Part shown: positions 1-64,000 of the stretch, piece by piece | Position numbering within the stretch: position 1 is the first letter of the stretch | Layout: each line of letters opens with the position of its first letter | Assembly (NCBI GenBank): GCA_010206265.1 | Contig: VIQV01000023.1 | Span: forward strand, 186,001-250,000 | Direction: 5' to 3' | DNA length: 64,000 nt | From: Lachnospiraceae bacterium MD329 | GTDB lineage: Bacteria > Bacillota > Clostridia > UBA1381 | Position numbers and translations under genes: made by a program | The notes under the pieces: model-generated | The model's database searches: none | What the model was told of the DNA's origin: nothing | What the model saw: the letters and a program-made list of their open reading frames with translations, nothing else

Positions 1-2
1 AA

Positions 3-29
3 ACACCTGCTTATGCAGGTGTTTTATTT
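3..29 (-). terminator. Terminator after the GH116-like gene
   Basis: An 8-bp perfect stem (ACACCTGC / GCAGGTGT) with a TTAT loop lies directly downstream of the stop codon of the minus-strand GH116-like gene. On the minus strand a T-run begins after the stem and continues to the window edge. The plus-strand side is also followed by TTTATTTA, so it could act in both directions. Confidence 0.75.
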
Positions 30-30
30 A

Positions 31-3000
31 TTATATTTCCGGTTTCATATTTTCAAGACTATCCCATACAAAAACTTCTACTCTAAACACATTGTCATTA
101 AAATTTTCTTCAGGTTTAATATTCTGACTTCCCTTTTTAAGCTTTGTATTTTCCCTTACTGATAAACTTTCCAGAATCCCCTCAGAATTGTATGCCGCAA
201 ATACTACTGCTGCATTACAGTCCTCTGTAACCGTGATTTGAGCTTGTCTGTCAGTTTTATTATATTCTGCTGATGGATTTATCGTCTGCGGCACAAATTT
301 TACAGCGTACAAATCAGGCAGCCACATCGTACTGTTATAGAACGTAACCTCTCCGTTATACTCTTTATTAACAGTAATTTCAGCCTCGTGCATAATCAGC
401 TTATTTGCTGCAAAAGCATACTGCTTAATCGGTGAAACCGTTACATTGTTATCTGTATCATTTACAAATGTAATTTCAATATCATTCTTGTTTCCGCCTA
501 TATAGTAAAACGTGTACTTTCCCTCATGCAGTTTTATACTTGTTATTGCAGGCTTTACGTTATAATCGGCTCCGTTATCTTTTATTCCGATATAGTTTAC
601 CATAGAATTCGTATATGTTCCCGATATTTTACCGCTGTCCTCGCCATCCGCAAACTGAGCACGAACTGTACTGCTTACGCCGTCGGCAAAGGTAAATACA
701 TCATCATTTGAGTTCGATCTCGCCTTTTTCGCGCCTGTACTGTATTTTGTAATATCAAAATATCCCGTACCTTCAGGGTGATTATCAGACGTACCTGCAT
801 AAGTATATTCATTTATCGTCTTGTCGGGCGCTTTAGTAGGAGGCGGTGTTTGATTACCGTCCTCAAATTCCTCGTCCATATTATATAAATGCAGTTCATA
901 TATTGACCAATACTTAGCCGCCGAAGTCCCTGTCTGACATATCTTGATATAACGTGCCTTCTGACGTACAAAGGTAATTTCATTATCTCCGTGTACTCCC
1001 TGTCCCGACGCAATTTTATCACCATAATTTTTATCATCAACAGAGGTATAAATCTCATATTGTCTTGGGTAGTCGTCAAGAGAACGCATAATTATTTTAT
1101 TAAACTCACATACTTCACCTAAATCCAGTATATACCACTCATTTCCTGTCTGATATGATGAATTCCAGCGTGTTGCGCTATCTCTGTCAAACGCACTTGA
1201 CGCGGCACTGCTGTTGTGAGACGCTTTTGCAGTCCAGTTTTTATTTGAAATTTGATATTTGTAATCAAACACAAAGCTGTCTATGTCAACAAGTTCCGAG
1301 CTTTCCTGATTATTTGTGCGAAAACGGAATACAACATTATTTGTGCCGCTTATAACAGTATTAAGCTCACAAGTAACCGTGCGCCACTCACCGTTTGTAT
1401 TTGGTATTTGAATTTCCTGCACTGTTTCTCCGCTTACAAGCCCAAGCGCAAGCTCAATGTATGACTCCTTATTACTCCTAACCGTAAGTGTAATTGACTT
1501 AGCTCCGTCCTCAAAACCTACACCGTCATATTTCACATAATCCTGATCGTCACATTCAGTGATGAATTTTGCTCCGTTTTCCTCTTTAATACTTATACCG
1601 CCGAAACCTGAATATTTTTCAGCCTCAATAGTCCTGAAAGCACTCATTTCCGCTGTAACCGGCGGAACATCAATATCGTCGGGCTTTTCCGGATCTGACG
1701 GCGGTTCCTTCCCTGCTTCTCCTGACGTTATGATGTTTATACCCTCACTTGTAACTGCCGAATTATATTCAACGGCAAGCTCTTTTGTATAACCTTCACC
1801 AACACGCTCAAACGGATATGATAAACCATTAATTGTTACAGTAACATTCTCTCCAAAGTTATCCTCTAAATAAAGAGTTCCGACATACGTTTCATTCTCC
1901 GGCTTAAATACAATATTTTTATTCTGATATGCCCTGCTGCCCTCAATCGCAGTTTCAATACAGCTTATAGTTCCCCAGCCTTCAGGCGAAATATATGCGG
2001 CATCCGTCATTTTATGTTCCATTTCCGGTAAAAGCTTTGGTGTAAGCCACAGTTCATTACTTGCCGCATTACGGTGATAACCTATTATTTCATAGTAATT
2101 TCTCCATATCGCAGGAATTGATATATACTGCTTATCACCGCTTATACTATTGGACGCATAATTTGCTGTAGTTACGGCAGGCAAAATATCCAGCGGGTGG
2201 TTAAATACATAATTTCTGTTTTTAAACTGCCTGTTATATGAGTCCTTCTGCATAGCCTCATACTGGTTCTGTCTTTGAGTCTGAAGCAGCAGTCCGCCGT
2301 AATGAGTAAGAATATACGGAGTCCATTCGTCATATGTACCGCTTGGATAGCCGAGTGTTTTATACAAAGGGTGATAATAGCTGTCCAGACTGTTTATAAC
2401 GTAGTCTGTTTCCTCCTGTGTCCATATTTGTCCGAGTTTCAGGTGAATAGCAAGCCACTGCCCTGCAAAATAAGACTCAGAGATACGTCCCGTCGGAAAA
2501 TTATCTGTTAAATACTTCGCTCTGTATGATTCCCTTACAGTATCAAACGCCGTCTGATACTGTTCTTTAAGCTCAACTTCACCAAACTTATCACACAATA
2601 TTGTCATTATTTTATATGCAACTGCAGATACGCTCGTATTAAACGCATTAGGGTCACCGCCTGCGTCATAAGAATTTTCAGAATTTTTAAATGTATACGG
2701 ATACTGCAGATCACCGTAAGCCTCTACCTGATCAAAAATCCTCTGACCCGCTTTTTTCAAATATCCCCAAAACCATTGCAGTTTTTCCTCGTCACCTGTC
2801 TGCTTATACAGCTCATATACAGATATAATTAAACCGCAGTTGAGGTCAACCCACTTATCAACATTACGATAATCCTCGTGCTCTGTATCATCCCACGGAA
2901 CAAGCTTATATTTAACGCTTGTATCCGTCATATAATTGAAATCGTGATGTATCTGACCGTCATTACGCTGAGTACGCGCCCAGTATTCAAGCTCCTGCCA

Positions 3001-4068
3001 AGCAAACTCAGGAATAAGATACCCAATAATCTGGCGAGCGTGCCACATTTGGTCCATTGTTCCAAAACAAGTCCACTCCCCCTCTGCAAAAGCAGTTCTT
3101 CCATCTGTCTTATAAATGGAATTATTACTTATATTTGCCAGAGAATTAAGGCATTGATTTATATACCATTGAGGAATATCCGATGAACGCATAAAATTTA
3201 CAAGTTTATCCGCATTTGTTTTAAGAGTATCAAAATTGCTAAGTCCTAATTCAGCTATATCAGCACTATTATTATATTTGCTTAAATAATATGCGCCATC
3301 AGGGTCAGAATTATCGTACCACGACACAACAAATTTTACCTTTTTACTTTCATTTGCCGCCAGATTCACTTTGACTGCAGTTCTGTTTTGCGTTCCGGAA
3401 ACAGTATTTAAACATTCTCCATTTGTAAAAAAGCCGTTATCACTGCCGACAGTAATCGTACCGTCACCGCTATCTGCAAATACAGACCATTTTGATGAAG
3501 TAAAACCCTTATTTTCCACATACTGTGCACTGCCTGAGGAAGTATCCCATAGAAGCGCCGCTGCTGCCTGTGTTTCTACAGTATTTGTATTGGTTAGCGT
3601 CATTTCATAGAAAGCATATGGCATACTCATATTGTCATAATTAACACTATCAAGCGGTGAAAATGCTTTTAACATTACTTCTATACCATTAATCGTCCCA
3701 AAATTCACCATATGTTCCGGCCATACCGCGTCATCATCATATCTGCCGTCTGTTTTAACTGCTGTCATTTTTTCAACAGTTTCCTTCTTTCCTCCTGCTT
3801 CCGTATATAATTGAAAACACGATTTACCCACTGATTTATAGTCATTCTGGTCAGCAGGCGCCATTGTAATAGCCGCAAAGCTTCCGTTCTGCGCGTTAAA
3901 TTTAATCGCACCTGCACCAAAACCGCCAAGAGGCGTACCTGTGGTTCCGTCCACCTGCTCATAGCGCGTACCGTTAACAGCCATATCAGCTATAGCATTA
4001 GGTACTGCCGCCGACAGCATTGCAACAGACATTACCGCACTTACACATTTTTTTGATATCGAAGTCAT
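31..4068 (-). CDS. Secreted GH116-like glycoside hydrolase with CBM6-like and F5/8C-like domains
   Basis: Predicted exported glycosidase of 1345 residues. I start it at the ATG at 4068 because GGAAAGGAAG precedes it and a signal peptide ending near AIA follows; the ATG at 4086 lacks a ribosome site. The N-terminal part has a GTPLGGFGAGAI motif like the GIPLGGIGxGSI of GH116 (DUF608, bile-acid beta-glucosidase type), followed by an alpha/alpha-barrel-like region with an SYDAGGDPNAFNTS segment resembling the GH116 acid/base region. Downstream are a CBM6-like domain (about 810-940), an F5/8 type C (CBM32-like) domain (945-1070), a proline-rich linker, a beta-rich module ending LYAVKFVP, and a C-terminal module containing VFVWDSLENMKP that recurs in three other proteins here. 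No SLH domain is present, so it is probably released. Substrate unknown; a pectin side chain or attached glycan is plausible from context. The family call is moderate, since I recognise it from motifs only. Confidence 0.7.
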   Translation of the reverse strand: MTSISKKCVSAVMSVAMLSAAVPNAIADMAVNGTRYEQVDGTTGTPLGGFGAGAIKFNAQNGSFAAITMAPADQNDYKSVGKSCFQLYTEAGGKKETVEKMTAVKTDGRYDDDAVWPEHMVNFGTINGIEVMLKAFSPLDSVNYDNMSMPYAFYEMTLTNTNTVETQAAAALLWDTSSGSAQYVENKGFTSSKWSVFADSGDGTITVGSDNGFFTNGECLNTVSGTQNRTAVKVNLAANESKKVKFVVSWYDNSDPDGAYYLSKYNNSADIAELGLSNFDTLKTNADKLVNFMRSSDIPQWYINQCLNSLANISNNSIYKTDGRTAFAEGEWTCFGTMDQMWHARQIIGYLIPEFAWQELEYWARTQRNDGQIHHDFNYMTDTSVKYKLVPWDDTEHEDYRNVDKWVDLNCGLIISVYELYKQTGDEEKLQWFWGYLKKAGQRIFDQVEAYGDLQYPYTFKNSENSYDAGGDPNAFNTSVSAVAYKIMTILCDKFGEVELKEQYQTAFDTVRESYRAKYLTDNFPTGRISESYFAGQWLAIHLKLGQIWTQEETDYVINSLDSYYHPLYKTLGYPSGTYDEWTPYILTHYGGLLLQTQRQNQYEAMQKDSYNRQFKNRNYVFNHPLDILPAVTTANYASNSISGDKQYISIPAIWRNYYEIIGYHRNAASNELWLTPKLLPEMEHKMTDAAYISPEGWGTISCIETAIEGSRAYQNKNIVFKPENETYVGTLYLEDNFGENVTVTINGLSYPFERVGEGYTKELAVEYNSAVTSEGINIITSGEAGKEPPSDPEKPDDIDVPPVTAEMSAFRTIEAEKYSGFGGISIKEENGAKFITECDDQDYVKYDGVGFEDGAKSITLTVRSNKESYIELALGLVSGETVQEIQIPNTNGEWRTVTCELNTVISGTNNVVFRFRTNNQESSELVDIDSFVFDYKYQISNKNWTAKASHNSSAASSAFDRDSATRWNSSYQTGNEWYILDLGEVCEFNKIIMRSLDDYPRQYEIYTSVDDKNYGDKIASGQGVHGDNEITFVRQKARYIKICQTGTSAAKYWSIYELHLYNMDEEFEDGNQTPPPTKAPDKTINEYTYAGTSDNHPEGTGYFDITKYSTGAKKARSNSNDDVFTFADGVSSTVRAQFADGEDSGKISGTYTNSMVNYIGIKDNGADYNVKPAITSIKLHEGKYTFYYIGGNKNDIEITFVNDTDNNVTVSPIKQYAFAANKLIMHEAEITVNKEYNGEVTFYNSTMWLPDLYAVKFVPQTINPSAEYNKTDRQAQITVTEDCNAAVVFAAYNSEGILESLSVRENTKLKKGSQNIKPEENFNDNVFRVEVFVWDSLENMKPEI

Positions 4069-4161
4069 TATAATCTTCCTTTCCATAATTATTATCTAAG
4101 TATATTTTACAGCTTTATCTGAGAAAATAACAGTTGTTTCTAATTTAAAACCAGTCAAAAA

Positions 4162-4198
4162 TCACACAAAAAACTGCTGTATTTTTATACAGCAGTTT
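4162..4198 (-). terminator. Terminator after the AraC regulator gene
   Basis: A 12-bp perfect stem (4171-4182 with 4187-4198, loop TTTT) follows the stop codon of the AraC gene by a few bases. On the minus strand it continues into a T-rich tail. It separates the regulator from the GH116-like gene, which should therefore have its own promoter in 4069-4160. Confidence 0.85.
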
Positions 4199-4203
4199 TA
4201 AAG

Positions 4204-4998
4204 TTATTTTGAATATTTATCAATATTATTACGAAATTCCCTTGGCGTCATTCCGTATATACTGCGGAATACACGGTTAAATGTACTTTGACTGTTAAAT
4301 CCGGCATTTTCCGATATAACCGTCAGGCTATCCTCTGTGGCACGTATAAGCTTTGCGGCATATTCTGCACGCAGTACATTTATATACTGCCGAAAATCAA
4401 TCTTTATCTTCTCCGAAAAAATTCTTGACACATAGCTCTTACTGATTGACAGTGCTTCAGCAACGCTTTGAAGTGATATGGGCTGTGTAAAATTTTCATC
4501 AATATAACTTACAATTTTGTAGCTCATATCTTCTATTGGGAAAGGATTTTTATGAGTTAACGTAAGATTTTCAATTATTTGTGAAAGTATAATCACAATC
4601 CACGCCAGACGCACGTCATTACTTTGACTTTTATCAATTGCTCCAAAAGCATATTTCGCGTCACTTGGCATATCTTTGGCAGAAATAACAGGATGTTGAG
4701 GCACAAATTCAGAGAGGTCAGGAAAAAAGCTTTTATACATCTTACTTGAACATATTATAAGTATTGCGTCTACTTTATCTGTTTTTTCTTTTATATAGCT
4801 GTGACGTATATTCGGAAAAACAACTGCCGTTTCCCCTTCACCGACAATATATTCATTGCCCTCAACTGTAATACTCTGACTGCCTGAACGCATATAAAGT
4901 ATCTCAATATCGGAGTGTATATGATCCCCAAAGCTCACTGTTTCAAGATTATTTTTAACGGAAAAACTTTTTCTCCGCACCTCATAAAATGTAAGCAT
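4204..4998 (-). CDS. AraC-family regulator with cupin sensor domain
   Basis: Probable sugar-responsive transcription factor of 264 residues. The N-terminal half is a cupin-type AraC sensor (around residues 10-90, with a DHIHSDIEIL motif). The C-terminal 100 residues carry the two helix-turn-helix motifs of the AraC/XylS family (SLQSVAEALSISKSYVSRIF and ISENAGFNSQSTFNRVF) and the closing IYGMTPREFR signature. I choose the ATG at 4998, which has GGGAGG seven bases upstream, over the ATG at 5013, which has no ribosome site. It sits between the pectin methylesterase and the GH116-like gene, each separated by a hairpin terminator. A role in controlling the pectin locus is an inference from position. 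Confidence 0.88.
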   Translation of the reverse strand: MLTFYEVRRKSFSVKNNLETVSFGDHIHSDIEILYMRSGSQSITVEGNEYIVGEGETAVVFPNIRHSYIKEKTDKVDAILIICSSKMYKSFFPDLSEFVPQHPVISAKDMPSDAKYAFGAIDKSQSNDVRLAWIVIILSQIIENLTLTHKNPFPIEDMSYKIVSYIDENFTQPISLQSVAEALSISKSYVSRIFSEKIKIDFRQYINVLRAEYAAKLIRATEDSLTVISENAGFNSQSTFNRVFRSIYGMTPREFRNNIDKYSK

Positions 4999-5021
4999 AA
5001 CTCCGCCTCCCATTATTTTTA

Positions 5022-5053
5022 TAAAAACAACGTCCCGAAGGACGTTGTTTTAT
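5022..5053 (-). terminator. Terminator after the pectin methylesterase
   Basis: A 12-bp stem (5024-5035 with 5040-5051) closes the methylesterase transcript. On the minus strand the loop is a stable cUUCGg tetraloop, followed by a T-run. The stem is symmetrical enough to act in both directions. The AraC gene begins only about 25 bases further on, so its promoter must overlap this element or it relies on read-through. Confidence 0.85.
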
Positions 5054-5065
5054 TTAAAATTCAAA

Positions 5066-8000
5066 TCATTCTGCCTTTATTAGTACAAATGCCATAAACT
5101 TCGTTCCGTCGCCTCCGCCGCCTGTTGCCGCTTTACTTCTGTCAAAACTTACAGTATATGTACCTGCATCTAAAGTAACATCTGTAGATGATACCGTATA
5201 ATTAGTTGAGCCTTCTGTTGCTACTTTAGGCATATTTTGCAGACAAACTGCTTTTACCGTTGTTCCGGCACCATTATCAAATGTAGCAGCATATCCTCTG
5301 TTAGAATACTCCCTAAACAGCATATACAGCTTATATATACCTGTTTCAGGAATTGTAACTGTTGTATTGGCAGGATTATCTATATACTTTGTATACTGAT
5401 TTAAATCCCCAAGCGGTGAACCCATATCAGCGTATGTCTTTGCCTGAGAATCTGAAATAGTCCACGCACCGCGCTCTGCCAAACCACTTGTTGTAAAGCT
5501 GTCAACCGTCATTATAGGAAGGTTTGTAACCTCAACAGTTGCTTCCGCATCGCCGTAGCCGCTTGCGCTTACAACGACCTTCAAGGTTGATTTCTCAGTC
5601 ATATCAACAGGAATAGCATATGTCGACTCGTTTGCTCCGATTATCTCAGTAAATTCATCAGAACCTTTCGGCGCCGAAAGCCATTTATATGTAAGAGCTG
5701 AAGTATCAACTCCATCTTTCGGTGATACTGCTGCTGTAACAGTTTTACCAGGCACAACCTGCACAACTGCTTTTCCTGCATCTGTAATTGAAACATTTCC
5801 AAGTGAATCAGAAGAATCTACTACCTGAATCGTCATTGTTCCTGTTACATTTGAACCGTCTTTTGATGTTGCTTTTATTGTCCATTCAGAACCACCTGTC
5901 GCATCTTCTGCAACTGTAACCGTTCCTCCGTTTACTGTTACACCTGCCGCGCCGGCTGTTACTGCCGTTGCACTCCAATCCACATTCTTATTGTCTGCAT
6001 TTGAAGGAGCAATTGCTGCATTAACAGTTAGCGTATTGTTCGGGTGTATTACAACCTTTTCATTATTATACTCCCAAACTCCTTCTTCTTCAACAGGTGT
6101 CAATGTAATACCGCTTACAAGCAGAGATACTCTTATATCCTGAAATCTTACAGGCGGATTAAATGTTCCTGTTGCGTCTATTGAATCCTGATTAGATTCT
6201 CCCTTATTCATTCCTGCAGGCAATGTTACGCTTGAATTTGATGTACTTAGCAGTGCTTTAGTCCAGTTATCTCCTGTTCCGTCTGTATCAAGTGCAGTCA
6301 TATTGTGACCTGTTGCAATAAACTTCTCACCAGCGGTAATGTCACTTACATTTACTTCTATCGGTTTTATAGTATTCTTACCAAACGAAACGTACAATTT
6401 AGTAATATTTTCAGCCGCAAACTTCTCCAACGCTCCTGCACCGATTGTCAGCGGAACCTGATATGAATATGTCTTTACTGCTGAAATATTATTTGCCGTA
6501 TCTTCAGCAGGTGTTACACTATTTCCCGATGTAACATTATAAGTATTGCCGTCTTTATCTCCTAAAGCAACTGTATATCCGCTGCCTGCCTTTACTGTTG
6601 CCGTATACGAAAGAGCATTTTCACCATCGCCGTCCTGTACTCCTGTAACCGTTGCGGTTACAGCCTCACCTGATGATGGAGTAAGTGTAAGAACAAGGTC
6701 TTCCGCTTTCATTTTATATAAATCTTTTTTGTTATTCTTGTTATTATATATACCTGTAAGAGTAACTGTACCTCTTACTGTTACGTCCTTATCAGGCTGT
6801 ACAGTAGGTATAGGGGTAGGCTGCTGAGAATCTTCTGTTTTTGCAACTGCCATTGCCACAAAATCTGATAATGCACCGTCTGAATACCATTTAACTGTAT
6901 ATGTACCCGGTGTTGTAACCTTAACCGCTGCCGTATAGATATTCAAGTCCTGACCGTTTGTGCCTACCTTATCGCTTGCTGTATTGCTTACAACATCGTC
7001 AAACAATGTTTCAGTTCCGCTTGATACTGAAATTTTATTGTCATTTCTCTTATACGAAGCCATTACATATACCTTATAGTCGCCTGCTTCGGAAAAATTA
7101 ACAGCCTTTTCAACGTGTCCGTTTGATGTGCCTCCAAGATAGCCGTATTTATCAGTGCCGGCATTTTCAAAGTTAGCTCCAAAAATCGCCTTATATTCAT
7201 CTGTATAAGCTGCTGTAGGGTCTGTAGGAGTATTATTTGTCATAAATACAGGTGTTCCGTTTGCATTCCCTACGGCTGTAATATCCTTAGCAGGAATAAC
7301 AACTGTTGTAAATTCTACAGGCTCTTCTGTAGGCTCAGTTGTAGGTTCTGTTGTAGGTTCTGTTGTAGTCTGTACTACTTCCGGATATGTTACTTTTATA
7401 GTTCTTGTATATCCTCCGCCAACATTGAGCATTTTAACCTTACCACCAGTTATATCCTCAGCCTTAACAGTATAACCTGCTTCTTTATTAAACTGATTTG
7501 CACCGATTTCAAGCTTTGTATCAGCGCCCATGGCATCAATTTCAATAACAGTACCTGCAACTGCCTGCAGAGTAAATTCTGTACATTGATTGATTTGCGC
7601 CCAGTCAGTCCAGTTTGCATTTGCAACCTTACCTTGACCTGTTGTTCCGTTATGTAATGTCTTTGGCGTTGTGTCAATATCCATCTTGACATCAATAGGG
7701 GTTCCGTCTACAATTGCCTGACCTACCCAGAATGCGTCCGATTTATTTTCCCAGCCAACTGTCGGAGCGCCGTTCTTTGTCTGGAAATCAAATATAACAG
7801 ATGTATTTGAAACTATCTTTGTATTAGCTGTAAATACAGGTGTTAATGTCATATTATCATTAAGTATTATTTCCTGACCCTCTGTATAAGTTTTTGTTCC
7901 GTCAGTCCATCCTGTAAGAGTATTTCCGTCTTTATAGACACCTCTGTTTGCAGGAATTGTAATTGTCTTTCCTTTTCTGACTTTCATTTCACTGGGTACT

Positions 8001-11000
8001 GTTCCCTGACCGTCACCCAGTGTAAAGGTTGCCGTTACCTCATTAGGGATTTCTGCCTCAGTAATACTTTCAATTGAAATATATGGCCAGTATCCATTTA
8101 TCGGCAATGTAAGCTCAGCAGGAGTGTTTTCTTTATAGTAGACAAATGAAACTGCGCTATTATCTGAATGATAGCATTTTCCTGCATTTTTTGCTCTATC
8201 TATTTCATCTGCGCCCTTTTTAAGAACAATATCACTTCCCCATGCACATCCTCCTACTGTAATCTTTGTATAACCGGGAACCTGTACGGTAACTGTTCCG
8301 GCATTTACACCGTGATCAAAAGAATGGTATCTGACATTTTCAAATTTAGCAACTGCATTTTCAGCATCTGCCGATACAATATTGCCGTCTTTATCAAGAC
8401 TAAATGTAGTCAGTGTGTTCTGCTCTATGTTTTCCTCTGTGTTATAGTACTTATATGCCGACTGTCCCATAAAGTCAACTATGATATTCAGTGCATTTTC
8501 AATTGGCTTTTCAGGTTCAAATTTAGGACCGCCTTCTATTGTCGGAACATACTTAGAACCTACAAAACGTCCTTTTGAACCGGCAACCGTTGCATAGTAT
8601 GTCATTCCGCCTTTAACTTCTATCGAAAGAGCATGCTTTGCACCCTGTGTACCTTCTGCCTTTACTTCCTTATCAGGTGAACCTAAATAGAAAGTTTTAT
8701 TTGAGCCAAGATCTACAAGATAAACTGTCCACGTACCGTCAGCAGGAGCAACAAATTTCAAGCCTACTCCGCCATCCTTAGCTATACCGTTAGTCCATCC
8801 GCCGTTATCCGCGCCGGTTATATAGTAATCAAATGTTTCTCCATCTATTGTAGCGCTTGTTGCAGCGCCAGAACCCATATCAGCCATAAGGGTCATACCC
8901 CTCATAATTACTGTATCCTTTGTTTTACCCTTATCTGCCGTACTTGCTTTCCAGAATGTTGTGTAAACCTTTGAGCCATCAGCATTATTTTCACCTTCAA
9001 ATACAGTTATGTTATCATAATTGCCGGCTGAAAGTGCAAACTTATTTACAGACGTTTCACCCCCTGCAACTGTTTCAGTTGCACCGAGAGCTGTGCCGTT
9101 TACATATGCGGTCATTGTCTTTGCTGTTGTATCAACAACAAGCTTAACTTTATTCCAACCGTCCTGCATAGCAGCTGCCGCAATAGTCTTTGTATATTTT
9201 CCGAGAGTTACTGTTGTGTCTGCTTTCTTAACATCAAATTCAACAGTTACAGGTGATTTTGACGAAGCTTTAGCCAAGTCAGCGCTTACCGCACCATTTA
9301 CATAGTATCCTGAGTTACTTCCGTCTTTCTTGACAGTACCTCCTACTGCCGTTGCATTATCCTCAAAGTCAGCGTAAAGCAAATCACCCTTCTTTGATGG
9401 AATCGTTACATCATATGTGACTGTATCTCTCAGAAGTGTTACGCCCTTTTTACACTCAATTATATAAGTAACCTTACCTTTAGCCGCGTCTGATTCATAC
9501 GGATTTCTTGCAATAGTACCGTCAGCATTTACTCCGCCTTCATTTGCAAGCCTAATAGTTGTTACAACTCCGTCTTTTTCTGCGACTGCCGGCACAGGAA
9601 CAGCTCTGTCAAGCACTGCTGCTGCATCTGAACCCATTAAAGCTGTGATTGCACTTTTAGCATCATTCATTGAAGCATTAAATATTTCCGGATCAACTGT
9701 GCTGTCCGCTGTAATCGTCAAATTAATTGTTTTTGAAGTACCTACATATGTATTATCTGCTTTTCTTATATAAACTTTAAGCGAAGCTTCACTCGTACCT
9801 GAAATAGGTCTTACAGCAGTAACTGTATTATCAGCATTAACAACTAAATAGTCGCTGTTTGATTTAAAGTTAAGCTCATACCCTTCCGGATTTGCAGGAA
9901 GGGTAAACTGACCGCTTACCTCATACGCGTCAACAGCTGTCTTTTTAATTGTTTCGCTGTCAGGTATTACAACCTCTCCAAGCTTAGCTATCACAGGCTC
10001 CCAGACAGATTTAACATTCATCGGGTCCCAATTATCTCCGTCTTTAATCAAATATCTGTAAGGGTTGAATGCGAGCATATCCCATTCATTAGGTACAAGC
10101 GCATTTCTGTTAGTTAGGTCTATCTTCTTGCCGCCTGCATCAAGTGTTCCGTATTCATAATACTGTGATTCCTTAGCAGGAGTACTCCAGTTGCCCCAGC
10201 CCGCAGGCGCAATTGACGATGTTCCGTCAGGAAGATTATTAATTTTAACTCCTATTGCCGCTGTTGGAGAGTCATTTCCGCCCCAAGGTCTTCCGAAATC
10301 ACCTACAACAAACTGTCCGCCCTGAGTAGATGCTGCATTTACACTTCCACCGTAAAGAAGATATCCCTTTTGTGTTGAGGCATTCTTAACAGCGGTAATA
10401 TGTCCGCCCTTAGGTGATGAACCAAAGCCTGCCCAATTAAAGTCACAGTTATCAAATACACACGTGTTTCCACCGAAGATATAGTCTGTCTGTCCTTCGA
10501 TTACACAATCTCTGAAATATATGCGGTTAGACTTACTTCCCGTATATAATGTGTCCTGACTGCTCAGGAACTGACAATTGTAGAATGCTACTCTTTCAGC
10601 GTTATTATTGTCTATTGCTATTGCAGCAGCTCTTTCTGTAAAATCTCCGTTATATACTTTAGAAGTTGCTTTTCTTTCAGGCTTTTTGCCTACTCCGTCA
10701 GAATATGCCGCACTTTTCGGCTCCGCAGGTGTAACACCATCAGCAATTTCTTCTTCTGTCATATATCTGTTAAATGAATTTTCGAATATAATATCCTCTG
10801 CATAGAAATCACTTGCATTAATTCTTGTAGCACAGCCCCATGCATCTACGCCTCTTGCCGCAACCGTTCCGGCAGCTTTATTTGTTTCATACACGGACTT
10901 GCTGTAATAACCATCTGAACCTGTACTGTAATACTGATATCCTATACCATAGTACCAAGTCAGAAGTACATCTCCTGTTGTTCCATCTGCTTTTTTCATT

Positions 11001-12688
11001 GTAAGATACGGAACATCAACATTTATCTGTTCGCGGTATGTACCAGGAACAATATTCATTGTTATTCTGTCAGCCTCACTTGTATGTCCGTTCATATCCT
11101 TTGCCGCAGCTAAACCTTCCGTAACTGTTTTATATGTTTTTATGTCTGCGTTTGTTTCCTGTGACGCATCAACTGTAATCACATTTTTCGATACAGGCAC
11201 TGGCTTCGGTACTGTGTTAACTGTACCGCCTCCTGATGGATTTTGAGTCGGATCAGGTGTTACCGATGAACCTGTTACTATATAACTTGAGCAAAGAGGT
11301 TTCATTCCTTCAAAACTATCCCACACCATTAATTTTGTTCCGTTTACAAGCGCAAGTTCTTTAGTATCTGCACCACCTGTAAATGTTAAAGATTCTGTTT
11401 TTATATTTGCAAGTATTTCGCCGTTATATGACGCGATAATCAATACACCTGATGTCACGGACGCATCATCTGCTTTTACTATTACAACACCATTTTCATA
11501 TGTAATACCGCCTGTGTTCGGTTTATCTGTAGTAGGTATTTCAGGCGTATCAGTCGCATCAGCAAACGGAGTAAATTTTGCCGCTGCAAAACGTCCTTTT
11601 GTTCCTGTTGCTGTTATGTAATATATCTTACCCTCTTCAACATCAGCCACACAATTTACTGTTTCCTTATCCCCTGATGTTGTATATGAAAATACATCTT
11701 TTCCTGCCTGCAAATCATATATTACCGGCGTAATAGGTTTTACAGAAGTTCCAAGGTCTATCATTTTAACTTCAAGCTTACCGTTTTCAGGAGCAACAAA
11801 TTTCAGCGCTGATCCTGTTACGATTAAATCTTCACTTTCTGCATTTTTATCAATTTTACCATTATCTCCGCAAGATATATACTTATTATTTGTAGATGTA
11901 TTATCAAATACCAGTGAAAGTCCTGTCATAAGCAAATCACCTTTTTTCTTTGCAAGGTCTACATTTGATACATTCCACTCATAAATTTTTGCATCAGGGT
12001 CAATGGTCGGAGGAGCTGTCGGTTCTTTTGTTGTGATTACAGGAGGCACATATTCTGCGCCTGCACGGAATACAAGACCGAATAAATCCACTCCACTCGC
12101 CTGAGCATATATATAGTACGTTTGGTTTGCCTTTACAGGTGCGCTTATTCTCTTCTGAGCATTCGTACCGTCATTATTCACCCACACTGTTTTTTCTTTT
12201 GCGTCGGCCGTATTTACCACAAATGTTTTTCCATTGTTTACCTTCGCATATACGTCAATTACACCGTCTGCATTAGGAGTAAATTTAAGTCCCGTACCTG
12301 TTGTTCCATTATCCGCGGCATCGCCTCGGCCTCCTCCTGCAAGTCTTCCTGTAAGTCCTGTGGGTGTTTCAACCTTATTTCCGCTCTCATCCGTACCGTT
12401 AAACGCTACGGTTTTGTATTTGGTTTCACCCATTATTATAAGTTCGCAATCTGTACCACTCATTAGATTTGTGTTTGCTGCAATAATAGCACAATCTGCG
12501 GTTCCGTCGTCAGGTATACCTTCAATTGGAGTACCATCAGCCGCTTTTGCAAACCACGATATTGTATTTGTTTCCGTATTCGGAGTATCTCCCTCTTCAG
12601 CCGCAGCGCTTGTTATCGTCAATCTGCCAAATGCCGATATAGTCATCACCATTGAAATAACAAGACTAAAAACCCTTTTCATTTTCAT
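5066..12688 (-). CDS. Giant secreted multi-domain pectin methylesterase (CE8)
   Basis: Predicted extracellular pectinesterase that removes methyl esters from homogalacturonan. The start is the ATG at 12688, preceded by AAGGAGG; a GTG at 12718 has no such site. A signal peptide spans about residues 1-30. Two beta-rich modules (about 40-210 and 235-375) and one WDSFEGMKP module (390-470) precede the CE8 domain (about 505-870). The CE8 domain keeps the key residues: Q711 and D712 (SQDTLYT), D735 (DYIFG) and R800 (GRPW). The remaining 1650 residues are non-catalytic: Ig-like, LamG-like, another GRFVGSKYVP module, an InlB-type repeat, a TEPT-rich linker, a CBM-like domain, Big2-like domains and a C-terminal CBM-like domain. 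At 2540 residues it is several times the usual CE8 length (300-450), and it has no SLH anchor. Bracketed by its own upstream region and a terminator, it looks monocistronic. Confidence 0.93.
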   Translation of the reverse strand: MKMKRVFSLVISMVMTISAFGRLTITSAAAEEGDTPNTETNTISWFAKAADGTPIEGIPDDGTADCAIIAANTNLMSGTDCELIIMGETKYKTVAFNGTDESGNKVETPTGLTGRLAGGGRGDAADNGTTGTGLKFTPNADGVIDVYAKVNNGKTFVVNTADAKEKTVWVNNDGTNAQKRISAPVKANQTYYIYAQASGVDLFGLVFRAGAEYVPPVITTKEPTAPPTIDPDAKIYEWNVSNVDLAKKKGDLLMTGLSLVFDNTSTNNKYISCGDNGKIDKNAESEDLIVTGSALKFVAPENGKLEVKMIDLGTSVKPITPVIYDLQAGKDVFSYTTSGDKETVNCVADVEEGKIYYITATGTKGRFAAAKFTPFADATDTPEIPTTDKPNTGGITYENGVVIVKADDASVTSGVLIIASYNGEILANIKTESLTFTGGADTKELALVNGTKLMVWDSFEGMKPLCSSYIVTGSSVTPDPTQNPSGGGTVNTVPKPVPVSKNVITVDASQETNADIKTYKTVTEGLAAAKDMNGHTSEADRITMNIVPGTYREQINVDVPYLTMKKADGTTGDVLLTWYYGIGYQYYSTGSDGYYSKSVYETNKAAGTVAARGVDAWGCATRINASDFYAEDIIFENSFNRYMTEEEIADGVTPAEPKSAAYSDGVGKKPERKATSKVYNGDFTERAAAIAIDNNNAERVAFYNCQFLSSQDTLYTGSKSNRIYFRDCVIEGQTDYIFGGNTCVFDNCDFNWAGFGSSPKGGHITAVKNASTQKGYLLYGGSVNAASTQGGQFVVGDFGRPWGGNDSPTAAIGVKINNLPDGTSSIAPAGWGNWSTPAKESQYYEYGTLDAGGKKIDLTNRNALVPNEWDMLAFNPYRYLIKDGDNWDPMNVKSVWEPVIAKLGEVVIPDSETIKKTAVDAYEVSGQFTLPANPEGYELNFKSNSDYLVVNADNTVTAVRPISGTSEASLKVYIRKADNTYVGTSKTINLTITADSTVDPEIFNASMNDAKSAITALMGSDAAAVLDRAVPVPAVAEKDGVVTTIRLANEGGVNADGTIARNPYESDAAKGKVTYIIECKKGVTLLRDTVTYDVTIPSKKGDLLYADFEDNATAVGGTVKKDGSNSGYYVNGAVSADLAKASSKSPVTVEFDVKKADTTVTLGKYTKTIAAAAMQDGWNKVKLVVDTTAKTMTAYVNGTALGATETVAGGETSVNKFALSAGNYDNITVFEGENNADGSKVYTTFWKASTADKGKTKDTVIMRGMTLMADMGSGAATSATIDGETFDYYITGADNGGWTNGIAKDGGVGLKFVAPADGTWTVYLVDLGSNKTFYLGSPDKEVKAEGTQGAKHALSIEVKGGMTYYATVAGSKGRFVGSKYVPTIEGGPKFEPEKPIENALNIIVDFMGQSAYKYYNTEENIEQNTLTTFSLDKDGNIVSADAENAVAKFENVRYHSFDHGVNAGTVTVQVPGYTKITVGGCAWGSDIVLKKGADEIDRAKNAGKCYHSDNSAVSFVYYKENTPAELTLPINGYWPYISIESITEAEIPNEVTATFTLGDGQGTVPSEMKVRKGKTITIPANRGVYKDGNTLTGWTDGTKTYTEGQEIILNDNMTLTPVFTANTKIVSNTSVIFDFQTKNGAPTVGWENKSDAFWVGQAIVDGTPIDVKMDIDTTPKTLHNGTTGQGKVANANWTDWAQINQCTEFTLQAVAGTVIEIDAMGADTKLEIGANQFNKEAGYTVKAEDITGGKVKMLNVGGGYTRTIKVTYPEVVQTTTEPTTEPTTEPTEEPVEFTTVVIPAKDITAVGNANGTPVFMTNNTPTDPTAAYTDEYKAIFGANFENAGTDKYGYLGGTSNGHVEKAVNFSEAGDYKVYVMASYKRNDNKISVSSGTETLFDDVVSNTASDKVGTNGQDLNIYTAAVKVTTPGTYTVKWYSDGALSDFVAMAVAKTEDSQQPTPIPTVQPDKDVTVRGTVTLTGIYNNKNNKKDLYKMKAEDLVLTLTPSSGEAVTATVTGVQDGDGENALSYTATVKAGSGYTVALGDKDGNTYNVTSGNSVTPAEDTANNISAVKTYSYQVPLTIGAGALEKFAAENITKLYVSFGKNTIKPIEVNVSDITAGEKFIATGHNMTALDTDGTGDNWTKALLSTSNSSVTLPAGMNKGESNQDSIDATGTFNPPVRFQDIRVSLLVSGITLTPVEEEGVWEYNNEKVVIHPNNTLTVNAAIAPSNADNKNVDWSATAVTAGAAGVTVNGGTVTVAEDATGGSEWTIKATSKDGSNVTGTMTIQVVDSSDSLGNVSITDAGKAVVQVVPGKTVTAAVSPKDGVDTSALTYKWLSAPKGSDEFTEIIGANESTYAIPVDMTEKSTLKVVVSASGYGDAEATVEVTNLPIMTVDSFTTSGLAERGAWTISDSQAKTYADMGSPLGDLNQYTKYIDNPANTTVTIPETGIYKLYMLFREYSNRGYAATFDNGAGTTVKAVCLQNMPKVATEGSTNYTVSSTDVTLDAGTYTVSFDRSKAATGGGGDGTKFMAFVLIKAE

Positions 12689-12837
12689 ATTTTTCTCCTC
12701 CTTAAATTCTCTGCGCACACGTTTTGTATATTTTCCATAAAACGCTCTATTACACTTAATTATATTTTATACCTTTTAGACACTTCTTACCTTGAATTTT
12801 TTGCTTAAAAACACCAAATTATTGCACCCCATAAAAA

Positions 12838-12883
12838 AATGAGCCGATTTTTTGTGCATTTTTCACAAAAATCAGCTCATTAA
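12838..12883 (-). terminator. Terminator of the pectin operon (after GH43)
   Basis: A long hairpin whose arms read AATGAGC...CACAAAAATC on one side and the near-complement on the other follows the GH43 stop codon by six bases. On the minus strand it is followed by TTTTTTTAT. It ends the operon that begins at 30178. Confidence 0.85.
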
Positions 12884-12888
12884 TAAGT

Positions 12889-14430
12889 TTACATAACTTT
12901 AAAATCCGAGAAGTCAGCATAACTGCCTTGTTCTCCTGTCACAAAAATGGCGTGTTTAGCTCCTACCCATTTCCCCTGCATTGCATCAAATTCACCCAAC
13001 TCACTAAAATGTTTACCATCTAATGAATATGAACACACAACCTTTGCCTCCATAGCATTTCTATGTCCTATAACCTCAGTTCTAAGATACACGCTTGTTT
13101 CTGTAATAATTTTATCGGCAACAAGATACTCCTTCGCTTTTGCTCCGCCTCCGCTTGTTTCACCTTTTACAAAAATAACAGTTCCATTGTCTTTAATAGC
13201 AATATATCCGTATTTTAGTCCTGCCACACCAAGTGCGGCTTTATTTTTACCCGTACCCTTAGGCATACTTATCTTTACAGTAGTAATCATAGACGACGCC
13301 TGCCAAAGCTGTGTAAGCACATTCGGTAAATTCCACATATATGCGTCCTCATCTTTTGCACCAATGCCATAAAGTCTTAGGTTTCCGGGGTTTTCCGTTA
13401 GCGAATACCAGTCACTGCAATTATTAGCCTGCCATTGCCATTGCAGACCGAGAGTATCAGAAGAAAAATCATCAGATGCAGCAATTGCTGTAACTGGATA
13501 TTCCTTACCAACATTCGGTTTTTCATATTCTAAAACAGGCTGTCCGCACAAACCACTGTCAACATTCTCACCCATTGCGGGCCAGTCATTAATCCAAGTT
13601 ACAGGCTGAATATGTACAACTCTTCCATAAACCTCTAAGTCCTGAAAATGTACAAACCAACTCTCACCGTTTTCAAGTTCAACCCAACCTCCTTGATGAG
13701 GTCCGTTTATATCTGTTTTACCCTGCCTTAAAACTATTCTGTCCTCATAAGGTCCATAGACATTCTTTGAACGAAAAACAACTTCCCAACCAGTAGGAAC
13801 TCCGCCTGCAGGCGCCATTATGTAATAATACCCATTACGCTTATAGAACTTAGGTCCTTCAAGCGTAGGATGACTTACTGTTCCGTCAAAAACAATTGTA
13901 TCCTCACTTATTACCTTTGTACCGTCCTTAGACATTTCACACACTGCAATCTTTGACTTTATTCCGCAGCGGCTGTTTGCATATCCGTGAACAATATACG
14001 CTTTTCCGTCATCATCCCACAAAGGACAGGTATCAATAATACCAACTGCCTCTTTAACGCAGGTAAGCGGACTCCATTCACCATAGATATCGTCTGTATT
14101 AGTCATCATTATACCCAAATCAGGGTCACCGTAAAAAATCCAGAACTTACCGTTATGATAACGTATTGACGGTGCCCATACACCGCAGCCGTGCTGAGGT
14201 TTATCATATATCGGCTGAAGCTCCTTTACTGCATAATTTATAATTTCCCAGTTTACTAAATCTTTTGAATGCAAAATCGGTAATCCCGGTACATAGGTAA
14301 AGCTTGATGCCGTCATATAAAAATCCTCACCCACTCTTACTATGTCGGGGTCTGAATAATCTGCATATAATACAGGATTTCTAAATCTGCCGTTACCTAA
14401 GTCCGAAATCCATCTGCCCTTTAAATCCAT
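12889..14430 (-). CDS. Cytoplasmic GH43 beta-xylosidase / alpha-L-arabinofuranosidase
   Basis: Intracellular glycosidase of about 513 residues, probably trimming arabinose or xylose from imported pectin side-chain oligomers. There is no signal peptide. The GH43 five-bladed propeller is recognisable from the general base in SDPDIV (D27 or so), the IIDTCPLWDDDG region and the general acid in LEGPKFY (about E191). A C-terminal beta-sandwich of the beta-xylosidase C2 type runs from about 325 to the end. The gene overlaps the uxaA stop codon: start candidates are GTG at 14433 and ATG at 14430, both served by GGATGGAG. It is the last gene of the uxaB-uxaA-GH43 string, supporting a role in pectin catabolism. 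Xylosidase versus arabinofuranosidase activity cannot be decided from sequence. Confidence 0.9.
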   Translation of the reverse strand: MDLKGRWISDLGNGRFRNPVLYADYSDPDIVRVGEDFYMTASSFTYVPGLPILHSKDLVNWEIINYAVKELQPIYDKPQHGCGVWAPSIRYHNGKFWIFYGDPDLGIMMTNTDDIYGEWSPLTCVKEAVGIIDTCPLWDDDGKAYIVHGYANSRCGIKSKIAVCEMSKDGTKVISEDTIVFDGTVSHPTLEGPKFYKRNGYYYIMAPAGGVPTGWEVVFRSKNVYGPYEDRIVLRQGKTDINGPHQGGWVELENGESWFVHFQDLEVYGRVVHIQPVTWINDWPAMGENVDSGLCGQPVLEYEKPNVGKEYPVTAIAASDDFSSDTLGLQWQWQANNCSDWYSLTENPGNLRLYGIGAKDEDAYMWNLPNVLTQLWQASSMITTVKISMPKGTGKNKAALGVAGLKYGYIAIKDNGTVIFVKGETSGGGAKAKEYLVADKIITETSVYLRTEVIGHRNAMEAKVVCSYSLDGKHFSELGEFDAMQGKWVGAKHAIFVTGEQGSYADFSDFKVM

Positions 14431-15842
14431 CACAATACAACTCCATCCTTAAATATAGAAATTTCTCTGTAACCGTTCTTTTCGTTGTTGGTCTTTTTAC
14501 CGCCTGCAACCTCAAGCACATAATCAAACAGCTCATCTGTCAAATCTGCTCCATTGATAATTTCACCTGCATTAAAGTCTATCCAATGCGGTTTTCTCTG
14601 AGCTAAATCCGAATTTGTAGAAATCTTAACAGTAGGCACAGGCGCCCCGACAGGCGTGCCGCGGCCTGTTGAAAACAAAATCATATGACAGCCTGAGGCG
14701 GTAAGATTTGTTACTGCCACAATATCATTGCCCGGTCCCGTCAAAAGATTTAGACCCTGTTTCTCAACGCCTTTTCCAATTTCAAGTACATCAACAACAT
14801 CTGCACTTCCTGATTTTTGAACACAGCCAAGCGACTTATCTTCAAGCGTGGTAATACCACCTTTTTTATTACCAGGAGATGGATTTTCATATACAACCTG
14901 ATTATGATTTGTAAAATAATCTTTAAAATCATTTATAAGCGTAACTGTTTTATTAAACACATTTTCATCTGTACAGCGGTTCATTAAAATAGTTTCTGCT
15001 CCAAACATTTCAGGAACTTCTGTAAGAATTGTACTCCCCCCCGCACCTATAAGTTTATCAGAAAACCGTCCTATAAGCGGATTAGCAGTAAGTCCTGAAA
15101 ATCCATCACTTCCGCCGCATTTTAACCCTACAACAAGTTCAGACGCATTGCATTCTTCACGTTTCTGCAATTTTACATAATCGGCAAGTTCAGCAATAAG
15201 ACGAAGTCCTTCGTCTATTTCATTGTCATACTCTTGTGTACTCATAAATTTTACACGGTCTGTATCAACATCTCCAAGAATTGTCTTGAACAAAGGTATA
15301 TTATTATTCTCACAGCCAAGTCCCAATACCAGCACGCCTGCCGCATTAGGATGATTTACAAGCCCTTTTAAAATAAGCTGAGTCATTTTTTGGTCATCAC
15401 CAAGCTGAGAACAACCAAACGGATGAACAAAATTATATATCCCGTCACACATATCTCCGTACAATCGGTTTGCCTCACGCGCAAGTATTTCAGAGGTTTT
15501 ATTTACACAGCCTACTGTATTGACAATCCATATTTCATTGCGTATACCTACCTTGCCGTCCTTACGCCTATACCCCATAAACGTACGTTGTGCCGTCTTT
15601 GGAATTTCATATTTCTGAGGTTTATATTCATATTTTAAAACACCGCTCAAGTTTGTTTTAATATTATGGGTATGAATATGCTCACCCTGTTTTATATCAC
15701 TGATTGCATAACCAATCGGATAACCGTACTTAATTATATTTTCACCTTTATTAATATCCCGCAGCGCAACCTTATGACCGCTCAGTTCCCCCTCAAGCTG
15801 AACAGCCACATTGTCGCGTTCATTAATTTTTATTTGTTTCAT
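14430..15842 (-). CDS. uxaA: Altronate dehydratase (UxaA)
   Basis: Converts D-altronate to 2-keto-3-deoxy-D-gluconate, the third step of the galacturonate isomerase pathway, in the cytoplasm. The 470 residues match the usual family length. An N-terminal SAF domain (about 1-95) is followed by the UxaA/GarD catalytic domain, with characteristic segments HPFGCSQLGDD, LKCGGSDGFSGLTANP and STGRGTPVGAPVPT, and conserved cysteines that could bind the catalytic metal. It begins one base after uxaB and overlaps the GH43 start, so translation is probably coupled. Confidence 0.95.
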   Translation of the reverse strand: MKQIKINERDNVAVQLEGELSGHKVALRDINKGENIIKYGYPIGYAISDIKQGEHIHTHNIKTNLSGVLKYEYKPQKYEIPKTAQRTFMGYRRKDGKVGIRNEIWIVNTVGCVNKTSEILAREANRLYGDMCDGIYNFVHPFGCSQLGDDQKMTQLILKGLVNHPNAAGVLVLGLGCENNNIPLFKTILGDVDTDRVKFMSTQEYDNEIDEGLRLIAELADYVKLQKREECNASELVVGLKCGGSDGFSGLTANPLIGRFSDKLIGAGGSTILTEVPEMFGAETILMNRCTDENVFNKTVTLINDFKDYFTNHNQVVYENPSPGNKKGGITTLEDKSLGCVQKSGSADVVDVLEIGKGVEKQGLNLLTGPGNDIVAVTNLTASGCHMILFSTGRGTPVGAPVPTVKISTNSDLAQRKPHWIDFNAGEIINGADLTDELFDYVLEVAGGKKTNNEKNGYREISIFKDGVVL

Positions 15843-15843
15843 A

Positions 15844-17211
15844 TCAGTCTACCACTTTCGCCATTGCATTTCTTATTCCGTTTTTCTCAATATCTTCAAG
15901 ATATTTCTCAATTGACGGCAAAAGAAATGATAAATTCTCCCCCCAGTATTCTGTCTTTGACAAAATATCTTCAGCGGTGGCTGTTTTCATATATTTCATT
16001 ACATCAGCGTCATCATTAGCAGCATCGGTTCTGTAAAAAGCTATAAGCGCCGCCAGTGAAAATACCAACCGTTTAGGCTCGCTCTTCTTATCTTTGATAT
16101 ACTGCAATACACTCGGCAAAACGCGCACCTTATATTTTGACACAGAATTAAGCGCTATACTCAACAAATAATGTTTAATAAAAGGATTTTTAAATCGCTC
16201 TATTACATCATTCGCAAACTGAGTAAGTTCCTCCTCAGGCAGGTCAAGAGTAGGAATAATCTCTTCAAATATTCCTTGTTTCATAAAAGAATATACAAGT
16301 TCATCATCCATTGCCTCTTTTACCGTTTCAAGTCCTGCCAAATGTGCTGCAAGCACCATCATTGTATGTGCGCCGTTTAAAATGCGGACTTTACGTTTCT
16401 TATAAGGTGTGACATCATCTGTCCACAATACATTTAATCCAATCTTATGGAACGGTATTTCCTCCGCATATTTTTTATCGCCTTCAATAACCCACAAATG
16501 GAATATTTCCGCCGTATCAATCACATTATCAAGATAGCCGAACTCCTTCTCCATTTCCGCAGCAGTATCACGCGGATAGCCTGTTACAATCCTGTCAACA
16601 AGCGTATTTGTAAAATGGTTTTCTTCGTTTATCCATTTTTCAAATTCACTGCCGAATCCCCAGTCATTGCTGTACTTTAAAACACATTCCTTCAAACAAT
16701 CACCGTTTTTGTCAATAAGCTCACACGGAAAAAGAACAAAACCGCGAAGCCCTTCGTCGAATCTCTTTTTCATAAACAATGTGAGACGTCCGGGGAAAGT
16801 CAGATTGGCAAAATCATCAGGATTCTGGTCAGGTTTATATTCAATACCTGCCTCTGTTGTGTTGGATACGATAAATCTAAGTTCGGGATTTTTGGCGCAA
16901 TTGAAAAATTCTTCTGTATCCGCAAAAGGATTTATACCACGGGTTACACATTCAACAACTCTTGTTTCCTCTACTCGCTCACTGTTCTGTAATCCGCGCA
17001 GATACAGACTATACAGTCCATCCTGTTCATTTATCATATCTACCAGACCTTTATCCAGCGGCTGAACAAGAACCACGCCGTAATCTCCGCCATTTTCTTT
17101 ATTCAGTCTGTCAATCATCCAGTCTACAAAACCGCGCAGAAAATTACCCTCGCCAAACTGCATAACACGTTCTGTAATAGAACATTTTTCACTTCTTTTT
17201 AATCTGTCCAT
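15844..17211 (-). CDS. uxaB: Tagaturonate reductase (altronate oxidoreductase, UxaB)
   Basis: NAD-dependent reduction of D-tagaturonate to D-altronate, the second step of galacturonate catabolism. It is a mannitol-dehydrogenase-family protein of 455 residues with the N-terminal FGEGNFLRGFVDWMID motif and the ILNGAHT segment of the family. The chosen ATG at 17211 has GGAGG seven bases upstream; an earlier in-frame ATG at 17238 lies inside the GH28 gene and has none. It is placed between GH28 and uxaA, which supports UxaB over a fructuronate reductase (UxuB), although family paralogues are similar. Confidence 0.92.
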   Translation of the reverse strand: MDRLKRSEKCSITERVMQFGEGNFLRGFVDWMIDRLNKENGGDYGVVLVQPLDKGLVDMINEQDGLYSLYLRGLQNSERVEETRVVECVTRGINPFADTEEFFNCAKNPELRFIVSNTTEAGIEYKPDQNPDDFANLTFPGRLTLFMKKRFDEGLRGFVLFPCELIDKNGDCLKECVLKYSNDWGFGSEFEKWINEENHFTNTLVDRIVTGYPRDTAAEMEKEFGYLDNVIDTAEIFHLWVIEGDKKYAEEIPFHKIGLNVLWTDDVTPYKKRKVRILNGAHTMMVLAAHLAGLETVKEAMDDELVYSFMKQGIFEEIIPTLDLPEEELTQFANDVIERFKNPFIKHYLLSIALNSVSKYKVRVLPSVLQYIKDKKSEPKRLVFSLAALIAFYRTDAANDDADVMKYMKTATAEDILSKTEYWGENLSFLLPSIEKYLEDIEKNGIRNAMAKVVD

Positions 17212-17230
17212 TTTAATTCCTCCGAATACA

Positions 17231-18589
17231 TTATTCATTTATTTGAATATTCTCACTGTTTTTAATGTCAGTTACTTTTTCGCAGCCTTCCGCACGTAGT
17301 CCGTAGACAAATATATTTTCTGCATTTTCAAGCTCAAATCCGTTTCCGTTTATTATTTTTACCGATATATCCCTGAAAACAGAGTTTTTTATATTCGCAC
17401 AGTGAATACCCTCTCCCTTTGCTTTAGGTACGTGAAATGCCATAATAGGTTTATCCTTAGGTTCACCTTCTGTGTCAGCCATTTTAACATTATAATTGCT
17501 GAGAGTAAGCCCCTCAACAGGCATTTCCGGTATTCCGTAAATATAACCTGCCGATGCAATAACATTTTTTGCTGATATATTTGATATGTTTATATCCCGT
17601 ATAACAGGTGTACTTTCAGACACACCGAGCTTTTCGCGGCTGAAAAGCGACATATCATCTGCACTTGCGCCGCCGCACTGATAATAACCGTTTATCACAA
17701 ACGGTACAAGCACCTTATCCATAAGAATATTGCTTATTACAACATCTTCAATATATCCACCGCGCTTACGGCGGGTTTTAATGCGTATACCCCTGTCTGT
17801 ACCGCTGAACACGCAATTTGATATTACAACATTTTTCACGCCGCCCGACATTTCACTGCCTATTACCACTCCGCCGTGACCGTTAAGCATAGTACAGTTT
17901 GTAATTACAATATTTTCACACGGGTGATGTTTTTGCAAATCATCAGCTTCCGTTCCTGATTTTAGAGTTACACAATCATCTCCCACATCCACAGTACAAT
18001 TAGATATATGCACATTTGAACAGCTTTCGGGATTTATTCCGTCTGTATTCGGAGAATCTGAAGGATTTTTAATTGTGATTCCGTTGATAGTAACATTATT
18101 GCAGCAAATTGGGTGTACCGTCCACATAGCCGAATTTTTAATTGTAATTCCGTCTATAAGTACATTATCACATAAAATGGGCTGTATCGCTCTGGGGCGA
18201 TGCTCATTTTTAGGATTATGCCACCAATTATAGCCTCGTCCGTCAATCACGCCTCTGCCCTTAACCGTAATATTCTCACATTTAAATGCCTTTATAAGTC
18301 CCGAATGTCCCTCTCTGTTATAACCTTTTAAAGTTTCTCGCGTAATCATAGGGTAATCAGACGGATTATCACTTCCCAAAATGACACATCCGCTGTCAAG
18401 ATAAAGCGTCATATTACTTTTTACTTCAATAGTACCTGTAACGTATTCACCCGCGGGGAAATAAATTGTTCCCCCGCCGTTTGAATCCGCAACATCAATT
18501 AATTTTGCGATGCTTTGTGTATTATTCGTTTTTCCGTCACCGACAACACCGAATTCACACACATTATATAAATTTTTTATACTGTCCAT
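17231..18589 (-). CDS. Cytoplasmic GH28 polygalacturonase (probably exo-acting)
   Basis: Hydrolyses alpha-1,4 bonds between galacturonate units. The parallel beta-helix of GH28 is evident, with D183 in NTDGI, D204 and D205 in GDDC, H238 in GHGG and the RIK motif near residue 272. The 452-residue protein starts at once with the catalytic fold and has no signal peptide. The previous gene ends two bases upstream, so no secretion signal can have been missed. It probably acts on oligogalacturonides brought in by the ABC importer at 30320-33859, releasing monomers for UxaC. The ribosome site AGAAGGAAT supports the ATG at 18589. Confidence 0.95.
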   Translation of the reverse strand: MDSIKNLYNVCEFGVVGDGKTNNTQSIAKLIDVADSNGGGTIYFPAGEYVTGTIEVKSNMTLYLDSGCVILGSDNPSDYPMITRETLKGYNREGHSGLIKAFKCENITVKGRGVIDGRGYNWWHNPKNEHRPRAIQPILCDNVLIDGITIKNSAMWTVHPICCNNVTINGITIKNPSDSPNTDGINPESCSNVHISNCTVDVGDDCVTLKSGTEADDLQKHHPCENIVITNCTMLNGHGGVVIGSEMSGGVKNVVISNCVFSGTDRGIRIKTRRKRGGYIEDVVISNILMDKVLVPFVINGYYQCGGASADDMSLFSREKLGVSESTPVIRDINISNISAKNVIASAGYIYGIPEMPVEGLTLSNYNVKMADTEGEPKDKPIMAFHVPKAKGEGIHCANIKNSVFRDISVKIINGNGFELENAENIFVYGLRAEGCEKVTDIKNSENIQINE

Positions 18590-18591
18590 AT

Positions 18592-21500
18592 TTATATTCC
18601 TTCTGTCATTATTCTGTATAGTACCGCTGCTGCTTCGGCTCTTGTCAGGCTCTTTTGAGGCGCAAAATTACCATTTTCGTCGCCGCTAATATAACCTGCC
18701 TGCGCCATTAAGGCTACTGCTTTTTTAGCATAATCGGCAATACTGCTTTTATCTCCAAAGGTCATTTCAGGAACAACCTCTGCTTTATCTGCTGAATCAG
18801 GTACGGGTTCAGGAGTTTCCTCTGCCTCAGATTCCTCCTCAATCTCAACCGTTTCCTGAGTTTCATCTGTCGGTACTGCTGTCGGTTCAGTAGTCTTCTC
18901 TGTTACAAGTTCAATGGCTCTTCTGCACATAACAGCCATATCCTGTCTTGAAATTTCTTCTCCCACACCAAACATATCATCACTTATACCTGATACAATA
19001 CCCACCTGCAGCGCTGTATTAACATAATTAGAATACCATTCGCCTTCAGCAACATCTTTAAATTCACTGCCCTTGTCTGACGTAAGTTTAATATCCAATG
19101 CAGTAAGCAGCATTCTTACAAACTGCTCTCTTGTCACATTATCATTAACGCCAAAAGTTCCGTCACCATAACCGTTTATAACATCTTTGCTGAACAGATA
19201 TTCAATAGATTCTCTCGCCCATTCAGCCTTATATATATCTGAGAACGCCTCACCGTTAGATGGTATTATCAGATTTTTCTCAGGCTGCGGCGGTGTTATT
19301 ATTGTCGTTGTATCGCCTGAAATATTTATTGAATTTGAATGGTTAGGCTTTACGGAGCCTCCTCCACCGCCGCCACCGCCACCGCCTGACGATGCTGGTT
19401 GTACCGATACATTAAAGGTTCGGTATTCTGTTGCACTTCCATACTGCACACTTGCTGTAAGTGTAACTGTTACTGCATTACCTGCAGGTCTTGAAACTAC
19501 TCCGTCAGCAGAAAGCACCTTTTCATTACTGCTTTTCCATATGATTTTCGAACCGTTTATTCTTCCTGTTGTTTCCATTCTTATATTTGAAGTGATACTT
19601 GCACCGTTACGCACGCAGGTGATTGAATCTGCATCTACTCTCGCTTTTTCAGCATCACCTGTCGTTCCAGTTCTGTTTTTCTTCACAAGAACTTTAAAAT
19701 CTTTAGTCTTTAACTCGTCATCTATCTGCATTTTTGCTGTAACTGTTATTAGAGTATCTTTATCTATATTCTGAGGAGTGGCCAAAACCACTATAGGATT
19801 TGTTATACCCTGAGCTTTATATTCTGCTACCTGTTCAGCAGTATAACCGCAGTTTATAAGTTCGTCTACCGGTATTCTCTTTGTTTCTATCTTCAAAACA
19901 TCTGTATCTGATGATTTCCACGTAAACATATTACCTGTCAAACCATCTGTTCCCTGATATTGCAAAGTGAACGGATGTTCTGCAATATAGTAACCTGTTG
20001 TTTCATCTTTTGACAGAGTTGGAATTTCCAGTGCGTCCCAATATGTATCACGATAGTCCTCAGTCATATTTTCAACATAAATATTATCAATTAAATATTT
20101 ACCGCCGGTAGTATTTCTGTCCATCATAAACTCAATAGTCGGGAACATATCCTGAGCATTTCTGAAATTCAATCCCGTAGCCATCTGCATACCGTCATAA
20201 TAAAAATCCCATTTATGCGTATTTGAATTTGCCACTATAACTGCCTTTACCCAATCGCCTACAGGGTGACGGTAACTGCTGTCACCACCCATAAAATCTA
20301 TGGACGATTCATTATCAAACATTCTCACATACCCTGCTGCACTATATCCCTTAAAGTTTGACGTAGATTTACTTCCAAGCATAAAACGACACATTTGCGA
20401 AGCCTTTGATGTTCCCAAGCCCATATTAAACTTCTGATTACCGTCTATTACATAAATATCCATAGACATCATAATCACGCCTTTTGGAGCCTGCTTTGTT
20501 GCAGGGTCTATCAACTGTATCCAAAGAGGAGTGGAATTTACTCCGTGCTTTTGGTATTCATTATAATAAAAGGCAAAATTCTCATTATATCGTCCGTTCG
20601 CTTGTTCCTCGCTTGTTTCAGCAGTTAATGCTTTAGGACGTCCATACTTGCTATCGGTTGCCATTATACGCTTATCAAAGTGCTGAGGCGTATCATTATC
20701 ACCGTGCAGGAACGAATCAAAACACCGCGATTCCTTTAACGTATCTATTCTTATTCCGTGGAACATATCTCCATTTACCGCTTCTACATTATCCGATATA
20801 GCTTTGTAATCTCCGTCAGGCTGAGTAACTGCATCTTCCTGAAAGTCATTATAATACACAGGATTCCATTTTCTTACCGATACTTCAAAAATCTTTTTAT
20901 ATTCTGCATCACCCTTTTTTAGTGTAGCAGTAAGTGTCACGGGAACACCGCCGTCCTCTGTACACTCCTCATCTCTCGGACGTGTTACCACTCCGGTATA
21001 ATTTCTTTTTATATGAGAAATTTCCTGAATATCAATATACTTGGAGTTACTGCTCTCCCACGTTATAGATGAACCGCTTGCTCCTGTCTTATCCAAATCA
21101 ATATCGAAATATACAGCCGTTTGACTCGCCGCTTTAAGTGCAAGACTTTTTGCATCATTTCTTACAGCTTTTTCATCATCTGTTAAATCAGACGGCTCAT
21201 TTGTTGCATTTGGAGTCGAGGTTACATTAGGCGTACTCGTTGGAACTATTGTCGGATTAACCGTCGGTTCAATCGTTGGATTCAGCGTTGGTTCAGTTGT
21301 GGGCGCACTTGTAGGGCTGTCCGTTGGTTCAGTTGTTGGAACACTTGTCGGCTCAGTCGTTGGCTCGTCTGTCGGTATATCTGTTGGCTGTACTGTACTC
21401 TCAACAAACTTTGCACCGCAGAAACGTCCTTTTGAACCGTCTACAAACACATAGTAAACGTGTTCTGCCTCAACCTCTGTACTAAATATCACATTTTTTT

Positions 21501-21936
21501 TACCAAGTACCGCTCCCATATACGAATCAAGCGCAACTTCCTCGCTTAATTCATTTTTCGTCGCAACTGCATTTTCTTCTATCAAATATGCCGACTTGCT
21601 TACATCAGCTACATATGCCGAAAAAGTTCCGTCAGACGGTGCGATAAATTTAAGAGCTGTTCCTGTAGCCTTGCCTTCTGACCAGCTGCCATTTATACCG
21701 CTGGTAATCCAGCCTCCATATGTTTCTCCGTCTTCAAATGGTCTTGAACCTTTGCCGAATGTCAAGTCTATAAGAGGTGTCAGACCGGGCATAAGCTCAG
21801 TACCTGCAGCAACATCAATGCTTGCCGACCACGAACTGTCAGCTGCAAAAACAGCAAACTGAAACGGAACTGCATATGCTATAAATATTGTAAACGCTAA
21901 TAAAAGGCTTACATGTTTTTTATTTTCTGTTTTCAT
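18592..21936 (-). CDS. SLH-anchored multi-domain surface protein without recognised enzyme domain
   Basis: Exported 1114-residue wall-bound protein. In order: signal peptide (1-31); a beta-rich module ending GRFCGAKFVE (about 35-180), related to modules in the pectin methylesterase; a long Pro/Thr linker of TEPT-type repeats (185-250); an Ig-like domain; a LamG/concanavalin-like region (about 355-635); two more Ig-like domains; a run of ten glycines; and three SLH domains at the C-terminus. An acidic, Glu/Pro-rich insert separates SLH 2 and SLH 3. SLH domains bind pyruvylated wall polymers. I see no catalytic motif; a substrate-binding or scaffold role on the cell surface is inferred from the operon (between GH28 and another SLH gene). 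AGGAGG precedes the ATG. Confidence 0.85.
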   Translation of the reverse strand: MKTENKKHVSLLLAFTIFIAYAVPFQFAVFAADSSWSASIDVAAGTELMPGLTPLIDLTFGKGSRPFEDGETYGGWITSGINGSWSEGKATGTALKFIAPSDGTFSAYVADVSKSAYLIEENAVATKNELSEEVALDSYMGAVLGKKNVIFSTEVEAEHVYYVFVDGSKGRFCGAKFVESTVQPTDIPTDEPTTEPTSVPTTEPTDSPTSAPTTEPTLNPTIEPTVNPTIVPTSTPNVTSTPNATNEPSDLTDDEKAVRNDAKSLALKAASQTAVYFDIDLDKTGASGSSITWESSNSKYIDIQEISHIKRNYTGVVTRPRDEECTEDGGVPVTLTATLKKGDAEYKKIFEVSVRKWNPVYYNDFQEDAVTQPDGDYKAISDNVEAVNGDMFHGIRIDTLKESRCFDSFLHGDNDTPQHFDKRIMATDSKYGRPKALTAETSEEQANGRYNENFAFYYNEYQKHGVNSTPLWIQLIDPATKQAPKGVIMMSMDIYVIDGNQKFNMGLGTSKASQMCRFMLGSKSTSNFKGYSAAGYVRMFDNESSIDFMGGDSSYRHPVGDWVKAVIVANSNTHKWDFYYDGMQMATGLNFRNAQDMFPTIEFMMDRNTTGGKYLIDNIYVENMTEDYRDTYWDALEIPTLSKDETTGYYIAEHPFTLQYQGTDGLTGNMFTWKSSDTDVLKIETKRIPVDELINCGYTAEQVAEYKAQGITNPIVVLATPQNIDKDTLITVTAKMQIDDELKTKDFKVLVKKNRTGTTGDAEKARVDADSITCVRNGASITSNIRMETTGRINGSKIIWKSSNEKVLSADGVVSRPAGNAVTVTLTASVQYGSATEYRTFNVSVQPASSGGGGGGGGGGSVKPNHSNSINISGDTTTIITPPQPEKNLIIPSNGEAFSDIYKAEWARESIEYLFSKDVINGYGDGTFGVNDNVTREQFVRMLLTALDIKLTSDKGSEFKDVAEGEWYSNYVNTALQVGIVSGISDDMFGVGEEISRQDMAVMCRRAIELVTEKTTEPTAVPTDETQETVEIEEESEAEETPEPVPDSADKAEVVPEMTFGDKSSIADYAKKAVALMAQAGYISGDENGNFAPQKSLTRAEAAAVLYRIMTEGI

Positions 21937-21950
21937 ATGAGCCTCCTGTC

Positions 21951-24635
21951 TTAGTCAAATGAATATACCATTACTTCATTTAATTCGCCCATTTTCTTTG
22001 AGCGTACAAATACATAATCGTCTTTTGAAATATCTTCTATATCTCCCAATTCAAGCTGACGCTTGCCTACATTATAAACGTACACAGGTACATTCTTTAG
22101 GTTTATAGGACGATAATAATCAATAATCTGTATCTTGCTCTTACCGCCGTCATATCCAAGCACTTCACTTTCTGTAAGTCCTAAATTCAGTATATAATCC
22201 ATATATCTTGCTCTTACTGTACCAAAAGATATATATAAATCATCATAGAAATCCTGCTTTGTTACCGAACCGGTTCCGCTCCAGTCCTCAAAACGGCTTT
22301 CACCAAGATTATCCTTTAAGTCGTCCGCTGCGTCAAAGATTGTAAGATTATTGTTATATACCAGTCTGTACGCACTAACCTCGCCGTTATTATTAAGGCT
22401 GTATTGTAATGCATCACCTGTATGGAAGTTATCACATCCTGTATCAAAATTCTCATTTCCCACTCTGTTTTTCCATCCGTCTTCATATGTTACCGAATGG
22501 ACATCTGTCGGAAATACAAGAGTTTTTTCCTCGCCATTTTCATATCCTTCAACAAGCCATATATCCTCGTCGTCATCATTTATGGAAGATGATACTTCTT
22601 TTATAAAGAACAAATTATTACCCATTGAAACTGTTTTACTTATATCTTCAACTATAAGAAGCGCTCCTACTCTGCCTTGTCTGTCAACATCATAACAAGT
22701 AACATCCGAGTAAGTTCTGTTCTTTAAATCAGACATACTTAATATATTATAATCGTCTTCGTCCTTTCTGTCAAAACGCGGCATAGAGAATATCACAGTA
22801 TCCTCTGTAACAAGCGACATACCCATAATACCGTCAGTATATCTTACCGAACTTTTATTCCAACTCTTAACAAACTCTGTTTCATTGACATAATCAACAA
22901 TTGAGCTTGCATCATAAGGACGATTAATTTTTGTCAGGATACCGTCATTATTTGTTGTGTATGTAACAATATCTCCTGTCAAAATACAATCAGGAATGGC
23001 ATTATATCCCTTACGCTGTCCGTTCACTTTAATATTGTCAGCACACTCATAAGTTACTACCTCTTCGCCTGCTGTATAAAGCTTAACATAAGCTCTCTGC
23101 GGACCGTCATCAACATATGACTGCAAAACATATGCGTAGTCATTATTATTGTTTCTTGCTTTTTCCACAAGACCTAAAATCTTTCCGTCAGTTGTAAGCG
23201 CAAATACCCCTGTTGTTCCTACTGTATATACTGCGGTGCTATAGAACGACTTATCATACTCTTCACCGCTTATTTTTACAGTATCCTTTGACTGTCCTTT
23301 AATTTCTCCCTCGACTGTCTTTCTCGAAACATACAAAACTACCTGTTCACCGTCAAGACTTTGTTCCATTGTTATCGCGTCATTTGACTTTATATCATTA
23401 AAACTCGCCGCTTCGCCGTCTATATACACAGTCACATCATTTTCATCAGGCAAAATTGATATTACATCATTAAGCTGTCCGCCCTCCGTACCCTCTGGAG
23501 AACCGTTTTTAAGATATAGTCTGCCGCTCTTTTTATCAACGCGTTCAACAAACAAATGCTTATAATTTCTTACTATTATCACATTAACTGCACCTGAAGA
23601 GCTGTTAGATATGAAAGTTATTTCACCTTCAGGAACATTCAGTACTTCATCAAGCTTTGTATAGCTTGAAAAATATCTGTTGTTATAAATGACTGCCGCC
23701 GATTCAGAAACCTTTAGGTTCTTTTTTCTGTTATTTATATAATAGTTGACTTTATTTCCTTCAACCTCAATATCATCAGCATTATATGTATATACGGTAT
23801 TAGCGTTTGGCTTTTCTGCAAATGCCACAATTGTTTCATCATCATTATAAAATGCTCTTACATTATATCCTACATACTTTGCAATATTTGTAGTTCCTGC
23901 ATCATATACGACACCGTTGATTTCAACTCCGTTTTCAGGAAGTGTTTTATCACTTGCAAGAACAGTTTTTTCATAACCTGTTACAACACCTGTAACCTCT
24001 GAAACATCCCAGATTTTTTCAAGCTGTGTTTTATCGCTTTTTTTATAGGTGCGTCCGTCACTTTCCATAGGGTTTGTAAATAAAGCATTATATATCAATG
24101 TTGTTACATCAGTTTTTGTAAGAACTGAATTTGTAAGAAGCTTTAAATTTTTATTAAGCCCACAGTCAGTAGCGGTTTTTATATATCCGCCCGGATAACC
24201 TCCGCTCATTTTTGCTACGTCACCATAATTAAGACAGTTCAGCGTTACTCTTACTGCCTCAGCATATGTAATTTCATCATTCGGATTATATTCACGTCCG
24301 CTTTTGGCAATCGCGCCGATACCTGCAAGAAATTCAACAGCCGCACCTTCAGGCGTTGTTGTGTCAACATCTTCAAAATACCCATTAGACACCTGACTCA
24401 CTGCCGCTTCACAACCAATCAATCTTGTAGCATAAAGCGCAAACTCTCCTCGTTTAACAAGCGTTTTACTTCCAAATTCAGTTTCACTTACAGGAGTCAT
24501 AATTCCCAGACTCGTAACAAGTTCAACTGCAGTATTCTGAATCGGTGTTTCCACATCACTATATGCCAGCGCACTCACTGCGCCCAAACTTAAGCATACA
24601 GTCAGAATAACAGAACATATTCTTTTTATCATCAT
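21951..24635 (-). CDS. Surface protein with N-terminal SLH domains, function unknown
   Basis: Exported 894-residue protein: signal peptide (about 1-24, cleaving near ALAYS), then SLH-type repeats over residues 25-200 (YSDVETPIQNTAVELV, FEDVDTTTPEGAAVEF, RGEF, ITYAEAVRV). The remaining 690 residues are beta-rich, acidic and without a family I recognise; recurring short units contain GxVxG, VYIDG and VTYxxN patterns, suggesting repeated small beta-barrels. This N-terminal-SLH architecture is common among abundant surface proteins of related Clostridia, but the function is not known to me. It follows the SLH-pectate lyase by 14 bases and precedes the SLH protein at 21936, so all three are likely made together. 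Confidence 0.8.
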   Translation of the reverse strand: MMIKRICSVILTVCLSLGAVSALAYSDVETPIQNTAVELVTSLGIMTPVSETEFGSKTLVKRGEFALYATRLIGCEAAVSQVSNGYFEDVDTTTPEGAAVEFLAGIGAIAKSGREYNPNDEITYAEAVRVTLNCLNYGDVAKMSGGYPGGYIKTATDCGLNKNLKLLTNSVLTKTDVTTLIYNALFTNPMESDGRTYKKSDKTQLEKIWDVSEVTGVVTGYEKTVLASDKTLPENGVEINGVVYDAGTTNIAKYVGYNVRAFYNDDETIVAFAEKPNANTVYTYNADDIEVEGNKVNYYINNRKKNLKVSESAAVIYNNRYFSSYTKLDEVLNVPEGEITFISNSSSGAVNVIIVRNYKHLFVERVDKKSGRLYLKNGSPEGTEGGQLNDVISILPDENDVTVYIDGEAASFNDIKSNDAITMEQSLDGEQVVLYVSRKTVEGEIKGQSKDTVKISGEEYDKSFYSTAVYTVGTTGVFALTTDGKILGLVEKARNNNNDYAYVLQSYVDDGPQRAYVKLYTAGEEVVTYECADNIKVNGQRKGYNAIPDCILTGDIVTYTTNNDGILTKINRPYDASSIVDYVNETEFVKSWNKSSVRYTDGIMGMSLVTEDTVIFSMPRFDRKDEDDYNILSMSDLKNRTYSDVTCYDVDRQGRVGALLIVEDISKTVSMGNNLFFIKEVSSSINDDDEDIWLVEGYENGEEKTLVFPTDVHSVTYEDGWKNRVGNENFDTGCDNFHTGDALQYSLNNNGEVSAYRLVYNNNLTIFDAADDLKDNLGESRFEDWSGTGSVTKQDFYDDLYISFGTVRARYMDYILNLGLTESEVLGYDGGKSKIQIIDYYRPINLKNVPVYVYNVGKRQLELGDIEDISKDDYVFVRSKKMGELNEVMVYSFD

Positions 24636-24649
24636 TTTATCCTCCCCTA

Positions 24650-27600
24650 TTATTCCTTGTCTTCAGACCACTGCCATTTTAGCGTCTGATACAATATTAC
24701 AGCTGACGCGGCACGGTTTGCGCTGCCTTTCGGGTCAAACCGATTATCGCCCACACCATTTATAATGCCGCTCTGATATAAACTTACCACAGAAGGTTTT
24801 GCATAATCAGAAATCTCATTTTCATCTTCAAAACCTGTGTAGTCACGAACACTTTCAAGATTCAGTCCCAGAGCCGTTAAAAGCCGTACTGTCATTACAG
24901 CCATATCCTGTCTTGATATTTTATCATTTGCACCAAATACAGTGTCGCTGTAACCGCTTACAATGCCCATTGAATATGCCATTGCGACAGCCGGATAATA
25001 CCAAGAGCCGCTCGGAACATCTTCAAAACTGCACTGTGCGTCCTCTCCTATAAGCTCAAAACCTCTCAAAAGCATAGTTATAAACTCAGCTCGTGTAACA
25101 TCGCGTCCGGGTTCAAAAAGACTTTCAGTAATTCCATAGACAATCTCACGGTTATGCAGTTCATTAACTGCATTCTCAGCCCATTCGAAACCTTTCATAT
25201 CATCAAAACCTGATTTTACAGGTTTATCAGTACTATCAGGTGTTTGTGTTTCTACAGGTTTTGCTGTTTCACTTGGTTTCGGAGTAGTACCTCCCGTAGG
25301 TCCTCCGCCGCCACCTCCGCTTGACGGTCTTACACCGGAAGTTCCTTCTCCCACTTCATTATCCGGTTTCTTTGTCACCTCAGGACCTGTCGCCGGTTCT
25401 TCCCAGCCTTTATATGCATACATATAATCGACATAGACATCTTGTGTTCCTGCAAGACGAGAACTTATCTGCCATCTTGCTATATTATTTGAAGTTGCCG
25501 AATCTGAATATTCCAAATCCTTACCTACAAGAGAATCGTTTATGTACAGATTACAGGTACCTCTGTCTGCGTCCATAAGCAGCTTAATGTCATACCACGT
25601 ATCCTCATAATACTTTGAAATGGTATTTGAACCGTTAAATATAATATCATTCTTGGTAAACTGAAGAGTTACTATATTACCAAAGGCAGTGGCAGTATTT
25701 TCGCCTGTCTGTTCAACGTCAGCGTCACTGTCGCCCAAATCTGCACTGTCCTGCTGTATATAGAAACGGAATTCAGGAGCCTGATTCATCGGGTCAAGCT
25801 CTTCATCTTTAATCATTATTCTTGCCCGTATTGTCGATTGACCGTCAAGAATTGTATCAAATTTCTTAGCGTATGTAAAACCGTGGTCGTGGTTGTCATC
25901 ACGGAGCATTAAAATCGGGTCTGAGCCGTCAATGCTTGTCGGAATCGGGATTCCGCCCAAAGTATAAATATACCAATCCTTTTCATCACCGTAAACAGTA
26001 ATAAATTTAGTTGTATCTCCTTCACCTATATCAGCATTTTTGATATTCTTTGCATAATCCTCATTTACAACATACTTTGTAGGTATTATTGCAATACCTG
26101 ACAGCGGAACATCATATTCCTTAGGATATTCTATAATACTATTACTGCTTACGCTTATGCCCTCAACCTTATAAATGGCATTTCCATCCTTATCTTTTTC
26201 GCTTGTTTCCTTTGCCTTTTTCGCATTATATACTGCGCTGTCACTTTCTGTACCATCACCTGAAACAGCTCTAAGCTCCAGATAATATTCCTTATCATTT
26301 GACAATCCTTTTAAAACATATTTTGTTGTTGTTGACGGAAGCTCTACTGATTTTGCTCCTGACATATCCTTATTGGTTGAATACCTCAAAATATAATGGT
26401 CTGTAGAATTGTCGTACTCGTTATTTCCAATAGTCTTAACAGTATGACTGCCTGCGCTCATTGTCTTATATGACTTCTGCGCTGAAGCCGGTTCAAAGGT
26501 AAGTGTTATCTGTTCATCAAACGGTATATACTGGATAACTCTCGGCTGTCCCGGTTTCCCTGAAGACTGTACTCTCGTCCTAAAAGTATAAGTATCAGAA
26601 CTCAAATTGGTAACACCCTTATCGGAATATGTCATAATTTTATATGAATACGCCGTGTCAGGCTTTAAACCGTCCAAAATTGCAGAGAAGTATGTTTCAA
26701 AATCCTTTGCATCATTATAACCTGTGCTCCCGTAATCGTAATTACTATTAAGCGCAATTTTCTGAGCATTCTCAAGATTAAAATCTGTTCCCTCGCAATA
26801 ATAAACCTCAGCTTTTGCACGTCTTACCGTATTAAATAGAATTTCGTGACTCTTATGAGTATCATACTTCGGAGAACCGTCACGCACATTTTCAGCATTT
26901 ATCGGGTCATTTTCTTCACTGTCAGCAATTTCTGTATCGCCTGCACAGTAGTCATTGATATAATACTCAAGATTTGTATATCCTCTGCCTTCAAAATCAA
27001 GCATACTTATGTCCTTGCTTGATGAATATTCAGGGTGTTTATCCCATCCCATAAGACGTATAAAGAAATCCGGAATACCGTCACCGTTTGAGTCAAATTT
27101 ACCATCACGGTAAACTGTCGGCAACTGCGGCCAGTCATCGTCCGTCCATTCCGTATCGACAACATCTGTACCTAAAAATCCGTCATTACCTCCTGAATTT
27201 GCGTGGTCATAGTTGCCTGCGCCATCTCCCCAATCAGCACACTTCATACTAACACCACCGTATGCGATATATCCGTCATTACCTGTATCTTTTGTAGCAT
27301 AGCCATCAGGTTTTGTAAGCTGATTATTGGATATGTCATACAGTTCAAAGGTGTCATATATGCCATCATTTTCAGTGTATTCTCTCATAACAAGACGATA
27401 CTTATTACCCTTTTTATCAATCGCATAAAGAGAATCAAGATGATTATCACAGGAAACAAACTTATATTGCTCTTCTATAGTATAACCTGTTGGGTTAGGC
27501 ACACTGATTCCATCTACATCATAAACAATAGCTCCTCTTTCGTCCTTATACACCGTATGAGTATGTACCGGCAATCCGTATGCTGTTTCATCTGTATATC

Positions 27601-30178
27601 CTTTATCAATTTTAATACCGTATGAACTTGACGCCTTACTGTAATCAGATAAAATCTGCAGTCTTGTTTTACCTTCCGCAAGGTAACGGCTGTCCAGTAT
27701 GCCCTTTCTGGGAGCTTCGTCATTTTCTCCTCTGCCTATTACCGCTCCTGCATTTGACAGCACATATTTGGCAGCTTCATTCGCCGAATATGTTTTCATA
27801 TCAGGCACGACAAACGGATAATTTACCAGAGTATTGCCTTTCTTTGAAACAGCTGACGCATCATACTCACTAAGGCTTATATTGTCAGGCAAAATCATAT
27901 CCTGCCACGTACTTACTATATTAGAATAACCGCCTGCATTAAACGCGCCAAGCTCTTTTGAAACCTGTGCCGAATTATTCTTATCTGCTGAGAAATCACC
28001 TGTCCACAAAGCGCCTTCAACATTTTTTTCGTTAGTCTTAACAGGACGCGCACCTACCGTGTTATCGTAGTTATTTACAGAATAGGAAAACACGCCTCCT
28101 GAATATGTTCTTCCCTGAAAATACTTATACGAACCATTCTTGGTAACATTACTGTTTGAACCGCCGGGTGCGCCGTTTCCACGAAGAACCACGTTATTTA
28201 CCACATTATATTTTGTATTTGCGCCCATCCACTCATAATTACAAATATCAAATGTGTATTTTGAGTTGGACACTACATTATTTCTTACATCAATGTATTC
28301 ATTGTCACAGATACGCGGTGCTCTCTGTCCGCAGTCTGCGATATAGTTACCGTAAAAACTTCCGTACTTGGGACCAAATATACCTGCATAGTTATGCTTA
28401 CCTTTTTCGTGAGGCGTATTCCAATAAAGTCCTTTTGAAATCATACAGTTAGACATTGTAATCTCTTGTCCGTATGCACGAAATCCCATATCTACTGCCC
28501 AGCACATTGACAAATGGTCAAGTACCACTCTCTTGTTTGCTCCCTGAGCACTTAACGGGTCTGACTGATATGTATCACCTGCTTTTCTTACATTGCCTAT
28601 ACGGATACTGATATTACGAATTATAACATCGTGTACACTTGAAAGCGTAAGTCCATATCCCTTTAGCTGAATTCCTTCCCCAGGTGCAGTCTGACCTGCA
28701 ATAGTTACATTAGAATCATCTTCTCCGCTCATTCGCAATGCGCGTCCAAGCGAAGTAAGGTCAATTGTTCCGCCCACGTCAAAGACTATTGTTCTTGCAC
28801 CCGTCTTGTCCTCAACTGCCTCTTTAAGAGTACCCGGTCCCGAAGCACCCAACGAGGTTACGTGTACTATGTATCCTCCTGCGCCTCCGCGAGTTTGTGT
28901 GCCGTAGCCCTGTGCCCCCGGAAAAGCTTTTACTGCTGTACTTCTTCTCAAAACCACATTATATGTATGCGTCTGCGTCAAAGCGCCTGCCTTTATTACT
29001 GCTGTCATAGTAAGCGAATGTGAGCCCTCAGGATAGTTTACCACCGTTCCGTCATTTGTGATATATGAAGTGTCGCTTGAAGTCCATTCAACAGTTGCTA
29101 TAACAGTTCCGTCAGAAAGAGTAATTTCTGTCGGAAGATATATATCTCCTGTAGCCACCTTATCAGTAGAAACATCAAATCCAAGCGATTTTATCTGCTT
29201 TTCGGCATACATCATAAATTCTTCATCGCCCTCAGGATTTTCAAGCGGAGAAACTGTAACATAAAATTCCTTCGTCATAACAGTTTCTCCTACAAGTATT
29301 TCTGCGGTTAGCACCGCGCTTGCCTTTTTCTCATTAAAACGCGGTCTTATTACTGTTGCAGTTCTGCCGTCTATTTTAACAACAGTTTCATTTGATGATG
29401 TCCAACTTGTAATAGTCACATCCTTTTGGACATTATCATCATACTTACAGGTGTACTCACCTATAAGCTCAAAACTATCTGTAAGCGCATCAAAATTCAC
29501 GGTATCATTTGTAATATCGCTGATTTTGATTTTATTATTTATATATGATATCCACTCTTCATCAGTCTGCGGTGCAGACACATTGGACACAAATTTAATA
29601 CCGTGTAAATTTATACCGTTTTCCGCGTATATTCTGACTGTTCCTTTTTCGAGATTATACGAAGCTGCAATCGGTGTACCCGGACAAGCCATCGTATTTC
29701 CGCCGACAATCAGATTCCTTTCTTCATTTGCATTTGCGCTTGCCGCATACACAGTAACAACACCGCCGTATTGTGTTGTAAATTCCAAATACCTCGCCGG
29801 TGTTTTTCCGTTTTCTTCTAAATCTGGCATTCCGCTAAGTCTGATATATTTTTCAAACTTCTCATTATCAATTGTTTTATTGCTGTCCCTAACCTCAACT
29901 GATCTTGATGACGACGCATAGAGCGTAACTTTTCCTACCGTTACATTTGCATTATACGTCTTTGTTTCCAATGCATCTGCCTTAAATAAAAAGCTTTCAT
30001 CTTCCTCACCGTATACCTCAGCTCCTATTTCGTCAGTATCGACTGCCTCAGCCGTATCAAGCTCCGTAAATGTATTATCTACAGGAAACTCTGTTTCAGC
30101 AAACGTAACAGGAACTGATGTAATCAACATTGCTGCTGATATGGCTGCCGCAAGCACCCGAAGAATTTTTCTATTCAT
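24650..30178 (-). CDS. SLH-anchored PL1 pectate lyase, multi-domain
   Basis: Cell-surface endo-pectate lyase of 1842 residues cutting polygalacturonate by beta-elimination. After a signal peptide (1-27) comes a beta-rich module (70-205), two Ig-like domains (215-415) and the PL1 beta-helix starting at FPGAQGYG (about 416). The LDHLSMCWAVD motif (near 553) and GQRAPR (near 617, likely catalytic Arg) match PL1, though the usual acidic residue after the Asp of the WxxD motif is Met here. A calcium-type NGDGIPD segment (about 1028), fibronectin-III-like domains (1080-1320), a LamG-like domain (1470-1610), a Gly-rich linker and three SLH domains (1660-1842) follow. It opens the operon running to GH43. 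It is one of three PL1 genes here and the only one with SLH anchoring. Confidence 0.93.
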   Translation of the reverse strand: MNRKILRVLAAAISAAMLITSVPVTFAETEFPVDNTFTELDTAEAVDTDEIGAEVYGEEDESFLFKADALETKTYNANVTVGKVTLYASSSRSVEVRDSNKTIDNEKFEKYIRLSGMPDLEENGKTPARYLEFTTQYGGVVTVYAASANANEERNLIVGGNTMACPGTPIAASYNLEKGTVRIYAENGINLHGIKFVSNVSAPQTDEEWISYINNKIKISDITNDTVNFDALTDSFELIGEYTCKYDDNVQKDVTITSWTSSNETVVKIDGRTATVIRPRFNEKKASAVLTAEILVGETVMTKEFYVTVSPLENPEGDEEFMMYAEKQIKSLGFDVSTDKVATGDIYLPTEITLSDGTVIATVEWTSSDTSYITNDGTVVNYPEGSHSLTMTAVIKAGALTQTHTYNVVLRRSTAVKAFPGAQGYGTQTRGGAGGYIVHVTSLGASGPGTLKEAVEDKTGARTIVFDVGGTIDLTSLGRALRMSGEDDSNVTIAGQTAPGEGIQLKGYGLTLSSVHDVIIRNISIRIGNVRKAGDTYQSDPLSAQGANKRVVLDHLSMCWAVDMGFRAYGQEITMSNCMISKGLYWNTPHEKGKHNYAGIFGPKYGSFYGNYIADCGQRAPRICDNEYIDVRNNVVSNSKYTFDICNYEWMGANTKYNVVNNVVLRGNGAPGGSNSNVTKNGSYKYFQGRTYSGGVFSYSVNNYDNTVGARPVKTNEKNVEGALWTGDFSADKNNSAQVSKELGAFNAGGYSNIVSTWQDMILPDNISLSEYDASAVSKKGNTLVNYPFVVPDMKTYSANEAAKYVLSNAGAVIGRGENDEAPRKGILDSRYLAEGKTRLQILSDYSKASSSYGIKIDKGYTDETAYGLPVHTHTVYKDERGAIVYDVDGISVPNPTGYTIEEQYKFVSCDNHLDSLYAIDKKGNKYRLVMREYTENDGIYDTFELYDISNNQLTKPDGYATKDTGNDGYIAYGGVSMKCADWGDGAGNYDHANSGGNDGFLGTDVVDTEWTDDDWPQLPTVYRDGKFDSNGDGIPDFFIRLMGWDKHPEYSSSKDISMLDFEGRGYTNLEYYINDYCAGDTEIADSEENDPINAENVRDGSPKYDTHKSHEILFNTVRRAKAEVYYCEGTDFNLENAQKIALNSNYDYGSTGYNDAKDFETYFSAILDGLKPDTAYSYKIMTYSDKGVTNLSSDTYTFRTRVQSSGKPGQPRVIQYIPFDEQITLTFEPASAQKSYKTMSAGSHTVKTIGNNEYDNSTDHYILRYSTNKDMSGAKSVELPSTTTKYVLKGLSNDKEYYLELRAVSGDGTESDSAVYNAKKAKETSEKDKDGNAIYKVEGISVSSNSIIEYPKEYDVPLSGIAIIPTKYVVNEDYAKNIKNADIGEGDTTKFITVYGDEKDWYIYTLGGIPIPTSIDGSDPILMLRDDNHDHGFTYAKKFDTILDGQSTIRARIMIKDEELDPMNQAPEFRFYIQQDSADLGDSDADVEQTGENTATAFGNIVTLQFTKNDIIFNGSNTISKYYEDTWYDIKLLMDADRGTCNLYINDSLVGKDLEYSDSATSNNIARWQISSRLAGTQDVYVDYMYAYKGWEEPATGPEVTKKPDNEVGEGTSGVRPSSGGGGGGPTGGTTPKPSETAKPVETQTPDSTDKPVKSGFDDMKGFEWAENAVNELHNREIVYGITESLFEPGRDVTRAEFITMLLRGFELIGEDAQCSFEDVPSGSWYYPAVAMAYSMGIVSGYSDTVFGANDKISRQDMAVMTVRLLTALGLNLESVRDYTGFEDENEISDYAKPSVVSLYQSGIINGVGDNRFDPKGSANRAASAVILYQTLKWQWSEDKE

Positions 30179-30260
30179 TAAAATAACCTCCTCCTGTTTG
30201 AAAATTCATTTTAGTGTGCTTATTACAGTTAAATTAGCCCACAGATAATTTAATTATATT

Positions 30261-30307
30261 AAACACACCGAGCCGAGTATTAAAAGTAATCCCCGGCTCG
30301 TATGTTT
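30261..30307 (-). terminator. Terminator after the ABC importer operon
   Basis: A GC-rich stem CGAGCCG / CGGCTCG, extended by partly paired AAACACA/TATGTTT arms (30261-30275 with 30294-30307), lies 13 bases after the stop codon of the solute-binding protein gene. It separates the importer operon from the SLH-lyase operon, which must have a promoter in 30181-30260. Confidence 0.8.
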
Positions 30308-30319
30308 TTTCAATTTTAA

Positions 30320-31903
30320 TTATTGAACCTCTGCCTTTGTTCTCTCATAAACTGTCTTCTGAAGTTCTACAAATTCATCAAGACCAACCTTCTTTAAGTC
30401 GCTTAAATATGCTTCCCAGTCAGCGTCGCTTGCAGGGTCGCTTTCTCCCATAAAGAAACGTGCCATATATTCATCACGTTTTGAGTTAAGCGCTGTTTCA
30501 AGGTCTGTATATCTCTTTTCCTCGTCCTCGGTATATCTCATCGGGAACTCATCAAAGTAATAATACTTATCATTTGCCATATAAGCATCATAAAGCTTTT
30601 CAATCTGATTGCCTCTTAACTCTTCAAACAGTTTCGGATACTTATTAAACGTATATGTAAGCGTACCATATTCTCTGTTAATTTTCTTGCCTTCAGGATT
30701 ATCTTTTTCGTGATACCATCCATCTGCAACTTCAGGCTTGCCGTCAACCATATTATAGCTTTCGCCTTCAACTCCATATGATGTAAACAACTGACCTTCA
30801 TCTGTCGCGCACCAGTCATAATATTTTAAAAGTGCATCAAATCTTTCAGTATCTGCACCAAGTTCCGCACTGAATGCAGGTCCCCAGTTTGAATACAGTG
30901 GGTCTTTTTTATAAATTGTACCCTTATCAGGATAAGCAGTCACCATATTGCCTGCCCAATCCCAGTTTGCGCCTGTATTACCATTTACATTTGTTTTATT
31001 GTTAAAAGTATCTGTATTATACACATAGTTATAGGTAATAAACGCATTATTCTGAGCACAGCGTGTATAGAAGTTATCCTTTTCAATTGATAAAATTTCC
31101 TTATCAATCAAACCCTCTTTATACAGACTGTTTACAAACTTATACATTTCTCTTGCATTATCCGAAGCCATCGCATAAGGAACAAACTCATTTGTTACAG
31201 GGTCAATACAAGACTGAGTCTGCAAAATCAGTTCAGGTATCCAGAACATCTGGAAGAAACCTGTAAGTGAGCTTTTCTTCTGACCGTTTGATGAAATAAC
31301 GATATTATCAGGGTACTGAGCCTTAATCTTTTTACAAGCCTCAACAAATTCATCCGCTGTTTTCGGGAATGAAATATTTAACGCATCAAAGATATCTTTT
31401 CTGTAAAGCCAGCACATCTGAACTTTTTCCTGTCTTACTGTAGGCAGATAATAAAGATTTCCATCTGAGTTTGACGCCAGTGATACTACCTTATCAAGAT
31501 TATCACCCCAAAGCGCACACCAATTCGGAAGTTTTGTATAATCTATAGGTGCAAGATAACCTTCATTGCCCCACGCTTTATAGTTCATTTCCTTACCGCC
31601 GATAGTTACATCGGGAGAATCTCCTGTAGCAAAATAAGTATTCGTCTTTGTTTCCCAGTCTGTTCTTGGAATTCTGTCATAGACAAACTTTATACCAAAA
31701 TTATCACGGATATAATTATTGAATAACGTATCCTCCTGTGTCGGATACTCATTATCATCCTGTGTATACATATTCAATGTATATGAGTAAATTTTGTTGC
31801 CGTTTTCATCAACTGTTTCTGTCTTTTGCTTTCCGCAGGACGCAAGCATAGGAACTGCCATTGCCGCTGCTAAAGATAGAGCTATAACTTTGTTTAATCT
31901 CAT
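30320..31903 (-). CDS. ABC importer solute-binding lipoprotein (oligogalacturonide type)
   Basis: Extracellular carbohydrate-binding lipoprotein of 527 residues. The N-terminus has a lipoprotein signal with the lipobox LASC (lipidated Cys at 23). The size and sequence fit the LplA/YtcQ group of family 1 binding proteins, which serve oligosaccharide importers without their own ATPase gene. It is the last gene behind two LplB/LplC-like permeases, the usual arrangement. Its position between pectate lyase and polygalacturonase genes suggests that it captures oligogalacturonides; the exact ligand is inferred. The ATPase is probably a shared MsmX-like protein encoded elsewhere, since none is in the window. 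Confidence 0.92.
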   Translation of the reverse strand: MRLNKVIALSLAAAMAVPMLASCGKQKTETVDENGNKIYSYTLNMYTQDDNEYPTQEDTLFNNYIRDNFGIKFVYDRIPRTDWETKTNTYFATGDSPDVTIGGKEMNYKAWGNEGYLAPIDYTKLPNWCALWGDNLDKVVSLASNSDGNLYYLPTVRQEKVQMCWLYRKDIFDALNISFPKTADEFVEACKKIKAQYPDNIVISSNGQKKSSLTGFFQMFWIPELILQTQSCIDPVTNEFVPYAMASDNAREMYKFVNSLYKEGLIDKEILSIEKDNFYTRCAQNNAFITYNYVYNTDTFNNKTNVNGNTGANWDWAGNMVTAYPDKGTIYKKDPLYSNWGPAFSAELGADTERFDALLKYYDWCATDEGQLFTSYGVEGESYNMVDGKPEVADGWYHEKDNPEGKKINREYGTLTYTFNKYPKLFEELRGNQIEKLYDAYMANDKYYYFDEFPMRYTEDEEKRYTDLETALNSKRDEYMARFFMGESDPASDADWEAYLSDLKKVGLDEFVELQKTVYERTKAEVQ

Positions 31904-31935
31904 TTTTCTTCTCCTTTTAAATTAACTTGATTTTA

Positions 31936-32832
31936 TTAACCTTTTACAGAACCTACCATTACACCCTTTACAAAATACTTCTGAATAAACGGATATACCG
32001 CAAGCATTGGAAGGATTGATAGGAACAATGTTGCATATTTTAAGCTTACAGAATTTGTAGTCTGAGCCGTCATCATTGACGTATCACCCATTGCTGCAAG
32101 TTCTGCCGCCATTTGATTCTGCATTATAATCTGACGTATGATAAGCTGCAGCGGGAATTTTGTATCAGACTGCAAATACAGCATAGCATTAAACCACTGA
32201 TTCCACATTGATACGCCGTAGAACAAACCTACTGTTGCAAGCGCTGCCTTTGACAATGGCAGCATAATTCTCCAGAAAATTGTAAGCTCATTGGCTCCGT
32301 CTATAAATGCTGCCTCCTCCAAATCAATAGGAATTCCCTCGAAGAAAGAACGCATAACTACGAGGTTATATGTAGATATCGCAGTTGGCAACACCAATGC
32401 CCACATACTATCCATAAGTCCGAGTCCTTTTACTACCAAGTAGTTCGGGATAATACCTGCATTAAAGAACATTGTAAATATTACAATCTTTGAGAAAAAT
32501 CCCTTAAAAGCTACCCTGTCCTTTGAACGCGACAGCGGATATGCCATCGTAGTCGTCATAAACAGCGACACAACTGTATACACAACCGTGTATATAACCG
32601 AGTTTATAAATGAACGCGGAATTGTTCCTGCTTTCATAATTACCTTATATGCTTCAAGGTTGAACTCCACCGGAAGGAAGAATACGCGTCCGCTCTCATA
32701 TGCCGTTGTTGATGAAACAGATACCGAGAATATGTAAATAATCGGATAAAGCGTTACAATCAGCAACAGGATTAGCGACACATATATTATGACGTCAAGA
32801 ACTTTTGACGATATTGATTTATCCTGTACCAT
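31936..32832 (-). CDS. ABC sugar importer permease, LplC/YtcP type
   Basis: Inner-membrane subunit of the importer, 298 residues with about six hydrophobic segments. The EAA loop that contacts the ATPase is visible (LEEAAFIDGANELTIFWRI), and the C-terminus KYFVKGVMVGSVKG is typical of the LplC/YtcP subfamily. AAAGGAGGG precedes the ATG. It lies 13 bases after its partner permease and 32 bases before the binding-protein gene. Confidence 0.95.
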   Translation of the reverse strand: MVQDKSISSKVLDVIIYVSLILLLIVTLYPIIYIFSVSVSSTTAYESGRVFFLPVEFNLEAYKVIMKAGTIPRSFINSVIYTVVYTVVSLFMTTTMAYPLSRSKDRVAFKGFFSKIVIFTMFFNAGIIPNYLVVKGLGLMDSMWALVLPTAISTYNLVVMRSFFEGIPIDLEEAAFIDGANELTIFWRIMLPLSKAALATVGLFYGVSMWNQWFNAMLYLQSDTKFPLQLIIRQIIMQNQMAAELAAMGDTSMMTAQTTNSVSLKYATLFLSILPMLAVYPFIQKYFVKGVMVGSVKG

Positions 32833-32845
32833 TCTGTTCCCTCCT

Positions 32846-33859
32846 TTACCACAAGCTTGTATCTGTCAGTTTCTTCGAAACCAAGTTTGCTATAATAACA
32901 AGCAATACGTTAATTCCGGAATTAAACAGACCGATTGCAGCTGAATAGTCAAATTCACCCTTGCCTATACCAAGATTATAGATATATGTACTCAAAATCT
33001 GTGATTTGGGGTAAGTTACCTCTCTTTGCAGCAACAGTGCTTTATCAGAACCAAGCGACATTATTTTACCAATCTGCATAACAAGCAAAAGAACTATCGT
33101 CGGTTTTATAAGCTGTACTGATATATACCACATCTTCTGTACTCTTGTTGCTCCGTCAATTGTCGCAGCCTCATAAAGTTCCTGATCAACTCCTGACAAT
33201 GCCGCAATATAAACGATAGCGCTCCAGCCTATTCCCTGCCATACATCAGATGCTATATAAATCGTTCTGAAACATTCAGTTTTATCAAGGAAGGATATAC
33301 CGTTTTTAATAAGTCCGAGTTTCAATAATATCTGGTTTACAATACCTTCATTCATATAACTGCCTGCACTTGACGGTGTACCCTGAGATGAAAGAAACAG
33401 TGTAAGCATACCTGCTACTGCTGCGACTGATACAAAGTGCGGCAGATATGATACTGTCTGAACAACTTTCTTAAATTTCAGAGAACGAAGTTCGTTTATA
33501 AACAGTGCCAGTATAATCGCCAGCGGAAACAGCCATATAATATGTAACAAACTCAAAGCTATTGTATTCCATATATATCGCCATACATCGGGTGTATTTA
33601 AAAAACGTACAAAATGTCCGAACCCTGCATAGTCCATCCATGGACTTCCAATTACACCCAGTCTTGAACTATAGTCCTTAAACGCAATCAGCAAACCGCC
33701 AATAGGAATATACTGGAATATGATAAAATATATCAATCCCGGCAACATAATAAGCATTAAAAACTTACCCTTTCTTGCCTTATTTAATTCCTTTTTAAAC
33801 CATTCCGAAGCACCAAGCTTTGGTTCAGCGGCTGCAATATTATTTTTCCTTTTCGCCAT
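32846..33859 (-). CDS. ABC sugar importer permease, LplB/YteP type
   Basis: Partner membrane subunit of the importer, 337 residues. A charged, Lys-rich N-terminal tail leads into six predicted membrane segments, with the EAA loop ELYEAATIDGATRVQKMWYI. It is the first gene of the permease-permease-binding protein set. The 125 bases upstream, back to the pectate lyase gene, contain no clear terminator, so transcripts from uxaC and the lyase may continue into it; GGGGAGG precedes the ATG. Confidence 0.95.
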   Translation of the reverse strand: MAKRKNNIAAAEPKLGASEWFKKELNKARKGKFLMLIMLPGLIYFIIFQYIPIGGLLIAFKDYSSRLGVIGSPWMDYAGFGHFVRFLNTPDVWRYIWNTIALSLLHIIWLFPLAIILALFINELRSLKFKKVVQTVSYLPHFVSVAAVAGMLTLFLSSQGTPSSAGSYMNEGIVNQILLKLGLIKNGISFLDKTECFRTIYIASDVWQGIGWSAIVYIAALSGVDQELYEAATIDGATRVQKMWYISVQLIKPTIVLLLVMQIGKIMSLGSDKALLLQREVTYPKSQILSTYIYNLGIGKGEFDYSAAIGLFNSGINVLLVIIANLVSKKLTDTSLW

Positions 33860-33984
33860 AAAGCTACCTCCCCTTTGTTAATTCTATATATATTCTACAA
33901 CAGTTCGCTTTAAAAATAAAGCTTTTTGTACAAAGTGAGCAAAAATTCAAGACTTTTTTCCTGTTTTACTATTTTTTTGTCCTA

Positions 33985-36900
33985 TTAATTTACTGTTTCC
34001 AATCTTTTGGCAAAAACCTCAATTCCGTATACATCAACTCCTGCATTTGCACTTATCTTAATAGTCCCTGCACTTCCATTATATTTATGCACGGCTGCGC
34101 TGCCCTCTACTTCTGCCCAGCCGATTGAATTAAACGGCAGTATGTGATCATTGCCGTCATTCAGCACAAGACTTCTGACTTCCTCTTTATTTGCTGATAC
34201 TGCATAAACTCTGATTTCACATTCACCTGATACAGGAAATTCTACTGACGTTGCAGGTTTTGATAATCTTACCTTTCCCATAAAGTTAATACCTGCAACC
34301 TTCTTTGCCTTAGTCAGTGTTTCAGCAGAGGCTCCGCTTATTGTCATTCCTTCATACCCCTCGACATTTTCAAACGTATACATTTTCTTTTCAGAAACTA
34401 TTTTATACTCATCCTGTCTTGGAATTACAGAAATATCATCAATATAATATTTACCTTCTGCACGCGATAAAGGCTCAAAGTAAACAGCTTTTGTAACAGG
34501 CGTTTTCTTCTCTGTATTTATTTGTGTTCTGAAATGACTGTCCTTTGGTATTGCAATATCAGAAACCACACCATCAACAGTAAGCTTACAGCTTAAATCC
34601 ATTGTATCTGCGTCAACTCCTACACGCATTACAATATTATAGAAAGTATCCTTTTCCCAGTTTCCGATTTCATTACCATTAGCATCTTTTATTTTATTAT
34701 CATTGTCAAATGTAATCTTATACGCTGTATTTGCATCGCCAGTCTGCAAATATACGTTCATTGCAGGCTCTTCACCTGTCAGCAGAATATTCGCAGACAT
34801 TTCCGGAACATATTCATCATTCATTAAATATTCACGGAACACATATCTATCTCCCGTATATTCATCACCCGGCGCAAGCAGCAGCTTGCCTCCTGCGTTT
34901 TCACCAATTTCATCATTCGCCCACAAAGGCTTTAATACGTTCATTTCCTGAGACTGCCAGCACCAGTCAAGACCGTATTCAAAATTCCACCTGTAAACAT
35001 TATTTCCCTGTTCGTCCAAACTGCTGTTATCAATTCCAATCCAGCCTGTATCAGGAGGATTGCCCTCACCTCCTACAGACGCAAAGCCAAGATAATATTC
35101 TTCACCCAGCAAGCTTACATCAATTGAGTTTAAAAGCTTTTTGGTCTGATAAACAGTAGCTCCGTTTTCCGTCTGATAAATATTAAGCATATTGCCGCTC
35201 TTTTCGGCTATAAAGTAAAGATTTTGCCCCGACAAGCCTTCAGCAGTATCAATACTCATATCTTCGCCCTTTACAGTACGTGATTTTAAGCTATACGATA
35301 CAGCTCCTTCAGCCTGTTCACCTCCGAAGAAATAGCTTTCGCTGTCAGCATCAAGAGATTTCCTCATCATTATTCCAAACTGTTTACCCGCTTGCATTCT
35401 GCTGCGATAATAAATTCTGCTGTCACCGCTGAATTTCTGATACAAATATCCGCATTTATCAGACGTTCCTCCTATATTGCCGTCAAGACCTGCAATTTTA
35501 TATGTATAATCATCTGTTACTGATACATACGTCTTTATATCCTCTTTTGAGGCGCCTATATCACAAAGCTGCCACGGCTTAGCATCAGCGCTTACAAATA
35601 CATTCACCGTATCCGAGGCAGACCTATAATTACTATCAAAGCACATAACTGTTATTTCGCCCTGCTGAGCATTTATAAAGGATAACGGAATATCAATCGT
35701 TTCACCGTTCTCATTTACATTAAGACCTGTTACTTCAGATATTATTTCCCCGTTAAACAACACTGTGGCGTCAGTCACGGTACTTCCTGCCTGTGCCTGA
35801 ATAGTTACTCTTATATTTTCATTAAATCCGATACGCGAATTTTCTTCTATATTATCTATAGTAATTACCGGAGTTGTTTTCTCCGTTACAACCTTCCACG
35901 GAACAAATGCAGTATAAGGTTTCTCCTCCGGATTTATTATATATGTACCTGCAGTCGGGTCAGTACCTTTATAGTCATAACCGTTTTCAGAGAGCTTATC
36001 CCATTGAGCAAGATTTTTTGCCGCATATAAATCTGCGTGACCGTTATTTACAGAAATTTTAATGTATCTGTATCCTTTATCATCTTTTTCCGACAATTCG
36101 GCATTACTTTTTTTACCGTATCTGATTACACGCTTAAAACTGTCGTTATACCCTGCCGCAATTACAAAATCGTCTGTATATATTCCTGTATAGCAATTTT
36201 TAGCAAGATTAGGTATATCTTCAAGCGTCCCTACAATTTCAAAATCTCCCGAAACCGCCTGAGATACTTGCTCTGGATAATTTGACACCTCTACCGCAGC
36301 AGGTACAATTCTGACACTGTTATCAGCATATGTAAGCTTTGCCGACAGAATATTCATTCCATCTTCCGTTTCAGCGTCAATTGAAGAAAAAAGTCCTGCT
36401 CCTTCTATCGGTTTCATTCCTTCCATACTATCCCAGACAAACACTCGCTTTTGGTTGCTGGACACCTCAGGCATTTCAAAATCTTCTTTATAAACACTTT
36501 GCTTTACTTCCTGCAATACGCCGTTCCGGTAGCCTGCCGCAATTATCGTATTTCCATTCTCCACTCCTGAAAGCGCCTGTTCACTTGCCTCTCCAAGATA
36601 CATATTATCTCTGTAAAATTCCACTTTTACAGCTCCCGAAGTATTTACGGATAATTTACTTCCATTTTTAATTACCGCATTGCAGCTATCTGTATATGGA
36701 GAAATTAAATCTTCACCGTAAATTTCCAGCCAAGTATAGCTGTCAGGTCCCAAGTTAAGCGAATCATACGGATTAGTCTTATCCAGACCCATTTTATCCT
36801 CCCAGACATCAGGGATACCATCGCCATCTGTATCAAAATCTGTCGTGCGAGTTTCACTTTCCCATATAGGATAACCGCGCCAATCATATAAACTCTCCTG

Positions 36901-38211
36901 CCCCTTCGGAATACCGTCCACAGGGTCATCTACAAGATATACACTGCCGCCGCTTCCGTGTTCTGGGGCTGTACGATGTATAACGTTATCTATAATTCGC
37001 GCGTCTACTAAATCTTGTTTCGGTAAAGTTGCTCCGACATCTGATATTACGTCTGAATAAGCCTCCTGAGCGGATACTACTGTTTTGTTGTACAGATATG
37101 AAGTATTTCTAAGCTCATCAAGCTTATTATAGCTTATACCTTTCATACCAAGATATACTCCCGCACCTCTGTCTATCTGCCAGTTCTCGGAATTTACAGC
37201 AGCAGCCTCCTCACTGTCATCATCAACATAGTTACCGTTTGCATAAATATCGCCAGACCATTTCTGCTGATATTTATTTCCTGGAGAAAGCTCAAAAATC
37301 CTTGCGCGCTTATTAGCAGGTGTAGCAGGTCCATACTTATAATAATTATTAACCAAATTAACATTGGCTCCGTTCTCCGCGCCATATCCTGCTTTATCTC
37401 CCCAGTTATAAATTATATTGTTCCACATATCTACAACTGTATCACTATCTGTATAACCGGGTGTCATAGAAACAGTTTCACTTGTACCGATTTTAGGATT
37501 ACGGCTTTTATGCGACGCAATAATATTATGGTGCATTGAAACATTCACTCCGCCCCATATACCTGCATAGCTATGCTCGCCTTTACCGTGAATAGAGTTG
37601 TTAAGGGCCTCCGAAACTATACAACGCTGAACCGTTATATTTTCACCGCCGATAATTGATAAATTCTCATCAGTTCCCCAGCTAATACTGCAATGGTCAA
37701 GAATAATATCTTTTGCACCTATAGGAATACTGAAACCATCCTGTGTTATTGTATCACTTCCGTCTGCAAGCTTTGCTCCGGGACGAAAACGCAGATACCG
37801 CATAATTATATTTTGTCCGTTTATTTTAACGCTGTTTCCGCGAAAACATATACCGTCCCCAGGCGCGGTATGTCCCATAATTGTAATATTATTATGCTCA
37901 ATTGATACACGTGACTCTAAATCAATCATTCCTGAAACATCAAACACAACAATTCTGTTTCCTTTTGATACTGCATCACGAAATGACCCTTCTCCGCTGT
38001 CGTTAAGATTTGTAACGTGATAAACCTCTATATCATTACCGCTTTGCAGAGCCCTCCTTGCACCAAGAGCAGACATTCCTCCGCCCGCAGCACCTGGAAA
38101 TGCCATCCCGATTGTTAAAGAGTTTCGCACATTTTCAACATCTGCAAACGCCGTATGAACTGATATTGCCGTCAATGCCGCAAGCACAACTGCCGTAATC
38201 CTCTTTTTCAT
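33985..38211 (-). CDS. Secreted multi-domain PL1 pectate lyase
   Basis: Extracellular pectate lyase, 1408 residues. The ATG at 38211 is preferred because GAGGTG lies seven bases upstream; the TTG at 38217 would leave only two bases. A signal peptide ends near AFA (residue 23). The PL1 beta-helix starts with FPGAAGGG and has LDHCSISWGTDE (about 171) and SHKSRNPK (about 234), followed by a DTDGDGIPD calcium-type segment (about 457). A module with VFVWDSMEGMKP (about 525-600) comes next, then an Ig-like domain, LamG/DUF1349-like regions and a C-terminal beta-rich module (1290-1408) resembling the N-terminal module of the lyase at 24650. There is no SLH domain. It starts 15 bases after uxaC and is probably co-transcribed with it. 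Its catalytic part is closely related to that of the lyase at 40749. Confidence 0.93.
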   Translation of the reverse strand: MKKRITAVVLAALTAISVHTAFADVENVRNSLTIGMAFPGAAGGGMSALGARRALQSGNDIEVYHVTNLNDSGEGSFRDAVSKGNRIVVFDVSGMIDLESRVSIEHNNITIMGHTAPGDGICFRGNSVKINGQNIIMRYLRFRPGAKLADGSDTITQDGFSIPIGAKDIILDHCSISWGTDENLSIIGGENITVQRCIVSEALNNSIHGKGEHSYAGIWGGVNVSMHHNIIASHKSRNPKIGTSETVSMTPGYTDSDTVVDMWNNIIYNWGDKAGYGAENGANVNLVNNYYKYGPATPANKRARIFELSPGNKYQQKWSGDIYANGNYVDDDSEEAAAVNSENWQIDRGAGVYLGMKGISYNKLDELRNTSYLYNKTVVSAQEAYSDVISDVGATLPKQDLVDARIIDNVIHRTAPEHGSGGSVYLVDDPVDGIPKGQESLYDWRGYPIWESETRTTDFDTDGDGIPDVWEDKMGLDKTNPYDSLNLGPDSYTWLEIYGEDLISPYTDSCNAVIKNGSKLSVNTSGAVKVEFYRDNMYLGEASEQALSGVENGNTIIAAGYRNGVLQEVKQSVYKEDFEMPEVSSNQKRVFVWDSMEGMKPIEGAGLFSSIDAETEDGMNILSAKLTYADNSVRIVPAAVEVSNYPEQVSQAVSGDFEIVGTLEDIPNLAKNCYTGIYTDDFVIAAGYNDSFKRVIRYGKKSNAELSEKDDKGYRYIKISVNNGHADLYAAKNLAQWDKLSENGYDYKGTDPTAGTYIINPEEKPYTAFVPWKVVTEKTTPVITIDNIEENSRIGFNENIRVTIQAQAGSTVTDATVLFNGEIISEVTGLNVNENGETIDIPLSFINAQQGEITVMCFDSNYRSASDTVNVFVSADAKPWQLCDIGASKEDIKTYVSVTDDYTYKIAGLDGNIGGTSDKCGYLYQKFSGDSRIYYRSRMQAGKQFGIMMRKSLDADSESYFFGGEQAEGAVSYSLKSRTVKGEDMSIDTAEGLSGQNLYFIAEKSGNMLNIYQTENGATVYQTKKLLNSIDVSLLGEEYYLGFASVGGEGNPPDTGWIGIDNSSLDEQGNNVYRWNFEYGLDWCWQSQEMNVLKPLWANDEIGENAGGKLLLAPGDEYTGDRYVFREYLMNDEYVPEMSANILLTGEEPAMNVYLQTGDANTAYKITFDNDNKIKDANGNEIGNWEKDTFYNIVMRVGVDADTMDLSCKLTVDGVVSDIAIPKDSHFRTQINTEKKTPVTKAVYFEPLSRAEGKYYIDDISVIPRQDEYKIVSEKKMYTFENVEGYEGMTISGASAETLTKAKKVAGINFMGKVRLSKPATSVEFPVSGECEIRVYAVSANKEEVRSLVLNDGNDHILPFNSIGWAEVEGSAAVHKYNGSAGTIKISANAGVDVYGIEVFAKRLETVN

Positions 38212-38226
38212 TACCAATCACCTCAT

Positions 38227-39633
38227 TTAAAACTTAAAATAAGATACTGCGTTATTATAACAAATATCTTCAACTATTTTACCAAGCGTCTTTATATCAG
38301 AAGGAAATTCTCCGTTTTCTACCCACGTTCCCAGCAGATTACATAATATACGTCTGAAATACTCGTGTCTTGTATATGAAAGGAAACTCCTCGAATCCGT
38401 CAGCATACCGACAAATTTACACAACGCGCCTAAATTTGCAAGCGCTTTCATCTGTTCTGTCATACCATCACGCTGGTCATTAAACCACCAACCGGAGCCA
38501 AACTGTATTTTCCCTTCCGTACTGCTATCCTGAAAGTTTCCGAGCATAGTTCCCAAAACACAGTTATCTTTCGGATTTAACGTATACAAGATAGTTTTCG
38601 GCAGGTTATCCTCTGCAGCAAGAGCATTGAGAAGTTTTGACAGCGGATATGCTATACAATAGTCACTGATAGAATCAAAGCCGGTATCCGCGCCAAGCTT
38701 TTTAAACATTCTTGTATTATTGTTTCTCAGTGCTCCGATATGAAGCTGCATAGCCCAGTCAAGCTCATTGTATTTTTTACCAAGCTGTATAAGTGTATAT
38801 GACTTATACGAGTCAATATCCTCTTGTGTAAGCTTTTTGCCTGACATTGCATTTTTAAATATTTTACTCACAGCCTCTGCGTTCGTTTCTTCAAACGGAA
38901 CACTGTCAAGAGCATGGTCGCTAACACGGCAGCCTGCTGAATGGAAATACGAAATTCTGCTGTATATTGCGTCAATCAAATCAGAATATGTATTAATTGT
39001 AACTCCTGCCGCCTCAGACAATCTTGCAATGTACGGCACAAAGGTGTCCTTGTCTATATTTATCATAAAATCAGGACGGAACGCAGGAAGCACTTTTGCT
39101 TTTATATGCCCCTTTTCAGCAATCCCCTTATGTACCAGCAAGTCATCGGCAGGGTCGTCAGTAGTGCATATATAAGTTACATTTGACTGATTTATAAGCG
39201 TTGACGGACTCATTTTAGTTTCAGAAATTATATGGTTTGCCTTATCCCATATTTCGTCAGCCGTTTCAGCTGTTATAACTGTATCTATACCGAAATACCG
39301 TTTAAGTTCCAAGTGCGTCCAATGATACAGAGGATTACCGACTGCATATTGCAGGCACTCGCAAAATGCTTCAAACTTTTCTTTATCGGATTTACTGCCC
39401 GTTATATACTCCTCGTCAACTCCGCACGAACGCATATATCTCCATTTATAATGGTCGCCGCCAAGGAAAATCTGAGTAATGTTTAAAAATGGTTTATCCT
39501 CGTACATCATCTGCGGACTCAAATGGCAGTGATAATCACATATGGGCATTTTTGCCGCATAGTCATTATATAATTTTTTTGCTGTCTCATTTGTAAGCAT
39601 AAAGTCGTTATCCATAAATTTTTTAGTTTTCAT
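38227..39633 (-). CDS. uxaC: Uronate isomerase (UxaC)
   Basis: Isomerises D-galacturonate to D-tagaturonate (and glucuronate to fructuronate), the first step of uronate catabolism. The 468-residue length is normal for the family. The metal-binding DYHCHLSP near residue 35 and the later GSGWWFNDQ and GMLTDSRSFLSYTRHEYFRR segments mark this amidohydrolase-superfamily enzyme. Together with UxaB and UxaA it supplies all three steps to 2-keto-3-deoxygluconate. It has AAAGGAG before the ATG and a promoter at 39673-39702, facing away from the AraC gene. Confidence 0.97.
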   Translation of the reverse strand: MKTKKFMDNDFMLTNETAKKLYNDYAAKMPICDYHCHLSPQMMYEDKPFLNITQIFLGGDHYKWRYMRSCGVDEEYITGSKSDKEKFEAFCECLQYAVGNPLYHWTHLELKRYFGIDTVITAETADEIWDKANHIISETKMSPSTLINQSNVTYICTTDDPADDLLVHKGIAEKGHIKAKVLPAFRPDFMINIDKDTFVPYIARLSEAAGVTINTYSDLIDAIYSRISYFHSAGCRVSDHALDSVPFEETNAEAVSKIFKNAMSGKKLTQEDIDSYKSYTLIQLGKKYNELDWAMQLHIGALRNNNTRMFKKLGADTGFDSISDYCIAYPLSKLLNALAAEDNLPKTILYTLNPKDNCVLGTMLGNFQDSSTEGKIQFGSGWWFNDQRDGMTEQMKALANLGALCKFVGMLTDSRSFLSYTRHEYFRRILCNLLGTWVENGEFPSDIKTLGKIVEDICYNNAVSYFKF

Positions 39634-39672
39634 ATCTATTCTCCTTTTAGATAAATTTTTTAATTTACTATA

Positions 39673-39702
39673 ATTATACCATTAACAAAATGTATAGTCC
39701 AA
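39673..39702 (-). promoter_or_regulatory. Predicted uxaC promoter
   Basis: On the minus strand a TTGGAC -35 and a TATAAT -10 are separated by 18 bases, 40 bases upstream of uxaC. It would drive uxaC, the downstream lyase and possibly the ABC operon. It shares a 248-base intergenic region with the promoter of the divergent AraC gene, a natural place for an operator. Confidence 0.6.
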
Positions 39703-39796
39703 TGTTTTTTTGATGTCCATTAAAGATTATTTGTTATAGTCAGTTCAAAAAATATGTGGTAATTATTGCACAATGATATGTTTTTAACAAAAACTG

Positions 39797-39825
39797 TTGT
39801 TTTTTTGCTAAAATAGTGCTATAAT
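39797..39825 (+). promoter_or_regulatory. Predicted promoter of the AraC regulator
   Basis: A TTGTTT -35 and a TATAAT -10 with a 17-base spacer lie 56 bases before the AraC start. The spacing and -10 are ideal; the -35 matches only partly, as expected if transcription needs an activator. Confidence 0.55.
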
Positions 39826-39881
39826 TGTCTTGTGAGCAGTTTTATGCACACTATTTGTATTAGCGGAAGGAGTGCTAACTT

Positions 39882-40718
39882 ATGTCTTTGCCCGAAGGAA
39901 AAAATTTATGGGTCGAGTCACTTTCAGAAACTGACGCTGCAGGTATGAGCCAGTCGCATTTTCACGATTATTATGAAATATACTACTTACTTGAAGGTAA
40001 ACGCCGTTACTTCATAAACCATACTCTTTATGATATAACCGCAAATGATATTATTCTGGTTAATAAAGGTGATATTCATCTCGCGCAAAGCTCAACCCCT
40101 GCCGGAAAGTATGCACGTTGTCTTATAACCTTTTCCGACCAATTTCTGAATAATCTGGGAAGTGAATTTGACAAAGATTTTTTAATAAAAATCTTTGATA
40201 TAAAAAAAATACATATACCCGAATCAATGCAGAATACTTTTAATATGCTTCTACATAAAGCGGAAACTAAAATCAAACAGGATAATATATATTCTCAGTA
40301 CATTGCCAAGCTTAACATTCTTGAACTGCTTGTGAATATAAACAAATTCTCTACAAAGAACAATACGCCTCTTATGGACGACCTTACCGTATATGAGGAC
40401 CGTATTCAGGAGGTATGCCGATACATATGCAACTACTACAACAAGCCCATTTCTTTAAATGAAATGGCAAAAATAGCATATATGTCGCCTACATATTTTT
40501 CGAAGAAATTCAAGCGTGTTACAGGTTTTGGCTTTAACGAATACTTAAATAACGTTAGAATAAAAATGGCTACCAGCCTATTAATGGAAACGCAAAGTTC
40601 AATTACCGAAATCGCAACTTTCTGCGGTTATCAGGACAGTAATTATTTTGGTGATGTATTCAAAAAAATAATCGGAATTTCCCCGAATAAATACAGAAAA
40701 GAACATTACATACTGTAA
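39882..40718 (+). CDS. AraC-family regulator, probable pectin/uronate sensor
   Basis: Transcription factor of 278 residues with an N-terminal cupin (HFHDYYEIYYLLEG, about 28-41) and a C-terminal AraC double helix-turn-helix (about 180-278; SLNEMAKIAYMSPTYFSKKF and ITEIATFCGYQDSNYFGDVF, ending in GISPNKYR). It is divergent from uxaC and converges on a PL1 lyase gene, so it is the best candidate for local control of the uronate genes; this is inferred from gene order. GGAAGGAG precedes the ATG. Confidence 0.93.
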   Translation: MSLPEGKNLWVESLSETDAAGMSQSHFHDYYEIYYLLEGKRRYFINHTLYDITANDIILVNKGDIHLAQSSTPAGKYARCLITFSDQFLNNLGSEFDKDFLIKIFDIKKIHIPESMQNTFNMLLHKAETKIKQDNIYSQYIAKLNILELLVNINKFSTKNNTPLMDDLTVYEDRIQEVCRYICNYYNKPISLNEMAKIAYMSPTYFSKKFKRVTGFGFNEYLNNVRIKMATSLLMETQSSITEIATFCGYQDSNYFGDVFKKIIGISPNKYRKEHYIL

Positions 40719-40721
40719 TAT

Positions 40722-40747
40722 AAAATCCACCCCGAAGGGTGGATTTT
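40722..40747. terminator. Bidirectional terminator between AraC and PL1 genes
   Basis: An 11-bp perfect stem (40722-40732 with 40737-40747) occupies the 30 bases between two convergent genes. A-runs and T-runs flank both sides, so each transcript sees a stem plus T-tail. On the minus strand the loop is cUUCGg, as in the terminator at 5022-5053. Confidence 0.88.
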
Positions 40748-40748
40748 T

Positions 40749-43499
40749 CTATATTACAGGTTTCATTGAGTTCAGTGAACACCACACATAAACTTTTACA
40801 TTATCGTTTGTATCGTCAAAATTTTCAGGCTTTGACACGTTATTCACGCCTGCTTTTAAACGCTGATTTTCTTTTACATTTATCTGCGACAATACTCCGT
40901 CCACATAACAAGCAAAAATCACTGCCACTGTCTGTTCCTCTTCCGATACTATAACTGCCTGATGATTCTGTACATCATACTCTGCTTTAGGTCTAAGCGG
41001 AGTTGGCGTCGGCATTATTGTCGGTGTTGGAATTGCTGTAGGTGTCGGGATAACTTCTGATATTCCTTCTGTTTTTATATTCGAAAATGACGCAATCGAA
41101 TACCAAGGCAGCATAGGATTTGCCTCATTTGAATTGCCTGCTGCACTATCTACTGCCAACCCGACATATGCCTGTTTACTCCAACCGCTTATATCAATTG
41201 TAAGCGGCTGTCGGATATTATTTGTCCAATATATACCATCATTGGACACAGACAATATAAGCTTATCGCCTTTTCTTTCAATTTTTATATATTCGGGCAA
41301 TGTCAGATTTTTCTCAGGGTTTGATGTATCATAACTTCCGTCGTTTTTGATTTCATTTCCTGCCAAATCACAAAGCCAGCTGCGTACAACATCTTCCCCT
41401 GTTTCACTGCGCTGTATAACCTGAATATTCTCTCCATACTTTTTCCAACCGTCGGCAAGCATTACCATTCTTGAATTACTATCCAGACTTTCCCTGAACA
41501 TAATTCCGCATACCACACCGTTTTCATACTTCGGCACATCTTCAATTTTAGCAGAGAATTCAAAATCTCCGTTTACTTCATTCTTCCAATAGCTGAAACT
41601 GTCAGACTTTCCACCTATAATACCGCTGCCTGCAATATATGTTTTCCCTTCATTTGTCCATACATCGTTTTTGCCTTCAAAAGGAGTTTTTCCGATTTCA
41701 ATTATATTATTCTTGTTTATAGCGCCGTCGTTTTTAGTAACATAAACTATTGATGTCGGAGAAGTTGTTGACTCTCCCTTATTGTTGTACGCTTTTGAAG
41801 TGATATAGTGCACTCCTGCTTTTAATGACAGATTTTTCTCTATTTTATTACCTGTAACAGTATCAATAAGAGTTTCACCGTCATACAGTTCTATTTGTGT
41901 TATGCTTGTTCCCTGTTTCGCTTTTGCCTCTGCTGAATAAACGACCTTTTCATTTTCTTCCGCAACTTCCCAGAAACCACTGTTATCTGTTTTATCGGTA
42001 GTTTTGGACGTATCCGCAATTGACGGAGCATTAACCGTAATATCAGGATTTGATGGAGCACTCTGACTTTCCGTCCAGTCGTTTACATAAGCCTCAATCC
42101 AGGTATACCCCTTCCACTTGCCTGTTGTCACAATATCCGTTTCCTTCTTGTTTCCCATTCCGTTCGCAGCTTTCCAATCCGAAGGTACGACAAACGTTCT
42201 TTTTTCCGAGGTTATTCCGCTGAAACCGCCAACCTCTTCTATACTGTTTATAATTCTTCCCGTACCGTTTTTTACATCGTTTATTACACGCGCATCAATG
42301 CTGTCACGGCGAGGGAGCGTCGCTCCCGCATTTTCAAGAACATTATTATATACCTCTTCAGCTGACTGATACGGAATTGCATATTCTCCCATATCAATAG
42401 GTGAAGCTGTAAAGTTTGCACGCTCCTGATTTTGTACATAACTTTCATTTGCCGTATTATCTTCCGTTGCCTCACTGTTTCCAAATACATAGTTACCGCT
42501 TACATAAAAATTAGACTTCGGCATTTGACCGTTATAGCTCGTATTTCCGTTATGCGTAACCTCAAATATTTTTGAACGTATGCTTTGCTTGGTTGAGGGA
42601 CCGTATTTATAATAATTATTTCGTATATTTACGTTTGACGCGTATTCAGGCGCTGAATACCTCGTCCATGAATTGTACGAATACGGTTCACCGCCGTAGC
42701 AGCTGTTATTACCCCAGTTGTAGATTACATTATTAGCCATATCTGTTGACTTCAGATTTCTGTCAAGTCGGGGATTGCGGCTGTCGTGATGAGCAAATAA
42801 ATTATGATGATATGTTGCGTTTGTACCGCCTATTATACCGCCATAGCCGTGCGCGCCTTTAAAATGACTCGACATTCTAAGACTTTCTGAGCTTATGCAA
42901 TTCTGAACCGACACATTTTCCGACTGTGCTTTCGGCGGTTTGTTTTCCGATTCTTTACCGTCTTCAAGAGAACCTGAATAAATCGTCAGCATTTCATCAA
43001 CTCCCCACGAAACAGAGCAATGGTCTATCATAATATTACTTAACCATCTGCCCCCTAATCCGTCAGGCTCACCATTTTGACGGTCTGTAGGACGCACACG
43101 AAGATATCGTATAATAACATTATCAGCATTATTTCCAAGCAAAACATCATAACCTGATACTGTTATGCCATCTCCAGGTGCAGTTTGTCCTAAAATCGTA
43201 AGATTACTCTTTTTTATGTCCAAACGACTTTCAAGTTCTATTATTCCGCTTACATCAAATACAATGATTCGTCCTTCTTTTGATACAGCATCACGCAGTG
43301 AGCCTGTTCCGCTGTCATTTAAATTGGTAACGTGGTAGACAGAGGGCTGCAAAGAATTTCTTGCACCTTTTGTATACTTTCCTCCGCCCTGCGCGTCAGG
43401 AAATGCCAAAATATTATCCTCAGCATTAACAGGTAAACAGATAAGTCCTGCCATCATTACTGCAGATAAAATATACGCGGTTATTTTTTTTAAATTCAT
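40749..43499 (-). CDS. Secreted PL1 pectate lyase with WDS-type C-terminal module
   Basis: Extracellular pectate lyase of 916 residues. After a signal peptide (about 1-26) the PL1 beta-helix begins at FPDAQGGG, with IDHCSVSWGVDE (about 158) and HHDSRNPR (about 237; likely catalytic Arg). An Ig-like domain (515-620), a DUF1349/LamG-like region (620-830), a Pro/Thr linker of PTPT units and a C-terminal module ending VYVWCSLNSMKPVI follow. The catalytic domain is close to that of the lyase at 33985, with the same YHVTNLNDSG and FDVSG core strings, so the two are likely duplicates flanking uxaC and the AraC gene. No SLH domain is present. GGGGAG precedes the start. Confidence 0.93.
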   Translation of the reverse strand: MNLKKITAYILSAVMMAGLICLPVNAEDNILAFPDAQGGGKYTKGARNSLQPSVYHVTNLNDSGTGSLRDAVSKEGRIIVFDVSGIIELESRLDIKKSNLTILGQTAPGDGITVSGYDVLLGNNADNVIIRYLRVRPTDRQNGEPDGLGGRWLSNIMIDHCSVSWGVDEMLTIYSGSLEDGKESENKPPKAQSENVSVQNCISSESLRMSSHFKGAHGYGGIIGGTNATYHHNLFAHHDSRNPRLDRNLKSTDMANNVIYNWGNNSCYGGEPYSYNSWTRYSAPEYASNVNIRNNYYKYGPSTKQSIRSKIFEVTHNGNTSYNGQMPKSNFYVSGNYVFGNSEATEDNTANESYVQNQERANFTASPIDMGEYAIPYQSAEEVYNNVLENAGATLPRRDSIDARVINDVKNGTGRIINSIEEVGGFSGITSEKRTFVVPSDWKAANGMGNKKETDIVTTGKWKGYTWIEAYVNDWTESQSAPSNPDITVNAPSIADTSKTTDKTDNSGFWEVAEENEKVVYSAEAKAKQGTSITQIELYDGETLIDTVTGNKIEKNLSLKAGVHYITSKAYNNKGESTTSPTSIVYVTKNDGAINKNNIIEIGKTPFEGKNDVWTNEGKTYIAGSGIIGGKSDSFSYWKNEVNGDFEFSAKIEDVPKYENGVVCGIMFRESLDSNSRMVMLADGWKKYGENIQVIQRSETGEDVVRSWLCDLAGNEIKNDGSYDTSNPEKNLTLPEYIKIERKGDKLILSVSNDGIYWTNNIRQPLTIDISGWSKQAYVGLAVDSAAGNSNEANPMLPWYSIASFSNIKTEGISEVIPTPTAIPTPTIMPTPTPLRPKAEYDVQNHQAVIVSEEEQTVAVIFACYVDGVLSQINVKENQRLKAGVNNVSKPENFDDTNDNVKVYVWCSLNSMKPVI

Positions 43500-43603
43500 A
43501 ATTATATCACTCCCCGAAGTATAGTTATTTATACTTTATCATATATGAACCGCTTGGGCAACAGATTATAACAGATAAAACAAAAAAACCCTTTTTTTTA
43601 ATA

Positions 43604-43634
43604 AAAATACCACCTGCATAACAGGTGGTATTTT
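43604..43634 (-). terminator. Terminator after cdsA
   Basis: A 13-bp stem (43604-43616 with 43622-43634) with a five-base loop, flanked by A- and T-runs, follows the cdsA stop codon. It ends the pyrH-frr-uppS-cdsA transcript. Confidence 0.85.
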
Positions 43635-43649
43635 TACTGTTTGTATTAA

Positions 43650-44483
43650 TTAAAATGCAATCATAGCAAATATTATCATAATTAATATTACAGGCGCAAT
43701 AAACATTACGCTGTCAAATCTGTCCATAAATCCGCCGTGTCCGGGAAATATCCAGCCGAAGTCTTTTATATCTTCGTCGCGTTTTATTGACGAGGCAATC
43801 AAATCTCCTACCTGCGATAATACTCCGCCCACCAATCCTACAGCTATGAAGTATACAACCCAATGTGAAGCATTTACTATAAAATCATTCGTTGGCAATT
43901 GATACAATATAACCAAATAAACCAGACAGCAGAGAACTGCGCCTATAACACCTCCTATTGAGCCTTCAACCGTTTTATTCGGGCTGACGTGAGGTATAAG
44001 CTTATGTTTCCCAAAAAGCTTGCCCGAAAAATACGCAAATGTATCTGTTGTCCACGCACATATGAATATTAAAAGCATAAATTCCGTACCGAAAAATTCC
44101 TTGACAAACCATATACACCACATAGAAACAGTGATATATAGGGTCAAAAAACCGCTTGCAAGAATATCTTTATAGCTTTTTTTGCCATGACGTGTTACAA
44201 TAATTATCATATACAAAAGCAATATTGCGGTTGCTGCCATAAAAACAAAAATAAGACTAAGCTCAGCACTTTTTAGTACAAAACACATTACAAGCATCAT
44301 TATAATAGACGATATACCACCAACAAATTTCATTAAATTATCAGCCTTTGTCGCGGTATAACATTCATACAGCATTACAAGTATAACTGCCGCAAGAGCA
44401 ATTGTAAACACAACAGGCGGCAGCATAAGTATACCTACAAATATCGCAAGTGCGATAACTGCCGTTAAAATCCTCGTTTTCAT
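43650..44483 (-). CDS. cdsA: Phosphatidate cytidylyltransferase
   Basis: Makes CDP-diacylglycerol from CTP and phosphatidate for phospholipid synthesis, in the cytoplasmic membrane. The 277-residue protein has about eight hydrophobic segments and the CdsA signature near the C-terminus: SSIKRDEDIKDFG followed by PGHGGFMDRFDS. It starts two bases after uppS, the common gene order in Firmicutes. The usual next genes (dxr, rseP) are not here, since a terminator follows. Confidence 0.96.
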   Translation of the reverse strand: MKTRILTAVIALAIFVGILMLPPVVFTIALAAVILVMLYECYTATKADNLMKFVGGISSIIMMLVMCFVLKSAELSLIFVFMAATAILLLYMIIIVTRHGKKSYKDILASGFLTLYITVSMWCIWFVKEFFGTEFMLLIFICAWTTDTFAYFSGKLFGKHKLIPHVSPNKTVEGSIGGVIGAVLCCLVYLVILYQLPTNDFIVNASHWVVYFIAVGLVGGVLSQVGDLIASSIKRDEDIKDFGWIFPGHGGFMDRFDSVMFIAPVILIMIIFAMIAF

Positions 44484-44485
44484 AA

Positions 44486-45223
44486 TTATACACCCCCGAA
44501 TCTTCTGCCTCTGTTTTGGAAATCATAAATAGCCTGCCTCAAATGTTTCGGCTTGAAATCAGGCCACAGCTTATTTGTAAACCACATTTCAGCGTAGCTC
44601 ACCTGCCACAGCATAAAATTAGACAATCGCTGTTCTCCGCTTGTACGTATAAGCAAATCAACATCAGGCTGACCTTTTGTGTATAGGTGATTTTCTACCA
44701 TTTTATCGGTAATACTGTCTATGTCCGTTTTACCGTTTTTAACATCTTCGCATATTTCCCGTACAGCATTTGTAATTTCTTCACGCGCTCCGTAATTAAG
44801 CGCAATATTCATCACAATTCCCGTATTGTTCTTGGTAAATTCCTCAGTTTTTATTATTTGGTCACGGATTTCCTGCGAAAGCTCCTTTCGTGAACCAATA
44901 GCGCGTATAACCACATTTTCACCTGCAAGCGTCTTTTCTGCGTTACGAAGATAATCCAAAAGCAGCGACATAAGATAGTCAACCTCTTCTTTAGGGCGTT
45001 TCCAGTTTTCTGTTGAAAATGCGTAAACCGTTATATACTTTACTCCAAGATTATTCGCCTCGGTTATAATCTTTTTTAAAGCGTCAGCGCCTGCGCTATG
45101 TCCTGCGCTCCTCGGCAAGCCCCTTCGTCTTGCCCACCTGCCGTTTCCGTCCATAATAACTCCTATATGCTGAGGCAAACGAGTTAAATCAATTTCATTC
45201 TTATTCTTTTTATTAAAAAACAT
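44486..45223 (-). CDS. uppS: Isoprenyl transferase (undecaprenyl diphosphate synthase)
   Basis: Cis-prenyltransferase that builds the C55 lipid carrier for peptidoglycan and wall polymers. At 245 residues it has the catalytic MDGNGRWARRRG motif near the N-terminus and the C-terminal RTSGEQRLSNFMLWQ substrate-binding segment. It lies between frr and cdsA. A large hairpin (45249-45280) separates it from frr. Confidence 0.96.
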   Translation of the reverse strand: MFFNKKNKNEIDLTRLPQHIGVIMDGNGRWARRRGLPRSAGHSAGADALKKIITEANNLGVKYITVYAFSTENWKRPKEEVDYLMSLLLDYLRNAEKTLAGENVVIRAIGSRKELSQEIRDQIIKTEEFTKNNTGIVMNIALNYGAREEITNAVREICEDVKNGKTDIDSITDKMVENHLYTKGQPDVDLLIRTSGEQRLSNFMLWQVSYAEMWFTNKLWPDFKPKHLRQAIYDFQNRGRRFGGV

Positions 45224-45248
45224 TATTAACCCCTTATATTAGCACAAT

Positions 45249-45280
45249 ACCGACAGGCAGTAATTATACTGTCTGTCGGT
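45249..45280 (-). promoter_or_regulatory. Long stem-loop between frr and uppS
   Basis: A 14-bp stem (45249-45262 with 45267-45280, one G-T wobble, ATTA loop) sits in the 78-base gap between frr and uppS. The minus-strand side is followed by ATTGTGCTAATA, not a T-run, so it is a poor intrinsic terminator. It may be an attenuator or an RNA processing or stability element that adjusts uppS-cdsA relative to pyrH-frr. Confidence 0.6.
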
Positions 45281-45301
45281 CTGTATAGATTTCATTATAT
45301 T

Positions 45302-45853
45302 TTAAACTTCAAGAATTTCTTTTTCCTTTGCGGCGCATATAGAATCAATTTCCTTTACATATTTATCTGTAAGGTTCTGAATATCTTTCTCCGCCTCTTT
45401 CTGGTCATCCTCAGTAATTTCGCCATTCTTTTTCTGAGTTTTAAACTGCTCAAGAGCGTCACGGCGTATGTTTCTTATTTGAACCTTTGCTTCTTCTGTA
45501 TATTTCTTTACAGTTTTAACAAGTTCTTTACGTCTTTCCTCTGTAAGCGGCGGAAAATTAAGACGTATAACCTTACCGTCATTCTGCGGTGAGATACCAA
45601 TATCCGAGGCGTTTATCGCCTTTTCAATCTCTTTTAATACGGTTGTGTCCCAAGGCTGAATTACCAGTAATCTCGGCTCAGGTGATGATATTGAACCCAC
45701 CTGCTGAATAGGTGTCATTGTACCGTAATAGTCAATTGCAACCTTATCAAGCACTGACGCATTTGCACGACCTGCACGGATAGTTTTTAACTCCCCTGCA
45801 TAACCGTCTATTCTCTTTTCCATTTTTGCCTCTATTTCAGGATATTTTCCCAT
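45302..45853 (-). CDS. frr: Ribosome recycling factor
   Basis: Splits post-termination ribosomes together with EF-G. The 183-residue length is typical and the sequence carries the family hallmarks [19 protein letters not shown] and [18 protein letters not shown]. It lies 21 bases after pyrH, the standard bacterial order. Confidence 0.98.
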
Positions 45854-45874
45854 TGTTTTGTCCTCCTCTTTATT

Positions 45875-46594
45875 TTAAAGTTTACCGTTGTTGTTAACCA
45901 ATGTTCCTATTCTCTCGCCTTTGACCGCACGTACAATATTTACAGGGTCATTAAGACCGAATACAAGTATAGGCATATTGTTATCACGGCACATTGAAGC
46001 TGCCGTCGAATCCATAACACCCAAATTCTTTGAAAGTATATCACTAAAGGAAAGTACGTCATATTTTTTTGCGTCGGGATTTATATTCGGGTCACTGTCA
46101 TATACAGCATCGACTTTTTTTGCCAGAAGTATAACCTCTGCCTGCGTTTCAACCGCTCTTAAAGCAGCCGCCGTATCGGTAGACATAAACGGATTTCCCG
46201 TTCCGCAGCCAAATATAACAACCCTGCCCTTTTCAAGATGACGTTCAGCCTTGCCTCTTATATACGGTTCTGCAACCTGACGCATTTCAATTGCAGTCTG
46301 TACACGGGTAGGCACCTCGCAGTTTTCCAAAGCGCTGCATAGTGCCAGAGCATTAATTGCCGTTGCAAGCATACCCATATGGTCGGCACGGGTTCTATCC
46401 ATATTTTCACCGCTCCTGCCTCGCCAGATATTTCCGCCTCCGACTACTATTGACACCTGAACGCCCATATCGGTTATTTTCTTGATATTTTCGCTTATTT
46501 GCGCTATTGTCTGTTCATCAAGACCAAATCCCGCATCTCCTGCCAAAGCCTCGCCGCTGATTTTGAGCAACACTCTTTTGTACTTAGCCCTCAT
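45875..46594 (-). CDS. pyrH: UMP kinase
   Basis: Phosphorylates UMP to UDP in pyrimidine nucleotide synthesis. It is an amino-acid-kinase-fold protein of 239 residues with KISGEALAG at the N-terminus, [10 protein letters not shown] and the TDTAAALRA segment. The ATG at 46594 follows AAAGGAGG; the longer in-frame extension upstream overlaps the promoter and is not part of the protein. The rpsB-tsf genes that often precede pyrH are absent; an M13 peptidase gene lies upstream instead. Confidence 0.97.
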
Positions 46595-46625
46595 TGAAAA
46601 ATCCTCCTTTAGTTGTATTAAATAT

Positions 46626-46654
46626 ATTATACTATGAATTAGCAAATATTTCAA
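46626..46654 (-). promoter_or_regulatory. Predicted pyrH promoter
   Basis: TTGAAA and TATAAT separated by 17 bases, ending about 31 bases before the pyrH ATG. It is a near-consensus vegetative promoter for the pyrH-frr-uppS-cdsA operon, located just past the terminator of the M13 gene. Confidence 0.8.
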
Positions 46655-46680
46655 CATAATTTTTTACAATTAATATAAAA

Positions 46681-46708
46681 GAAAAAGGAGAAGGTTTTCC
46701 CCTTCTCC
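46681..46708 (-). terminator. Terminator after the M13 peptidase
   Basis: An 8-bp GC-rich stem (GGAGAAGG / CCTTCTCC, 46687-46694 with 46701-46708) immediately follows the M13 stop codon and is followed on the minus strand by TTTTTCTTTT. Confidence 0.88.
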
Positions 46709-46714
46709 GATATA

Positions 46715-49060
46715 CTACCATATAACTACTCTGTCCTCAGGTTTTACATACATTCCGTCAGTTTCCGTTATGCCAAACGCATCATAAAATTCATCCTGAT
46801 TTACAACCACTCTGTTTACACGTATTTTATCTGCGCAGTGAACATCAACACTTGCAAAATACTGCGACATTTCACGCGACATTGTAGACGCCCAGCATTC
46901 AGCCATACTCCTGTACAGCGTTTTATAGTCGGGATTTTTAAGATTTGACGCAATTTCCGTAATGCAGGCTAAAGCTCCTTGGTCTGCTACATTTTCACTT
47001 AACGTAAGCGTACCGTTCATCGGTATCCCCGCAACAGCCTCCTGTCCGTCATAAAACTTAACCATTTTATCGCATAAATTCTGAAATGCCGTATAATCCT
47101 CCTTTGTCCACCAATCGGTAGCATTTCCGTTTTCATCAAACTTTGCGCCGTTGTTATCAAATGCGTGAGTAATTTCGTGTGCAATTATATATCCTATACC
47201 GCCAAGATTCTGTTCATATGATGCGTTTACATCATACATAGGCGGCTGAAGTATTGCCGCAGGAAAGGTTATATCGTTAGATGTAGGGCTATAGCAGGCA
47301 TTTACCGTGAAAGGATACATAATCCATTCTGTTTTGTCAACCTCCGTGCCCTGAAGTTCTATCATTTTCTGCCTTGATACTTTCGCTTTGTTTATTATAT
47401 TCTCAAAATAACTTCCTCCCTCTTTTACAGACCTGATTTCAACCTCGTCAAGCTCCGTTTCCCACGTATCCGGATAACCGATTTTAACTTTTATATTATT
47501 CAGCTTATTAATTGCTTTTTCTTTTGTTTCTTCGCTCATCCAGTCATTATTCGACAGACGTTCACGATAAACCGATATTATATCCTGTACCATTTTTTCA
47601 ACATCTTCTTTGGCTTTCTCTGAAAAATATCTCTCTGCATACATTTCACCTATATATTCTCGCATCATACTCTGCACTTGTCCTGCCGCGCGTTCCTCAT
47701 CTGTATAGTTTCCTTCAATCCCCATAAATTCCTGACTAAAAGTATCGGATGCATCAGAAAATTCACGATTAAACGCGCCTTTGTATGCGTTCAGAAGCAC
47801 ATATTTGCCATATGCTTTCAGAACCTCTATATTATCATTATTAAAAAGACACGCAAATTCTTTTACAAGCCCTACATCAGCGACAGCAATTTTATCCTCT
47901 TTCTTTAATTTGCTTTCCTCAAATACTTTATCTATATCTACATTCGAAAAAATCTCTTTGATTTCATCTATTGTAAACAAGTTATACATTTTATCAACAT
48001 TACTGTAATCCTCAGGATTAAGCATTTTTGAAGCAAGCTTTTTTTCAAATTCACAGCATTGAACTGCCATATTCTCGGCATATTCATCTGATTCACCGCT
48101 TAAAGCAAATAAAGTCTTAATGTATTTTAAATAGGAGTTTTTCTGCGCCTCTGTTCCGTTCTCATAAAAATCTTTTGACATCTCAGGAACGCTTGTGCCA
48201 AAATACAGCATATATTTTGTACTGTCCTTATAATCAATCGTAAGATTGAATCCCATATATAATAAAGAGCTTATTTCATCAAGCACAACACTCTGAGCAT
48301 TTAGCAAATCCTCGGTTGTCTGTGCCTGACTTATCAGGTCAAGATACTTTTTTATTGGTGTAATACCTGCCTTATTCCTCGCCTCCATATCCAGAAAGTT
48401 ATTGTAAACATCTGCAATTTTCTGTTCCTTTGTTCCTTTTTCGTGAGGCTTTGAAATTATTTCTTTTATAATTTCACCGACTTTTTCATCTGATTCGTCT
48501 GACAAATCATAAAGAGTTCCTGCCGCAGTACGTCCGGGTTTTATTTCAAGCGAATTAAGAGCGTCTTTATTTACCGCGGCATAAAAATCGTCGCGTTCAT
48601 TTGTACCGAACAATGAATATACACGCTCAATAAACAGCTCCATCTGCCGCTTTGTTACAAGCTCGTCAGGCGAAAAAACACCCTCGCCCGTTCCTGCGGC
48701 AATTCCTGCATTAAACACTTCTGAAAGCTCTGTTTCTGCCCATTCGGGAATATCTGTAAATTCTTCTGTGAGGATAGCAACTCTTTTATTGTGTCCCACA
48801 GGTTCAGGCAGTTCTCCAAATGCCCGTTTCAGCATTACAAGCGCTTCTGCGCGCGTAACAGTCTTTCCCTCATACAATCCTCCGTCCTCATATCCCTGTA
48901 TAATATCCGTAAGCTTAATGTCTGAATTGTAATCGTCTGCCGCCGTTAAAAGCATTTGCGCCGTTTCTCCTCGTGTTATACTATTATCCTCCGCAAATAC
49001 AGGTATATTAGTCAACATTGACAGCACTAATGCCGCCGCAAAAATCTTTTTTATTTTCAT
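46715..49060 (-). CDS. SLH-bearing M13 family (neprilysin-like) metallopeptidase
   Basis: Exported zinc endopeptidase of 781 residues, probably held on the cell wall. A signal peptide (1-23) is followed by SLH-type repeats over about 25-145 (ITRGETAQMLL, VTRAEALVMLKRAFG, FSPDELVTKRQMELFI), then an M13 domain. The zinc motif HEITH (near 626), the downstream ENVAD (near 688, third ligand) and the substrate-binding NACYSPTSND are intact, so it should be active. M13 enzymes usually cut short peptides; the combination with N-terminal SLH repeats is unusual to me. It has its own promoter and terminator, so it is a single-gene unit. Confidence 0.92.
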   Translation of the reverse strand: MKIKKIFAAALVLSMLTNIPVFAEDNSITRGETAQMLLTAADDYNSDIKLTDIIQGYEDGGLYEGKTVTRAEALVMLKRAFGELPEPVGHNKRVAILTEEFTDIPEWAETELSEVFNAGIAAGTGEGVFSPDELVTKRQMELFIERVYSLFGTNERDDFYAAVNKDALNSLEIKPGRTAAGTLYDLSDESDEKVGEIIKEIISKPHEKGTKEQKIADVYNNFLDMEARNKAGITPIKKYLDLISQAQTTEDLLNAQSVVLDEISSLLYMGFNLTIDYKDSTKYMLYFGTSVPEMSKDFYENGTEAQKNSYLKYIKTLFALSGESDEYAENMAVQCCEFEKKLASKMLNPEDYSNVDKMYNLFTIDEIKEIFSNVDIDKVFEESKLKKEDKIAVADVGLVKEFACLFNNDNIEVLKAYGKYVLLNAYKGAFNREFSDASDTFSQEFMGIEGNYTDEERAAGQVQSMMREYIGEMYAERYFSEKAKEDVEKMVQDIISVYRERLSNNDWMSEETKEKAINKLNNIKVKIGYPDTWETELDEVEIRSVKEGGSYFENIINKAKVSRQKMIELQGTEVDKTEWIMYPFTVNACYSPTSNDITFPAAILQPPMYDVNASYEQNLGGIGYIIAHEITHAFDNNGAKFDENGNATDWWTKEDYTAFQNLCDKMVKFYDGQEAVAGIPMNGTLTLSENVADQGALACITEIASNLKNPDYKTLYRSMAECWASTMSREMSQYFASVDVHCADKIRVNRVVVNQDEFYDAFGITETDGMYVKPEDRVVIW

Positions 49061-49089
49061 AGCTCTTCTCCTTTTTATGTAGTAATTTA

Positions 49090-49118
49090 ATTTTAGTATT
49101 GTGATTTTGAAATGTCAA
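49090..49118 (-). promoter_or_regulatory. Predicted promoter of the M13 peptidase
   Basis: TTGACA and TAAAAT separated by 17 bases, ending 30 bases before the M13 ATG. Confidence 0.75.
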
Positions 49119-49170
49119 TATACATAGGATAAAATTTATAAAAATTTAAGATATAATTGATTTATAACAA

Positions 49171-49195
49171 AAGCCTGTGCTTACACACAGGTTTT
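49171..49195 (-). terminator. Terminator after the DUF3795 gene
   Basis: A stem (AAGCCTGTG, 49171-49179, with CACAGGTTTT, 49186-49195, one G-T pair) follows the DUF3795 stop codon. The minus strand continues into a weak T-rich tail (TTTTGTT). Confidence 0.7.
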
Positions 49196-49200
49196 TATTT

Positions 49201-49452
49201 TTACTTTTCCATTATTGTTTTTAAGTTGTCTATTCTTTCAGGGTTGTCCTTCAACGCCCATTCTTTCAGCATATTACAAGGAAAACTGTCACACTGTCCG
49301 CAATGCTCGTTTTGTTTGCCGTCACAGCAAGCGTACAGGTCACAGTCACCCCAAAATACTGTTCCTTTAATATTTTTGCACCCTCCGCAATTCTGCTCCT
49401 CCTTATATTTGCACGAATCACAGTCAATTCCGCATACGCTGTAATTAGCCAT
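49201..49452 (-). CDS. DUF3795 cysteine-rich small protein
   Basis: Cytoplasmic protein of 83 residues with the DUF3795 pattern: CGIDCDSCKY, CGGCKNIKG, CDLYACC and CGQCDSFPC. The twelve or so cysteines suggest metal binding; the family function is unknown to me. The ATG at 49452, with GGAGG ahead, is preferred over an ATG at 49479 inside the previous gene. It overlaps the preceding 153-residue gene by eight bases, so the two are translationally linked. Confidence 0.88.
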   Translation of the reverse strand: MANYSVCGIDCDSCKYKEEQNCGGCKNIKGTVFWGDCDLYACCDGKQNEHCGQCDSFPCNMLKEWALKDNPERIDNLKTIMEK

Positions 49453-49906
49453 CGTATGTACCTCCGTTTTTGATTTCATTTTTAATTAATTCCATAATAT
49501 AGGGATTGTTTTCTTCACTTAACGGGAGAAAACAAACTGCATATTTACACTTTTTATATTGTCCTCCGTCAAGAATAAAGTTATATCCTTCTTCGCATTT
49601 TGAACTGCAGCTTTTGCAGTCCGAAGATTTTTTTATATCCTCTTTCATTTTTTTCGGTAAAGTATTAAGAAAATCCTGATACTTCGCAATATTTTTAGCA
49701 TAAATTCGTATTTTAATCCCTGTTTTTCTGTGTACAAAATTTACAAGAGCCTTTTTATTCAGTTTGTAAGAAACTGCATATCCGCTTTTTGCCTCTTTAA
49801 TATCACATTTGCAGCCTGCTTCCATAAGATATGTATTTACTTCATTAATAAAATCTACCCATCTCTCATCTATACTATCTAAAAACAGCTTATATTTATC
49901 TTCCAT
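49445..49906 (-). CDS. Hypothetical protein with a cysteine cluster
   Basis: I do not recognise the family. The 153-residue protein has a basic N-terminal alpha/beta region (about 1-90) and a cysteine-containing C-terminal part (CKSCSSKC near 97-104, then CKYAVC), which may bind a metal ion, followed by a helical end (NPYIMELIKNEI). It lies between an AraC-type regulator and the DUF3795 gene, overlapping the latter. Its ribosome site is contained in a hairpin (49912-49947). Confidence 0.8.
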   Translation of the reverse strand: MEDKYKLFLDSIDERWVDFINEVNTYLMEAGCKCDIKEAKSGYAVSYKLNKKALVNFVHRKTGIKIRIYAKNIAKYQDFLNTLPKKMKEDIKKSSDCKSCSSKCEEGYNFILDGGQYKKCKYAVCFLPLSEENNPYIMELIKNEIKNGGTYDG

Positions 49907-49911
49907 AACAA

Positions 49912-49947
49912 AACCTCCTTTTATTATATTTTATATAATCGGAGGTT
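49912..49947 (-). promoter_or_regulatory. Hairpin that pairs with the ribosome site of the 153-residue gene
   Basis: On the minus strand AACCTCC, which overlaps the last base of the upstream stop codon, is complementary to GGAGGTT, the ribosome site of the next gene. An inner ATTATAT/ATATAAT stem supports the fold. The ribosome site would be hidden in the folded RNA, and ribosomes ending at the upstream stop codon would open it. Confidence 0.55.
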
Positions 49948-50804
49948 CATTTGTCTTGTAAAAATGCGACATCTTTAAGCGCTTTTGTTTTTGCGTCTGT
50001 TATTGTCATAGAATGATATTTACGAAATTCCTTTAAAAGATGAGATTGGTCTGTATAACCGTATTTTTCAACTGCGTCCATAAAGTTAAATCCACGGTTA
50101 AAAAGCGTTTCCTGCCACAAGCATTGATAACGTACAAGAGTCGAAAGACATTTCGGCGCAATACTCATATATTCACGAAATAACCTTTCAAGCTGTCTTT
50201 TACTTATATGTAAATCACGGGCTAAAAAATCAATTTTCACATTCCCCTTTCGCTGTATCAACATATCAAGCGCAGTCAACACTGTCATATTCAACCGCTC
50301 AGAGTGAAGGTTTTTCAGCAGATAATCCTCGGCAATTTTTATTCTGTCAGCAATCGTTACAGTATCAAATAAACGCGGTTCTATCGCCTTCTTTAATTTC
50401 GGAAAATACTGTCCCACATCAAAAAAACCATTTTTTACACTTCTTATATCCTCCTCAGCAAAAACAATCGCACTCCAAGGATAAAACCGTATTCCAAACG
50501 CTGACACAAACCTGCCTTGTCTTTCCGTATAATCAGATATAAAAGACGCGTCATCAATACCACAAAAACGATTTGATATTCTATTATCAGTATAATCAAT
50601 ATTAAATACTATATCCATACACGTATCGGGAATTATCAGCCGACTGTTATTCCCTGTTTTTACGTACGGCTTTTTTGAACCCCAAAAGCACCGTATAAAC
50701 GGCTTTAATGCGTCACACGGTGCTATTTCGGTATGTTCTTCGGAATTTTCAAACGGCTGTGCGGTAATAGGCGTATATATTTTGTAAAAGTCAGGTATAT
50801 TCAT
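49947..50804 (-). CDS. AraC-type regulator with DUF6597-like N-terminus
   Basis: Transcription regulator of about 285 residues. The N-terminal half (about 20-140; IAPCDALKPFIRCFWGSKKP) looks like the DUF6597 sensor found in many AraC proteins. The C-terminus carries the AraC helix-turn-helix (KIDFLARDLHISKRQLERLF and MDAVEKYGYTDQSHLLKEF). The ATG at 50804 starts two bases after the tgt stop codon; a TTG at 50813 would overlap tgt. No strong ribosome site is visible, suggesting coupling to tgt. Target unknown. Confidence 0.88.
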   Translation of the reverse strand: MNIPDFYKIYTPITAQPFENSEEHTEIAPCDALKPFIRCFWGSKKPYVKTGNNSRLIIPDTCMDIVFNIDYTDNRISNRFCGIDDASFISDYTERQGRFVSAFGIRFYPWSAIVFAEEDIRSVKNGFFDVGQYFPKLKKAIEPRLFDTVTIADRIKIAEDYLLKNLHSERLNMTVLTALDMLIQRKGNVKIDFLARDLHISKRQLERLFREYMSIAPKCLSTLVRYQCLWQETLFNRGFNFMDAVEKYGYTDQSHLLKEFRKYHSMTITDAKTKALKDVAFLQDK

Positions 50805-50805
50805 T

Positions 50806-51951
<1,146 letters not shown>

Positions 51952-51955
51952 CTAT

Positions 51956-52981
51956 TTAATAAATATACATTGCGTCCCCAAAGGAAAAAAATCTGTACTT
52001 TTCCTTTACTGCCTCTTTATATGCCGACAAAACATTCTCACGTCCTGCAAGCGCGGACACAAGCATTACAAGTGTTGATTCCGGCAGGTGAAAATTTGTA
52101 ATAAGTGCGTCGATAACGTGAAACTCTTTTCCGGGATATATGAATATATCAGTCCAGCCTGTAGATGGGGTAAGAGGCAAACCGTTAAGCCCTGCTGTTT
52201 CAAGAACCCGCGTTGCAGTTGTGCCTACCGAAACTATTCTGTTCCCTTCCGCCTTTGTTTTATTCACCAAATCCGCTGTTTCCTTACTGAGTATATAAAA
52301 CTCAGAATGCATTTTATGGTCAAGAATATCCTCTGCTTTTACAGGTCTGAACGTACCCAGACCGACGTGCAATGTTACATATCCAACATTTACACCCTTC
52401 TTCTTTATCTTTTCTAAAAGTTCATTTGTAAAATGCAGTCCGGCAGTAGGCGCCGCTGCAGAGCCCGGATTTTTTGCATATACAGTCTGGTATCTGTCCT
52501 TATCTTCAAGTTTTTTAGTTATATAAGGCGGCAGAGGCATTTCTCCAAGGCGGTCAAGCACCTCTTCAAACACACCCTCATATTCAAACCGTACAAGACG
52601 ATTACCGTCATTTATAATATCTATAATTTCTGCTTTCAGTTCGCCGTTGCCAAACAAAAACCGCGCTCCTACTTTTGCTTTTCTGCCCGGTCGGAGTATT
52701 ACCTCCCAGACATTTAACGTGTGTTTATGTAAAAGCAAAAATTCTATAGCCGCTCCCGTACCTTCTTTCACTCCGTATAATCTGGCAGGAAGTACCTTTG
52801 TATCGTTTAAAATAAGCGCATCTCCCTCATTAAGCTCGTCCAAAATATCATAAAAATGCTTATGCCCCACTTCTCCGGTAGACTTATTTAACGTCATAAG
52901 ACGTGACGCGCTCCTGTCCTTCAACGGTTCCTGCGCTATAAGCTCCTCTGGCAGTTCATAATAAAAATCAGATGTTTTCAA
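51956..52981 (-). CDS. queA: S-adenosylmethionine:tRNA ribosyltransferase-isomerase
   Basis: Converts preQ1-modified tRNA to epoxyqueuosine. I use a TTG start at 52981 (GAGGT upstream), giving the typical [16 protein letters not shown] start and 341 residues, a normal length. The longer frame to 53065 runs through the promoter and terminator. Family segments include [19 protein letters not shown] and [17 protein letters not shown]. It is the first gene of queA-tgt. Confidence 0.97.
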
Positions 52982-53014
52982 TGTAATTACCTCATTTTTC
53001 TGTAATGTATATTT

Positions 53015-53043
53015 AGTATACCAAAAAAATAAGGCTATTGCAA
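53015..53043 (-). promoter_or_regulatory. Predicted queA promoter inside the amidase terminator
   Basis: TTGCAA and TATACT separated by 17 bases. The -35 box lies in the right arm of the upstream terminator stem and the spacer contains its T-run, so one gene's terminator overlaps the next gene's promoter. No preQ1 riboswitch-like leader is visible. Confidence 0.7.
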
Positions 53044-53063
53044 CAGTTTGCAACAACCTTATC
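53022..53063 (-). terminator. Terminator after the cell-wall amidase
   Basis: On the minus strand AAGGTTGTTGCAA pairs with TTGCAATAGCCTT around an ACTG loop, with one mismatch or bulge, followed by seven T bases. It ends the ruvAB-amidase transcript. Confidence 0.85.
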
Positions 53064-53067
53064 ATTT

Positions 53068-54606
53068 TTAGTTTGGAATTTCAATATCTCTAAGTGTTAT
53101 CATTATTCCCTCGGCAATACCCTGAGCAGCTTTCTGCTGATATTCATCAGTCGTCATATTATACACCTCTTCAGGATTGCTTATAAATCCGACTTCCGCT
53201 AATGCTGCAGGCATATTACAGCGTTTTGTAACCGCGTGTTCCGCAGTTTTAACACCTCTGTTGGTTGAATTCATATAATACAACATTCTATTTAAAATGT
53301 TCTTTGCAAGCTTTTCACTTGTTGTACCGTATGTGTCACCGTTATTTGACTCGGCATAAAATACCTCTGTACCATTTGCATCCGTTGCCTCTGCTGAATT
53401 GATATGTATACTTACAAAAACTGCTGCATTTTCCTCATTTGCCTGAGTAGGACGTTCAACAAGTGACGGAAGTGTATCACCTGTACGAGTCATCGAAACT
53501 GTATAGCCGGCATTTTCAAGAATTGTCTTAACTCTGTTTGTAATTTGAAGTGTAAGCGTTTTTTCAAGCACTGCATTACCGCCCATATAGCCTACCGCTC
53601 CCGAATCACTTCCCCCGTGACCTGCGTCAAGCACTATCAGCTTTGTTCCAGCCGGTCGGGCAGGTTTTGAAGGCTTAGCCGTCGGTTTTGCTGTAACTAT
53701 CGGAGCAGGAGTTGCTGCCGGAATCTTTCTGGTTGTCACTTCAATCGTCAATTCATTAGGTGCGGTCTGAGTTACACTGTAATTTCTTAAATTTGTAACA
53801 TCTATTACCACTCTTGCACGCTCATCATTATCTCCAAGGCGTACAGCGCTTACTCCGCATTCATTTATTGCAACGTTTTCCGGAACACCGTTAAGCTTTA
53901 ATGCAGGTAAATCTACCACAATTCTTTCAGGCGCTTTAAGCTCAAAATCAGAATAACTGTTAATTTCCTCACTTGCCTGCACCGTAACATTTACTTTATT
54001 GTCACCAGCCACATCATACGAAATACCTGTAAGATATGACTGAACCACAGGAGGCTCATATACAGGCTCATCATCAATTACAGGTTCTTCGCTGCCTGTT
54101 ATATTTTCATAATCCTCTGAATCAATGATGATAGCACCGCCGTTTGAGTCAAACTCAACATCAAGACCAATATTTTCACTGATAAATCTTACGGGTACCA
54201 TTGTTTTTGTTTCACCGCCAACCTTTGAAATCAGCTTCGGTACAACATTATCAGGAATATTTGTCTTATCACCGTTTATATAGGCAATATTATCATTAAT
54301 TTTAAGTTCAACGTACGAATCATCGCTGTAAACCTCAATCGTCTGAGTGTCGTTTATGTAATTTACCGTTGCGCCTACTTCCTCAAATATTTCACGAACA
54401 GGCACAAGTGCTCTGTCGTTAAAAATAATCGGCGACAGCGGCGGGTCAAGCAATTGATTGTTTACCACAAGCGAATATACCTCGCCGTTATATTCGTGAG
54501 TTCCGCCATCGTATTCAAGTATCATACTTTCGGCTGCCGTTGCAAGCGTCAGGCTGCAAAACAAAAATACTGCCGTCGCTATAATTGATATTCCTATTTT
54601 TCTCAT
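53068..54606 (-). CDS. N-acetylmuramoyl-L-alanine amidase with AMIN domain
   Basis: Exported cell-wall hydrolase, 512 residues. The ATG at 54606 gives a compact signal peptide ([10 protein letters not shown]... to ATAAE); GTG/ATG codons at 54618-54615 overlap the ribosome site. Domains in order: a copper-amine-oxidase-type N-terminal domain (about 35-165), an AMIN domain for wall targeting (about 195-295), a Pro/Lys linker and a zinc-dependent Amidase_3 domain (about 325-508). The zinc histidine in LDAGHGG, the glutamate in VLEKTL, the histidine in VSIHINS and the catalytic glutamate in LAEVGFISN are all present. It follows ruvB by about 36 bases. Confidence 0.95.
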
Positions 54607-54642
54607 TTTGCACATCACTCCTTATTTATCCTCTTTATATAA

Positions 54643-55650
54643 TCATTCCGCAAAAGGTATGTCGAAATGGTCATAGGCTAATTTTGTAGCTATTCTGCCT
54701 CGCGGTGTTCTTGATATAAAACCAAGCTGCAGCAGATACGGTTCATACACGTCCTCAATTGTGTTCGGCTCCTCGCCTATCGTTGCCGCAAGCGTATCCA
54801 GTCCTACAGGACCTCCGCCGAAATTCTCAATCATCGTCTTTATCATACGGCTGTCTATAATATCAAGCCCAAGTTCGTCAACTTCCATATTTCCCAATGC
54901 CTCGGCGGCAACCTTATAAGTAATTTTACCGTCGTGCATAACCTGTGCGAAATCACGAACACGTTTCAAAAACCTGTTTGCAATTCTCGGAGTACCTCGT
55001 GAACGAGAGGCAATTTCCGCCGCGCCTTCGTCGTCTATTTCGACTCCTAAAAGTCCTGCGCTGCGCTTTACGATTTCCTGTAGTTCTTCAACCGTATAAA
55101 GCTCCAGACGGCTTATAACTCCGAAACGGTCACGCAAGGGTGCCGTCAGAAGTCCCGCTCGCGTCGTCGCTCCTATAAGCGTGAACTTAGGAAGGTCAAT
55201 TCTTATTGATTTTGCCGCAGGTCCTTTTCCTATTATTATGTCAAGCGCATAATCCTCCATTGCAGGATACAATATCTCTTCAACTGTCCTTGACATACGG
55301 TGTATTTCATCTATGAACAAAATATCGTGTTCTGAAAGGTTTGTAAGTATTGCGGCAAGGTCACCTGCTTTTTCAATTGCAGGTCCTGACGTAATTCTTA
55401 TATTAACGCCCATTTCATTGGCGATAATGCTTGCAAGCGTTGTTTTTCCCAAACCCGGAGGTCCATACAATAAAACGTGGTCAAGCGCCTCGTGCCTATC
55501 AATCGCAGCCTGTATGTACACCCGAAGATTTCCCTTCGCTTTCTCCTGTCCGATATATTCCGAAAGATTTCTCGGACGTAAGCCGTATTCAATTTCAGTG
55601 TCTTCACTTATAAAATCACTTGTGACAAATCTTTCGTCCTCATCAAACAA
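54643..55650 (-). CDS. ruvB: Holliday junction branch migration helicase RuvB
   Basis: AAA+ motor of the RuvABC resolvasome. The 335-residue protein has GPPGLGKTT (Walker A), FIDEIHR (Walker B), GATTRAG (sensor) and a C-terminal winged helix. It starts with TTG at 55650, eight bases after AGGAGG, and lies 17 bases after ruvA. Confidence 0.98.
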
Positions 55651-55667
55651 TGATGTTTCCTCCTAAT

Positions 55668-56255
55668 TTACAAAAGGCTGGATAATGCCTTCTTTATTAT
55701 ATCTTCTACTTCCATTGAGGCGTCGACCTTACTTACCGCTTTCTGAGCGTCCGACGGACTATATCCCAGAACCACAAGCGCGCTCACTGCCTCACTTCTG
55801 TTATCCGACGCGTCAAACGCAACCGTTTCATCTCCGTCGAGCCCCAGTTCTTCGGTTTTCAGCTTATCCTTCAATTCAAGAATTACACGCTGTGCAAGCT
55901 TTGGTCCAACACCCGACGCCTTGGTAATTGTTTTAATATCATTTGTTACTACTGCAACCGCAAACTTTGCAGGCGTTGCAACAGATAATATTGAAAGCGC
56001 CGCCTTAGGACCTACTCCCGACACTGAGATTAAATGAATAAACATATTCTTCTCTTCCTGCGTCGAAAATCCGTAAAGCTCCATTGCGTCCTCCCGAACA
56101 TTAAGATAAGTATATACAGTAACTTCTCTGCCTGTGCTGTCCAGATTATTTAACGTTGTCAGTGAAGTATTTATCATATACCCTACACCGTTAGCGTCAA
56201 CAACTATGTAATTTTCACTTTTTTGTACCAAAGTACCCTTTATATAGTAATACAT
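55668..56255 (-). CDS. ruvA: Holliday junction binding protein RuvA
   Basis: DNA-binding subunit that loads RuvB at Holliday junctions; 195 residues from the ATG at 56255 (GAGG upstream). It begins MYYYIKGTL, with the OB-fold region, the two helix-hairpin-helix motifs (VSGVGPKAAL and ASGVGPKLAQ) and the C-terminal three-helix domain that contacts RuvB. It is transcribed from its own promoter, separately from ruvC. Confidence 0.97.
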   Translation of the reverse strand: MYYYIKGTLVQKSENYIVVDANGVGYMINTSLTTLNNLDSTGREVTVYTYLNVREDAMELYGFSTQEEKNMFIHLISVSGVGPKAALSILSVATPAKFAVAVVTNDIKTITKASGVGPKLAQRVILELKDKLKTEELGLDGDETVAFDASDNRSEAVSALVVLGYSPSDAQKAVSKVDASMEVEDIIKKALSSLL

Positions 56256-56276
56256 TTTTATCAACCTCGCAGGTAT

Positions 56277-56305
56277 ATAATACATTATTATTACAATTAT
56301 GTCAA
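56277..56305 (-). promoter_or_regulatory. Predicted ruvAB promoter; otherwise empty AT-rich gap
   Basis: TTGACA and TATTAT separated by 17 bases, close to consensus. It sits at the end of the 281-base gap between ruvC and ruvA. The rest of the gap (56306-56536) is very AT-rich; I see no hairpin terminator, small gene, or clear LexA box (GAAC-N4-GTTC) there. Confidence 0.75.
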
Positions 56306-56536
56306 CCTGTCAAATGTTACAAATTTATTAAATATTTTAGTTTATTTAAATATTTGTTTAAAAATACTTTGTTTTGTATGTGCTATTTTGCCATATATCT
56401 CCGTATATCTATTACTATTTTTGTATTATTATTCTAAAATTCTTATATTTCAGTAATTTTTCATAATTGTTACATTGTTGTTACAAGAACCACTATATAT
56501 TGTGTTAATTCGCTTTTTGCTACAATATATCGACCG

Positions 56537-57040
56537 TTATTTTACATTGTTAATTCCAAACATATTATTCATTTTATTAGAATGGGCGTGACATATTGCA
56601 ATTGCAAGAGCGTCGGCTGCGTCATCAGGCTTTGGTATTGCATTTAAACCCAGAAGCATTTTTACCATAGTCTGTATCTGTTTTTTGTCCGCACGTCCAT
56701 AACCTGTAACCGACTGTTTTACCTGTAACGGCGTATATTCGCAAATAGGAATATTTCGGTTCGACACTGCAACAAGCAATACTCCTCTTGCCTGCGCTAC
56801 GTTAATTGCAGTTTTCTGGTTTGAGTTAAAAAACAATTCCTCAATCGCCACTGCGTCTGGATTATATTTATCAAGATACATATTCATTTCTTGATATATT
56901 TTCTTTAAACGCTCTGTTGTAGCCATACCCGCAGGAGTAGTTATTGCGTTGTATTCAAGCGTTCTGAATTTGTTTCCGACATATTCAACCACTCCTATTC
57001 CTACTATTGCATAACCCGGGTCTATACCTATTATAATCAT
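56537..57040 (-). CDS. ruvC: Holliday junction resolvase RuvC
   Basis: Endonuclease that resolves Holliday junctions, 167 residues. The acidic catalytic residues are visible in [17 protein letters not shown] and [10 protein letters not shown]. The ATG at 57040 has GAGGAG upstream; a longer frame to 57112 lies in the intergenic promoter region. It is separated from ruvAB by an AT-rich gap and diverges from argG. Confidence 0.97.
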
Positions 57041-57077
57041 AACTCTGTTTTCTCCTCTATTTTCGTCAAAATTGCTA

Positions 57078-57106
57078 TTGAATATATATTGTATATGTTG
57101 TATAAT
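57078..57106 (+). promoter_or_regulatory. Predicted argG promoter with overlapping palindromes
   Basis: TTGAAT and TATAAT separated by 17 bases, 49 bases before the argG start. The perfect palindrome TTGTATAATATACAA covers the -10, and TGAATATATATT near the -35 resembles half of an ArgR box. This suggests arginine-dependent repression, but AT-rich DNA makes chance matches likely. Confidence 0.65.
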
Positions 57107-57155
57107 ATACAATATACAAATTACATTTTATAATATTTTAGGAGGAATTGCAACT

Positions 57156-58376
57156 ATGTCAAAGGAAAAAGTTGTTCTTGCCTATTCGGGCGGACTTGAT
57201 ACTTCAATCATTATTCCCTGGCTGAAGGAGAATTACGACTATGACGTAATCGCTGTATGCGGTGACGTCGGACAAGGTAAGGAAACTGACGGTCTTGAGG
57301 AAAGAGCAAAGAAAGCAGGCGCGTCAAAGCTTTATATTGCAGATTTAAGAGATGAATATGTTAAAGACTACATATTCCCTACTCTTAAAGCAGGCGCTGT
57401 ATACGAGGGTAAATATCTGTTGGGTACTTCCCACGCAAGACCTATTATAGCAAAAAAACTTGTTGAAATAGCTCACAAGGAAGGCGCTGTAGCAATTTGT
57501 CACGGCGCTACGGGTAAAGGCAACGACCAGGTACGTTTTGAACTTGGTATTAAAGCTCTTGACCCGTCGTTAAAAATTATTGCTCCGTGGAGAATATGGG
57601 ATATTAAATCACGTGAGGACGCTGTTGATTATGCAGAGGCTCACAATATAGAAATACCTGTAACAAAAAAAGACCTTTATTCTCGTGACAGAAATATCTG
57701 GCACATCAGCCACGAAGGTATGGATTTGGAGGACCCTGCAAACGAGCCGCAGCTTGACAGTCTGCTAAAACTCGGTGTATCGCCTGAAAAAGCTCCAAAT
57801 GAACCAAAATATATTACTATCGGTTTTGAAAAGGGCGAGCCTGTTTCTATAGACGGTAAAAAGTATGACCCTCGTCCTCTTGTTGAAGAACTTAACAGAA
57901 TAGGCGGCGCTTACGGCGTTGGTATTGCTGATATAGTCGAGGACAGACTTGTTGGTATGAAATCAAGAGGAGTTTATGAAACTCCGGGCGGAACGATTCT
58001 TTACACTGCTATTCAGGAACTTGAATTTCTATGTCTTGACCGTGATACTCAGGCATTTAAGCGTCAGTCTGCAATTAAATTTGCTGAACTCGTTTATGAC
58101 GGCAAATGGTTTACACCACTCCGCGAATCAATGTCAGCTATGTTTGACGTAATGGACGAAACCGTTACCGGCGAAGTAAGATTAAAGCTGTACAAGGGCA
58201 GTGTTACTCCTGCAGGTACAAAATCACCTTACTCACTTTATAACGAGGATATTGCTTCATTTGGTGACAGCCACGAGCTTTACAGTCACAAGGACAGCGC
58301 AGGATTTATTAATCTGTTCGGTCTGCCGCTAAAGGTTCGCGCAATGATGAAGAAAAAGAACGGTTTGGATAAATAA
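57156..58376 (+). CDS. argG: Argininosuccinate synthase
   Basis: Joins citrulline and aspartate in arginine synthesis. The 406-residue protein has the PP-loop AYSGGLDTS for ATP, then [15 protein letters not shown] and [10 protein letters not shown], all typical. The ATG at 57156 follows AGGAGG. The usual partner argH is not adjacent; a terminator follows. Confidence 0.98.
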
Positions 58377-58384
58377 AATCTTAA

Positions 58385-58425
58385 ACAAAAAAACTCTTAT
58401 TCCGTAAAGGTTTAAGAGTTTTTTC
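58385..58425. terminator. Bidirectional terminator between argG and lonB-like gene
   Basis: A stem (AAACTCTTA, 58391-58399, with TAAGAGTTT, 58413-58421) with A- and T-runs on both sides lies between two convergent genes and can serve both. Confidence 0.82.
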
Positions 58426-58428
58426 TAT

Positions 58429-59502
58429 TTAATTCGGTTTTATAATTGATATATCGACAATTCTGTCATCACCCGTAAGCAGTCGCCCGTTTGTATAGCG
58501 GCAGGTATTAAGCGTCCATAGCGCGTCACGTGCAGTTATAGTGCCGCGACCGTCCAGAAAGGCATTATTTTTTGCCATTTGAAGTATTTTAACCGCGTCC
58601 CTGCCGTTTTTTGCATACTGCGATATAAGCTCAATTGCACCGCTGTCTACGGATATTTTAAGACGATTTGACGTTGAAACTATTATTTTTTCAATGTCTG
58701 CGCAAGTTAAAGGATTGAAAAATATCTCAATGCATCGCGAACGTATCGCCTCAGGAATATCATCGCCGCCCTTGGTTGTAGCACCTATCAGTCTAAAATC
58801 TGCAGGCATTCCGTTTTTAAAGATATCGTGTATATAATCAGGTATATTCTTATCAAACTCATTGTAATATGCGCTTTCAAAAAATACGCGTCTGTCCTCT
58901 AAAACCTTTAAAAGCTTATTTAACTGACTTGAAGGCAGTTCTCCTATCTCGTCAATAAAAAGCACTCCGCCGTGCGCTTTAGTTACCGCGCCTGCCTTTG
59001 GCTGAGGTATACCTGCCGTGCCGTATGCTCCGGCGCCTTGATATATAGGGTCGTGCACAGAACCGATAAGCGGGTCGGCTATTGAACGCTCATCACAGCG
59101 CATTATAGTAGCGTCGGTTTCTATAAACTTCGCATTTCTCAAAAACGGCGTACCGACACTTTTTTTAGCCTCACCCAAAGCAAGACGCGCCGCCGCAGTT
59201 TTTCCCACTCCTGCAGGACCGTATATAATGACGTGCTGAGGGTGCGGACCGCACAAAGCCGCCGTTATTGCGCGTATCCCCTCCTCCTGTCCGATTATTT
59301 CCGACATATCCTTCGGTCTTACGGTTTCCGTCAGCGGTTCACGCAAATGTATTCTTCGCATTTCGTCAAGACGTGCCTTTGACTTCTTCGCACTTTCATC
59401 AAGTAAATGCGTATCACTTTTTTCACTTTTCAATCTTGTAAAAAAATACATTCCTATTATCAGCGTAAAAAACAGCTGTGTTATTGTTATTATACTTGTC
59501 AT
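58429..59502 (-). CDS. LonB-like AAA+ ATPase lacking the protease domain
   Basis: Membrane-anchored AAA+ protein of 357 residues that closely matches the N-terminal two thirds of sporulation protease LonB. It has a single N-terminal membrane segment (about 4-22), Walker A GPAGVGKT (95-102), Walker B GGVLFIDE (178-185), the long PLIGSVHDPIYQGAGAYG segment, and the IGATT...AIRSRC sensor/Arg-finger region. LonB proteins are usually about 550 residues and end in a Ser-Lys protease domain. Here the protein stops just after the ATPase lid, and only a terminator and the convergent argG lie beyond, so the protease part is truly missing at this locus. The ATPase motifs are intact, so it may act as an unfoldase, or an older function is being lost. 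GGGGTGAG precedes the ATG. Confidence 0.88.
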   Translation of the reverse strand: MTSIITITQLFFTLIIGMYFFTRLKSEKSDTHLLDESAKKSKARLDEMRRIHLREPLTETVRPKDMSEIIGQEEGIRAITAALCGPHPQHVIIYGPAGVGKTAAARLALGEAKKSVGTPFLRNAKFIETDATIMRCDERSIADPLIGSVHDPIYQGAGAYGTAGIPQPKAGAVTKAHGGVLFIDEIGELPSSQLNKLLKVLEDRRVFFESAYYNEFDKNIPDYIHDIFKNGMPADFRLIGATTKGGDDIPEAIRSRCIEIFFNPLTCADIEKIIVSTSNRLKISVDSGAIELISQYAKNGRDAVKILQMAKNNAFLDGRGTITARDALWTLNTCRYTNGRLLTGDDRIVDISIIKPN

Positions 59503-59582
59503 TTTCTCACCCCAATTATTTTTGCTTAGTCTTTGATTAGAAAACGGTATTTATTCTGTTTTATGGTGTGGAAAAATCCGAC

Positions 59583-59612
59583 ACAAAAAAAGAGCTGTTA
59601 TTTACAGCCCTC
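59583..59612 (-). terminator. Terminator overlapping the end of the C_GCAxxG_C_C gene
   Basis: A stem (59592-59598 with 59604-59610, one G-T pair) includes the last codons and the stop codon, followed on the minus strand by seven T bases. It ends the DUF5685-to-C_GCAxxG gene cluster. Confidence 0.8.
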
Positions 59613-60053
59613 AATAAGATATTTTTCTATGATATTAGCGCAATCTTCAATACAGCCGATACACGGACGTTTCTTATAAAATGATTCTGTGCGTTTTGTC
59701 GGTTCGGCGCTGCCGTCCTTCGGCAAATTGTTTCCAAGCAAATCCGCACATATAACAGAACCATTTTTATCCTTAAATTCACCTGTCATTTTCTGAACAG
59801 CCTCATATACCCTCTTACGGGTCATAGTATCCCCTGCTATTCCGTCACTTAATGCCATTCCTGCAACCATACTCATTCCGCTTACTGCTCCGCAGGTAAG
59901 CCGCATACGCCCCATTCCGCCGCCCATTCCTTCACTAAGACGCATTGCGGAGGTTTCATCTATACCAAAAAGGTCACAAAACGCACATACTACCGCCTGT
60001 GAGCAATTACACCCTGATTTAAACAATTCCACAGCCTTTTGTGCTCTATCCAT
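59598..60053 (-). CDS. C_GCAxxG_C_C family redox-type protein
   Basis: Small cytoplasmic protein of 151 residues with the family pattern: GCNCSQAVVCAF near the N-terminus, TCGAVSGMSMVAG in the middle, then C (VICADLLG) and CIGCIEDC near the end. The conserved cysteines suggest redox or metal chemistry; precise role unknown. It overlaps prmC by eight bases and is the last gene of its operon. Confidence 0.9.
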   Translation of the reverse strand: MDRAQKAVELFKSGCNCSQAVVCAFCDLFGIDETSAMRLSEGMGGGMGRMRLTCGAVSGMSMVAGMALSDGIAGDTMTRKRVYEAVQKMTGEFKDKNGSVICADLLGNNLPKDGSAEPTKRTESFYKKRPCIGCIEDCANIIEKYLIEGCK

Positions 60054-60885
60054 TACTAATCATCCTTCCTGTTACCACTCTGTCATTTCCGCCTAAATCC
60101 TTTATAACTTGTATATTATCAAAATTATTTTTTAACAGTTCAACAACCTGCTCTGCCTGATTATAGCCTATCTCCATTGCTATCAGTCCGTTTTCTGACA
60201 GCAACTCCGGAGCAATCTTGGCTATACGCCTGTAAAAAATCAATCCGTCAGCGCCTCCGTCCAGCGCAATATGCGGTTCGTAGTCCTTAACCTCCGTCTG
60301 TAGTGTTTCTATAATATCTGACTCTATATACGGAGGATTTGATACAATTATATCATATTTACTGTCAGGATATTCCTTTAATATATCTTTTTTTAGTATT
60401 TTCACTCGGTTATCCACACTATTTCGAACTATATTTCTTTTGCCGGTTTCAAGTGCAGTATCGTCTATATCCACAAGATCTGCCGTAACATTGTTTCTGT
60501 AATATGCAATACTTATCCCGACACAGCCGCTGCCCGAACAAATATCGAGGACTTTATATGTCCTATCATCTCTGATTTCTTCAATAACAGTTTCAACAAG
60601 AGTTTCTGTATCTGCACGCGGTATAAGAACACCTTTTTCCACATAAAATCCGAGCGACATAAACTCTGTTTCTCCAAGTATGTATTGGAGCGGTTCGCCT
60701 GTTTTACGACGTGCAGCCATTTCAAATGCTCTTTTATATTCATTTTCTGTTACATCACGTCTGCCGCCGATAACTAACTGAGTACGCGTCACCCCTAACG
60801 CGCTCATTACAATAAGCTCAGCCTCAAAACGCGCATTATCGTTAATCAGCCCCTCAATTTCGCGTACAAGCTCGGAAACTACCAT
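60046..60885 (-). CDS. prmC: Peptide chain release factor N5-glutamine methyltransferase
   Basis: Methylates the GGQ glutamine of release factors. The 279-residue protein has the SAM-binding motif LDICSGSGCVGISIA and the catalytic NPPYIE. It overlaps both the DUF1385 gene (7 bases) and the C_GCAxxG gene (8 bases). In many Clostridia prmC stands next to DUF1385, as here; prfA is not in the window. Confidence 0.96.
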   Translation of the reverse strand: MVVSELVREIEGLINDNARFEAELIVMSALGVTRTQLVIGGRRDVTENEYKRAFEMAARRKTGEPLQYILGETEFMSLGFYVEKGVLIPRADTETLVETVIEEIRDDRTYKVLDICSGSGCVGISIAYYRNNVTADLVDIDDTALETGKRNIVRNSVDNRVKILKKDILKEYPDSKYDIIVSNPPYIESDIIETLQTEVKDYEPHIALDGGADGLIFYRRIAKIAPELLSENGLIAMEIGYNQAEQVVELLKNNFDNIQVIKDLGGNDRVVTGRMISNG

Positions 60886-61847
60886 CTGTCGTCCTCTTGA
60901 TTTTCGGGTATGCAGGGTTCCATTGAGGCAATGGCAACCTCTATCTGAGTTTCGTCAGGCTCACAGGTAGTCAGCTTTTGCAGCCACAACCCCGGCTTTG
61001 ACAGCCACGTTACACATCTGCTCTTACTTCTGCCAGCCCATTTTATAAGTTCATACGATATTCCTGCAACTACAGGCAGCAGAGCAAGACGCATAAGCAC
61101 TCTGAGCAGCACCATATCCACTCTCGGCAGCAAAGCAAAAAGCAATATACTTACTATCATTACAAACAGTAAAAAGCTCGTTCCGCAGCGAGGGTGAAAA
61201 CGCGGATACTTCTTAACATTTTCTGCTGTAAGCTCTTCTCCTGCCTCATAACAGGCAATTGTTTTATGCTCTGCTCCGTGATACTCAAACACACGGCGTA
61301 TATCCTTCATTCGTGATACAAGCGCAAGATAACCGATAAATATTATCATTCTGATTACACCCTCAAAAAGACTTGTAAAAAGGTGCGAATCCGTAACATA
61401 TGACAGCCCGTTTATCATTGAACCGAGTTTTTCAGCACCTTTTGTAAGAAATGTCGGCAAAATCATAAAGAGTGCAATACTGAATACAAGCGAAATTGCA
61501 ATTGAAACATAAATTACAATATCCTTTATTTTATCACCGAATTTATTTTCAAGCCATCTGTCAAACTTACTTTCGCTTTCCTCCTCGTCCTCGATATCAA
61601 CAAATTCTGCGCTGTACATAAGCGCTTTCATTCCTATTACAAGGCTGTCTATAAAATTGACACAGCCGCGTATAATCGGCAGTTTAAAAAACGCACTTCG
61701 TGTTTTTGTACCGTTTTCCTCTATCTTGCGTTCTATTTCACCGTCTGGTTTTCTTACCGCTACAGTCGTCTTGTAGGGACCTCTCATCATAACGCCCTCC
61801 ATAACCGCCTGTCCGCCGATTGATGTTATATGCTGTTCCTTACTCAT
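60879..61847 (-). CDS. DUF1385 membrane protein
   Basis: Membrane protein of 322 residues with an IGGQAVMEGVMMRGP start, several hydrophobic segments (about 60-80, 110-135, 155-180, 215-270) and the EYHGAEHKTIACYE and HPRCGTSFLL motifs of DUF1385. The biochemical function is not established to my knowledge. It is coupled to prmC by overlap. Confidence 0.93.
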   Translation of the reverse strand: MSKEQHITSIGGQAVMEGVMMRGPYKTTVAVRKPDGEIERKIEENGTKTRSAFFKLPIIRGCVNFIDSLVIGMKALMYSAEFVDIEDEEESESKFDRWLENKFGDKIKDIVIYVSIAISLVFSIALFMILPTFLTKGAEKLGSMINGLSYVTDSHLFTSLFEGVIRMIIFIGYLALVSRMKDIRRVFEYHGAEHKTIACYEAGEELTAENVKKYPRFHPRCGTSFLLFVMIVSILLFALLPRVDMVLLRVLMRLALLPVVAGISYELIKWAGRSKSRCVTWLSKPGLWLQKLTTCEPDETQIEVAIASMEPCIPENQEDDRW

Positions 61848-61871
61848 TATCTTACTTTTCCTTTCACAATT

Positions 61872-62444
61872 TTATATACACGGGCATATGCAGTCAAAGC
61901 ACATACACGCTGTACAGCAGTCGCAGGCGCTGCAGCAGCCTGATGTATTATTGCCTGCAGATGTGGTATACGCGGTATTTCTGTTCAGTACGTTATCCAA
62001 AGCCGCCCTGTATTCCGCATTGTCAGGTTCCATATTTACCGCCGTTTTCAGAAAGCTTATCGCCTGATCATACCAGCCCACCTGCAAACGCGCGCGTCCC
62101 GACAAATAGTACCATTCAGCATTTTTAGGCAGTTTTTCAAGCATTTCCAATGCCTCGCGTATACGCGACATCGAAACAAGAATCCGTACATTATTAAAAC
62201 TCGGGTCCGTACCGCTTTCTCTACGTGAATAATCGGCTGTATTATTGGTATAACCGTTTCCGCGGTTATTCATAATCATATCATATGCCTTGTTTATTTC
62301 CTTTATTTTTTCGCTCGCCAAATCGGACAGCGGATTATTAACATATTTATCAGGGTGATATTTTTTTGCCAATTCACGATATGCTTTTTTTATTGTTTCT
62401 TCATCGGCGTTTTCGCTGACGCCCAAAACCTCATAAGGATTCAT
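61872..62444 (-). CDS. DnaJ-domain protein with cysteine-rich tail
   Basis: J-domain co-chaperone-like protein, 190 residues. The J domain (1-65) has the HPD motif (KKYHPDKY), so it should stimulate an Hsp70. A TPR-like helical region (about 90-160) follows. The last 25 residues contain ten cysteines ([14 protein letters not shown] and on). The J-domain plus TPR plus Cys-tail arrangement is seen next to DUF5685 in Clostridia; the two genes overlap by four bases here. Client unknown. Confidence 0.9.
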
Positions 62445-63298
62445 TCCGAACTCCTTTCAAAAATATAATCCTGCTTTACTTTTAAGGCAGTATATATAAT
62501 ATTATCCGTAACTTCTTTATTGGCATACAGATTAAGCAGGTTATATGCTGAAGACGCATTTTCAAGTGTAAATGTAAGCGATATTCTCAGTGTTTCACTG
62601 ATTTTCTGCCATATTTCCTGCGACGTACATTCTGAATATCTCGCTGAAAATGTATTATAAGTCTTTTTTCTTATATCCCGCTCCAAATCATTATACGCAT
62701 CAATAATGTAAATCCAGCGTCCTATATTGTAACCCAGCCACGCAAGAGCACGCCTTGTCCCGTCATCACGTATAAAATCAGGTGTAAACAGTATCTCCAG
62801 TATCTTTGCAAAGCAGTCTGCCGTTTCATCAATTTCTGTACAGCCGCTTTTTTCCAATACGCTAAGCTTTTTCAGACAATTCTCTATTTGAGCATATTGC
62901 TCTAAATAACGTCTTTTTGCCTTTTTACAGCCTCTGCGAAATAACACCAGACCAAAAAATGCTTTTATACTTCTGTCGTCTTGCCAATCGTCAAGCAGTT
63001 TCAGATAGCTTAAAATAACTCCCATATCAGCGGCGTAATTTACAGCCTCGTCTGAAACAACACACTTATTCTTCTTTATCGGATTAAACTCACATCTTTT
63101 ATCACAAAAATCCGTTTTATCACTGTTTACCGAGGACAAAATTATCGCAAGAAAGGTAATATCATAACTCAGTCCCATACGCGACATATGCGAGCATTGT
63201 TTTCCAATCGCCTTACACAAACCGCAGTAATACGCCTTAAAGATATTATATCCTTCATCACTCAGCGTATCCTTACATACCGTCACATATCCGAACAT
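62441..63298 (-). CDS. DUF5685 family protein
   Basis: Cytoplasmic, mostly helical protein of 285 residues with the family start [12 protein letters not shown] and [10 protein letters not shown], plus further cysteines (CDKRCEF, KKNKC) that may bind a metal. Function unknown. It is the first gene of the DUF5685-DnaJ-DUF1385-prmC-C_GCAxxG string, with a promoter at 63338-63366. Confidence 0.9.
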
Positions 63299-63337
63299 TA
63301 AAAGCCTCGCCTTTCTGAAATATTATCCATACAGATA

Positions 63338-63366
63338 AGTATATATCAAAACAAGTTAAAATTCAA
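63338..63366 (-). promoter_or_regulatory. Predicted promoter of the DUF5685 operon
   Basis: TTGAAT and TATACT separated by 17 bases, 40 bases before the gene. It lies in the divergent gap shared with spoVAC; I could not define a forespore (sigma-G) promoter for spoVAC in the AT-rich remainder. Confidence 0.7.
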
Positions 63367-63461
63367 CATATTGACGACATTTTTTATAAAATTATTTTTT
63401 TGTTCATAATTTATATAATTTGCGGAAACGATATTATAAAAATATTTTAGGAGATGACAAT

Positions 63462-63911
63462 ATGAAAAATGAAATGACCAACAAAGAATATAATGAATAT
63501 GTCAAAACGAAAACCCCTAATTCAAAGGTCGTTTTAAACTCCTTTAAAGCATTTATTTCAGGCGGAATAATCTGCGTTATAGGTCAATGTATTCTTATGT
63601 TGTTGAAAAAGTGCGGTTTCGACGAGGAAACCTCAGCAGGATATACTTCAATAATACTTATATTTTTAGGTGCGCTTTTAACAGGACTGGACATTTATCC
63701 AAAAATTGCAAAGTTCGCAGGAGCAGGTACAGTCGTACCCATAACAGGTTTCGCAAACTCTGTGGTGTCCCCTGCTCTTGAAGCTAAATCCGAAGGTATG
63801 ATTTTAGGTGTAGGAGCTCAGATATTCACTATTGCAGGTCCCGTTATTTTATACGGCACTCTTGCTTCGTGGATTGCAGGTTTAATATATTGGATTATAA
63901 GTTTATTTTAA
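63462..63911 (+). CDS. spoVAC: Stage V sporulation protein AC
   Basis: Membrane component of the dipicolinic acid channel of spores. From the ATG at 63462 (TTAGGAGATG upstream) the protein has 149 residues with about four membrane segments and the family strings LNSFKAFISGGIICVIGQ, FLGALLTGLDIYP and VPITGFANSVVSPALE. It is followed at 20 bases by spoVAD, the usual spoVAC-AD-AE order. Confidence 0.95.
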   Translation: MKNEMTNKEYNEYVKTKTPNSKVVLNSFKAFISGGIICVIGQCILMLLKKCGFDEETSAGYTSIILIFLGALLTGLDIYPKIAKFAGAGTVVPITGFANSVVSPALEAKSEGMILGVGAQIFTIAGPVILYGTLASWIAGLIYWIISLF

Positions 63912-63930
63912 AAGTTAGGAGATGATTGAC

Positions 63931-64000
63931 TTGAATAATCGTATTGGAAAACAGACAGTAATACTCCCAAACAAGCCGGTTATTATAGAAACTGCGTCAA
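63931..64000 (+). CDS. spoVAD: Stage V sporulation protein AD (5' end only)
   Basis: Only the first 23 codons are in the window. A TTG start at 63931 has AGGAG nine bases upstream; an ATG at 63922 sits too close to it. The start reads GKQTVILPNKPVIIETAS, which matches the GKQTxxFxNKPxIxxxA opening of SpoVAD. Its place right after spoVAC supports the call. Confidence 0.85.
   Translation, partial: MNNRIGKQTVILPNKPVIIETAS

Follow-up and report, generated by a model that had tools for sequence, protein, structure and literature searches.

A probable Gram-positive PUL for pectin with SLH display in Lachnospiraceae bacterium MD329, and a recurrent pair of SLH protein genes

The window analyzed here is a 64,000-bp stretch of the genome of Lachnospiraceae bacterium MD329 (GCA_010206265.1; 2.74 Mb, 86 contigs, 90.8% complete), taken from contig VIQV01000023.1 (C12 below; positions 186001 to 250000). 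Coordinates without a contig label are window positions, and features lie on the minus strand unless stated otherwise. The open reading frame list and Pfam place a saccharide gene cluster in this stretch, which reads from right to left as P0006, UxaC, P0005, two permeases, a solute-binding protein (SBP), P0004, P0003, P0002, GH28, UxaB, UxaA, GH43, CE8, AraC-family regulator 1, and a GH116-like protein; AraC-family regulator 2 is the sole plus-strand gene of the cluster and is divergent from uxaC. Twelve consecutive genes from uxaC to GH43 (39633 to 12889) are separated by intergenic gaps of −8 to 141 bp, and the run looks like one operon. Terminators had been noted before, and terminator-like stems were located at 1-24, 4170-4199, 40722-40747, and 43602-43636; they flank P0006 and the GH116-like gene, which sets both apart as their own units. 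Stem scans returned 10 stems against 8.8 expected (28500-44000) and 16 against 8.8 expected (1-15000); only the position and length of the stems therefore count as support. RNA families (gathering score) and tRNAs were absent from the 64-kb window.

The initial annotation listed three PL1-type lyases, a CE8 esterase, GH28, GH43, an importer, UxaC, UxaB, and UxaA, and two AraC regulators, and each was found where it had been placed. P0006 (40749..43499) is a secreted PL1 lyase, P0005 (33985..38217, 1410 aa) a secreted PL1-type lyase with a C-terminal CBM-like module, and P0004 (24650..30178) a PL1 lyase with a CBM-like module, fn3, and three C-terminal SLH repeats. The solved pectate lyase 9buj aligned to P0006 residues 27-364 (E 8e-44) and to P0004 residues 417-670 (E 4e-24); P0005 was assigned to PL1 via its alignment to P0006 only (36% identity over 548 columns). 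Pfam hmmscan did not assign PL1 to any of these lyases, and a genome search with PF00544 gave a single match, P0006, at the model's cut-off. An R(A/N)P(R/K) stretch is present in all three lyases, and the DH motif scan matched P0004 only.

The CE8 pectin esterase (5066..12718; 2550 aa; Pfam; 9mm2, E 8e-43) carries three copies of the CBM-like module. The GH28 protein (17231..18589; Pfam) has the exo-poly-alpha-D-galacturonosidase 3jur as its nearest solved relative (E 2e-57), and the GH43 protein, with GH43_C2 (12889..14433; Pfam), has solved relatives that are mostly beta-xylosidases and arabinofuranosidases. Uronate enzymes are UxaC uronate isomerase (38227..39633; PF02614, 698 bits), the first gene of the 12-gene run, UxaB tagaturonate reductase (15844..17238; NF002969, 571 bits, cut-off 359), and a UxaA-type altronate dehydratase (14430..15842; Pfam). 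The uxaC-uxaB-uxaA set described earlier is thus complete in content but not contiguous, with uxaC 21 kb from uxaB-uxaA (14430-17238). AraC-family regulator 1 (4204..5013; Pfam) has relatives at 42% in records L025 and L026, and regulator 2 (39882..40718, plus strand; Pfam) occupies the same place in G013, G020, and G027. The secreted GH116-like protein (31..4086; PF12215, 55 bits; PF04685, 27.2 bits) bears CBM6-like and F5/8 modules (PDB 1w9s and glucanase modules), and its role in pectin use is unclear.

By eye, signal peptides are present on the lyases, CE8, P0002, and P0003 and absent from GH28, GH43, and the Uxa enzymes, in line with the intracellular location previously given for GH28 and GH43. 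SLH anchors were also claimed previously; SLH repeats are present in P0002 and P0004 and, weakly, in P0003, and Pfam found none in P0005, P0006, or CE8. P0002 (18592..21936; Pfam) combines a CBM-like module, aBig_2, and three C-terminal SLH repeats, with no enzyme domain among its Pfam matches; P0003 (21951..24635; Pfam) has N-terminal SLH-like repeats (weak, 24.8 bits) followed by ~670 aa without a known domain. SLH repeats carry a signature arginine, and three repeats with this arginine are found in P0004 and P0002. Features beyond the initial annotation are these two SLH proteins without a catalytic Pfam domain, the pairing of P0003 with a lyase gene, and the location of the cluster between dxr and cdsA.

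The importer comprises a solute-binding lipoprotein (30320..31903; Pfam; lipobox by eye), permease 2 (31936..32832), and permease 1 (32846..33859; both Pfam and NCBIfam); none of the locus genes scanned encodes an ATPase. One ATPase with a MalK-type OB domain (OB_MalK) was found in the genome, outside the locus, and fits a shared MsmX-like motor for this importer. KdgK, KdgA, KduI, KduD, and MsmX had been named as functions to look for elsewhere in the genome; besides the MsmX-like ATPase, a KDPG aldolase was found on C34, followed by a KDG-kinase-like protein whose top-scoring NCBIfam model describes the kinase portion of an aldolase-kinase fusion (534 bits, below cut-off). KduI and KduD were not found: PF04962 (KduI) had no match in this genome, where a gap is possible at 90.8% completeness, and no SDR of the genome scored above the KduD cut-off (TIGR01832), leaving KduI/KduD unsupported as the branch for unsaturated galacturonate. 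Across 61 genomes, PF04962 matched in 24, with scores of >200 bits only in G021, G023, G024, G025, and G043 and in 0 of the 16 genomes of the genus; we infer that the ~100-bit group is IolB.

Homologues of other enzymes are present. A 212-aa protein on C33 is a full-length match to 4u8e (gbs1892; E 3e-91). C1 encodes a 266-aa protein, adjoining a PL11 lyase, that matches 4u8g (gbs1891; E 7e-137). We take 4u8e and 4u8g to be DhuI and DhuD, respectively, of Streptococcus agalactiae. Three other solved dehydrogenases match the DhuD-like protein equally or slightly better (best, 9kd1). An SDR on C33 (L082:5094-5831) was rejected as DhuD, as its best matches are hydroxysteroid and acyl-carrier reductases. 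KduI and DhuI are described as non-homologous enzymes for the same step in PMC12838403. The S. agalactiae genes for DhuI/DhuD are clustered, in a glycosaminoglycan context, whereas the full-length homologues in MD329 lie on two contigs, both outside the locus, and probably serve pectin.

The 43-kb extent originally proposed was too short. Leftward beyond the window follow, nearest first, a GDSL-type protein, a Pfam-less membrane-like protein, a LUD-domain protein, a GH105-class protein (PF07470; C12 182179-183246), a beta-lactamase-fold protein, a fucose-isomerase-like protein, and an FGGY kinase (XylB by NCBIfam); PF07470 has 4 matches in the genome, the best being the one that adjoins the window. 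The saccharide genes end on the left at Dxr, an M50 peptidase (rseP-like), and IspG (C12 173.9-177.3 kb), and on the right at cdsA, uppS, frr, and pyrH (43650..46657; Pfam), the right half of an interrupted housekeeping run. In the relative G024 (L215), the same seven housekeeping genes are contiguous, the dxr and cdsA alignments lying 57 bp apart, so that ~52 kb (C12 177.3-229.6 kb) is interposed between dxr and cdsA here. In G027 the cluster adjoins FtsZ and EPSP-synthase-family genes, and its chromosomal address therefore varies. A recent foreign origin was unsupported by composition (G+C, 0.393 in the cluster and 0.382-0.396 alongside).

The CBM-like module of ~146 aa occurs three times in CE8 (12011..12571, 11519..11986, and 8519..8956) and once each in P0002 (21352..21840), P0004 (29564..29956), and P0005 (33988..34380). 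The copies were detected with a module HMM; the copy in P0005 is the most distant and was missed by the first HMM. No Pfam family covers these stretches, and the module model, searched against the whole genome, matched 6 times, in each case within this locus and on a sequence already in the query alignment. AlphaFold2 on seven copies predicted a beta-sandwich (mean pLDDT, 73), for which Foldseek against 350,542 PDB chains returned three matches at E <= 0.001 (5fu5, 8wc1, and 8x8h; best E, 9e-5), with TM-scores to the query of 0.48-0.57, a moderate resemblance. 5fu5 is from Ruminococcus flavefaciens and presumably belongs to the CBM77 family; 8wc1 and 8x8h are titled carbohydrate binding domain of putative pectate lyase. 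The predicted fold is most like the CBMs of pectate lyases, and we regard the module as a putative pectin-binding one. A second, shorter module was seen at the C-termini of P0006 and the GH116-like protein and inside CE8 and P0005; it is common in secreted proteins of relatives, Monoglobus included.

Window genes were compared with the loci of relatives by tblastn, in which contig joins within G020 are not visible. In G020, from another genus of the same family, 12 genes from AraC2 to uxaA lie over three contigs in an order fitting that of the window, in blocks with 56-93% identity (PL1b-UxaC-AraC2; perm1-perm2-SBP-PL1_SLH; PL1_SLH-P0003-P0002-GH28-UxaB-UxaA). The initial annotation had named a lack of conservation in any relative as the outcome that would count against it; instead, the cluster order recurs in another genus. 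Parts in matching order were also found in G027, G112, G078, G070, G114, G013, and record L024, some without UxaC and PL1b, and record L025 holds AraC1, two PL1c, UxaC-UxaB-UxaA, AraC2, and permeases in a rearranged order. In the stretches of relatives compared, several of whose contigs end there, neither GH43 nor CE8 nor the GH116-like gene turned up, except for a CE8-like module in G027. At E <= 1e-60, the importer SBP was found in 9/70 family genomes, 4/17 genera, and only 1/16 genus genomes, so that its distribution is patchy. UxaC was found in 80/101 genomes, and 3 of 18 uxaC regions of relatives (L044, L058, and L061) contain lyase, regulator, or importer genes of this cluster; the other 15 have uxaC, uxaB, and uxaA adjacent (n = 11) or uxaC alone in the stretch seen (n = 4). 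The nearest named records are uncultured Clostridia, an Oscillospiraceae bacterium, and Monoglobus. A comparison with Monoglobus, the genus of the pectin specialist Monoglobus pectinilyticus, had been suggested along with that of relatives: gene order is shared with G020 and others, but the Monoglobus records (L027-L031) have PL1 relatives at 44-48% identity, and the flanks examined hold no uxa, importer, or P0003 relatives at the cut-offs used.

No SusC/SusD families were among the Pfam matches of the cluster proteins, which places the locus outside the Bacteroidota type of PUL. By Pfam and NCBIfam, it does combine degrading enzymes, a transport system, and transcriptional regulators in one locus, as in the Gram-positive PUL (gpPUL) definition given for the Roseburia and Eubacterium rectale gpPULs (PMC5320581). 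There, as here, enzymes, an ABC importer, and an AraC regulator occur together; the pectin/xylan locus Ros-2 is given GH28, two GH43, CE12, ABC, and AraC, with no PL1 or CE8 listed, and the term SLH has 0 occurrences in the text. Paenibacillus sp. JDR-2 resembles this system in having an SLH-anchored multimodular endo-enzyme, CBMs, an oligosaccharide importer, and intracellular finishing, but it was worked out for xylan, beta-glucan, and starch, with pectin merely named as possible and no P0003-type partner described in the sections available (PMC4765114). Paenibacillus amylolyticus 27C64 likewise has secreted pectate lyases, cytoplasmic GH28 and GH105, and uronate isomerases; unlike here, its pectin genes stand under widely scattered locus numbers, and no SLH lyase is described in the text we could consult (PMC6339884). 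M. pectinilyticus is a PL1- and CE8-rich Gram-positive pectin degrader (PMC12163728).

We consider the locus to be, probably, a Gram-positive PUL for pectin, mainly homogalacturonan, with surface cutting, import, and uronate catabolism. CE8 would strip methyl esters from pectin, and the three PL1 lyases would cut the chain, P0004 held at the wall by its SLH repeats and P0005 and P0006 apparently secreted, while CBM-like modules hold the substrate. Oligomers would be imported by the lipoprotein and the two permeases, powered by the MsmX-like ATPase encoded elsewhere, and cytoplasmic GH28 and the flanking GH105 protein may then release galacturonate and unsaturated galacturonate. Galacturonate would pass through UxaC, UxaB, and UxaA to 2-keto-3-deoxygluconate, the unsaturated sugar may reach the same compound through DhuI and DhuD, and KDG kinase followed by KDPG aldolase would complete the route. 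The probable activator of the 12-gene run is the AraC protein encoded divergently from uxaC. A selfish strategy, as put forward in the initial annotation, agrees with the co-occurrence of an SLH lyase, an importer, signal-less enzymes, and uronate catabolism in a single conserved locus; it is possible rather than demonstrated, because of the three lyases only P0004 bears SLH repeats. Observations that speak against the pectin PUL are the SLH-less CE8 and two lyases, the presence of the importer SBP in a single genome of its genus, the separate contigs of the DhuI and DhuD homologues, the limited recovery of GH43, CE8, and GH116-like genes in the relatives' stretches compared, and the moderate quality of the module's model and fold matches.

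The same SLH-less proteins favor public-goods pectinolysis, in which secreted lyases and esterase would act off the cell and feed the community and the SLH lyase would serve mainly for adhesion. We think this improbable, though worth weighing, as a dedicated importer and the uronate pathway share one run, one lyase has three SLH repeats, and modules of unknown type may still retain the proteins that lack an anchor. Less probable still is that the primary substrate is rhamnogalacturonan I or xylogalacturonan side chains, with homogalacturonan secondary: PL1, CE8, and GH28 are the dominant families of the locus, which yielded no PL11, against which stand the kinship of GH43 to xylosidases and arabinofuranosidases, the PL11 lyase that adjoins the DhuD homologue elsewhere in the genome, and the occurrence of rhamnogalacturonyl hydrolases among GH105 enzymes (PMC12838403). 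That unrelated sugar genes were assembled by chance might be argued from the GH116-like, GH43, and CE8 genes, unseen in relatives' stretches bar the module in G027, but the order of up to 12 genes matches across genera, and we reject this explanation as highly improbable on the strength of that synteny.

P0004 precedes P0003, 14 bp upstream, and this arrangement was surveyed in a set of 61 genomes made up of the MD329 genome and 60 others related to it at order level or closer. P0003 relatives were found in 48/61 (E <= 1e-30), and 117 P0003-type places from these 48 genomes were classified (the first 40 by rank, the next 20 partly picked after pairs had been noticed, and the rest taken to complete the match list). 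A place was called paired if a same-strand gene <=150 bp upstream ended in an SLH trio. Fifty-nine places were paired, 47 were unpaired, 8 lay at a contig edge, and 3 had an SLH gene directly downstream; gaps in the 59 pairs ranged from −86 to 66 bp, with 50/59 between −4 and 36 and twelve at −4. A standalone form was delimited by ranking rows on their identity to the standalone copy of the MD329 genome (L100); after 38 rows, identity falls from 41% to 30%. These 38 rows, from 38 genomes, comprised 33 unpaired, 5 edge, and 0 paired places, and the remaining 79 comprised 59 paired, 14 unpaired, 3 with the SLH gene downstream, and 3 edge. Among testable pair-type relatives, 59/76 thus lie directly after an SLH-ending gene, 3 before one, and 1 is fused, compared with 0/33 for the standalone form (Fisher p 1e-15, which ignores relatedness). 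Of the 14 unpaired rows, L191 (G014) is a fusion with an SLH trio (370-541) and a P0003-like part (561-1265) in one frame, and in L144 the SLH gene is separated from the P0003-type gene by one other gene. A tree separated 39 standalone rows with support of 98; this set was picked as the largest without pairs, so its zero pairs are by construction. It differs from the 38-row set by one row (L144) and was used for the importer-flank and neighbor counts below.

Distances among paired P0003-type proteins correlated with those among the SLH tails of their partners (r 0.53, 58 pairs; maximum of 5000 within-genome shuffles, 0.47), also without pairs >40% identical (r 0.38; shuffle maximum, 0.31). Nearest neighbors agreed in 11/58 pairs, which argues against tight one-to-one co-divergence; 1/59 pairs was dropped from both tests. 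These statistics show joint inheritance, as distinct from contact. Many partners share an N-terminal domain of ~370 aa that has no Pfam name. Importer genes of the type found here flank 17/73 pair-type loci (15 of the 17 paired) versus 0/39 standalone loci, in flanks averaging 8.8 and 7.4 kb, respectively, and with the five closest P0003 relatives, P0003 included, left out. Pfam scans of 80/112 pair-type neighbors (32 unscanned) gave permeases (9), DUF3502 (7), SLH, copper amine oxidase N, and SBP (6 each), and several glycoside hydrolases, and those of 38 standalone-locus neighbors gave SLH (8), FAD enzymes (7), and L-rhamnose isomerase (3), rankings taken from the best 25 of 62 and of 75 families, respectively. 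The signature arginine is present in all three SLH repeats of 58/58 partner tails (P0004 included, P0002 not). Proteins of the P0003 type lack such a complete trio: in paired-type proteins, arginine occurs in repeat 1 of 61/69 and repeat 3 of 15/69, and repeat 2 has mostly Y, L, or V, while the standalone form has it in repeats 1, 2, and 3 of 39, 0, and 38 of 39 (9/117 rows with long or fused N-termini were dropped). This pattern is compatible with a P0003-type protein that may lean on its SLH partner for anchoring.

The P0004-P0003 pair exemplifies a two-gene unit, predicted to lie at the surface, that is inherited within this bacterial order. In Bacteroidota PULs, the SusC/SusD pair is a recurring two-gene surface signature of glycan loci, and the signature here is also of two genes, but of SLH proteins and not an outer-membrane pore. 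We tentatively raise the possibility, which we hold to be on the unlikely side, that this SLH-rich, mostly uncultured Clostridia order marks many glycan loci with a jointly working wall-protein pair, a counterpart of SusC/SusD in role. The first member would be an enzyme or binding protein that ends in an SLH trio, and the second, inherited with it as a unit, would be a P0003-type protein that combines a partly degenerate SLH trio with a large unknown domain. We give nearly even odds to the pairs being merely co-inherited neighbors, a wall gene duplicated with the gene beside it and sharing no function with it. Joint duplication alone would be expected to yield co-divergence, nearest neighbors agree in few pairs, and the single-sequence structure model of P0003 has a pLDDT of 31, too low for use. 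Against mere co-inheritance, pairing persists at 22% median identity over 21 genomes, most gaps fall within the narrow range given above, and both members share one open frame in one genome.

To our knowledge, from open-access literature searched with few terms, a complete pectin block with SLH display and DhuI/DhuD homologues alongside is new, as are the locus-confined module and the recurrent SLH pair, which is apparently undescribed. A Gram-positive lineage would bundle surface cutting of pectin, import, and galacturonate catabolism in one conserved block, in a genome with DhuI/DhuD homologues in place of KduI/KduD. The P0003-type protein family and the putative pectin-binding module are directly testable now, and the recurring SLH pair could mark glycan loci in genomes rich in secreted proteins without a recognizable domain.

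Genes of the P0003 type (N-terminal SLH-like repeats followed by about 670 amino acids without a known domain) occur in a paired form, mostly directly downstream of a gene ending in an SLH trio (the partner), and in a standalone form. Many SLH-tailed partners have in common a domain of ~370 amino acids (L141 3368-5056, L134 2033-3667, L138 5286-6908 and others), which no Pfam family matches. In genome G014, a single open frame encodes both an SLH-tailed and a P0003-type protein (L191 2861-7096). The standalone form was present in one copy per genome in 38 genomes (contig C15, L100 5068-7692, in the window's own genome), and no importer genes were found in the examined flanks of these copies.

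The island is flanked by ispG-rseP-dxr on one side and cdsA-uppS-frr-pyrH on the other (borders at contig C12 177305 and window 43650), genes that lie in one continuous run in relative G024 (L215). An M13 peptidase gene with an N-terminal SLH match (window 46715-49060) adjoins this housekeeping run.

Elsewhere in the genome, a second, more distant UxaC-like (uronate isomerase) gene adjoins an SDR gene (contig C12 124223-126422, L043), in a region with SLH matches and weak GH88-family matches, and a homologue of the DhuD dehydrogenase adjoins a PL11 rhamnogalacturonan lyase gene (contig C1, L086 6985-10920).

The PL1-type lyase P0006 (window 40752-41006), the GH116-like protein (34-291), the CE8 esterase (11273-11503), the PL1-type lyase P0005 and many secreted proteins of relatives have in common a short module that closes with a W-x-S-x-x-x-M-K-P stretch.
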